Below, piece after piece: positions 1 to 37,691 of a stretch of DNA of 37,691 nucleotides. Origin of the DNA: Sinomonas atrocyanea (GTDB taxonomy: Bacteria > Actinomycetota > Actinomycetes > Actinomycetales > Micrococcaceae); the NCBI RefSeq assembly GCF_030812675.1, contig NZ_JAUSTE010000019.1, positions 1 to 37,691 of the forward strand, in the 5' to 3' direction. Made by a program: the position numbers and the translations under genes. The notes below the pieces were generated by a model. The model was given only the letters and a program-made list of their open reading frames with translations. It was not told where the DNA came from and made no database searches. The first letter of the stretch is position 1. Every line of letters begins with the position of its first letter.

Positions 1-38
1 ACCCGCCAGGGTGTGGGAGAGTAGGACACCGCCGGACA
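1..38 (+). rRNA. rrf: 5S rRNA, 3' end (partial)
   Basis: The first ~38 bases match the conserved 3' portion of actinobacterial 5S rRNA: a GTGGGAGAGTAGGACACCGCC stretch and a closing helix strand ending near GCCGGAC. The 5' part lies outside the window. A strong terminator follows directly, as expected at the end of an rrn operon. The exact 3' end is uncertain by a few bases. Confidence 0.85.
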
Positions 39-51
39 ACACCACACGGTC

Positions 52-81
52 GAGCCCCCCAACCACCAGGTTGGGGGGCTC
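52..81 (+). terminator. rrn operon terminator hairpin
   Basis: A perfect 13-bp stem (52-64 pairing with 69-81) has a 4-nt ACCA loop and sits 14 bases after the 5S rRNA. There is no long T-run, which is usual for actinobacterial terminators. Confidence 0.85.
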
Positions 82-233
82 CCGCACTTAAACACCACCC
101 CACCACACACCCCCCACGCCGGACCCCCGCCCCCCGCGCGGCCCCCGGCCCGCGCACCAGCGCCCTTCGGCCCTACGCGCACACCACAGCCGCCCTCGGC
201 CGAGCGTCGCTGGAACGGGCCGCGGATCGGCCC

Positions 234-239
234 TACGAT
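234..239 (+). promoter_or_regulatory. Candidate -10 box for a leaderless transcript
   Basis: TACGAT ends 7 bases before the GTG at 247, so transcription would begin at or next to the start codon. No clear -35 box is visible. This is inference from spacing only. Confidence 0.35.
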
Positions 240-246
240 CGAAGAC

Positions 247-750
247 GTGGATTCCCTCTTCTCCCATGCGCCCCAGGCCGCCGGCGAGCCGGAGCGCGAT
301 GGCGGGCAGCCGCCGTCGCGCGTCTTCCGCCTGCTGCTCGCCGCCCCGCGCGAGATCGTCTACAGCGCCTTCGTGGGGGACCTCCACCTCTGGTGGCCGG
401 CGTCCTATACCGGGTTCGGCGAGGGGACGCATCCCTTCATCGAGGATGCGGTGGTGGGCGAAGAGGGGCCGGACGGGCAGCTCCAGGTGTGGGGCACGGT
501 CACGGAGGAAGTCCCGGGCGAGCTGCTCGTGGTCGCCTGGACGCTCGCGTGGAGCGCCGACTCCCCCACCCGTGTACGAGTGGACTTCCGCGACGCCGAC
601 GGCGGGACGGTGGTGGTCTTCACCCACGACGGCTGGGCCCGCGGCACGGAGGGGGCACAGCAGTACGAGAAGTACAGCGACTGGCCCGTGATCCTCGGCC
701 GCTTCGCCGCCTTCTTCGGCCAGCCTGCGGACGCTGTGGAGAGCGAATGA
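247..750 (+). CDS. SRPBCC (AHSA1-like) domain protein
   Basis: The 167-aa product has the features of the SRPBCC/AHSA1 (activator of Hsp90 ATPase-like) fold: an N-terminal strand ending in a PREIVYSAF-type helix start, a WWPASYTGFGEG segment, a central run of strands rich in W and V, and a C-terminal helix (YSDWPVILGRFAAFF) that closes the cavity. Family members bind hydrophobic ligands or act as polyketide-cyclase-like proteins; nothing here shows the ligand. The GTG at 247 is chosen because it is the first in-frame start before the domain and lies just after a possible -10 box. The gene is followed after 25 bp by the DUF2461 gene on the same strand. It is a soluble cytoplasmic protein of unknown role. 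Confidence 0.85.
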   Translation: MDSLFSHAPQAAGEPERDGGQPPSRVFRLLLAAPREIVYSAFVGDLHLWWPASYTGFGEGTHPFIEDAVVGEEGPDGQLQVWGTVTEEVPGELLVVAWTLAWSADSPTRVRVDFRDADGGTVVVFTHDGWARGTEGAQQYEKYSDWPVILGRFAAFFGQPADAVESE

Positions 751-775
751 CGCTGGACCGGCCGGGCCTCTGGCG

Positions 776-1423
776 ATGAAGATGCCTGCCATGGGTACCT
801 TCACGGGCTTTCCGCCAGCGAGTCAGGCGTTCTACGCCGAGCTCGAGGAGAACAACACCAAAGAGTGGTGGAGTGAGCACCAGGACGTGTACGAGCACGC
901 CGTGAGGGAGCCGATGGCTGCCCTGCTGGATGGCCTCTCCGCGGAGTTCGGCCCTGGCAAGGTCTTCAGGCCGCACCGGGACGTGCGCTTCAGCCGGGAC
1001 AAGTCTCCGTACAAGACAGCCCAGGGCGGCTTCGTGCAGACCGCGGAGGGCACGGGCTACTACGTCCACCTCGACGCCGACGGGCTCGCGACCGGGGCCG
1101 GCTGCCACACCTCCAGCCCCGCGCGGGTGGCGCGCCTGCGCGCGGCCGTGGATGCCCCGGACGAGGGGGCCTCACTCCAGTCGATCGTCGAATCGCTGCG
1201 CGCCGGCGGGTATGCGATCGAAGGCGAGAGGCTCAAGACCGTTCCGCGCGGCTACGAGAAGGACCATCCGCGCGCCGAACTCCTCAGGCACAAGTCCCTC
1301 ACCGCGGGGAAGACCTTCGGCGCGCCCCCATGGCTCGCGTCCGCCGACGCGCTCGAGCACGTCCGCGCCGCCTGGACGGACCTGCGTCCCCTCGTGGAGT
1401 GGCTCACCGACCACCTCGGCTGA
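776..1423 (+). CDS. DUF2461 domain-containing protein
   Basis: The 215-aa product matches the DUF2461 (TIGR02453-type) family: FTGFPP near the N-terminus, a NTKEWWSEHQDVYE segment, and the family hallmark around residues 64-82 (FRPHRDVRFSRDKSPYKT). The C-terminal half contains the GYEKDHPRAELLRHKSL stretch that is also typical. Length is normal for the family. No biochemical function is established. Three closely spaced ATG codons (776, 782, 791) make the exact start uncertain; the first is used. It is probably co-transcribed with the SRPBCC gene 25 bp upstream and converges with the DUF4032 gene, whose stop lies 2 bp beyond its own. Confidence 0.88.
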   Translation: MKMPAMGTFTGFPPASQAFYAELEENNTKEWWSEHQDVYEHAVREPMAALLDGLSAEFGPGKVFRPHRDVRFSRDKSPYKTAQGGFVQTAEGTGYYVHLDADGLATGAGCHTSSPARVARLRAAVDAPDEGASLQSIVESLRAGGYAIEGERLKTVPRGYEKDHPRAELLRHKSLTAGKTFGAPPWLASADALEHVRAAWTDLRPLVEWLTDHLG

Positions 1424-1425
1424 GG

Positions 1426-2820
1426 TCAGTCGTCGACCAGGTCCTCGTCGTCGTACTCGTCCTCCCGGTGTCGGGCTTCCTCCTGCTCGATGACCTTGAG
1501 CAGCTGGGTGTCGGGATTGAGCATGATGGCCGCCTCGTCGCGGCGGTGCCGCAGGACGCTGTCGATGTAGGACTGCACCGTCTCGGCGAGCGGGACATAG
1601 CGGTCGAGCCGCTCGGACATGTACCACCGGTGCTCGAGGACCTGGTGCACCACCTCGGCGGGCTCGAGCTTGCCGGAGAGCTCGCGGGGGATCGCCTTGG
1701 TGATGGGCTCGAACACCTGGCTGACCCACGCGTGGGCGCTGATCTCCTCGTCCTGGCCCGGGTAGTTCTCGGCGCGGAACGTGTCCATGTCGTTGAGCAG
1801 GCGCCGGGCCTGGTTCTCCTGGGCGTCGATCCCGGTGAGCCGCAGGAGCCGCCGCTGGTGGTGGCCGGCGTCGACCACCTTCGGCTGGAGGTGGATGGTG
1901 GAGCCGTCCGGTGTGGTCTTGATGGCATACTCCTCCACATCGAACCCGAGCTCGTTGAGCCGGCGGATGCGGGCTCCGAGGCGCCACCGCTCTCCGAGCT
2001 CGAACGATTCCTTCTCGGTCAGCTCGTTCCACAGGTTGCGGTAGGAGTCCATGATCCGCTCGCTCGTGGCCACCGGATCCACCTCCTCGTCGATGAGGCC
2101 GCCGTCCAGGAGGTCCATAAGCTCGCCCGCGATGTTGACGCGCGCGATCTCCAGGTCGTACTCGCGCTGCCCGGTGGAGAGGTCCGGGTACAGCTCGCCC
2201 GTCTCCGCGTCCACGAGGTAGGCGGCGAAGGCGCCGGCGTCCCGTCTGAAGAGCGTGTTGGAGAGCGAGACGTCGCCCCAGTAGAAGCCCACGAGGTGGA
2301 GCCGGACAAGGAGGAGCGCCTGGGCGTCGATGAGACGCGTGAGCGTGTCCCTGCGCAGCTTCTGCGAGAAGAGCGCCCGGTAGGGGAGGGAGAACTTGAG
2401 GTGCCGGGTCACGAGGACTGGATCCAGCGGCCTCCCATCGGGCGTCTGGCGGTCGCGGATCACGGCCACGGGCTCGACGCACGGCACATCGAGCCGCTGG
2501 AGCTTGCGCAGCATATGGTACTCGTGGCGGGCCACGTGCTCGCTCGTCTCCTTGACCGCGATCACCGAGCCGCCAAGCTTGGCGAATCGGACGATGTGCC
2601 GGGAGATGCCGCGGGGGAGCGCAGCCAGGTACTGTTCCGGCCAGTCCTCGAGCGCCACGTGCCAGGGCAGGTCGAGCAGCTCAGGGTCGGCCACCGCGGC
2701 CGTGATGTTCAGCGACCCCAGCGCCGCGGCTTCGGGGTCGGGGTCCCGCCGTCGGGCGAGCTTGCCCACCTCCTCGTAGTCCGTGGGCTCGTCCTGCCAG
2801 GTGGCGCTCTGGTCGGTCAT
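1426..2820 (-). CDS. DUF4032 protein with kinase-like core
   Basis: This 464-aa protein belongs to the actinobacterial DUF4032 family. Its N-terminal half looks like a protein-kinase/WaaP (lipopolysaccharide kinase) core. Counting from this start, a VIAVKET strand supplies a candidate ATP-binding Lys near 90, a Glu follows near 100, GDVSLSN gives the catalytic-loop Asp near 183 and Asn near 188, and LVDAETGE gives the metal-binding Asp near 204. The C-terminal half is acidic and ends DEYDDEDLVDD. I chose the ATG at 2820 over the in-frame ATG at 2829 because the GGAAGA Shine-Dalgarno-like sequence abuts the latter but is spaced 9 bases from the former. No membrane segment is visible. Substrate and role are unknown; kinase activity is inference from residue pattern. 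Confidence 0.85.
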   Translation of the reverse strand: MTDQSATWQDEPTDYEEVGKLARRRDPDPEAAALGSLNITAAVADPELLDLPWHVALEDWPEQYLAALPRGISRHIVRFAKLGGSVIAVKETSEHVARHEYHMLRKLQRLDVPCVEPVAVIRDRQTPDGRPLDPVLVTRHLKFSLPYRALFSQKLRRDTLTRLIDAQALLLVRLHLVGFYWGDVSLSNTLFRRDAGAFAAYLVDAETGELYPDLSTGQREYDLEIARVNIAGELMDLLDGGLIDEEVDPVATSERIMDSYRNLWNELTEKESFELGERWRLGARIRRLNELGFDVEEYAIKTTPDGSTIHLQPKVVDAGHHQRRLLRLTGIDAQENQARRLLNDMDTFRAENYPGQDEEISAHAWVSQVFEPITKAIPRELSGKLEPAEVVHQVLEHRWYMSERLDRYVPLAETVQSYIDSVLRHRRDEAAIMLNPDTQLLKVIEQEEARHREDEYDDEDLVDD

Positions 2821-2872
2821 GGCTTCCATTCTTCCGCTGATGGCATAGAGCGCGCAGCCCCGTTCACGCGAA

Positions 2873-2898
2873 TGCCCGCCGGGAGGTCCCGGCGGGCA
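2873..2898 (-). terminator. Terminator hairpin after the importer ATPase gene
   Basis: A perfect inverted repeat (2873-2884 with 2887-2898) lies between the ATPase gene stop at 2939 and the DUF4032 start. No T-run is visible, so it is called on stem strength and position. Confidence 0.6.
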
Positions 2899-2938
2899 CG
2901 TCGCTGTGGTGTGGTGGGCGGCTCAGCCGCCCTCCGGA

Positions 2939-4027
<1,089 letters not shown>

Positions 4028-4175
4028 CGATCCCTTCACCGGCAGGTACGTGCCGGACGATCCGTAGTGAATGGTTCTTGTTGTTCAGTTGTGTCCCCGA
4101 GGGGTGTGGTGCACTGGCCGCCGAAGGTGGCGCCGCCAGTGTGCCACAGCATCAGGAACGAGGGCAGCGCCCTCG

Positions 4176-4214
4176 CTCACACAGTGAGTATGGCATGGAT
4201 CACATCGAGTTGAA
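4176..4214 (-). promoter_or_regulatory. Candidate promoter and operator of the importer ATPase gene
   Basis: On the minus strand TTCAAC (4214-4209) and CATACT (4192-4187) are 16 bp apart and read toward the ATPase gene. A short palindrome, CTCAC-ACA-GTGAG (4176-4188), overlaps the downstream edge of the -10 and could be an operator. This is weak, eye-based evidence. Confidence 0.35.
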
Positions 4215-4255
4215 TAATGTGACGTACGCAACGTCCACGATGCGGACGGTGCGCG

Positions 4256-5040
4256 TCAGGGGGTGCGCTGGGCGGGGAGCTCCGAGCGCAGCCGCGCGAG
4301 GAGGGCCACGACCTCGGCCACATCCTCCGGGCTCTCGACGCGGAACCCGGCCGCGGTCTCGCCGTCGCCGACCTTGAGCCCGACGTCGCCCGTCTCGAGG
4401 GAGCGGAAGCCGTCCTCGTCGGTGACGTCGTCGCCCGCGAAGAACACCGCGTCCGCCTCGGTGACCTGCCGCAGGAAGGCGAGGCCCTCGCCCTTCGTGG
4501 CGTGCACGACCGAGCCCTCGAGCACTTCCTTGCCGTCCTTGAGGAAGATGTCGTGGCGGCCCGCGAGCAGCTTCCGGGCCCCGGTGACCGCCGCGGCGGC
4601 GTCCTCCCGATCGGCCTGGCGTGTGTGCAGCACGCGCCCCGCGGGCTTCTCCTCGACCCACGTCCCCGGGGCCTGCGAGGCGATCTCCGTGAAGACGCGG
4701 TGCAGGATGTCCAGCGCGTCCCGCTGGTCGGGGTCGAGGGTGACGGGCTGCTCCTCGCCGCCGAGGCGCACCTCGGCGCCGTGGCTGCCGACGAGGAGCG
4801 TCCGGGGGTCGGGGGAGGCGACCGCCACGAGGCTCGCGAGCGACCGGCCGGAGACATACGCCGTCCACGTATGCGGGAGCGCCGCAAGCTGTACGACGGC
4901 GTCGCCCGTCGCCGGAAGGGGACGCGCGTCCTCGGCCCGCGGGACGATCGGCGCGACCACGCCGTCGAAGTCCAGGGCGACGAGGAGCTTGTCGACCGTG
5001 GCGAGGCGCGCGAGTGCTTCGCGCAGTTCCCCGTCAATGC

Positions 5041-5044
<4 letters not shown>
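4256..5044 (-). CDS. otsB: Trehalose-6-phosphate phosphatase OtsB
   Basis: The 262-aa HAD-superfamily protein dephosphorylates trehalose 6-phosphate, the second step of the OtsAB trehalose pathway. HAD motif I, DFDGVVAPI, is at 25-33 (Asp25 nucleophile, Asp27 acid). Motif II is the YVSGRS segment, and GDDVTDEDGF near the C-terminus carries the Mg-binding acidic cluster. Length is normal. The start is the GTG at 5044: AAGGAGG lies 7 bases upstream, and the codon overlaps the otsA stop as GTGA, implying translational coupling. Trehalose serves as a compatible solute and cell-wall glycolipid precursor in related organisms. Confidence 0.95.
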
Positions 5045-6516
<1,472 letters not shown>

Positions 6517-6750
6517 GCTCAGCCCCCTCAACTATTCCTCATTGCCCTCCAGCCTACCGGGGAGCGGTGCGCAGCACGTCACACCGGGGCTCGGAACTGC
6601 CCGGCGGCGCAGGTCGTTGCGCAGTACGGAAGACCTGCGCGGGCAGGGTGCGGCGCCGGCGCGGCCGAGAGGGCGCGGTGGCGCTGCACTACACTGAGCC
6701 CGTCGCCGCCATGCGCGCCGGAAGGTGCCGCGAACCGATCATGAGGAACG

Positions 6751-7647
6751 ATGAGCCCCGCCAATCAGCCACGACAGACCAAGGCAGAGCGCACCGCCGC
6801 CGCCCGTGAGAAGGCCCGCCAGATCCGTGAGGCGCAGCAGAAGAGGGAGCGGCGCAACAAGCTGCTGATCCGCTGGGGCGTGGTCGTGGCGCTCGTTGCC
6901 GTGATCGCCGTCGTCGCCCTCGTGGTCACCACGTCGATGCGGCAGAACGCGCCGATCGGCGACACCGGTCCGCGCGCGGCGAACACCAACCAGTACGGGG
7001 GCGTGACGCTCGGCAAGGGCAGCGCGGTGACGCCCGTGCCGGCCTCGACGGTGAACGTCGCCGACGTCCCCGCAGCCACCTCGAAGCCCACGCAGGGCCA
7101 GCCCGCCAACGCCCCCGGGGTCGAGGCGTCCCCGAAGGGGCAGCCGGTCAAGGTGGTCATGTACATCGACTTCATCTGCCCGATCTGCAAGCAGTTCGAG
7201 GACACCTACGGCTCCAAGCTGACCCAGGAGCGCAACGACGGGAAGATCACCCTCGAGTACCGCCCGCTTGGCTTCCTCGACCAGCAGTCGACCACGAACT
7301 ACTCCTCGCGCGCCGCGGCCGCAGCGGCCGCCGTGGCCAACTCCAACCCGGACAAGTACGGCGACTTCGTCAACGCGCTCTACGCCCAGCAGCCCGGCGA
7401 GGGCAGTGCCGGTCTCACCGATCAGAAGCTCAAGGACATCGCGAAGAGCGTCGGAGCGAACATCGACCAGGCCGTGGATGACAAGACGTACCGCCCGCAG
7501 GTCAAGTACGACACCCAGCTCGCCGCCTCCTCGGGCGTGAGCGGCACGCCGACTGTCTTCGTGGACGGCAAGCAGTGGGGCGTGGGCGCCGCCGCCAACA
7601 CCCCGTTCGACCAGTTCCTGGACGCGGCGGTCGCAGCGAAGGGCTGA
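6751..7647 (+). CDS. Membrane-anchored DsbA-family thioredoxin-fold protein
   Basis: The 298-aa protein has a charged cytoplasmic N-terminus (residues 1-37, rich in K, R, E and Q), one membrane segment (about 40-61) and an extracytoplasmic Pro/Ala-rich linker. A DsbA/thioredoxin_4 domain follows, with the redox motif CPIC at 143-146 and the cis-Pro loop GTPTVFVDG (Pro267). It probably forms or exchanges disulfides in secreted proteins. The neighbouring genes are unrelated. The gene is monocistronic, ending in a strong hairpin 40 bp downstream. The 220-bp region before it has a TACACT -10-like hexamer (6690-6695) without a recognisable -35. Confidence 0.9.
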   Translation: MSPANQPRQTKAERTAAAREKARQIREAQQKRERRNKLLIRWGVVVALVAVIAVVALVVTTSMRQNAPIGDTGPRAANTNQYGGVTLGKGSAVTPVPASTVNVADVPAATSKPTQGQPANAPGVEASPKGQPVKVVMYIDFICPICKQFEDTYGSKLTQERNDGKITLEYRPLGFLDQQSTTNYSSRAAAAAAAVANSNPDKYGDFVNALYAQQPGEGSAGLTDQKLKDIAKSVGANIDQAVDDKTYRPQVKYDTQLAASSGVSGTPTVFVDGKQWGVGAAANTPFDQFLDAAVAAKG

Positions 7648-7686
7648 TCCTTCCTCCCGCATCGGCCCCTCGGGCTGACGGACGAC

Positions 7687-7720
7687 GGCGGCCCGGTCCC
7701 CTCGCGGGGACCGGGCCGCC
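7687..7720 (+). terminator. Terminator after the DsbA-like gene
   Basis: A perfect 14-bp stem (7687-7700 with 7707-7720) has a 6-nt loop and is followed by ACTGTTTCTGG. It is located 40 bp after the stop codon. Confidence 0.85.
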
Positions 7721-7748
7721 ACTGTTTCTGGCTCCCGGGCGGAGCCGG

Positions 7749-7754
7749 TAGGCT
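7749..7754 (+). promoter_or_regulatory. Candidate -10 box of the tRNA-Thr gene
   Basis: TAGGCT lies 27 bases before the tRNA 5' end. TTTCTG 18 bp upstream is a poor -35. The call rests on position and the actinobacterial-looking -10. Confidence 0.35.
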
Positions 7755-7781
7755 GGTGCGTGCGCTCCGCGTGGGCGCAGC

Positions 7782-7858
7782 GCCCCCTTAGCTCAGTTGG
7801 CCAGAGCATCTGTCTTGTAAACAGAGGGTCGCCGGTTCGAATCCGGCAGGGGGCTCCA
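7782..7858 (+). tRNA. tRNA-Thr (anticodon TGT), CCA encoded
   Basis: A complete cloverleaf is visible. Acceptor strands GCCCCCT (7782-7788) and AGGGGGC (7848-7854) pair, with discriminator T and an encoded CCA. The D-arm is GCTC...GAGC. Anticodon stem TCTGT/ACAGA closes loop CTTGTAA with anticodon TGT at 7816-7818, and the T-arm is GCCGG-TTCGAAT-CCGGC. The gene sits directly before an integrase module, so its 3' end is the likely attachment site. Confidence 0.97.
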
Positions 7859-7862
7859 CGAA

Positions 7863-7908
7863 CCCCTCTCTGACCAGGCATTTCGCCTGATCGAGAGGGG
7901 CTTCTTTG
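7863..7908 (+). terminator. Terminator after tRNA-Thr
   Basis: The outer 8-bp stem CCCCTCTC/GAGAGGGG and inner stem CAGGC/GCCTG enclose loop ATTTC, with a small internal mismatch. CTTCTTTGTCTC follows. It lies 5 bases after the tRNA. Confidence 0.8.
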
Positions 7909-7995
7909 TCTCGCGGATGTTCAACTACACACCAACAACACGGTTTCCATCCCAGATGCGACACCCGTCCCGCCTTGGCCCGCATAGGGACCGCC

Positions 7996-8220
7996 ATGGA
8001 GAAGAGCACGAGGCGCCTCGAATCGAGCGCGGACCAGGGCATGCCCGAGCAGTACCTCACCACGGACCAGGTAGCCGCCTGGCTGCAGATCGCGCCGAAG
8101 ACATTGCGGAACTGGCGTTCGGCCGGACTCGGGCCCCCCGCAATCAAGATCTACGGCCACGTCCGCTACTCCCGGGCCACAGTCGAGGCCTGGGTCGCTG
8201 CGACGGCCGAGGTGGCATGA
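7996..8220 (+). CDS. Excisionase-like helix-turn-helix protein
   Basis: The 74-aa protein carries one HTH_17/MerR-like DNA-binding domain in residues 20-66: YLTTDQVAAWLQIAPKTLRN is the helix-turn-helix and WRSAGLGPPAIKIYGHVRYS the wing. Such small proteins next to tyrosine integrases act as recombination directionality factors (excisionases) or regulators of the integrase. AGGGA precedes the ATG by 5 bases; an alternative ATG at 8041 also retains the domain. The stop overlaps the integrase start as ATGA, so the two are translationally coupled. Confidence 0.8.
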   Translation: MEKSTRRLESSADQGMPEQYLTTDQVAAWLQIAPKTLRNWRSAGLGPPAIKIYGHVRYSRATVEAWVAATAEVA

Positions 8221-9497
8221 TGCCTCGCGCAAGCCTGCCGCTCGGCGCATGGGGCACCATCGGCGTGAAGCACACGATGTACAAGAAGGACAAGAACTCC
8301 AAGAGGGTCGAGGACACTTGGGCGTGGCGGGCCACCTGCCGGTTCCGCGACTACGACGGGGTGACCCGCAGCTACAGTAAGTTCGGACCAACAAAGGCGA
8401 AGGCCGAGAACGCCTTGCTGATGGCGATGCGCACCCGTCAGGACCATGGGCGGCAGGTGGCCGAGAACCCGACTCTGAGCGAGGTCGCGAAGCGGTGGTT
8501 GGCCAGCGTCGAGGTGCCCGAGGTAGTAGTGGACGCCACCGGGAACGCAGTCTCGCCTCCGACCGAGGGCATCCGGCGGCAGACGTGGGACCAGTACGCA
8601 GGCCTCGTCCGTCGGCTCATCGAGCCCAAGCTCGGCGCCCTTAAGGTCAACGAGATCAGGACCTCGACCTGCGACTCGTTCCTCCGCTCCCTCGTCGTGG
8701 ATGGGAGGGGCTACACGAATGCGCGCCTGGCGAAGACGGTGCTCAACCAGATCCTCTCGTACGCGATCCGGCACGACCTCTATACAGACAGCAACCCGGT
8801 CCACGACGTGGACCGGATGGTGCGGCCGAAGAAGATCCCGAAGGGACTGACGGCAGCCACCCTTGAGGAGGTGCGCGAGGCCGTGGCGGTTTGGCGACGC
8901 AAACCGGGCGTGTCCGGGCCCCGGCCCACGAGCGTGCTCGCGGACATCGTCGAGGTGCTCCTCGGCACCGGAGTCCGGATCGGCGAGGTTCTCGCCATCA
9001 GGTGGCAGGATGTCGACCTCGACGGCGACGTCGGCAAGGTCGCAATCACCGGGACCCTCGTAGAGCCTAGGAAGGGCCCGAAGTTCCGTCAGGAGTACCC
9101 CAAGAACCCCGGCAGTGAACGCATCCTCCCGGTTCCACGGTTCGTAGTCGACGTGCTCCTGAGGCGGAGCATCGACTCTCCGGCTTCCAACTCAGCCGAC
9201 GCCGTGTTCTGGCCCAGGAACGGCACCTACATGCAGGCCTCGAGCGTGCGCAGGTCCCTCCGCTCCGCCCTGAAGGCCTCGGGGCTGGACGACTCCGTGG
9301 TCGTCACGCCCCATGCCTTCCGCCGTACGGTCGCAACGCTCCTCGCTCGCGAGGAGACCGACGGTGCCGCAGCCGAGATGCTCGGACACTCGAACGTCGC
9401 GATGACTCATGCCGCCTATATCCAGAGGCTGAAGGAGGTCGCGGACTACACGCATATCCTGAATCGGCTAGCCCCAGCGGTGCAGAGGGAGTCTTAG
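8217..9497 (+). CDS. Tyrosine-family site-specific integrase
   Basis: The 426-aa phage-type integrase has an N-terminal arm-binding region (to about 80), a SAM-like core-binding domain (about 85-200) and a catalytic domain (about 210-415). The expected active residues are all present: Arg254 in GTGVRIGE, a plausible Lys296 in YPKNPGSER, His366 and Arg369 in PHAFRRT, His391 in LGHSNV, and nucleophile Tyr401 in AAYIQ. It would catalyse integration and excision at the adjacent tRNA-Thr. The first ATG (8217) overlaps the upstream stop; a second ATG follows at once. The gene appears intact. No other phage or conjugation gene is visible nearby, so the element is either a remnant or has its other end outside the window. 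Confidence 0.93.
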   Translation: MMPRASLPLGAWGTIGVKHTMYKKDKNSKRVEDTWAWRATCRFRDYDGVTRSYSKFGPTKAKAENALLMAMRTRQDHGRQVAENPTLSEVAKRWLASVEVPEVVVDATGNAVSPPTEGIRRQTWDQYAGLVRRLIEPKLGALKVNEIRTSTCDSFLRSLVVDGRGYTNARLAKTVLNQILSYAIRHDLYTDSNPVHDVDRMVRPKKIPKGLTAATLEEVREAVAVWRRKPGVSGPRPTSVLADIVEVLLGTGVRIGEVLAIRWQDVDLDGDVGKVAITGTLVEPRKGPKFRQEYPKNPGSERILPVPRFVVDVLLRRSIDSPASNSADAVFWPRNGTYMQASSVRRSLRSALKASGLDDSVVVTPHAFRRTVATLLAREETDGAAAEMLGHSNVAMTHAAYIQRLKEVADYTHILNRLAPAVQRES

Positions 9498-10239
9498 TCA
9501 AGCCGCAGCCTGGCCGGGGCGGACTTCAACCAACAGCCTTCCATAGAGTCGCGCGGAGTAAGCCTTTGCGACAGTGCGCACGGGCCCCGAAGCAACGCGA
9601 ATGCGCGGTTCGACAGCCGGCATTCGCGGCGCCCACCGTGTAGTAGCCGCATGGGAGCATCCCTTCCCACACGCGGCCGGGCCGACCCACGGCGGCGTTA
9701 CTGTTCAGGCGGCCACCCTCTTCAGCCTGGCCGCGTACTGCAGCGGCGGGATCGACCTGTACGTCGCCGGCGGGCGCATCGACGGCGGTGTTGCCACCGC
9801 TGAGCGCCCTAGGCAAACTACCTGGCGTAGGCACCGGTCCCCCTATCCCGAGGATCCGTCGGAGCCGCTCATCCACCTCCCGGCCTCCAAGCACGAGCCA
9901 TTCGTCCGTACGACCGCTGCCGCAGTGAACCGCACGATGGCCCGGGCCGCCTGATGCGGCGGCGGGGCGTTCGGGCACGACGGTCGCCCGAAGGAGGGTC
10001 TCCCGTCACCGAAGGCCAAGCAGGGACGCGTCGTCCTCGATGCGGGCGGCGAGCCAGGCGCCGGCGAGGGCGAAGTAGCCATCCAGTGGGGAGCGCTCGG
10101 GGGTTCCGGTGGTCAAGCGGGCGCCGTGGACGGTGACGATGAGGACCAAGACGACCTCGAGCGCGGCCTGAGCGGAGTCGATGACCTGCTCTGCCATCCG
10201 TTTCGGGCGGCCGTTCTGCAGGCGTGGGGACGACCCCTC
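9498..10239. other. Gene-poor interval downstream of the integrase
   Basis: No confident gene is seen in this ~740-bp stretch. Plus-strand 9574-9954 is open for 126 codons but resembles no family I know. Minus-strand 10197-10006 encodes a possible 63-aa protein (MAEQVIDSAQ start, one hydrophobic stretch) without a clear ribosome-binding site. Both may be eroded gene ends at an element junction. A strong 9-bp inverted repeat lies at 9596-9628. Confidence 0.5.
9596..9628. repeat. Inverted repeat downstream of the integrase
   Basis: CGCGAATGC (9596-9604) and GCATTCGCG (9620-9628) are perfect inverted copies with a 15-nt spacer, which contains a further CGG/CCG pairing. It could be the integrase terminator or a recombination-related site. 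There is no T-run. Confidence 0.55.
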
Positions 10240-10269
10240 TTGACAATGCTGTGATCCACGTCGCACCAT
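10240..10269 (+). promoter_or_regulatory. Candidate promoter of the first CUT2 importer block
   Basis: A perfect TTGACA (10240-10245) is followed after 18 bp by CACCAT (10264-10269), a weak -10. An AT-rich stretch between this and the gene contains two GCATA copies (10274 and 10293) 19 bp apart that could be regulator half-sites. I see no good GAAT-N4-ATTC operator here, unlike the other promoters in the cluster. Confidence 0.45.
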
Positions 10270-10339
10270 CATCGCATAGCAATTTAGAGACTGCATAAAA
10301 ACCCAAATGACACGTGCATCTGAGACAAAGGAGACCAGA

Positions 10340-11335
10340 ATGACCTCACGGAAGGCGATCCGGCTCGGCAGCGCTGTGGCTGCTGCGGCCATCGCAGTGC
10401 TTCCCTTGGCTGCGTGTGGGCAGGACGCTTCGGCGGGATCTGGCGGGGGCAAGAAGGTGATCGGCGTCTCCGTGGCCGACCAGAAGTCGCTCTTCTATGT
10501 CGCCGAGGTCGCCGGAATCAAGGACGAGGCCAAGAAGCAGGGCTACGACGTAAACGTCACCTCGGCCAACAACGACTCTTCTGCGCAGATCAAGCAGGTC
10601 AACGACCTGCTGACGAAGCAGATCGGCGCCCTGATCTTTACATCCCAGGACTCGACGGCGGCGGCTGCCGGCGTGCGGGCGGCAAACCAGGCGCAGGTGC
10701 CCGTCGTCGCCGTGGACCAGCGGCCAGAGTCGGGGCAGGGCAAGCTGGCCACCTACATCGCCACCGACAGCGTCAAGGCCGCCCACGATATGTGTACCTG
10801 GATGTTCAAGCAGATCGGCGGCAGCGGCGAACTCGCCATCCTGCACGGCGTGCTGGGCTCCACCGCGGAGACCCAGCGCACTCAGGGCTGCCAGAACGCG
10901 CTCAAGGAGAACCCCGGGATCAAGCTGGTCGCCGAGGAGACTGCCAACTGGGACGAGACGGAGGCCTACAAGGCCACGCAGAATATCCTCACCGCCCACC
11001 CCAACGTCAAGGCCGTCTTCGGTGAGAGCGATGCGATGGCCCTCGGCGCGGCGAAGGCCTCCAAGGCGGCCGGGAAGCAGATCTTCTCGGTGGGGATCGA
11101 CGGCTTCCCCACGATGTTCGACGCCGTGGCCAGCGGCCTCACCCAGGGCACGGAGGCCCAGCAGCCCTACAAGATGGGCAAGCTCGCCGTGGACAACGCG
11201 ATTGCCCTCATGAACGGCAAGGGCGGCGACATCCCTCAGGAGCAGTACCAGGACACGGTGCTGATCGACAAGGCCACGGTGGGCCAGAACAAGGTCGAGG
11301 ACTTCTACGGTCCAGACGCCAAGTCCTTCAAGTGA
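10340..11335 (+). CDS. CUT2 sugar ABC importer, substrate-binding lipoprotein
   Basis: The 331-aa protein is a type I periplasmic-binding fold protein of the RbsB/xylose-binding kind (Peripla_BP_4). A lipoprotein signal peptide ends in LAAC with lipidated Cys26. The mature domain starts KKVIGVSVADQKSLFY and shows a hinge with FTSQDSTAAAAG and later FSVGIDGFPTMFDAV segments typical of ribose-type binding proteins. It captures a sugar or polyol outside the membrane for the ATPase and permease encoded next. AAAGGAG (10327-10333) lies 6 bases before the ATG. It heads a long plus-strand operon whose further genes (kinase, AraM, AraL-like) point to a phosphorylated sugar or polyol pathway. The ligand is unknown. 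Confidence 0.93.
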   Translation: MTSRKAIRLGSAVAAAAIAVLPLAACGQDASAGSGGGKKVIGVSVADQKSLFYVAEVAGIKDEAKKQGYDVNVTSANNDSSAQIKQVNDLLTKQIGALIFTSQDSTAAAAGVRAANQAQVPVVAVDQRPESGQGKLATYIATDSVKAAHDMCTWMFKQIGGSGELAILHGVLGSTAETQRTQGCQNALKENPGIKLVAEETANWDETEAYKATQNILTAHPNVKAVFGESDAMALGAAKASKAAGKQIFSVGIDGFPTMFDAVASGLTQGTEAQQPYKMGKLAVDNAIALMNGKGGDIPQEQYQDTVLIDKATVGQNKVEDFYGPDAKSFK

Positions 11336-11365
11336 CCCGATGGGTCCGCACGGGTGGGAGGGATC

Positions 11366-12874
11366 ATGGGCGCAGAAGGCGCTGACGGCCTGATGGCCGA
11401 AGGCCTGGTCAAGGCATACAGCGGAGTGACAGTCCTGAAGTCGGTCGACTTCCGGGTCGTTCCGGGGACGGTGGTCGGACTGGTCGGTGAGAACGGGGCG
11501 GGCAAGTCCACGCTGAGCTCGGTGATTACCGGGGTCGTCAAGCCGGACGGAGGGCGCATGACGCTCGACGGTGCGGACTACTCGCCATCGAGCCCAGCGG
11601 AGGCGCTGCGGCAGGGCGTGGCGCTCATCCATCAGGAGACGAGGCTGATCCAAGACCTGTCCGTGGCCGAGAACATCTTCCTCGGCAGGGTCCCGCAGCG
11701 TGCCGGACGCGTCGACTGGGGCCGGATGCGGCAGGAGGCCAAGTCGGTCATGGACTCCCTGGCAGTCGATGTGGATGTCCGCCGCCCCGTGCGCGGCCTG
11801 TCGATGGCACTCCAGCAGGAGATCGAGATCGCCAAGGCCCTCAGCCGAAAGCCGCGGTACGTGGTGTTCGACGAGCCCTCGGCGTCCCTCGGCGAGTCGG
11901 AGACCGAGCACGTGCTCGAGAGGATCCGCACCCTCCGCGCCGGGGGAGCCGGGGTCGTGTACATCTCGCACCGGCTCGACGAAGTCCGGGACGTGGCGGA
12001 CGAGATCGTCTGCCTCCGCGACGGCTCCCGCGTCATGTCCTGGTCCTCCGGAGACGTCGCCAAGGAAGCCATCATCAACGCGATGGTGGGGCGTGAATTC
12101 ACGTACGAGCACATCCCGCCTCAGCCGAGCCGCGACCACACCGTCCTCGAGGTCCGCGGGCTGGGCCGCCGCGGGGCCTTCGAGGGAATCGACTTCGAGC
12201 TCAGGCAGGGCGAGGTCCTGGGCATCGCGGGCCTGGTCGGCGCCGGCCGCACCGAGGTGGTCCGCGCCATCGCCGGAGTGGACCGCCCCGATGAGGGCGA
12301 GGTCATCCTCGAGGGGCGCAAGCTGCCCTGCACGAGCCCCGAGTCCGCGATCCGGGCCGGCATCGTCATGGTGCCCGAGGACCGCAAGGGCCAGGGGCTC
12401 AACCTCGACCGGACCGCTGAGGAGAACCTGACGCTCCCGTGGGAGCGCCGCCTCACCCGATGGGGACTGGTCACGAAGAAGGCCATCCGCGAGGTGGCCG
12501 CCTCGCAGGGCCGCCGGCTGGATGTGCGCGGCAACATGACCCTTCCCGTGAAGTCCATGTCGGGAGGGAACCAGCAGAAGATCCTCATCGGCAAATGGCT
12601 GGTGAAGGATCCCAAGGTCCTCATCGTCGACGAGCCGACGCGGGGGGTCGACGTGGGGGCGAAGATGGCGATCTACGAGATCATCAGGTCCCTCGCAGCC
12701 GAGGGGATAGCGGTCATCGTGGTCTCCTCCGAGCTCGAAGAGGTCCTGGGACTCTCCCACCGGGTCCTCGTCATGGCCGGCGGCCGCCAGCGGGGCATCC
12801 TCCCGCGCGCCGAGGCCACCCCCCAACGAGTCATCGACCTGGCCTTTCATTCGGCCGCTACACCTCAGCGATAG
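11366..12874 (+). CDS. CUT2 sugar ABC importer, double ATPase (RbsA-like)
   Basis: This 502-aa protein fuses two nucleotide-binding domains, the RbsA/MglA/XylG architecture. Domain 1 has Walker A GENGAGKST at 41-49, a degenerate signature (RGLSMALQQEIEIAKAL) and Walker B YVVFDEPSA. Domain 2 has a degenerate Walker A (GLVGAGRTEVV) but a full SGGNQQKILIGKWL signature and Walker B VLIVDEPTRG. This asymmetry is normal for CUT2 ATPases. The ATG at 11366 follows a GGAGGG with tight spacing; the ATG at 11393 is an alternative that still keeps the whole first domain. It starts 30 bp after the binding-protein stop. Confidence 0.94.
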   Translation: MGAEGADGLMAEGLVKAYSGVTVLKSVDFRVVPGTVVGLVGENGAGKSTLSSVITGVVKPDGGRMTLDGADYSPSSPAEALRQGVALIHQETRLIQDLSVAENIFLGRVPQRAGRVDWGRMRQEAKSVMDSLAVDVDVRRPVRGLSMALQQEIEIAKALSRKPRYVVFDEPSASLGESETEHVLERIRTLRAGGAGVVYISHRLDEVRDVADEIVCLRDGSRVMSWSSGDVAKEAIINAMVGREFTYEHIPPQPSRDHTVLEVRGLGRRGAFEGIDFELRQGEVLGIAGLVGAGRTEVVRAIAGVDRPDEGEVILEGRKLPCTSPESAIRAGIVMVPEDRKGQGLNLDRTAEENLTLPWERRLTRWGLVTKKAIREVAASQGRRLDVRGNMTLPVKSMSGGNQQKILIGKWLVKDPKVLIVDEPTRGVDVGAKMAIYEIIRSLAAEGIAVIVVSSELEEVLGLSHRVLVMAGGRQRGILPRAEATPQRVIDLAFHSAATPQR

Positions 12875-12885
12875 AGAGAGCAGTC

Positions 12886-13953
12886 ATGGGAACCACCACT
12901 CACCAGGCATCCTTCGGGGAGCCCTCGGCATCCCGCGGGGACCAGCAGGTCCAGAACACGGCGTCGCCCGCGACGCGCACCGCCAGGACTTCTCCCGCCG
13001 ACGTCCGCTCAGGGGCCGTCCGCGCCCTCCGGGCCCTCCCGGGCCCGCTGCTCGGGCTCATCGCCGTCATGATCGTATTCTCGATCCTCTCGCCCTACTT
13101 CTTCACGTGGCGCAACCTTTCCAACATCGTCAGCCAGAACGCCGACCTCGGCATCATGGCAGTGGGGGCCGCGCTGGTCATCCTCATCGGCGGGATCGAC
13201 CTCTCCGTGGGCTCCAACCTCGCGCTGTCCCTGATGGTCAGCGCGTGGCTGTTCCGCTCGGCGGGCCTGCCGTTCGGCCTGTGCGTCGTGATCGGGCTCG
13301 TGACCGGCGCGGCCGTCGGGCTGGTCAACGGGATCCTCTCCACCTACGGGCGCATCCAGCCCTTCGTCGCGACGCTCGCCACCATGTCAGCCTGCGCGGG
13401 CCTGGCGCTCTACGTCACCAACGGCAACCCCATCAACGACTTCCCGGACTGGTACCTCGCCCTCACCAGCACACCCGTCCTCGGTATCCCGCTCGAGGGG
13501 CTCATCATGGTCGCGATCTTCGTCCTCGCCGCCTTCTGGCTCCGCTTCCGTCCCACCGGGCGGGCGCTGTACGCCATCGGAGGCAACGCGGAGGTGGCGC
13601 GCCTGTCCGGCCTGAACGTGACCAGGATCAAGATCGGCGTGTACATGATCGCCGGCCTCCTGGCCGCGGTGGCGGGCGTGATCGTCGGATCCCGCCTCGA
13701 TTCCGCGCAGCCGACGGCGGGCACGGCCGACCTCCTCAACGTCATCGCGGTGGTCGTGATCGGCGGGGCGAGCCTCTCCGGCGGATCGGGCGGGATGCTG
13801 AACACGTTCATCGGCCTGCTCATCATCGGGGTCCTCAACAACGGGATGTCGCTGCTCAATGTCTCCCCGAACCTCCAGCCCGTGGTCATCGGGGTCGCCA
13901 TCATCGTCGCCGTCCTGACCGACCGCGCCAGCCGAAGCCGCCAGGGCTCATGA
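12886..13953 (+). CDS. CUT2 sugar ABC importer permease (RbsC-like)
   Basis: The 355-aa integral membrane protein belongs to BPD_transp_2. It has a ~45-residue polar N-terminal tail and about 8-10 hydrophobic segments. The family landmarks ILIGGIDLSVGS, GLVNGILSTYGRIQPFVATLAT, YAIGGNAEVARLSGLNV and VIGGASLSGGSGG are all present. A single permease gene implies a homodimeric channel with the RbsA-like ATPase encoded just upstream. The ATG at 12886 lies 11 bp after the ATPase stop, with AGAGAGAG as a modest ribosome-binding site. The next gene (AraM-like) begins 30 bp downstream on the same strand. Confidence 0.94.
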   Translation: MGTTTHQASFGEPSASRGDQQVQNTASPATRTARTSPADVRSGAVRALRALPGPLLGLIAVMIVFSILSPYFFTWRNLSNIVSQNADLGIMAVGAALVILIGGIDLSVGSNLALSLMVSAWLFRSAGLPFGLCVVIGLVTGAAVGLVNGILSTYGRIQPFVATLATMSACAGLALYVTNGNPINDFPDWYLALTSTPVLGIPLEGLIMVAIFVLAAFWLRFRPTGRALYAIGGNAEVARLSGLNVTRIKIGVYMIAGLLAAVAGVIVGSRLDSAQPTAGTADLLNVIAVVVIGGASLSGGSGGMLNTFIGLLIIGVLNNGMSLLNVSPNLQPVVIGVAIIVAVLTDRASRSRQGS

Positions 13954-13983
13954 CGCTGGGCCCCGCGCAGAAGAGGATTTTCC

Positions 13984-15462
13984 ATGTCCACTGAGACGTA
14001 CATTGTCGAACCGATCGCCGAGATGCTCGGCGCGGCCGATCCGGAGCGGACGCTCGCCCCCTGCGGCATCGGCCAGCTCATCATCGGCCCTGACGCGATG
14101 AGCGCCGTGCCGGCCACCCTGGGCGAGCTCCTGGCCTCCGCGGCGGCCCCGCGGAACGGGGCTGCCCGGGCGCGGGTGGCGCTCCTGGTCGACAGGACCC
14201 CGATCCTGCGCGGCGAGCAGAACGTCAAGGACGCCGTCGAGGCGCAGCTCGCCGACCAGTTCGACGTCACCCGCACGGTGCTCGACGACGGGCACCCCGA
14301 ACTCCACGTGGTGGACCCGATCCTCGACGAGGCGGCCCAGGCAGCTGCGGGCAAGGCCGCGGTGGTGGCCATCGGCGGGGGCACCATCAGCGACATCGCC
14401 AAGGTCGCCGTCCAGCGGGCAGGCGAGGCCGGAGAGCGGCCGGTCCTGCTTACGGTGCAGACTGCCGCCTCGGTGGATGGCTTCACGGACGACGTCTCCG
14501 TGGTCCTCCGCAACGGCGTCAAGCGCACCGTTCCCTCGGCGTGGCCGGACGCGGTGGTCTCGGACACGCTCACCATCGCCGGCGCACCGGAGGCCATGAA
14601 CCGCGCCGGCTTCGGCGAGATGACCTCGATGCTCGTGGCGCCCGCGGACTGGCGCCTCGCATCCCTCGTGGGGACCGACCCGACGTTCAAGCCCAGCGCG
14701 GTGACGCTGCTCGCCTCCGTCGGCAAGGACCTCGAGAGCTGGAGCGCCGGAGTGCGCGAAGCCCGCTCCGATGCGGTGGCCTCCCTGGCGCGCGCGCTCG
14801 CCCTGCGCGGGATCGTCACCGGGGTGGCGGGGACCACGGCCGTGCTCTCCGGCGTCGAACACCTCATCAGCCACATGCTCGACCAGTACCGCGGCGGCCA
14901 CGGCCTGCCGATCGGCCTCCACGGCGCCCAGGTCGGCGCCGGTGCCGTCATCGCTGCGACCGCCTGGGAGATGCTCTTCGAGCGCCTGGGGGGTGCCTCG
15001 GACCGGCCGAGGATCGCCACGAAGGCGCTGGACCGGGGCCGCAGCCGGGAGCGCGTGCTGTCCGCCTTCGAACGGGTCGATCCGAGCCTGCAGGTCGCCG
15101 AGGAATGCTGGAAGGACTTCTCGGCCAAGCTCGACGCCGTGGAGCGGAACCTCCCTCGCATCACGGCTCTGCTGGGCGACTGGGCCGAGGCCCGGGATGA
15201 GCTCCGCGGCCTCGTCCGCCCCGCGGACGCCATCGCCTCGGCACTCACCGAAGCCGGTGCACCCGCTGCCCTCTCCGACCTCGAACCGGGGGTGGAGCCC
15301 GAGCTGGGCCGCTGGGCCGTCGAGAACTGTGCGCTCATGCGCAACCGGTTCACGGTCGTGGACCTGCTCACGCTCCTCGGATGGTGGGAGCCGCAGGATG
15401 TGGACGAGGTGCTGGAGCGGGCCGTGCGCGCCGGCGCGAAGGCGGAAGCAGGGGGGAAGTGA
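13984..15462 (+). CDS. AraM-like sn-glycerol-1-phosphate dehydrogenase homologue
   Basis: This 492-aa protein is an iron-containing-alcohol-dehydrogenase-fold enzyme of the G1PDH/AraM branch. That family reduces dihydroxyacetone phosphate to sn-glycerol 1-phosphate, or the reverse, with NAD(P)H and a divalent metal. The dinucleotide loop GGGTISDIAK is at 131-140, and TVQTAASVDGF at 158-167 is a strong G1PDH-type motif. Metal-site histidines are in SGVEHLISH (293, 297) and GLHGAQVG (313). The usual Asp metal ligand in the GFGD motif appears here as Glu212 (AGFGEMTS), by alignment from memory. GAGGA precedes the ATG by 6 bases. In Bacillus subtilis araM lies beside araL in the arabinose operon, and an AraL-like phosphatase also occurs two genes downstream here. 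The true substrate may be another keto-phosphate. Confidence 0.85.
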   Translation: MSTETYIVEPIAEMLGAADPERTLAPCGIGQLIIGPDAMSAVPATLGELLASAAAPRNGAARARVALLVDRTPILRGEQNVKDAVEAQLADQFDVTRTVLDDGHPELHVVDPILDEAAQAAAGKAAVVAIGGGTISDIAKVAVQRAGEAGERPVLLTVQTAASVDGFTDDVSVVLRNGVKRTVPSAWPDAVVSDTLTIAGAPEAMNRAGFGEMTSMLVAPADWRLASLVGTDPTFKPSAVTLLASVGKDLESWSAGVREARSDAVASLARALALRGIVTGVAGTTAVLSGVEHLISHMLDQYRGGHGLPIGLHGAQVGAGAVIAATAWEMLFERLGGASDRPRIATKALDRGRSRERVLSAFERVDPSLQVAEECWKDFSAKLDAVERNLPRITALLGDWAEARDELRGLVRPADAIASALTEAGAPAALSDLEPGVEPELGRWAVENCALMRNRFTVVDLLTLLGWWEPQDVDEVLERAVRAGAKAEAGGK

Positions 15463-15466
15463 CACC

Positions 15467-16981
15467 ATGCAGCGGGACTACGTGATCGGCGTCGACTGTT
15501 CGACCACCGCCGCCAAGGCGGTCGTGTGGAACTCCCGCGGCGACTCCCTCGCCCAGGCGCGCTGCGCCTTCGGCCTGAGCCAGCCCCATCCGGGATGGGG
15601 CGAGCAGAACGCGGAGGACTGGTGGGCGGCCTCGGTCGAGGCGATCCGGCGGGCCTCCCAGGCCGTCGACGTCTCGCGCATCGGCGCCGTGTGCATCACC
15701 CACCAGCGCGAGAGCTTCGTCTGCCTGGACGCCGAGGGCCTCCCCCTCAGGCCTGCGATGCTGTGGCTGGACACCCGGGCCACCGAGGAGGTCTCCGCGT
15801 ACGGGACGGAGGAGGTCCACCGGCTCACCGGAAAGCCGGCCAATCCGACGCCGGCCTGGTACAAGCTGCACTGGCTGGCCGCCAACGAGCCCGACACCGT
15901 CTCCCGGATCGGGAAGGTGGTCGACGTTCACGGCTTCCTCGTCCACCGCTTCACCGGGCAATGGCTCACCTCCTGGGCCTCCGCCGACCCGCTCGGCCTC
16001 GTCGACATGACGACCTTCGACTACGATCAGTCCCTCCTGGACGCCGTGGGCCTCGAGCGTAGCCAGCTCAGCGAGCTGCGCGCCCCCGGGAGCGTGCTGG
16101 GACATCTGACGGACGACGCCGCGCGGCAGCTCGGTCTTCCCCGCGACGTTGTCGTCGTGGCCGGCGCGGGGGACGGCCAGTGCGCCCAGCTCGGGTCCGG
16201 GGCCACCGTGGGCGGGCGGGCATACCTCAACCTCGGCAGCGGCATCGTCTCCGGCACGTTCTCCGAGCACTACTCCTACGCCCAGGAATACCGGACACTC
16301 TCGGCGGCCCAGCCGGGCGCGTACACGCTCGAGACCTTCATCGGCGGCGGGACCATCAACCTGACCTGGTTCGTCGAGAAGTTCTCCGGGATCACGCAGG
16401 GCGCGCTCGGCCTCGACCTCACTCCCGAGCAGATCCTCGAGACCGCAGCGGCGAAGCTGCCCCCGGGTGCCGAGGGCCTGCTGGCGCTCCCGTACTGGAC
16501 CGGGGCGCTCACGCCCTACTGGGACCACCACGCCCGGGGAGTCCTAGTCGGCCTGACCGGCATCCACGGCAAGGCCCACGTCTACCGCGCCCTCCTCGAG
16601 GGGCTGGCCTTCGAGCAGCGCCTCCTGACCACCGGGGCCGAGCAGGCCCTCGCGGAGCCGGTCGCCGAGATCATCGCCCTGGGCGGCGGCTCGCGGAGCC
16701 CGGTGTGGTGCCAGATCATCGCCGACGTCATGCAGCGCAGCGTCTCGGTGGTCCGGGAGCCGGAGAGCACCTGCCTGGGCGCGGGGATGCTGGCGGCCTC
16801 GGCCGTGGGCCTCCACGACTCCGTCGCGGCGGCGGCCAAGGCCATGAGCGGGCTCGGCGTCTCCTATGAGCCGCGGCCGCAGCAGTCCACGGTCTACGAC
16901 CGCCTCTACGACGTCTACCGGGACATCTACCCGTCCAACCGGGCCCTGTTCGCCCGCCTGGCAGATGCGGCGCGGCCATGA
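15467..16981 (+). CDS. FGGY-family carbohydrate kinase (xylulokinase-like)
   Basis: The 504-aa kinase has both FGGY domains. The N-terminal phosphate loop is GVDCSTTAAKAVVW (Asp10), ITHQRES gives Arg81/Glu82, and the catalytic base is Asp236 in AGAGDGQCAQLG. The C-terminal adenosine motif is LGGGSRSPVWCQIIADVM. Overall it is nearest in style to xylulokinases, but the loop after the catalytic Asp differs from the usual GGGDNAAGAVG, so the sugar cannot be fixed. It would phosphorylate the imported ketose or polyol. The ATG at 15467 is 4 bp after the AraM stop, with GGGGGGAAG upstream. Its stop overlaps the phosphatase start as ATGA. Confidence 0.92.
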   Translation: MQRDYVIGVDCSTTAAKAVVWNSRGDSLAQARCAFGLSQPHPGWGEQNAEDWWAASVEAIRRASQAVDVSRIGAVCITHQRESFVCLDAEGLPLRPAMLWLDTRATEEVSAYGTEEVHRLTGKPANPTPAWYKLHWLAANEPDTVSRIGKVVDVHGFLVHRFTGQWLTSWASADPLGLVDMTTFDYDQSLLDAVGLERSQLSELRAPGSVLGHLTDDAARQLGLPRDVVVVAGAGDGQCAQLGSGATVGGRAYLNLGSGIVSGTFSEHYSYAQEYRTLSAAQPGAYTLETFIGGGTINLTWFVEKFSGITQGALGLDLTPEQILETAAAKLPPGAEGLLALPYWTGALTPYWDHHARGVLVGLTGIHGKAHVYRALLEGLAFEQRLLTTGAEQALAEPVAEIIALGGGSRSPVWCQIIADVMQRSVSVVREPESTCLGAGMLAASAVGLHDSVAAAAKAMSGLGVSYEPRPQQSTVYDRLYDVYRDIYPSNRALFARLADAARP

Positions 16982-17829
16982 GGGCGCCGGCTCCCGGGGC
17001 GCCGGAGGTGCCCGATGCCACGGCCGTGAAGGCCTACGAGGGCTACCTCTTCGACCTCGACGGCACGATCTACCTCGGAGACGAGCTCCTGCCCGGCGCC
17101 GAGGACCTCATCAGGGGCTTGCGCAGCTCCGGCCGGGAGACCCTCTTCTTGTCGAACAATCCCACCAAGGACCCCCAGATGTACGCCGACAAGCTGACCA
17201 GGCTCGGCCTGGCCACCTCGCCGGAGCGGATCGTGAACCCCTTGGTCACGATCGTTGCGTGGCTGCGGCGGGAGGCGCCGGGCGCAGCGGTCTTCGTCAT
17301 CGGCGAGGACCCCCTCGTGCGGGCCATCAGAGCGGCGGGCTTCCGCCTGACCGAGGACCCGCGGGAGGTCGATGTGGTCGTGGCCAGCTACGACCGCGGC
17401 TTCGACTACCGCAAGCTGCAGATCGCGTTCGACGCGCTGTGGCAGTACCGGCGGGCGCGGCTGGTCGCGACGAATCCCGACGCCTACTGCCCCATGCCGC
17501 AGGGCCGGGGCGAACCGGACGCCGCGGCGGTGATCGCCGCCATCGAGGCGAGCACCGGGGCGAAGTGCGAGGCGAACGTGGGCAAGCCCGCGGCCGTCAT
17601 GCTCACGACGGCGCTCGAGGTGCTGGGCCTGCCTGGGGCGCAGTGCCTCATGGTGGGCGACCGGCTGCACACCGACATCGCCATGGCTGCCTCGGCCGGC
17701 ATCGACTCCGCACTCGTCCTGACGGGTGAGAGCACCGAGGAGATGGCGCGCCAGCTTCCGCGGGACCGGCAGCCCACCTACGTGCTGCCGCGGATCGACG
17801 CGCTCCTGGCCCCGTTCGCCAGGGCCTAG
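16978..17829 (+). CDS. NagD/AraL-like HAD-IIA sugar phosphatase
   Basis: The 283-aa HAD hydrolase of subclass IIA carries FDLDGTIYLGDE (nucleophile Asp26, acid Asp28), motif II FLSNNPT, the Lys motif in VGKPAAVML, and the acidic motif MVGDRLHTDIAMA. Relatives include NagD, 4-nitrophenylphosphatases and B. subtilis AraL, which is thought to remove excess sugar phosphates. The role here is probably detoxification or release of a phosphorylated intermediate. It is translationally coupled to the kinase (ATGA). After its stop comes the E1-alpha promoter, so this gene closes the first transcriptional segment, though read-through is likely since no terminator is seen. Confidence 0.9.
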   Translation: MRAPAPGAPEVPDATAVKAYEGYLFDLDGTIYLGDELLPGAEDLIRGLRSSGRETLFLSNNPTKDPQMYADKLTRLGLATSPERIVNPLVTIVAWLRREAPGAAVFVIGEDPLVRAIRAAGFRLTEDPREVDVVVASYDRGFDYRKLQIAFDALWQYRRARLVATNPDAYCPMPQGRGEPDAAAVIAAIEASTGAKCEANVGKPAAVMLTTALEVLGLPGAQCLMVGDRLHTDIAMAASAGIDSALVLTGESTEEMARQLPRDRQPTYVLPRIDALLAPFARA

Positions 17830-17850
17830 GAAACCAGGTTGAAGAAGCCC

Positions 17851-17880
17851 TTGCTCCATGGCCGCACCCATCGGTAGAAT
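17851..17880 (+). promoter_or_regulatory. Internal promoter of the E1-E2 operon
   Basis: TTGCTC (17851-17856) and a near-consensus TAGAAT (17875-17880) are 18 bp apart, just after the phosphatase gene. The -10 overlaps a perfect GAAT-N4-ATTC palindrome, so a bound regulator should block RNA polymerase. Confidence 0.65.
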
Positions 17881-17907
17881 TTCAATTCAGATCAAGAATA
17901 TTTACTC
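17877..17907. promoter_or_regulatory. Candidate SorC-type operator pair before E1-alpha
   Basis: Two copies of a palindrome are seen: GAAT-TTCA-ATTC (17877-17888, perfect) and GAAT-ATTT-ACTC (17896-17907, one mismatch), with centres 19 bp apart. The same motif occurs near 28751, 31222 and 32444. Assignment to the SorC regulator at 31319 is inference. Confidence 0.6.
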
Positions 17908-17920
17908 AAAGCGAGGAATG

Positions 17921-18907
17921 ATGGATCTCTCCCCAACCACCCAGCTGGAGATGCAGCGGCGCATGCTGCGGATCCGCCGCTTCGATGAGCGGGCCTCGCG
18001 CATGGTCAAGCGCGGGCAGATCCCGGGAACCGTGCACACGAGCATCGGCCAGGAGGCCCAGGTCGTAGGCGCCTGCATGGCGCTCGGCGACGGCGACTAC
18101 ATGTCCGGGAACCACCGCAGCCACGGGCACCCGATCGGGAAGGGCTCGCCGCTGGGCCCGCTGATGGCCGAGCTCGTGGGCAAGGCCACCGGAGTGTGTC
18201 AGGGCAAGGGCGGCTCCCTGCACCTTGCGGACTTCGCCGTCGGCAGCCTGGGGGAGTCGGGCATCGTCGGCTCCTCGATCCCGATCGCCACGGGTGCGGC
18301 GCTGTCGAGCAAGGTGCTCGGCAACGGCAAGGTCTCTCTGGCGTTCTTCGGGGACGGCGCCGCCAACCAGGGCTGCCTGTACGAGGCGATGAACCTCGCC
18401 GGCGTCTGGAAGCTGCCCGTCGTCTTCCTCTGCGAGAACAACCAGTACGCGCTCTCGACCCCGGCCCACACGGTCACCTCCGGCGTCATCGCCGAGCGCG
18501 CCGCCGGATTCGGCATGCCCGGCGTGCGCGTCGAGGACGGCCAGGACGTCCTCGCGGTCCACGAGGCCGTGGCCGAGGCGGTCGAGCGCGCCCGCCGCGG
18601 AGAGGGCCCCTCCCTCGTGGAGGTGGTCACCTACCGCTTCAACGAGCATTCCGAGGGCCTGCGCCTCGGCACCGACTACCGCGACGCGAGCGAGAAGGCG
18701 GCCTGGGTCGAGCGTGACCCGATCGTCCTGTTCCGCCAGCATCTCGAACGTGAAGGGGTGGCCTCCGCCGAGGAGCTGGACGCCCTCGAGGCCGAGGTCA
18801 TGGCCGAGGTCGACGAGGCGGTGCGCTTCACCGACGAGAGCCCCTACCCGGACCCCAGCGTCGCCTTCAAAGACCTCTACACCGAACCGATCGGAGCGAT
18901 CGCATGA
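17921..18907 (+). CDS. TPP-dependent 2-oxoacid/acetoin dehydrogenase E1 alpha subunit
   Basis: The 328-aa protein is the alpha subunit of a PDH/AcoA-type thiamine-diphosphate dehydrogenase. The TPP/Mg motif starts GDG at 144-146 and ends CENNQYALS (Asn173/174). RSHGHPIGKG and CQGKGGSLHLAD are standard E1-alpha segments. With E1-beta it would oxidatively transfer an acyl or glycolyl-like group from a keto or acyloin substrate to the lipoyl domain. I place the start at the second of two tandem ATGs (17918/17921) after GCGAGGA. A far-upstream in-frame ATG (17858) lies inside the promoter and is rejected. It overlaps the E1-beta start by ATGA. The partner set (aldolase, split E2) is unlike ordinary PDH or acetoin operons. 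Confidence 0.9.
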   Translation: MDLSPTTQLEMQRRMLRIRRFDERASRMVKRGQIPGTVHTSIGQEAQVVGACMALGDGDYMSGNHRSHGHPIGKGSPLGPLMAELVGKATGVCQGKGGSLHLADFAVGSLGESGIVGSSIPIATGAALSSKVLGNGKVSLAFFGDGAANQGCLYEAMNLAGVWKLPVVFLCENNQYALSTPAHTVTSGVIAERAAGFGMPGVRVEDGQDVLAVHEAVAEAVERARRGEGPSLVEVVTYRFNEHSEGLRLGTDYRDASEKAAWVERDPIVLFRQHLEREGVASAEELDALEAEVMAEVDEAVRFTDESPYPDPSVAFKDLYTEPIGAIA

Positions 18908-19950
18908 CTGTCATGAGCTACCTCGGCGCCATCGGTGCCGCCCAGCGCGAGGCCATGGAGGCCGACGAGCGGGTCGTCATCATCGGCGAGGACGTCGAGG
19001 CCAACGTCTACGGCACCACGGGCGCCGGCAAGTCCCGCAAGGACAAGGGCGACTTCCTGGAGATGTTCGGGTCCAACCGGATCCGCAACACCCCGATCTC
19101 CGAGGAGGTCATCGTCGGTTCGGCTATCGGCGCCGCGATGACGGGCCTGCGCCCCATCGTGGACCTCTCGTACTCGAGCTTCCTGTACATGGCCATGGAC
19201 CAGTTCGTGAATCAGGCGGCCAAGAACCGGTACATGTTCGGCGGCCAGGCCTCCATCCCCGTGGTCTTCCGCTCGGCGATGTTCTATGGGCTCAACACCG
19301 GAGCGCACCACTCGGACCGCCCGTACCCGATGTTCATGAACGTCCCCGGGCTGAAGATCATCGTTCCCGCCACCCCGTACGACGCCAAGGGGCTCCTGCG
19401 CACTGCGGTCGACACCGACGACCCGGTGCTGACCTTCGAGGCCTGCATGCTCTGGGGGAGCAAGGGCGAGGTGCCCGAGGAGGAGTTCTGGATCCCGTTC
19501 GGCCAGGCCCGAGTGGCACGCCAGGGGAGCGATGTCACGGTGGTGGCGATCTCCAGCGCCGTGCCCGAGGCCCTCGCGGCGGCAGAGGCCCTGGCAGAGG
19601 ACGGCCTCTCGGTCGAGGTGATCGACCCGCGCACCCTCGTGCCGTTCGACACTGAGGCGGTGATCCGGTCCGTGCAGCGCACCGGCCGGCTCGTGATCGC
19701 CGATCCCGCGCACCGCACGTGCTCCGCGGCGGCGGAGATCTCGGCGATCGTCGCGGAGGAGGCCTTCGAGTCGCTCAGGGCGCCGATCATGCGGGTCACG
19801 ACGCCGGACACGCAGATCCCGTTCAGCCCGGCGCTGGAGAAGCAGCTGTACCCAAACCGGGCCAAGATCGAGGACGCCATCCGGCGGGTCACCGGCCTGA
19901 TGGCGAGCACCTCCAACCCAGAACTGACGTCGCCCGCGCCGCGGATGTGA
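18904..19950 (+). CDS. TPP-dependent 2-oxoacid/acetoin dehydrogenase E1 beta subunit
   Basis: This 348-aa transketolase-like beta subunit (Transket_pyr plus C-terminal domain) shows VIIGEDVEANVYG with the TPP-activating acidic residue, NTPISEEVIVGSAIGAAM, VPGLKIIVPATPYDAKGLL and the C-terminal VIDPRTLVPFD. The substrate-side loop usually reading like QHSQ-x-x-E is AHHSDRPYPMF here, suggesting a substrate other than pyruvate or acetoin; that comparison is from memory. The start is coupled to E1-alpha (ATGA). It is followed after 36 bp by the lipoyl-domain gene, which has its own strong ribosome-binding site, consistent with a need for more carrier domain. Confidence 0.91.
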   Translation: MTVMSYLGAIGAAQREAMEADERVVIIGEDVEANVYGTTGAGKSRKDKGDFLEMFGSNRIRNTPISEEVIVGSAIGAAMTGLRPIVDLSYSSFLYMAMDQFVNQAAKNRYMFGGQASIPVVFRSAMFYGLNTGAHHSDRPYPMFMNVPGLKIIVPATPYDAKGLLRTAVDTDDPVLTFEACMLWGSKGEVPEEEFWIPFGQARVARQGSDVTVVAISSAVPEALAAAEALAEDGLSVEVIDPRTLVPFDTEAVIRSVQRTGRLVIADPAHRTCSAAAEISAIVAEEAFESLRAPIMRVTTPDTQIPFSPALEKQLYPNRAKIEDAIRRVTGLMASTSNPELTSPAPRM

Positions 19951-19986
19951 CGGTCCTACAGAACACCGATTGAAGGAGAGAAAGAC

Positions 19987-20229
19987 ATGGCTAGAGTCGA
20001 GGTCCTGCTGCCGCAGTGGGGTATGGGCATGAGCGAGGGCACCGTTGCCACGTGGCTCAAGAACGTCGGCGACAGCGTCGCCGAAGACGAACCGCTCGCC
20101 GAGGTCGAGGCGGAGAAGGTCGAGGAGACCCTCGAGTCTCCCGCCTCCGGCGTCCTGGCCGAGATCGTCGTCCCCGAGGGCGAGACCGTCGAGGTCCGCG
20201 CCGTGCTGGCCTACATCGAGACGGCCTGA
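19987..20229 (+). CDS. Free-standing lipoyl (biotinyl-lipoyl-like) domain protein
   Basis: The 80-aa protein is a single lipoyl domain with nothing attached. It begins EVLLPQWGMGMSEGTVATWL, and the hairpin EAEKVEETLESP exposes the lipoylation Lys44. In normal E2 proteins this domain is fused N-terminally to a peripheral-subunit-binding domain and catalytic core; here the catalytic core is a separate gene 0.9 kb downstream with an aldolase gene between. It should be lipoylated, shuttle between E1 and E2, and be re-oxidised by an E3 not encoded in the window. AAGGAG lies 9 bases before the ATG. A lipoate-protein ligase homologue lies at 35631 in the same proposed regulon. Confidence 0.93.
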   Translation: MARVEVLLPQWGMGMSEGTVATWLKNVGDSVAEDEPLAEVEAEKVEETLESPASGVLAEIVVPEGETVEVRAVLAYIETA

Positions 20230-20259
20230 CCGGGCCGAGAGCAGGAAGGGACAGGGACC

Positions 20260-21126
20260 ATGTCACAGGTTGACCCCCGCCAGATTGTCGACGAGGCCAC
20301 CAGCGGCGGCTACGCCGTCGGAGCGTTCAACATGCACAACGAGGAGACCACCGAGGCCCTCGTCAGGGCTGCCGAGCGCGCCCAGTCTCCGGTCTTCCTC
20401 CAAGTCGGACGGGCGATCGTCCCGCACATGGGCCTCAAGAAGGCCTACGAGATGACCCGGCGGATAGCCGAGGAATCGGACGCGGACTACGTCATCCACC
20501 TGGACCACGGCCCGTGGGACGAGGTCTTCGAGGCGATCAAGCTCGGCTTCACGTCCATCATGTACGACGGCGCGCACCTTCCGTTCGAGGAGAACATCCG
20601 CACCACCCGCCGGGTGGTCGAGGTGGCCCACGCCTTCGGCATCCCCGTTGAGGCCGAGCTGGGCAAGATCCCCAACGCCGACGAACAGGTCGACTGGTCC
20701 TCGTACTACACCGACGTGGCCCAGGCCGAGCGGTTCGTGGCCGAGACCGGGGTCGACTTCCTCGCGATCTCCGTGGGCATCGTCCACGGCGTGCCCCTCG
20801 CCAAGCCGCAGCCGCTCGACATCCAGCGCGTCAAGCAGATCGAGGCCGCGGTCGGCATCCCCCTGGTCCTGCACGGCGCCTCCGGGGTGCCCGACAACGA
20901 GATCCTCGCCGCGATGGCCGCCGGCGTGCACAAGTTCAACGCCGACACGGACCTCCGCCTCGCCTTCCGCTCGGGCATCGAGGACGTCTGGGCCCAGGGC
21001 GACCGCCAGCTCGAGGAGGCCATGGCAGAAGGCCGCGAGCGCATGATCGAGGCAACCGTCCAGAAAATGAAGCTCTACGGCTGTGCCGGCAAGGCCCAGC
21101 ACCGCCGACAGCTGGTCCAGCAGTGA
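20260..21126 (+). CDS. Class II (zinc) ketose-bisphosphate-type aldolase
   Basis: The 288-aa aldolase belongs to the GatY/KbaY/IolJ-like F_bP_aldolase family. Zinc ligands are His83 (HLDHG), His176 (VGIVHG) and His205 (VLHGASG); catalytic Asp82 sits beside the first. The phosphate loops around VHGVP, HGASG and KFNADTDLR indicate a dihydroxyacetone-phosphate-type donor. It would cleave a phosphorylated ketose to a triose phosphate plus an aldehyde. The exact ketose is unknown, and length is normal. It lies between the lipoyl-domain and E2-core genes, and its stop overlaps the E2 start as GTGA, implying stoichiometric coupling with the dehydrogenase complex. Confidence 0.92.
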   Translation: MSQVDPRQIVDEATSGGYAVGAFNMHNEETTEALVRAAERAQSPVFLQVGRAIVPHMGLKKAYEMTRRIAEESDADYVIHLDHGPWDEVFEAIKLGFTSIMYDGAHLPFEENIRTTRRVVEVAHAFGIPVEAELGKIPNADEQVDWSSYYTDVAQAERFVAETGVDFLAISVGIVHGVPLAKPQPLDIQRVKQIEAAVGIPLVLHGASGVPDNEILAAMAAGVHKFNADTDLRLAFRSGIEDVWAQGDRQLEEAMAEGRERMIEATVQKMKLYGCAGKAQHRRQLVQQ

Positions 21127-21791
21127 CCACCGAGCAGCGCGAGGACAGCGTCACCACCCCCCTCAAGGGCATCCGGCGCACGGCCGCGCGGCGGATGACG
21201 GCCGCCTGGGGCGCGCCGGCATTCCACCTCTCGACGAGCGCTGACATGGGAGCGGCGCTCTCCGTGAAGGAGCGCGCCCCGGGGGCCACGGTCACGGACG
21301 CCATCCTCGCCGCCTGCGCGGCGGCGCTCCTGGAGCATCCCGCGATCAACGCCCACTACGCCGACGAGGCCGTGACGGCCTTCGGCCAGGTCAACCTCGG
21401 CCTCGCCGTCGACACCCCGGCGGGACTCATGGTCCCGGTCGTCAAGGATGCGGCCCGGCTCGACCTGACGGGCATCGCGGAGGCGAGGCGCGACCTCGCC
21501 CAGCGTGCCCGCCAGGGAAGCCTGACGATGGCGGACGTCTCGGACGGGACCTTCACCGTCTCCAACCTGGGCATGCTGGGCATCGACTACTTCGATGCCA
21601 TCCTCAACGTGCCCCAGGTGGCGATTCTCGCCATCGGCACCACGCGCGAGGAGCAGGTCAGGGATCGCGACGGCACTATCAGCTGGCGCCCTCGGGCCCG
21701 GATCACCCTGACGTGCGACCACCGGGCCGTGGACGGCGCGACCGGCGCCCGATTCCTCACCGCGGTGAAGGACCGCCTGGAGACCGCATAG
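21123..21791 (+). CDS. Free-standing E2 acyltransferase catalytic domain
   Basis: The 222-aa protein is the catalytic domain of dihydrolipoamide acyltransferases (2-oxoacid_dh). It starts with TPLKGIRRTAARRMT, contains NLGLAVDTPAGLMVPVVKDA and FTVSNLGMLG, and ends with the active-site motif DHRAVDG (His200, Asp204). It has no lipoyl domain and no recognisable peripheral-subunit-binding domain, so it depends on the separate 80-aa lipoyl protein. It would transfer the acyl group from lipoyl to CoA. The GTG start overlaps the aldolase stop. This is the last gene of the plus-strand block and a strong terminator follows. Confidence 0.92.
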   Translation: MTTEQREDSVTTPLKGIRRTAARRMTAAWGAPAFHLSTSADMGAALSVKERAPGATVTDAILAACAAALLEHPAINAHYADEAVTAFGQVNLGLAVDTPAGLMVPVVKDAARLDLTGIAEARRDLAQRARQGSLTMADVSDGTFTVSNLGMLGIDYFDAILNVPQVAILAIGTTREEQVRDRDGTISWRPRARITLTCDHRAVDGATGARFLTAVKDRLETA

Positions 21792-21817
21792 CGCGGGCTG
21801 AGGCCACTGCAGCATAA

Positions 21818-21848
21818 GGCGCCCCCGGCCGGGAAGGCCGGGGGCGCC
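21818..21848 (+). terminator. Terminator of the E1-E2-aldolase operon
   Basis: A perfect 13-bp stem (21818-21830 with 21836-21848) has loop GGGAA and is followed by CTCTTGCC. It is 26 bp after the E2 stop. Confidence 0.9.
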
Positions 21849-22287
21849 CTCTTGCCGTGCCCAGGCAGGAAGTGGGCAGCGACGCTGATCTACGACGGAA
21901 CACCCTGTGAGCGGACTGTGGCCTGTCCTCCCGGCTTAACACAGCGAGGGCCCGCACACATTCTCGCTCCCTGCCGGGATCCCTCGACCGCGGCGGCTGG
22001 GGCCTCCTCGAGCAGGACCAGGGGAAACCGCGACCATGAGGCCCCTATCGGCTGACGACGTGCGTTCCACTAACTGGTCGATGACCACTGCCGGATGGCC
22101 TGCACGTCACCACAAGCAGGAGGGCGCCCTGCACCAGCATCAGGTCGCGCCGCCGAGGTGCTCGGGCCGGAAGGTCCAGGACAGCAGGCCCCACCAGCAT
22201 CGACGGCGACCCGTCCTCTTGCGCTCCGTGGGGCCGGGTGGGTGGCCGGCGAGCGACCACCCGGCCCCGAAACCCGGAAAGACAAAT
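21849..22287. other. Convergent intergenic region without a recognised gene
   Basis: About 440 bp between the two converging operons. The open frames here resemble nothing and lack good ribosome-binding sites. An inverted repeat (GGGGCCGGGTGG at 22230-22241 with CCACCCGGCCCC at 22257-22268, 15-nt loop) may be an extra bidirectional terminator. Confidence 0.5.
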
Positions 22288-22331
22288 GGCTCCCCCGGTT
22301 CCGGGCCCTCAAGCCCGGCCCCGGGGGAGCC
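22288..22331 (-). terminator. Terminator of pepD
   Basis: A 19-bp stem with two mismatched positions (22288-22306 with 22313-22331) is followed on the minus strand by ATTTGTCTTTCC. It lies 16 bp beyond the pepD stop. Confidence 0.88.
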
Positions 22332-22347
22332 GTTCGCGTCGTCGCCG

Positions 22348-23811
22348 TCAGTGGAGGCGGCTCACCACCTCGCGGATGAGGGGCCACACGCGCGCCACCG
22401 AGGTGAAGTTCACCGACTCCTTGGGGGAGTGGAGGTCATGGAGCTCGGTGCCGATCGAGATGATGTCGAGGCCTGGCAGCTTCTGGCTGAACATGCCCAG
22501 CTCGAGGCTGCACTGGGAGACGTGGACCTCGGGATCGGTGCCCATGACCTCCGAGTAGGCCTTCCGGGCGACGTCGAGGAGCTTCGAGTCCGGCCGGTAG
22601 GGGAACTCCGGCGCGTCGAGCCCGTACTGCTCGACCGACGCGCCGCCGCCCGCGAGGGCGACCAACGAGCGCACCCTGTCGAGGATCTCGTGCTTGCGCG
22701 AGGTGACGGCCGCCGTGATGGTCGACATGAGCCGCGCACCGTCCGCCGTGGTGCGGACCGTCCCGAGGTTGTTCGAGCTCTCCACGATGCCCGGCACCGT
22801 CAGGCTCCAGCTCAGGACGCCGTTCGGGATCAGCGCGGTGAGCCGCGCGAAGCGTGCCCCCGCAGCCGCCGAGAAGGCGTGCCCCGGGCGCTCCGCCGAA
22901 TCGAGCTCGAGCCGGATGCCCGGATCGGCCTTGCGGTACTCGTTGAGCAGCGTGCGCTCGAGTTCGGAGACGGCGTCGGCCACGCCGGAAACGTTCTCCG
23001 GCCGCAGCGACAGCACGACCTGGGCATCCGCCGGAATGGCGTTGTTCTGCGCTCCACCGTAGGGGTCGCTGATCCTGACGTCGAACCGGTCCATCAGGGT
23101 CGTCAGAGCCCGCGCCAGAATGAGGACGGCGTTCGCACGCTCCAGATGGATGTCGAATTCGCAGTGGCCGCCAGCCAGGCCGCGGACCTTGAGCAGGCGC
23201 GTCTCGGTGTGCGTGTCCGGCACCGGCGCCCACTCTGCGGGCACGTCGACGGTGAAGGTCACGTCGCCACTGCAGCCGGCGAGGATCTCCTTGTCGGTGA
23301 TCCAGTTGAAGTCGATCATCCGCTTCCCGGACAGCTTCGACGTGTCGAACTGGGCGGCTCCCACCTTCCCCTTCTCCTCCATGGCGGTCAGGACCGCCTC
23401 GAGCGGCGGATGCGGGATGTCCTTCGAGTCCAGGAGCGCAAGGATGTAGGAGACGCCGATGCCGTTGTCGGCCCCGAGGGAGGTCCCGTTCGCCGTGACG
23501 AAGTCACCGTCGAGGAGGAGCTCGATCGGATCCTGTTCGAAGTCGTGGGTGACGCCGTCCTCCTTCTCGCACACCATGTCCAGGTGCCCGTGAAGGATCA
23601 GCGGCGGTGCGCCCTCCAAGCCATGCTGACCGGGCTTCTTCACGAGGACACAGTGCAGATCATCCTGCGTCGCCTCGAGGCCACGCTCGCGGGCGAAGTC
23701 GACGACCCAGTCGGCGACCTCCTTCTCATTGCCGGAGCCGCGGGGGATGTTGGACAGGCTCTCGAAGAACGAGAACACCTCTTGGGGCTGGATCGATGTG
23801 AGGGTGGGCAT
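22348..23811 (-). CDS. pepD: Aminoacyl-histidine dipeptidase PepD (M20C)
   Basis: The 487-aa metallopeptidase of family M20C (PepD, beta-Ala-His dipeptidase type) has metal ligands in HGHLDMV (His76, Asp78) and GADNG (Asp115), and the general base/metal Glu pair at 145-146 (AMEEKG). Further family segments are VRGLAGGHCEFDIH, GGAQNNAIP and a C-terminal HDLHSPKESVNF histidine region. It is expected to be cytoplasmic and to cleave Xaa-His and other dipeptides. GAAGGAA precedes the ATG. It lies 85 bp after the importer permease gene on the same strand, separated by a strong hairpin, so joint expression would need read-through. Its link to the sugar system is unclear. Confidence 0.94.
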   Translation of the reverse strand: MPTLTSIQPQEVFSFFESLSNIPRGSGNEKEVADWVVDFARERGLEATQDDLHCVLVKKPGQHGLEGAPPLILHGHLDMVCEKEDGVTHDFEQDPIELLLDGDFVTANGTSLGADNGIGVSYILALLDSKDIPHPPLEAVLTAMEEKGKVGAAQFDTSKLSGKRMIDFNWITDKEILAGCSGDVTFTVDVPAEWAPVPDTHTETRLLKVRGLAGGHCEFDIHLERANAVLILARALTTLMDRFDVRISDPYGGAQNNAIPADAQVVLSLRPENVSGVADAVSELERTLLNEYRKADPGIRLELDSAERPGHAFSAAAGARFARLTALIPNGVLSWSLTVPGIVESSNNLGTVRTTADGARLMSTITAAVTSRKHEILDRVRSLVALAGGGASVEQYGLDAPEFPYRPDSKLLDVARKAYSEVMGTDPEVHVSQCSLELGMFSQKLPGLDIISIGTELHDLHSPKESVNFTSVARVWPLIREVVSRLH

Positions 23812-23834
23812 CGGGCTGTTCCTTCTCTGGCTGC

Positions 23835-23861
23835 CCGGGCCGCCCGCTAAGGGCGGCCCGG
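23835..23861 (-). terminator. Hairpin between importer permease and pepD
   Basis: A perfect 11-bp GC stem (23835-23845 with 23851-23861) has a 5-nt loop. It probably ends or attenuates the importer transcript before pepD. No T-run follows. Confidence 0.7.
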
Positions 23862-23896
23862 ATGGTGGTCGTGGAGGCTGGGTGAGCGGTCCGGGG

Positions 23897-24913
23897 CTAC
23901 TTCACCACGCCCTGGCGCTTCCTGCCCATGGTCAGGGCTACGGCGACGATGATGACGAGCCCGTAGACGAGGCTCTGGGCCTGGGGGCTGATGCCCACCG
24001 CAGTCGCGCCGATGGGCACGAGGCCCACGGTGAGGGAGCCGAAGACGATGTTGATCGGATTCGTGACACCGCCGGTGATGGCCGTGCCGCCCACAATCGC
24101 GGCGGTGATGCCCGGGAGCAGCAGATCGCTGCCGAGCCCGAAGGAGGAGGCGGCGCCCGCCTGGGCGATGACGAGCACACCGGCCAGCCCGGACAGCAGG
24201 CCCGAGAGGGCGAACGCTGCCACCTTCAGCCAGCGCGTCCTGAGGCCGGAGAAGAGGGCGCCGCTCTCGTTGAGGCCAACGGCGGTCATCCCCTGCCCGG
24301 CCCGGGTGAACCGGAGCACGGCCCAGAGAACGACGGCGCACACGACGCCGACCCAGAAGGCCATGGGCAGGCCCGCGATCGCGGTGCCGAACAGCGGGGC
24401 GAGCAGGTCCGTGTTGGCGGTGGCGTAGACGGTTGTCGCGTGGCTGACCTCGAGTGATGCAGCCTGCACGATGCCGAGCGTGCCGAGCGTGAGGGCGAAC
24501 GACGGGATCTGGCCGAAGGCGATCAGGAACCCGTTCACGGCGCCGATCAGGGTCACCACGACGAGCGTGAGCAGGGGAGCCGCGGGCCCGAGGGGCTCCA
24601 GCGCCTGCGCGAGGATCATCGCAGAGAGAACCACGGTGGCGGCGTTGGAGAGGTCGATGGAGCCGAGGTTGAGCACCATCGCCTGGCCCAGGGCCACGAG
24701 CAGGATGGGCGCTGCCTGCACGGTCAGGATGCCGAGACCGCCGCCCGTGACGAAGGTCGGAGTCAGGACGGCCACCAGGGCGAACAGGGCGATGAAGACG
24801 GCGATTGGGCCCACCGTCTGCCATAGGCCGGCGGGACGAAGGTTCGCCCGCTTCTGCTTGCCTGAGGAGGGGGCGGAGAGCGGCTCCGGTCGGAGAACGG
24901 CGTTGTGTGTCAT
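23897..24913 (-). CDS. CUT2 sugar ABC importer permease (second system, permease B)
   Basis: The 338-aa BPD_transp_2 membrane protein is predicted by eye to have 8-10 helices. Landmarks are LNLGSIDLSNAATVV, GAVNGFLIAFGQIPSFALTLGTLG and IVGGTAITGGVTNPIN, the last replacing the usual GGTSLxGG. It pairs with the non-identical permease encoded at 26468-27499, so this system uses a heterodimeric channel, as the Lsr (AI-2) and some polyol importers do. It starts 4 bp after the ATPase stop without a strong ribosome-binding site, suggesting translational coupling. Confidence 0.93.
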   Translation of the reverse strand: MTHNAVLRPEPLSAPSSGKQKRANLRPAGLWQTVGPIAVFIALFALVAVLTPTFVTGGGLGILTVQAAPILLVALGQAMVLNLGSIDLSNAATVVLSAMILAQALEPLGPAAPLLTLVVVTLIGAVNGFLIAFGQIPSFALTLGTLGIVQAASLEVSHATTVYATANTDLLAPLFGTAIAGLPMAFWVGVVCAVVLWAVLRFTRAGQGMTAVGLNESGALFSGLRTRWLKVAAFALSGLLSGLAGVLVIAQAGAASSFGLGSDLLLPGITAAIVGGTAITGGVTNPINIVFGSLTVGLVPIGATAVGISPQAQSLVYGLVIIVAVALTMGRKRQGVVK

Positions 24914-24917
24914 GGGA

Positions 24918-26471
24918 TCACACCATCTTTTCCAGGAGGTCTAGGGCTGTGGGCGACTCGACGGAGAGGTCGAAGCTGCCGGTGATCTCGCCGTCGCGCA
25001 TCACGAGGACGTCGTCGCCCATCTCGAGCGCCTCCTCGAGCGTGTCGGGGAGGAGGACGACGGCGGCGCCGGCAGTCTGAGCGGCACGGATCTGTTCGTT
25101 CACCGTCTGGGCGGCTCCGGGGTCGAGGCCTCTGAGGGGGTGGTCGAGGAGGAGGATCTTCAGCTCGTCAGATGCGAGCCATTTGGCGAGGACCACCTTC
25201 TGCTGGTTGCCGCCGGAGAAACTCGCGAGCCGGAGGCGCGGGTTGCGCGGCCGGATGTCGAGCCGCTCGAACCAGTCGGCTGCCGCCTTCGCCTGCGTGC
25301 GTCGCTTCAGGAAGGGGCCCCACGCGGCCTTCCCGGGGTGGGCGAGGGTGAGGTTCTCGGCGGCGCTGAAGCCGCCGACCATGCCTTCCACCTTCCGCTC
25401 CGCGGGGATGTAGGCCAGGCCCGAGCGCACCGCCCTGCGAATGGACCACGATCGGACGGCACCGCCGGCGACGGCGATCGTGCCCGAGTCGAACGTCTCG
25501 GCGCCGAAGATCGCTCGGCTGAGGGATTCGCGTCCTGAGCCGAGGGCGCCGACGATGGCTGTGCACCGGCCCGGGGCGAGGGAGAAGGAGATGTCCTTGA
25601 ACTGGCCCTTCTTCTTCAGGTCCTTGACCTCGAGCACGGCAGGCTCGGGCGCCTTCCGCTCGGCCCGCTGCTTCGGGGTGGCCTTGGCCTCGTGGCCGAT
25701 CATGAGCCGGAAGAGGTCGTCCTCGGTTACGGATTCCCGCCGCCGGTCGGCCACGACTTCTCCGTGACGCATGACAATCACGCGGTCGCAGATCCGGAGG
25801 ATCTCGTCGAGTCGGTGCGAGACGAAGAGCACCGAGCCGATGCGCTTGAGGGCGCGGATCTCGCGCTCGAGGATCTCCGTCTCGTTTCGCTCCAGGACTG
25901 CCGTGGGTTCGTCGAGGATGACCAGGGGCGCGGCATGGACGGCCTCGTCGACGCGCAGCGCGCGGGCGATCTCCACCATCTGGCGGTCCACGAAGGACAG
26001 GTCGCCCACGGTCGTGCGGGGATCGATGGTGGAGCCGACACGCTCGAGGACCTTCGAGGCCTCCTGGTTGAGGCGGTTCCAGCGGTAGAAGCCGTACCGG
26101 GTGGCCGCATCCTTCGAGGAGAGGGCGTTCATCGCGATGTTCTCGGCCACGGAGAGGTTCGTCAGGAGCGACTGCTCCTGGTGGACGACGCCGATCCCGG
26201 CTGCCACCGCGTCCTGCGGCCGGCGGAACTTCACCTCGCGGCCGTCGGCCTCGATCACGCCCGAGTCGGGCTGGTGGAGGCCGGTGAGGATCTTCAGGAG
26301 CGTGGACTTGCCGGCACCGTTCTCACCGATCAGGCCGACGACTTCGTGCCGGGGGATCTCCAGGGAGATGTCCTTCACGGCCTGGACGGGGCCGAAGGAC
26401 TTCGAGACGCGGGTGAGCTTCAGGGCGGGGCTGTTGAGTGCTGTGGCGGGAGCCACGGAGGCGTGGGTCAT
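24918..26471 (-). CDS. CUT2 sugar ABC importer double ATPase (second system)
   Basis: The 517-aa RbsA-type ATPase has two fused nucleotide-binding domains. Domain 1 has Walker A GENGAGKST (49-57), a modified signature DLSFVDRQMVEIARAL and Walker B LVILDEPTA. Domain 2 has degenerate Walker A GALGSGRES, full signature FSGGNQQKVVLAKWL, and Walker B LLLDHPLRG, where the usual catalytic Glu is His. This substitution after the Walker B Asp leaves domain 1 as the likely hydrolytic site. The start overlaps the upstream permease stop (ATGA). It lies between the two permease genes of the operon. Confidence 0.94.
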   Translation of the reverse strand: MTHASVAPATALNSPALKLTRVSKSFGPVQAVKDISLEIPRHEVVGLIGENGAGKSTLLKILTGLHQPDSGVIEADGREVKFRRPQDAVAAGIGVVHQEQSLLTNLSVAENIAMNALSSKDAATRYGFYRWNRLNQEASKVLERVGSTIDPRTTVGDLSFVDRQMVEIARALRVDEAVHAAPLVILDEPTAVLERNETEILEREIRALKRIGSVLFVSHRLDEILRICDRVIVMRHGEVVADRRRESVTEDDLFRLMIGHEAKATPKQRAERKAPEPAVLEVKDLKKKGQFKDISFSLAPGRCTAIVGALGSGRESLSRAIFGAETFDSGTIAVAGGAVRSWSIRRAVRSGLAYIPAERKVEGMVGGFSAAENLTLAHPGKAAWGPFLKRRTQAKAAADWFERLDIRPRNPRLRLASFSGGNQQKVVLAKWLASDELKILLLDHPLRGLDPGAAQTVNEQIRAAQTAGAAVVLLPDTLEEALEMGDDVLVMRDGEITGSFDLSVESPTALDLLEKMV

Positions 26472-27499
26472 TTGACGATCCTCAATCTGCTGCGATGGGG
26501 CCAGGCTGCGGCGAGGACAGCCGCGATGAGGACTGCTCCGGACACCGCGGACTGGAGGTTCGGGCTGACGCCGCTGAGGATGAGCCCGTTGTTCAGGACG
26601 GTGAGCATCAGCACCCCGACTGCGGTGCGGAGGATCCCGCCCTTCCCTCCTGCGAGGGAGGTCCCGCCGATAACGACGGCGGCGATGGTGAGGAAGAGGT
26701 TGCCCGTTCCGACCGTGGCCGAGCCCGCGCCGAGCTGCAGGCTGGCGAGGATTCCCGCGCCGGCGCTGCAGGCCCCTGCAGCCACGAAGACGTAGACCTT
26801 GTACCTGCCGACGGGCACGCCGTTGGCCCGGGCGATCTCCTCGCTGTCGCCGATCGCGTAGGCGAAGCGGCCGAGGCGGGTGAACCGGGTGACGCCGATG
26901 CCGAGCAGGGCCACCATGGCGGCAAGGAGGAACGAGTTCGGAATGCCGAGGGTGAGGCTCGTCGGCCAGGACTTGAGTCCCTGGTCGGAGAGGAACGGGA
27001 TGGACGCCTGGCCGAACAGCAGCGTGGCGATGCCGAGCCCGACGAACCAGACGCCGAGGGTCACGATGAAGGACGGCACCTTGAGGCGGGTGTGCACGAG
27101 GCCGTTGACCAGTCCAAGTCCGGCACCGACTGCCAGGGCGGCCGGAATGGCCCAGAAGCCTAGGTCGGCAGTGCCGCGGCTGTTGGCCGAGAGGAGGACG
27201 AAGGCCATGCCTGCGGCCCCCATGATGCCCTCCACGGAGAGGTCGATGGAGCCGGTCAGGATGACGAGGGTCGACCCGACTCCGATGACCAGGGGAAGTG
27301 CGGCGTGGTCTAGGATCGTCCGGGCGTTGTCCGGGCTGAGGAAGGATGTGGGGTTGAGCGCCGCGAACACCACGATCAGGGCGATCAGGGCGGCGGCCTC
27401 GCCGAGGTTCTTGACGTCGAAGCGGCGCCGGCTCGGGGTGGGGCTCTTCTGGGCGGGTACTGGGTCTAGGAGGCCCGTGCCGCTGTCGTTTGCTGTCAT
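26468..27499 (-). CDS. CUT2 sugar ABC importer permease (second system, permease A)
   Basis: The 343-aa BPD_transp_2 permease has a polar N-terminus to about residue 30, then multiple hydrophobic helices. Family motifs are VILTGSIDLSVEG, GLVNGLVHTRLKVPSFIVTLG, AIGDSEEIARANGVPV and VIGGTSLAGGKGG. It forms the channel together with permease B. The ATG follows AGGTGAGAG. It is the first gene after the binding protein and is separated from it by a 14-bp-stem hairpin, a common device to keep binding-protein mRNA more abundant than the membrane components. Confidence 0.93.
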   Translation of the reverse strand: MTANDSGTGLLDPVPAQKSPTPSRRRFDVKNLGEAAALIALIVVFAALNPTSFLSPDNARTILDHAALPLVIGVGSTLVILTGSIDLSVEGIMGAAGMAFVLLSANSRGTADLGFWAIPAALAVGAGLGLVNGLVHTRLKVPSFIVTLGVWFVGLGIATLLFGQASIPFLSDQGLKSWPTSLTLGIPNSFLLAAMVALLGIGVTRFTRLGRFAYAIGDSEEIARANGVPVGRYKVYVFVAAGACSAGAGILASLQLGAGSATVGTGNLFLTIAAVVIGGTSLAGGKGGILRTAVGVLMLTVLNNGLILSGVSPNLQSAVSGAVLIAAVLAAAWPHRSRLRIVK

Positions 27500-27526
27500 T
27501 GCTCTCTCACCTGCTGTTGTCGCGGT

Positions 27527-27567
27527 GCGCGGCGGCTCCGCCCGGACTCCTGACGGAGCCGCCGCGC
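27527..27567 (-). terminator. Hairpin between binding-protein and permease genes
   Basis: A perfect 14-bp stem (27527-27540 with 27554-27567) has a 13-nt loop and lies directly after the binding-protein stop. With no T-run, a partial terminator or 3' mRNA stabiliser is likelier than a full stop. Confidence 0.7.
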
Positions 27568-27574
27568 GGGGCCG

Positions 27575-28702
27575 TCAGGGCAGCTTCTCCGGACCGCCGC
27601 CGACCAGGGGGGTGGGAGGGGTGTCCCACGGGCCGTCCTTCACCAGGTCGTCCATCCAGCCGTCGATGTTGCTGTCGTACTTGGTGAAGTCGGAGAGGTT
27701 CTGCGGGGTCACGCAGCTGAGCTTGAAGAGGCTGTCTCGCTTCTCGTGGGGCAGCTCCGAGGGCTTGATCGCACCGGTCGCCGCCTGGTAGGCGGTGTAC
27801 AGGCCGATCGCTGCTGCCATGAAGCCGCGGTGGAAGGTCTCGCCCACGATCGCGTCGTTGCCCATGTGCTTCTGCATGTCGGCGACCTCCTGCGGGTAGA
27901 GGCCGTCCGTGGCGAACTTGACGTCGTTGATGCGCCCGGCGTTCTGCACGGCCTGGATCGCACCGATGGTCATGCCGTCGTCGGCCGACCAGATGCCGTT
28001 GATCTGGTTGCCGTACTTCGCCATGAGGTTCTGGGTCACGCCCACCGCCTGCTGGGGGTCCCAGTTGGCTGGCTGCGTGTCGAGCAGGTGCACGTTCGGG
28101 TAGGCCTTCAGAGCCTCCTTCAGCCCGGCCACGCGGGTTTGGCTCGTGGTGCTGTCCTGCACGCCGGCGAGGGCGACGATGTTCCCCTTCTCGCCGATGC
28201 TCTTCGCGAGGGCGTCCGCCGTGCACTCCCCGCTCTGGACCCCGGAGTACTTCTGGAATGCGACGAAGTTGTCGCCGACGTTCCAGGGCTCGTAGTTGTC
28301 CGGCTTGTTCCACCACACGCTCACGTAGCCGCCGGCGGCCTTGACCGCATTGACGATCGGCGGCGCATCCGAGCTCGCGACCGTGTTGACCATGAGTGCG
28401 ACCTTCTTGCCTTGGGCGAGGATGGCCTGGATCTTCGAGATCTCCGTCTGCGAGCTCCCCTGGGAGTCGACGATCTCCAGTGGGACGCCGAGCTTCTTCG
28501 ACAGGGCCTGGGCCCCCTGGATCATCGATGCCATGTAGGGGTTGGTGGTGTTGATGACCGAGGCGACGAGGACGATGTCCTTCTTGTCGATCGGCTTGGA
28601 CGACGCAGCCGACGTCGAGGTGCACGCCGTCATCGCCGCCAGCAGGCCGACTGCGGCCGCACCGGCCGCCAGCCGCCGACGAATCGTATTCCTGAGGGGC
28701 AT
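27575..28702 (-). CDS. CUT2 sugar ABC importer, binding lipoprotein (second system)
   Basis: The 375-aa lipoprotein has a twin-basic-rich N-terminus (RNTIRRR), a hydrophobic core and lipobox MTAC with Cys27. A ribose-type type I binding fold follows, starting DIVLVASVINTTNPYMASM and containing VALAGVQDSTTSQTRVAGLKEAL and GIWSADDGMTIGA. Aromatic residues in VSVWWNKPDNYEPWN may line the ligand site. The protein is longer than typical RbsB and has a C-terminal extension (SNIDGWMDDLVKDGPWD). AAGGAG lies 6 bases before the ATG. A TTGACA promoter and a perfect GAAT-N4-ATTC palindrome lie upstream, so its operon is proposed to be SorC-controlled. The ligand is unknown. Confidence 0.93.
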   Translation of the reverse strand: MPLRNTIRRRLAAGAAAVGLLAAMTACTSTSAASSKPIDKKDIVLVASVINTTNPYMASMIQGAQALSKKLGVPLEIVDSQGSSQTEISKIQAILAQGKKVALMVNTVASSDAPPIVNAVKAAGGYVSVWWNKPDNYEPWNVGDNFVAFQKYSGVQSGECTADALAKSIGEKGNIVALAGVQDSTTSQTRVAGLKEALKAYPNVHLLDTQPANWDPQQAVGVTQNLMAKYGNQINGIWSADDGMTIGAIQAVQNAGRINDVKFATDGLYPQEVADMQKHMGNDAIVGETFHRGFMAAAIGLYTAYQAATGAIKPSELPHEKRDSLFKLSCVTPQNLSDFTKYDSNIDGWMDDLVKDGPWDTPPTPLVGGGPEKLP

Positions 28703-28740
28703 CAGTGACTCCTTCGTAAGAGATGGCCCGAGATTGCCTG

Positions 28741-28770
28741 CAGGCCCTCTGAATAAGAATTCAGGGCCTG
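28741..28770. promoter_or_regulatory. Candidate SorC-type operator before the second importer
   Basis: GAAT-AAGA-ATTC (28751-28762) is a perfect copy of the shared palindrome. It is nested in a larger inverted repeat, CAGGCCCT (28741-28748) with AGGGCCTG (28763-28770). Its centre lies 29.5 bp after the promoter -10. Confidence 0.6.
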
Positions 28771-28785
28771 CATTTGGATTCTTCG

Positions 28786-28815
28786 AGTGTGCGGCACGTC
28801 ACTTCTACGTGTCAA
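28786..28815 (-). promoter_or_regulatory. Promoter of the second CUT2 importer operon
   Basis: On the minus strand a perfect TTGACA (28815-28810) is followed after 18 bp by CACACT (28791-28786). Transcription would start about 75 bp upstream of the binding-protein gene. Confidence 0.55.
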
Positions 28816-28860
28816 GGGATCAAATCCCCGCGCTGCCGGAAGGAAGCCGGCGGGACGAAG

Positions 28861-28895
28861 AGAGGGAGGATCCTGCGGGGCAGGATCCTCCCTCT
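28861..28895 (-). terminator. Terminator of the BKACE-epoxide hydrolase operon
   Basis: A perfect 16-bp stem (28861-28876 with 28880-28895) has a 3-nt loop and is followed on the minus strand by TCTTCGTCCC. It is 18 bp beyond the epoxide hydrolase stop. Confidence 0.9.
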
Positions 28896-28913
28896 GTGGG
28901 TGGGGGCGAGGCG

Positions 28914-30158
28914 TCAGCGGAAGGTGCGGAAGAAGGTCCTCACGTCGTCGACATACGTGTCTGGCACCTCGAGGGGGGCGAAGTGGCCGCCCTCGTCATG
29001 GACCCTGTACTGCTGGAGGTTGAAGTACTTCTCGGTCCACGTGCGCGGCGGCTTGTAGATCTCCCCCGGGTAGATGGACACCGCCGTGGGGGCCCCCACC
29101 ACGGGCAGTCGGTCGTGGCTGGGTCGCCACGGGTTCCCGCGGCATTCCCAGTAGTAGCGCGAGGAGGTCCCGCCGGTGTTGGTGAGGAAGTAGACGGCCG
29201 CGGTCGTGACAAGGTCCTCCTTGGGCCACACCCGCTCGAAGGGCTCGGTGCCGACACCTCGCTCCTCGAGTCCCCAGAAGTAGCGCTTCTCGGTGATCCA
29301 CGCCAGCTGGCCGGCGGGCGAGTCGGCGACGAGGGCCGCGAGCGTCTGCGGCTTGGTCAGCTGGATCTCCCCGTAGCCACTCTCGTTCTGCACGAAAAGC
29401 TTGCCGCGTTCGAACCATCCCTTCTCGGTCGAGTCGTCGTACTCCTCCGCGGCCGGAAGGCCAAGGACGGGGTCGAACTTCACCCCCGGAGGGGCGTCGG
29501 GGTGCTCGGCGAGGTAGTGGCTCATCTGGGCCGGGAAGTGCGTGTAGACACCGAAGACATCTTTCTCGTACTTGTGGCCGTGCTGCTGGGCCACGAGGGC
29601 GCCCCAGTCCCCTCCCGCGGTGGCGTACTTCTCGTAGCCGAGCACCTTCTTCATGAGCGTGTTCTCGAGGTCGGCAGTCCGCCACCAGTTCCACCCCGGC
29701 TCCGTGAGCGGAGAGGAGAAGCCGTAGCCGGGGAGGGAGATGAGGACGACGTCGAAGGAGTCCGCAGGGTCACCGCCGTAGCTCGCGGGGTCGGTCAGGG
29801 GGCCGATTACCTTGCGCAGGTCCCAGAACGTCCAGGGCCACCCATGGTGGATGAGGAGGGGCATCGGGTTGGGCCCCTTCCCCTTCGCATGGATGAAGTG
29901 GAGTGGCACGCCCATCAGGTCCGTCTTGAAGTGGGGCAGCTCATTCATCCGCCGCTCCACGTCCCGCCAGTCGTATTCGTCGATCCAGTAGTCGACGAGC
30001 TGCTTGTGGTACGCCGTGTTGTAGCCGTACCGCCAGTCGTCGTTGGCGAAGTCCTGCGGATAGCGGGTCTTGCGGAGCCGCTCATACATGTCTTTGAGGT
30101 CTTCTTCGGGGATGGAGATCGTGAAGGGACGGATCTCGCCTTCGTGGTGCGCAGCCAT
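28914..30158 (-). CDS. Epoxide hydrolase (EHN domain plus alpha/beta hydrolase)
   Basis: The 414-aa protein has an N-terminal EHN (epoxide hydrolase N-terminal) domain (about 9-120) and an alpha/beta-hydrolase domain related to microsomal epoxide hydrolase. The oxyanion motif HGWP is at 105-108, nucleophile Asp184 lies in GGDWGAL, and the catalytic His is in DEGGHFAPLEVP near the C-terminus. No signal peptide or anchor is seen. It would add water to an epoxide giving a diol, although family members can have other hydrolase activities. GAGGAGG lies 4 bases before the ATG at 30158. It is 70 bp downstream of the BKACE gene, likely co-transcribed, and ends in a strong terminator. Confidence 0.92.
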   Translation of the reverse strand: MAAHHEGEIRPFTISIPEEDLKDMYERLRKTRYPQDFANDDWRYGYNTAYHKQLVDYWIDEYDWRDVERRMNELPHFKTDLMGVPLHFIHAKGKGPNPMPLLIHHGWPWTFWDLRKVIGPLTDPASYGGDPADSFDVVLISLPGYGFSSPLTEPGWNWWRTADLENTLMKKVLGYEKYATAGGDWGALVAQQHGHKYEKDVFGVYTHFPAQMSHYLAEHPDAPPGVKFDPVLGLPAAEEYDDSTEKGWFERGKLFVQNESGYGEIQLTKPQTLAALVADSPAGQLAWITEKRYFWGLEERGVGTEPFERVWPKEDLVTTAAVYFLTNTGGTSSRYYWECRGNPWRPSHDRLPVVGAPTAVSIYPGEIYKPPRTWTEKYFNLQQYRVHDEGGHFAPLEVPDTYVDDVRTFFRTFR

Positions 30159-30228
30159 TGCGCCTCCTCGTGAGATGGGGGGGGTAGGAGGATGAAGTTC
30201 GTGGGCGCCAAGGGGCGCCGGGTGCCGT

Positions 30229-31176
30229 TCAGGCGATGTTGTAGAGGGCCCGTGCTTCCTGCTGGGTGGCGATGGGGCGGCCCACTTCGCGGGCGATCTC
30301 CTGCACCTGCTGGAGGAGCTCGAGGTTGGTCGGGTTGCGTGCCGGGTCGTAGAAGAGCTCAAGGCCGGTCTTGACGTGGCCGCCCAGCTCGATGGCCCTG
30401 CGCAGGATCCCGGTGTCGTCCAGCGCACCCTGGCCCCAGACCGAGACGTACCACGGATGCTTGACCTCGGCCTCCTCGATCATCCAGAGGTAGTAGTAGA
30501 GGCTTTCGAGGCTCGGCTTCATGCCGTTGGTGCCGATGGGCTCGGTGGCGGTGAGGCCGTAGTCGCCGATGAGGTAGAAGTCCCACATCGAACCGGGGGT
30601 CGAGAGCCCGCGGTTCACGTAGTGCATCGCGTGTCGCAGATGTCCGGGCTCGTAGATGCCGAAGACCATGGCAAGATCGCGTTCTCGGAACATCTTGACC
30701 TGGCTGGCGACGCGCTGGAAGTTGAATCCGAACTCTGGCCCCGAGAGGTACCCCTCCTGGTCGGTGTCCACTGCGAAGAGCGTCAGACCGGTGTCGACGC
30801 AGCCGATCCGCACGTTCGCGCCTTCGTAGAGGAACGGCACATGCTCCAAGCCGTTCTCCTCCGGCTGCAGCCGGAGGTTGTTGCAGGTCGTGGGGTACCA
30901 GGTGATGTCCGGGTACTTGGCAAGAACGCTCTCCCACGTGCGCATGTAGTCCTTGTAGGCGTTCTCGCCGAGCAGGTCGAAGCTCGTGTTGTGGGCGTGG
31001 ATGGCGCCCGCGCCGGCCTCCCAGCACCGGATGGCGTCCTCGGCGATCTCCTTGTAGGTGATCGGGGTGTTAGGGTTCATCTCCTTGGTGCGGACCCCGT
31101 TGATGTGGGACTCGATGACCACCGGATAGTCCCACTGCGGTTTCATGTCCGCGTACTTGTCCAGTGCAGTAGGCAC
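30229..31176 (-). CDS. BKACE-family (DUF849) beta-keto acid cleavage enzyme
   Basis: The 315-aa protein belongs to the BKACE/DUF849 family, whose members condense a beta-keto acid with acetyl-CoA to give acetoacetate and a new acyl-CoA. The TIM-barrel start VVIESHINGVRT, the segment TPITYKEIAEDAIRCWEAGA and the metal-binding pair His60/His62 (IHAHN) are visible. A MVFGIYEPGHLRHAM segment and GGHVKTGLE come later. It departs from classic members, which read HLHAR at the metal site, so the substrate is open. The GTG at 31176 follows GGAGG with 5 bases spacing; an in-frame ATG at 31254 lies within the promoter/operator region and is rejected. It is followed by the epoxide hydrolase gene. Confidence 0.88.
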   Translation of the reverse strand: MPTALDKYADMKPQWDYPVVIESHINGVRTKEMNPNTPITYKEIAEDAIRCWEAGAGAIHAHNTSFDLLGENAYKDYMRTWESVLAKYPDITWYPTTCNNLRLQPEENGLEHVPFLYEGANVRIGCVDTGLTLFAVDTDQEGYLSGPEFGFNFQRVASQVKMFRERDLAMVFGIYEPGHLRHAMHYVNRGLSTPGSMWDFYLIGDYGLTATEPIGTNGMKPSLESLYYYLWMIEEAEVKHPWYVSVWGQGALDDTGILRRAIELGGHVKTGLELFYDPARNPTNLELLQQVQEIAREVGRPIATQQEARALYNIA

Positions 31177-31221
31177 GGCTACCTCCAAGAGCGACGGACC
31201 GAGCGGTCCGATGACAGTGGT

Positions 31222-31256
31222 GAATTGATATTCGTAGATGTACTCAATATGCACTC
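31222..31256. promoter_or_regulatory. Candidate SorC-type operator pair before BKACE
   Basis: GAAT-TGAT-ATTC (31222-31233, perfect) and CAAT-ATGC-ACTC (31245-31256, two mismatches) have centres 23 bp apart. They lie just downstream of the -10, the perfect site centred 29.5 bp from it. Confidence 0.6.
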
Positions 31257-31286
31257 ATCGTGCGATGCGGATCACACTGCTGTCAA
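31257..31286 (-). promoter_or_regulatory. Promoter of the BKACE-epoxide hydrolase operon
   Basis: On the minus strand a perfect TTGACA (31286-31281) is followed after 18 bp by CACGAT (31262-31257). It lies between the SorC gene and BKACE, so BKACE need not depend on read-through from the regulator. Confidence 0.55.
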
Positions 31287-31318
31287 CGGTCCATGGGGAA
31301 TCGATGCCCTCGGGGCCG

Positions 31319-32323
31319 TCAGGGGGCGGTGCGGGCCGCTGCCTGTGCGGCGTCGGCGGGTGCGCCGGCCGGTTCACCCAGGAGGAAGGCCGCGGTTCCC
31401 GCATCGGTGACGAGGGTGTCCACCCAGCCTCCGGCCACCGCGGCGCGGACCGCCTGGTGCTTGCGTTCCCCACCGGCCACGGCCCACCGGTGGCGGGCGT
31501 TCCGGAGCTGGTCCAGCGTCACCCCGACCACGAGGTCTTCGAGCTCGGAGTCGATGGGATTCCCCTCCGCGTCGATGAAGTGCAGGCACACCTCGCCGAC
31601 CGCGCCCCGCTCCCGGACATGCTCGAACTGCTCGTCCGTGAAGAAGTTGTCTCCGGAGCGCAGCTCGGGGTCCCGCTCGCAGGTGCCGATGCCGACGAGC
31701 GCGATGTCGATGGAGTCCAGCATCTCCATGGCCATGCGCACATACGGGTCCCGCGCGATGAGGAGCTCCTTGATCTCGCGGCTGGGCACGACTCCCGGGG
31801 TCCGGAGGAAGACCGGCTGGGCGCCGGTCAGCGTGGCGAACTGCTGGGTGGAGCGGGCCGCATCGTGCTGCAGCTCGGGCGGGCCGAGGTCACCGAGGGT
31901 CTCCACCACGTACTCGCCGCGCGTCCGCAGGGGCAGGAGGGCATCGACCATGAGCCGCAGCGTCTTGCTCCACGAGGTGAAGGCGATCGTCTTCACCTCG
32001 AACGCCAGCTCGTAGAGGAGCGATGCCATGGTGTGGGCGAGATCCTTGTTGACCTCGGACTCGTCGTGGCTGACCGTGTCGACCACGTGCACCTCGCTGA
32101 GCCCGTACCGCGCCTCGATCTGCTCCTCGAGCTCGGCATGGATGTGCTGGGGCACTGCGACGACGGTCCGGACGATCGAGGCCTCTTCGGCCTGGGCGAG
32201 CAGCCGGGAGACGCGCGACTGGGAGATCTGGAGACGCTTGGCGATCTCCGTCTGGCGCACGCCGTGCGTGTGGTAGAGCCGCGCCACTTTGATCATCAGA
32301 CGCTGGGTGTCATTGTCAGCCAT
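31319..32323 (-). CDS. SorC/DeoR-family sugar-sensing transcriptional regulator
   Basis: The 334-aa regulator has an N-terminal helix-turn-helix (about 5-45; GVRQTEIAKRLQISQSRVSR) and a C-terminal SorC sugar-binding domain (about 60-310), with IAFTSWSKTLRLMVDAL, DIALVGIGTCE and GDNFFTDEQ. Family members (SorC, DeoR, LsrR, EryD) bind phosphorylated sugars or polyols and leave or change grip on operators. The ATG at 32323 follows GGAG; the open frame extends upstream but across the divergent promoter. It is divergent from the GlpD-family operon. Palindromes of one type at four promoters in the window make it the best candidate local regulator. EryD-like control of polyol genes is a reasonable analogy, not a demonstration. 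Confidence 0.92.
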   Translation of the reverse strand: MADNDTQRLMIKVARLYHTHGVRQTEIAKRLQISQSRVSRLLAQAEEASIVRTVVAVPQHIHAELEEQIEARYGLSEVHVVDTVSHDESEVNKDLAHTMASLLYELAFEVKTIAFTSWSKTLRLMVDALLPLRTRGEYVVETLGDLGPPELQHDAARSTQQFATLTGAQPVFLRTPGVVPSREIKELLIARDPYVRMAMEMLDSIDIALVGIGTCERDPELRSGDNFFTDEQFEHVRERGAVGEVCLHFIDAEGNPIDSELEDLVVGVTLDQLRNARHRWAVAGGERKHQAVRAAVAGGWVDTLVTDAGTAAFLLGEPAGAPADAAQAAARTAP

Positions 32324-32392
32324 GGTGCTCCGTTTCTTGCCTGTCAGGGAGGAGTATCGCGCGGCGGGCGCCGTCACGGGAACCCCCGACCC

Positions 32393-32421
32393 TTGACACC
32401 GGGATCGCCGCAGCAGACACT
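32393..32421 (+). promoter_or_regulatory. Promoter of the GlpD-kinase-lipoate ligase operon
   Basis: A perfect TTGACA (32393-32398) is followed after 17 bp by GACACT (32416-32421). The predicted 5' leader of about 55 bases contains the operator at 32444. Confidence 0.55.
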
Positions 32422-32443
32422 CGTAAATGTCCATGCGACTGCT

Positions 32444-32455
32444 AAATATTTATTC
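32444..32455. promoter_or_regulatory. Candidate SorC-type operator in the divergent region
   Basis: AAAT-ATTT-ATTC differs from GAAT-N4-ATTC at one base and is centred 28.5 bp after the -10. It sits in the 162-bp space between the regulator and GlpD-like genes and could serve both. Confidence 0.5.
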
Positions 32456-32485
32456 TAGCGATGTTCCGGCAGGAAGGAAACTGCA

Positions 32486-34126
32486 ATGGAGGAGCTGGCT
32501 GCCCCGTTCGACCTCATCGTCGTAGGCGGGGGCATCAACGGGCTCGGAATCGCCCGCGACGCCGCGGTGCGCGGCCTGCGGGTGATCCTGCTGGAGCAGG
32601 ACGACCTGTGCAGCGGGGTATCCGCCTGGTCGGGCCGCCTCGTCCACGGTGGCCTCCGCTACCTCGAGCATCGCGACTTCCCCCTCGTGCGGGAGTCGCT
32701 GCGCGAACGCGAACGTCTCTTCCGCCTTGCCCCGCACCTCGTGAAGCCGCTGCGCCTCCTCATGCCAATGTACTCCCACAGCAGGCGCCCGGCGTGGCTG
32801 ATCCGGGTGGGGATGTACCTCTACGACGCACTCTCGTTCGACAAGAAGACCGAGGGCCATGAGGTTCTAAGTGCCGAGGCGACACGCAGGCGGTTCCCCG
32901 GCATCGCCGACGACGGCCTCCGGGGCGCGGTCGTGTTCACCGACGGGCAGGTCGAGTACGCCGAGCGGCTGTGCGCCGAGGTGGCCGTCGCCGCGGCCGG
33001 CGCCGGGGCCGTGATCCGGACCAAGGCACGGGTGGAGGAGCCCGTCATGAAGGCAGGGCAGGTGGCGGGCGTCCGGTTCCGCGACATGCTCACGGGAGAG
33101 ATGCACGAGGCCCTCGCGCCGGTCGTCTTCAACGTCGCCGGTCCGTGGATCGACCGCATCTTCCGGCGCGGGGCGCCCGAGCAGCCGCGGCTCAACGGCG
33201 GGACGAAGGGGAGCCACCTCGTGGTGGACCCATTCCCCGGGGCGCCCTCCGACGTGGTCTACTACGAGTCCAAGACCGACGGTCGCCTGGTCCTCGTGAT
33301 TCCCTGGATGGGCCGCTACCTGATCGGCACCACCGACCTCCGCTTCGACGCCGATCCGGGCGAGGCCAGGTGCGACCCCGACGAGATGGCGTACCTGCTC
33401 GGCGAAGTGAACGAGCTGATCCCCGAGGCGCACCTGACGCCGGACGACGTGCTGTTCACGTACTCCGGGGTCCGGCCGCTGCCGTACGCCCCCGGGGTGC
33501 CCGAGTGGCGGGTGCCGCGCAGCCACATCCTCCACGACCACGCCCCCGACCTCCCCGGCCTGGTGACCGTGGTCGGAGGGAAGCTGACAACGTATCGCCA
33601 GCTCGCCCAGGACGCAGTCGACGACGTGTTCAAGCGGCTGGGCCGCAAGAGCCCTGCCTGCGCCACGGCAAACCTCCCGCTGCCCGGGGCCGCGGGGAAC
33701 CTGGAGGAGGCCCGAGGGCACCTTCTGGCCGGTGGCCTGCCAGCGGTGACCGCAGACCGGCTCGTGGCTCTCTATGGAAGCCGAGCACTCGACGTCGTCC
33801 GCGAGGCCGAGGGCGACAGCAGCCTCCTCGCCGTGCTGGACCCGGGAACGGGAGCCATCGCCGCCGAGCTGGTCTTCGCCGTGCGGCACGAGTTCGCCAA
33901 GACGCTCACCGACGTGCTGGCCCGGCGCATGCTCCTCGCCTTCGAACCCGACCACGGGGTCCCGGCTGTCCAGGAGGCCGTGGCCATCCTGGGCTCGCAC
34001 CTCGGCTGGGATGAGGAAAGGAAGGCCAGCGAGGTCGCCGCGTACTTCGACTGGCTGTCCCGCCTCGCCGTTCCCGGCCGCGCCGACGCGCAGGCGGACA
34101 GCGCCCTGGGGGGACCGGTCCGGTGA
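32486..34126 (+). CDS. GlpD/EryB-family FAD-dependent polyol-phosphate dehydrogenase
   Basis: The 546-aa flavoprotein belongs to the aerobic glycerol-3-phosphate dehydrogenase family, which also includes erythritol-phosphate dehydrogenase EryB. The FAD-binding loop GGGINGLG is at 14-21. GRLVHGGLRYLEH, GGTKGSHLVVD, PWMGRYLIGTTD, TYSGVRPL (phosphate-binding Arg) and GGKLTTYRQLAQDA are all family landmarks. A C-terminal DAO_C helical domain follows. It would oxidise a polyol phosphate made by the next gene's kinase and pass electrons to quinone or oxygen. AGGAAGG precedes the ATG. The stop overlaps the kinase start as GTGA. Regulation by the divergent SorC gene is likely from layout. Confidence 0.92.
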   Translation: MEELAAPFDLIVVGGGINGLGIARDAAVRGLRVILLEQDDLCSGVSAWSGRLVHGGLRYLEHRDFPLVRESLRERERLFRLAPHLVKPLRLLMPMYSHSRRPAWLIRVGMYLYDALSFDKKTEGHEVLSAEATRRRFPGIADDGLRGAVVFTDGQVEYAERLCAEVAVAAAGAGAVIRTKARVEEPVMKAGQVAGVRFRDMLTGEMHEALAPVVFNVAGPWIDRIFRRGAPEQPRLNGGTKGSHLVVDPFPGAPSDVVYYESKTDGRLVLVIPWMGRYLIGTTDLRFDADPGEARCDPDEMAYLLGEVNELIPEAHLTPDDVLFTYSGVRPLPYAPGVPEWRVPRSHILHDHAPDLPGLVTVVGGKLTTYRQLAQDAVDDVFKRLGRKSPACATANLPLPGAAGNLEEARGHLLAGGLPAVTADRLVALYGSRALDVVREAEGDSSLLAVLDPGTGAIAAELVFAVRHEFAKTLTDVLARRMLLAFEPDHGVPAVQEAVAILGSHLGWDEERKASEVAAYFDWLSRLAVPGRADAQADSALGGPVR

Positions 34127-35634
34127 CTGCGCGGTACGTCCTCGCGCTGGACGAGGGCTCTACGAGCGCCAGAGCAGTCCTGGTCAGCCTCGAGGGCGAG
34201 ATCGTCGCCGAGGCACGCAATCCCGTGGTCCCGACGTTCCCGCGGCCCCGGTGGGTGGAGCTCGATCCGATGGCCCTCTGGGAGACCCAGCGCCGGAGCA
34301 TGCAGGCGGCGATGGCCAAGGTCGGCGCGACCACGGACGATCTCGCGGCGGTGGGTATCACCACCCACCGTGAGACGTGCCTGGTCTGGGACAGACGCAC
34401 CGGCGAACCCGTCCACCCGGCGCTGATGTGGATGTCGAAGCAGACCGACGCCATCATCGACGGCTGGCGCCTGGATGGCCTGGACGCCGAGTTCAGGAGC
34501 AGGACGGGCCTCTTCAACGACTCCTTCTTCAGCGCGGCGAAGCTCGCCTGGATCCTGGATAACGTTCCGGGTGCCCGCGTCCGCGCGGAGCGGGGGGAGC
34601 TCGCGGCCGGCACCGTGGACACGTGGCTCCTCTGGCAGCTCACCGGCGGCAGATCGCACTTCACGGACCACAGCGAGGCGTCCAGGACGGCACTCTTCTC
34701 GCTCGATGCGCTCGACTGGGACGAGAAGCTCGCCGAAGCGTGCGGCATCCCGCTGCGCCTGCTGCCCCCGGCCCTCGCCTCAGACGCGCACTTCGGCGAG
34801 ATGCGGCCGCAGGACGTGGGGCTGCCGGGCACCGCCTCGGTCCCCATCATGGCCATCATGGCCGACCAGCAGGCGGGGATGTTCGGGCAGGCCTGCTTCG
34901 AGTCCGGCTCGGTCAAGAACACCTACGGCACGGCGGGCGTGCTCACGGCCAACACCGGCTCCACGCCGGTCGTCGTGGACGGGCTGACGGCCAGCGTCGG
35001 CTGGACGGTGGCCGGCACCACGGCGTACGAGCTCGAGGGCGTCGTGTTCCACTGCGGCCAGACGCTCCAGTGGATGCGCGAGCGCCTCGGGGTGCTCAAG
35101 CCCGAGGAGCAGATCGAGGAGGTCGCCTCGCGCGTGCCGGACACGGGCGGCGTCTACGTGGTGCCCGCCTTCGCCGGGCTGTGCGCGCCCCACTGGTCGC
35201 GGGACAGCCGGGCCAGCATCGTCGGGCTGACCCTCGAGAGCGGTGCCGAGCACGTGGTCCGCGCCGGGGTGGAGGCCATGGCGTACCAGACCCGCGACAA
35301 CGTCGACGTCCTGTGCGCCTCCGGCCTGGCCGTTCCCGAGCTCAAGGTCGACGGCGGCGCGGCCCGCAGCGACCTGCTCTGCCAGTTCCAGTCCGACATC
35401 CTCGGCATCCCGGTGCGCCGGCCGGCGGAGCTCGAGAGGACAGCCCTCGGCATCGCCCACCTGGCCGGCATGGGGGTCGGCCTCTGGGGGCAGGACGACC
35501 TCGCGACCGGATGGCGGCTGGACCGGGTGTTCGAACCACAGATGTCCGAGGACCGCCGCGAGGCCCTGTATGCGGGATGGCAGGACGCCGTCCGCACCGT
35601 CACCCGGCAGAGCATGGCAGAGGGGTCAGCATGA
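34123..35634 (+). CDS. GlpK-like FGGY polyol kinase with altered substrate pocket
   Basis: The 503-aa kinase aligns along its whole length with glycerol kinase. Shared residues are Asp10 (LALDEGSTSARA), Arg83/Glu84 (THRET), Trp103 and Asp248/Gln249 (MADQQAGMFG, equivalent to Asp245/Gln246 in E. coli GlpK). But the E. coli glycerol-contacting Tyr135 is Phe135 here (NDSFFSAAK), and Phe270 is Val273 (YGTAGVLTANTG). Those changes would remove a hydroxyl contact and enlarge the pocket, so erythritol or another polyol is as likely as glycerol. The comparison uses remembered E. coli sequence. GTG start and GTGA overlap couple it to the GlpD-like gene; its stop overlaps the next ATG (ATGA). Confidence 0.92.
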   Translation: MTARYVLALDEGSTSARAVLVSLEGEIVAEARNPVVPTFPRPRWVELDPMALWETQRRSMQAAMAKVGATTDDLAAVGITTHRETCLVWDRRTGEPVHPALMWMSKQTDAIIDGWRLDGLDAEFRSRTGLFNDSFFSAAKLAWILDNVPGARVRAERGELAAGTVDTWLLWQLTGGRSHFTDHSEASRTALFSLDALDWDEKLAEACGIPLRLLPPALASDAHFGEMRPQDVGLPGTASVPIMAIMADQQAGMFGQACFESGSVKNTYGTAGVLTANTGSTPVVVDGLTASVGWTVAGTTAYELEGVVFHCGQTLQWMRERLGVLKPEEQIEEVASRVPDTGGVYVVPAFAGLCAPHWSRDSRASIVGLTLESGAEHVVRAGVEAMAYQTRDNVDVLCASGLAVPELKVDGGAARSDLLCQFQSDILGIPVRRPAELERTALGIAHLAGMGVGLWGQDDLATGWRLDRVFEPQMSEDRREALYAGWQDAVRTVTRQSMAEGSA

Positions 35635-36389
35635 GCGCACCTGCTCCCTTCGGCCCGGGTCCCCTGTTCCTGGTTCAAGAGCAGGGAAGGCGTTCTGGAC
35701 GCGACGACATGGAGCTGGTCGCACGCCGCCTTGATTCCCTCGGCCACGGTGGCCGAGCGGAAATCAACATCTCCGTTCCTTACGCCACTGCAGCCTTCAG
35801 CCGTCTCGATTCACGGCGGCCAGGATACCCAGAGGCTCGGGAACGTCTGGCGCAGCGCGGCTTCGAACCGATCATCCGACCGGTCGGCGGCCATCTGGCC
35901 ATCTACGGAACAGGTGACCTCGTCATCCACCTGTGGGGACGCCACCCTTCATCTCGACTCCATATACGAGAACGCTTCCTGCTCTTCGGCGATGCACTGT
36001 CCCGCGCCTTCAGGACCTTGGGGGTCGATGCCCGCATCGGCCCCGTTCCCGGCGAGTACTGCAGCGGCGAATACAGCGTCAATGACTCCGGCAGGGCCAA
36101 GCTGGTCGGGACAGGCCAGCGGCTGACCAAGGACGGATACCTCCTCAGCGCCGTCGTCATGGTCGAACCCGCCGAACCGGTCCGCGAAGCTCTCGCCGAC
36201 GCCTACCGCTCACTGTGCCTCGACTTCCGACCGGAAACCGTCGGGTCAGTTGCCGACTCGGTTCCAGGGGTAAGCGCAGCGGACGTGCGTCGGGTCATTG
36301 CCTCAGAGCTGCGCGCACTGCTCCTCCCGGCCACCGCCACGCTCGCCTCAGTGGCCTTCACATCCACCCCTGCACGGCTGTGCAGCTGA
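35631..36389 (+). CDS. Lipoate-protein ligase A/octanoyltransferase-family protein
   Basis: The 252-aa protein fits the BPL/LplA lipoyl-transferase family. RPVGGHLAIYGTGDLVIHL (83-101) is the substrate loop, GEYCSGEYSVN (141-151) the family hallmark, and AKLVGTGQR holds the conserved Lys157. A C-terminal helical part (VSAADVRRVIASEL) resembles the accessory region. It would attach lipoate or octanoate to a lipoyl domain. No lipoyl-domain gene is in this operon; the nearest is the free-standing domain at 19987. The ATG overlaps the kinase stop. Codon third positions look richer in A/T than in neighbours (for example TCATCTCGACTCCATATACG), suggesting separate ancestry. Function is inferred from motifs. 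Confidence 0.82.
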   Translation: MSAPAPFGPGPLFLVQEQGRRSGRDDMELVARRLDSLGHGGRAEINISVPYATAAFSRLDSRRPGYPEARERLAQRGFEPIIRPVGGHLAIYGTGDLVIHLWGRHPSSRLHIRERFLLFGDALSRAFRTLGVDARIGPVPGEYCSGEYSVNDSGRAKLVGTGQRLTKDGYLLSAVVMVEPAEPVREALADAYRSLCLDFRPETVGSVADSVPGVSAADVRRVIASELRALLLPATATLASVAFTSTPARLCS

Positions 36390-36429
36390 TATTGCTGCCT
36401 TCGGCAGAACCAAGCATTAGGAGGATCCT

Positions 36430-37691
36430 GTGGCCGATCTGCCGCACGACGACCCGACTTCCGCCCCCCGCACGGGGGTCGCGTCGCTCAAGGCCAGGCC
36501 CCACGCGAAGGTCCTGATCGTCGGCGGCGGCATCAACGGCGTCGGCACCTTCCGCGATCTCGCCCTCCAGGGCGTCGACGTGGCCCTGGTCGAGCGCGGC
36601 GACTACTGCGACGGGGCCTCCGGCGCCTCGTCGCACATGATCCACGGCGGGATCCGCTACCTGGAGAACGGCGAGTTCCGGCTCGTCAACGAGTCTGTGG
36701 TGGAGCGCAACCGTCTCCTGCGGATCGCCCCGCACTACGTCAAGCCGCTGCAGACCACGATTCCGATCTTCTCCACCTTCTCCGGCATCCTCAACGCCCC
36801 GCTGCGGTTCCTCACCCACCGCTCCGGGAAGCCGCAGGAGCGCGGCGCCGTCCTGATCAAGCTCGGGCTGAGCCTCTACGACGCCTTCTCCCGCAACGGC
36901 GGCACGGTCCCGCGCCACCGCTTCCTGGGACGCCGCAAGGCCCTCGCCGAGCTCCCGCTGCTGCGCCCCGACCTGAAGTACACCGCCACCTACTTCGACG
37001 CCTCCGTCCACAACCCCGAGCGGCTGACCCTCGACGTGCTGCGTGACGGGCTTGCCGCCGGTCCGCAGGCGCGCGCCACCAACTACGTCTCCGCCGTGGG
37101 CGTCTCCGCGGGCAACGCAGCGCAGGACGGCGCGGCGGTGCGGCTCCGCGACGAGCTCACCGGGGAGGAGTTCGACTTCAGCGCCGACGTCGTGGTCAAC
37201 ACCACCGGCGCCTGGGTCGACGAGACCAACGGTTCCTTCGGCGCACCCACCCGGTTCATGGGCGGGACGAAGGGCTCGCACATCGTCCTCGACCACCCCG
37301 GGCTGCTCAGGGCCTGCGCGGGCCGCGAGATCTTCTTCGAGCACAGCGACGGGCGCATCGTCCTCATCTACCCGATGGGCGAACGGGTCCTCGTGGGCAC
37401 CACGGACATCGATGCGGGCGACGACCTCACGCCCACGTGCACGGACGAGGAGATCGCCTACTTCTTCGACCTCATCCACCACGTCTTCCCCACCATCGAG
37501 GTGGGGAAGGAGAGCATCGTCTACACGTTCTCCGGAGTCCGCCCGCTCCCGCGGCACGACGACACCGCGCCGGGATTCGTCTCGCGCGACTACCGGATCG
37601 AGCGGGCCGCCCTGCCGGGCGGCTCGGGCCAGACCATGCTCAGCCTCGTGGGCGGCAAGTGGACCACCTTCCGGGCGCTCTCCGAGCACCT
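36430..37691 (+). CDS. Second GlpD-family dehydrogenase (C-terminus beyond window)
   Basis: Open to the window edge, with 420 codons visible. It has a ~35-residue N-terminal extension, then FAD loop LIVGGGINGVG, ASSHMIHGGIRYLENGEFRLV, MGGTKGSHIVLDHPG, YPMGERVLVGTTD, TFSGVRPLPRHDD and GGKWTTFRALSEH, the standard GlpD order. It differs strongly from the first GlpD-like protein (for example HMIHGGIRYLEN versus RLVHGGLRYLEH), so it is not a recent duplicate and may act on another phosphorylated polyol. The GTG at 36430 has AGGAGG (36419-36424) 5 bases upstream. It lies 40 bp after the lipoate-ligase homologue, probably in the same operon. The C-terminal domain is not seen. Confidence 0.92.
   Translation, partial: MADLPHDDPTSAPRTGVASLKARPHAKVLIVGGGINGVGTFRDLALQGVDVALVERGDYCDGASGASSHMIHGGIRYLENGEFRLVNESVVERNRLLRIAPHYVKPLQTTIPIFSTFSGILNAPLRFLTHRSGKPQERGAVLIKLGLSLYDAFSRNGGTVPRHRFLGRRKALAELPLLRPDLKYTATYFDASVHNPERLTLDVLRDGLAAGPQARATNYVSAVGVSAGNAAQDGAAVRLRDELTGEEFDFSADVVVNTTGAWVDETNGSFGAPTRFMGGTKGSHIVLDHPGLLRACAGREIFFEHSDGRIVLIYPMGERVLVGTTDIDAGDDLTPTCTDEEIAYFFDLIHHVFPTIEVGKESIVYTFSGVRPLPRHDDTAPGFVSRDYRIERAALPGGSGQTMLSLVGGKWTTFRALSEH

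Follow-up and report, generated by a model that had tools for sequence, protein, structure and literature searches.

The window, which here means the whole stretch of 37,691 nt that was analysed (Sinomonas atrocyanea, contig NZ_JAUSTE010000019.1, positions 1 to 37,691, assembly GCF_030812675.1), contains the following genes.

10340..13953, + strand: importer 1 (binding protein, ATPase, permease)
13984..17829, + strand: glycerol-1-phosphate-dehydrogenase-like protein, FGGY kinase and HAD-IIA phosphatase
17918..21791, + strand: E1-alpha (likely start 17918/17921), E1-beta, free lipoyl domain (19987-20229), class II aldolase, and E2 catalytic domain without lipoyl domain
22348..23811, - strand: M20 dipeptidase-like protein, downstream of importer 2
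23897..28702, - strand: importer 2 (binding protein, permease, ATPase, permease)
28914..30158, - strand: epoxide hydrolase (EH; EHN family)
30229..31176, - strand: beta-keto acid cleavage enzyme (BKACE), GTG start
31319..32323, - strand: SorC-family regulator (Sugar-bind domain and HTH); longest frame from 32434, likely start Met38 at 32323
32486..34126, + strand: GlpD-like FAD dehydrogenase
34123..35634, + strand: GlpK-like FGGY kinase
35703..36389, + strand: lipoate-protein ligase A-like protein, start uncertain
36430..37689, + strand: second DAO/GlpD-like oxidoreductase, cut by the contig end

The GTG at 31176 is supported as the BKACE start by the resemblance of this start and its ribosome site to those of L001. 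BKACE is present in six of the 21 stretches searched (L001, L003, L004, L009, L032, and L051) and was not found in the searched stretches of G264, G277, and G303. The C-terminal sugar-binding domain of the regulator (PF04198) is recognized with an E value of 3.2e-53 and 181 bits, against a cut-off of 27. The HTH is of the DeoR subtype: a full-length alignment to B. subtilis DeoR (8r7y, E 1.1e-39) starts at residue 39, and the DNA-binding domain alone matches 7bhy (E 3.9e-5). Among solved structures, B. subtilis DeoR and Klebsiella SorC are the best matches over the full length. The score against the DeoR equivalog model NF053881 is 191.7 bits, below the curated cut-off of 420, and judged by its sequence the regulator is a relative of DeoR, not DeoR itself. 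The recognition region SQxRVSR is identical in all 19 aligned regulators. Plasmid-borne relatives of the regulator occur in 90 records, every one under 60% identity.

An earlier note on this DNA reported six copies of the palindrome GAAT-N4-ATTC, and a re-scan of the window reproduces all their coordinates and mismatch counts: perfect sites begin at 17877, 28751, and 31222, one-mismatch sites at 17896 and 32444, and a two-mismatch site at 31245. There is no further perfect copy in the window, as had been stated by eye, and each of the three perfect sites lies directly upstream of a gene. The description of all sites as intergenic stands only with revised gene starts; 17877 and 31222 fall within the longest open frames, upstream of the likely starts. 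The palindrome has nine perfect copies in the 4,120,037-base genome; sites with at most one mismatch number 153 over the 4.12 Mb. Three of the nine perfect copies fall in this contig (binomial P about 6e-5), and the P of 3e-6 calculated for a 13.4-kb stretch is too favourable, as the sites themselves determined which stretch was taken. Matches with up to two mismatches are not enriched in the window (35 observed vs 50 expected from shuffles), indicating that the signal of the palindrome lies in position and quality, not in number. A one-mismatch site at 30724, inside the BKACE gene, was rejected as an operator and looks like chance.

The earlier note missed a one-mismatch partner at 28770-28781, a two-mismatch partner at 32425-32436, and a degenerate pair at 10274-10285/10293-10304 before the first importer. 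The reported sites hold, but the single palindrome does not hold as the unit: each promoter has a tandem pair of palindromes with their centres 19 bp apart. Likewise, the four promoters proposed are kept, but their number rises to at least five, with the first importer (10274/10293) having been overlooked. The tandem operators are as follows.

10274..10304: importer 1, GCATAGCAATTT-N7-GCATAAAAACCC, 19 bp centre to centre, a genome match of model R1 (described below)
17877..17907: E1-alpha, GAATTTCAATTC-N7-GAATATTTACTC, 19 bp
28751..28781: importer 2, GAATAAGAATTC-N7-GCATTTGGATTC, 19 bp
31222..31256: BKACE, best score at 23 bp; alternative 19-bp reading GCATATTGAGTA-N7-GAATATCAATTC, - strand
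32425..32455: between SorC and GlpD, AAATGTCCATGC-N7-AAATATTTATTC, 19 bp

Four pairs in the window are thus palindromic half-operators about two helical turns apart, at 19 bp, and the BKACE pair reads as 19 or 23 bp. The 19-bp reading of the BKACE pair is available because a conserved GCATATT permits that spacing; read at 23 bp, the pair possibly represents a second operator class. Counterpart pairs exist for the operators of importer 1 (G162, L008 12813/12832), importer 2 (L001, L003, L004, and G162), and SorC/GlpD (L001-L004 and G162).

In four window promoters, those of both importers, of BKACE, and of GlpD, 24-28 bp separate the end of the -35 from the operator, which sits on, or downstream of, the expected -10; at importer 1, TTGACA ends 28 bp upstream of the operator 10274..10304. 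The E1-alpha operator overlaps a TAGAAT -10 at 17875. Among 35 promoter rows, an exact TTGACA ends 24-32 bp before the operator in 25, many rows being near relatives. These rows were hand-picked from detected pairs, with the 15-bp pair of L032 (15391), the 9843 pair of L005, and single sites excluded; the G561 pairs, found later, are not among them. TTGACA-N19-ACT, as a common promoter word, has no match in strict form. The placement of the operators after the -35 or over the -10 points to repression. The SorC/GlpD operator (32425-32455) is some 100 bp away from Met38 (32323), the probable start of SorC, so that autoregulation is no more than a possibility. Some SorC-family members act as activators, and this operator, upstream of the SorC start, could act on both genes, which would suit an activator or a bidirectional regulator. 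EryD belongs to the SorC family, and its erythritol cluster includes an FGGY kinase; among the frames scanned, the window has none of the erythritol isomerase genes and carries an E1/E2 complex instead. A protein bound 24-28 bp past the -35 end, as at the importers, BKACE, and GlpD, would block polymerase, and repression is inferred from operator positions of this kind in PMC8579813. EryD (PMC10190533) locally represses a polyol cluster that includes an ABC importer, and its 29-bp operator lies inside the promoter. We consider an activating or bidirectional role unlikely and repression the better reading.

A held-out test used a matrix from the nine window sites only and spacings of 15-29 bp, on loci with regulators that are 48-59% identical. 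The held-out loci, from four genomes, contain 11 pair clusters, whereas 30 first-order Markov random sets average 0.33. Ten of the 11 are spaced at exactly 19 bp, and all ten precede genes of the same set as those of the window. The window itself gives five pair clusters vs 0.03 in random sequence, a circular result because the matrix derives from it. In a plain-count test on the held-out loci, 17 pairs occur at 19 bp and 1-12 at other spacings, a noisy peak. G561, which is in no training set, has three pair clusters, all with the 19-bp spacing; they precede GlpD/SorC, EH, and importer 2. The comparison of orthologous promoters shows that the tandem motif is kept upstream of orthologous genes in other genomes, where operators and regulator are conserved together. 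The group of regulators at 39-43% identity yields a single pair cluster (18 bp) despite the common SQxRVSR, indicating that some relatives fall outside the pair rule. G264 has two regulator copies, one of which has no pair cluster beside it. The palindromes could be chance or promoter-linked AT-rich sequence, as the count of two-mismatch matches, no higher in the window than in shuffles, would allow. However, the excess of held-out pairs over random sequences, the conserved 19-bp spacing, and the recurrence in other families of the order rule this out, and its probability is close to nil.

The 18 training operators of model R1 came from the window, G162, L001-L004, G264, G277, G303, and G407; its matches in training genomes are partly circular, and G342 and G561 lie outside the training. 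On its own genome, R1 gives four matches at E<=10, all operators of this window and all among the training 18. Nothing beyond the window operators reaches this level in the 4.12 Mb, and the motif is thus not common. The BKACE operator (31222..31256) has no match by R1 in the whole-genome scan, so weak operators elsewhere may be missed. In 15 genomes of the genus, R1 finds 12 matches at E<=10, ten of them in the three regulator-carrying genomes (G000, G162, and G561); two of the 12 regulator-less genomes have one weak match each. The operator matches in G561 came first, and its regulator was sought only afterwards. Across the order, eight of 396 genomes match at E<=0.1. Six of these are exactly the six genomes whose regulator reaches 51% identity or more, and the two without a close regulator have a single weak match each.

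The sites could instead be those of a different cellular regulator, such as a second SorC-family protein or a global regulator, and be coincidental here. A second SorC-family gene is present in the genome (C22:514-1293), and each of the 12 regulator-free genomes of the genus contains 4 to 17 perfect single palindromes at scattered places. However, the second protein is 27% identical to the 31319 regulator, and no site scoring >=8 occurs in the 12 kb at the start of its contig, a part that includes the gene and the 513 bases upstream. The window frames selected for scanning hold no further transcription factor, and the tandem operators track the 31319-type regulator over the 15 genus and 396 order genomes. 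We regard this explanation as improbable.

The candidate regulon proposed earlier, linking the operon groups, survives the genome scan and the orthologue comparison and follows regulator presence, amended to at least five promoters and a tandem unit. From the sites, their spacing, promoter positions, conservation, and co-occurrence with the regulator, we infer, with a probability of about 0.87, that the protein of 31319-32323 is a local repressor of the SorC/DeoR subfamily that shuts five promoters together and is released by a pathway metabolite. Its DNA-binding domains would pair on GMAT-N4-ATKC palindromes, and a tetramer would bridge two palindromes 19 bp apart, a little under two helical turns. 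The tandem operators would cover the -10/start region of the importer 1 operon, the E1-alpha operon, the importer 2 operon, BKACE-EH, and GlpD-GlpK-LplA-DAO, with operon limits judged from gene spacing. The effector, probably a phosphorylated polyol or ketose, would free the repressor and turn on uptake and catabolism.

B. subtilis DeoR and its 39-bp dra-nupC-pdp operator (PMC11229326) have in common with this system the SorC/DeoR subfamily, local catabolic control, and an operator overlapping promoter elements. The motif TGAAT-N4-ATTCA equals TGAA-N6-TTCA and has the same geometry as the DeoR half-operator TTGAA-N6-TTCAA. Both systems place two half-operators about two turns apart, although the DeoR spacing, read off the printed operator, is about 22 bp and that found here is 19 bp. 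The right half of the DeoR operator is degenerate (7 of 10 letters), whereas both halves are recognisable here; the DeoR operator lies at -60 to -21 rather than at the -10/start, and the pathway is different. In the same source, a tetramer of B. subtilis CggR occupies the two palindromic halves of the gapA operator, which lie about 20 bp from each other as read off the printed sequence; the spacing is like that seen here, where the tetramer is presumed. CggR differs in its type of DNA-binding domain, its half-site sequence, and its operator position (+32 to +77).

A literature search on the pathway found no description of it, and no SorC motif was found in the consulted part of the regulon survey PMC4746261. 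The type of gene control is well supported but ordinary, that of a sugar-type catabolic island. We tentatively suggest, at somewhat less than even odds, that the operators delimit one undescribed catabolic pathway whose gene set rearranges and travels between actinobacteria. A polyol-like compound would enter via the two importers; FGGY kinases would phosphorylate it, GlpD-like enzymes would oxidize it, and a dedicated complex of the 2-oxoacid-dehydrogenase type would cleave it to an acyl-CoA. The E2 of this complex would be split, the lipoyl domain being free and the catalytic domain separate, and the complex would have lipoylation genes of its own. A single SorC repressor would control the whole set.

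A pair of GMAT-N4-ATKC palindromes, spaced by 19 bp and located at the transcription start, forms a testable operator rule for one group of SorC/DeoR regulators in GC-rich actinobacteria. The rule defines which genes belong to a pathway equipped with an E1/E2 complex and lipoate genes of its own, and it pointed to the regulator of G561 before any regulator had been looked for there. A palindrome pair that was set aside, as it lies outside this cluster and combines similar half-sites with a different spacing of 17 bp, occurs on contig C7 of the same genome and in G104.

All six GAAT-N4-ATTC palindrome sites that the earlier note had placed at four promoters of a single candidate SorC regulon were confirmed at their positions in the window. 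The four promoters sharing the motif are confirmed, but their number rises to five with the promoter of importer 1 (10274/10293), and the unit is a tandem pair, as every palindrome site in the promoter sequences of the window is paired with a second one. BKACE denotes the beta-keto acid cleavage enzyme.

Operator pairs and the regulator gene in the window
10274 and 10293: importer 1 operator pair, 19 bp centre to centre
17877 and 17896: E1-alpha operator pair, 19 bp centre to centre
28751 and 28770: importer 2 operator pair, 19 bp centre to centre
31222 and 31245: BKACE operator pair, best score at 23 bp
31319-32323, minus strand: SorC-family regulator (P0001)
32425 and 32444: GlpD operator pair, 19 bp centre to centre

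The 19-bp spacing of the four pairs is slightly less than two helical turns. For the BKACE pair, an invariant GCATATT block in five aligned orthologous promoters allows a 19-bp reading as well. A half-site matrix was built from nine window sites and all spacings from 15 to 29 were scanned, giving five pair clusters in the window versus 0.03 on average in 30 first-order Markov random sequences, a circular comparison because the matrix derives from the same sites. The whole 4.12-Mb assembly holds nine perfect palindromes, and 153 when up to one mismatch is allowed. Of the nine, three lie in the window, which spans contig C19 in full (binomial P ~6e-5), while loose matches with at most two mismatches (35 observed versus 50 expected in the window) make an uninformative count.

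We compared orthologous promoters in related genomes, as the earlier note had proposed, and found the operator pairs conserved. In G162, a genome of the same genus with a 98% identical regulator, pairs are present at all five promoters. Regulators 71-77% identical occur in loci from Pseudarthrobacter, Arthrobacter and one Streptomyces. Both the GlpD/SorC operator and a BKACE-type operator are found in all four loci L001-L004; in L002 the BKACE-type operator has a spacing of 18 bp, BKACE and importer 2 are absent from the stretch examined, and this operator may be a relic. The held-out set (G264, G277, G303 and G407; regulators 48-59% identical; 112,687 bases) contains 11 pair clusters versus 0.33 in random sets, ten of them at exactly 19 bp. 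These ten lie before E1-alpha (four), before importer 2 (three), before importer 1 (two, one in common with a divergent regulator) and between G1PDH and a regulator copy (one). The Streptomyces locus L005 has one above-threshold cluster, before E1-alpha and best read at 23 bp (0.07 expected). The clusters of G264, G277 and G303 (L030, L033, L035) each hold two SorC genes related to one another, with 48-59% identity to P0001; tandem operators adjoin both genes in G277 and G303, and only one in G264.

Searching 15 genus genomes with a sequence-only model built from 18 operators returned 12 matches at E<=10: four in the own genome, every one in the window, four in G162, every one in its cluster, two in G561, and weak single matches in G104 (0.32) and G037 (1.4). 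The G561 regulator, looked for only after the operator matches, is 79% identical and sits between them, and three 19-bp pairs precede GlpD/SorC, the epoxide hydrolase and importer 2 there. The G561 assembly has three contigs, and the cluster is on one of 60 kb (L051, G561:C3) that may be a separate replicon. No close regulator was found in the other 12 genus genomes (nine searched at E<=1e-60; the rest with none or at best 28-32% identity). Under stricter filters, a search of the order (396 genomes) yielded matches at E<=0.1 in eight genomes; six are the six genomes with a regulator at least 51% identical, five of which (the own genome G000, G264, G277, G303 and G407) supplied training operators and one of which (G342) supplied none, and the other two show weak single matches (0.059, 0.074). 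Ten genomes with regulators 38-43% identical gave no operator match at E<=0.1. The results support an enlarged form of the proposed SorC regulon, with five promoters and tandem 19-bp operators conserved together with the regulator, which is predicted to bind them and is likely to act by repression.

We hand-picked 35 operator-promoter rows, many of them from near relatives and with one operator entered twice, once per strand. In 25 rows, an exact TTGACA precedes the operator, with 24-32 bp from its end to the operator. This box is found at importer 1 (3/4), importer 2 (7/8), BKACE (6/6), GlpD (6/6), the L001-type FGGY gene (2/2) and G1PDH (1/1), and at neither E1-alpha (0/7, with the L005 row too close to the stretch end for judging the -35) nor the second regulator (0/1). 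In all seven E1-alpha rows, the first half-site is overlapped by a -10 box, TAGAAT in five and TAGCAT in two (L030 and L032). With -10 boxes and starts inferred from spacing, the TTGACA distances and the E1-alpha overlap suggest that the operator likely lies on the -10 box or the start site, as expected of a repressor.

The regulator contains PF04198 and a DeoR-type HTH, and is a DeoR relative, not DeoR, because its DeoR equivalog score is 191.7 bits against a cut-off of 420. With its flanking T and A, the window motif reads TGAA-N6-TTCA, compared with the DeoR half-operator printed as TTGAA-N6-TTCAA in PMC11229326, which describes paired DeoR and CggR half-operators bound by tetramers; on the sequences printed there, we measured half-operator spacings of ~22 bp for DeoR and ~20 bp for CggR. 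The recognition region SQxRVSR is present in 19 of 19 aligned regulators, including the 39-43% group. This group has different gene neighbours and one pair cluster, spaced 18 bp; the 19-bp pair was not found in it, and it may have only the half-site, not the pair, in common with the other regulators. At L038:9331-9342, in a different gene context, a perfect GAATAGAAATTC precedes the matched start of a 43%-identical regulator by ~60 bp, and the half-site may therefore be spread more widely than the 19-bp pair. The only other PF04198 gene found in the genome is 27% identical to the regulator, and the first 12 kb of its contig contain no such site. A further palindrome pair, spaced 17 bp and with halves resembling GAAT-N4-ATTC, occurs in matching contexts in the own genome (contig C7, L056:3192-3220) and in G104 (L052:9242-9270); it probably serves a different regulator as its operator.

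The tRNA-Thr gene at 7782-7858 precedes a tyrosine recombinase (7917-9497), and from 10236 onward the window resembles the G162 stretch at the DNA level. The cluster has the appearance of an island inserted at the tRNA; a second copy of the tRNA end was looked for in the window and not found. Contig C19 stops inside the gene of a GlpD-like oxidoreductase (DAO, 36430-37691), and contig C22 opens (L059:1-171) with a fragment 89% identical to DAO residues 6-62, adjoining the second SorC gene of the genome; a repeat perhaps broke the assembly.

The main interest lies in the pathway marked out by the operators, more than in the regulation, whose kind is already known. Most of the gene set recurs, in rearranged order, in related loci: two sugar-type importers, a G1PDH-like dehydrogenase, two FGGY kinases, a HAD phosphatase, E1-alpha/beta, a class II aldolase, an E2 catalytic domain, GlpD, an epoxide hydrolase and an M20 protein, with the lipoate-protein ligase A-like gene (LplA), DAO and BKACE recurring in part. 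The G264 stretches examined are without importer 2, epoxide hydrolase and BKACE. No description of the pathway was found in the literature searched, and the kinases together with the GlpD-like enzymes lead us to guess at a C4-C5 polyol as substrate. The window E2 is a 222-aa catalytic domain (21123-21791) without a lipoyl domain, and the frame for a free 80-aa lipoyl domain (19987-20229) lies between those of E1-beta and the aldolase. The split E2 is accompanied by the lipoate-ligase-like gene in the same cluster, and a lipoyl-synthase-like gene is present in L001 and G162. In Pseudarthrobacter (L001:4214-6778), the lipoate ligase and the DAO/GlpD-like oxidoreductase form a single 854-aa frame, corresponding to two frames in the window.
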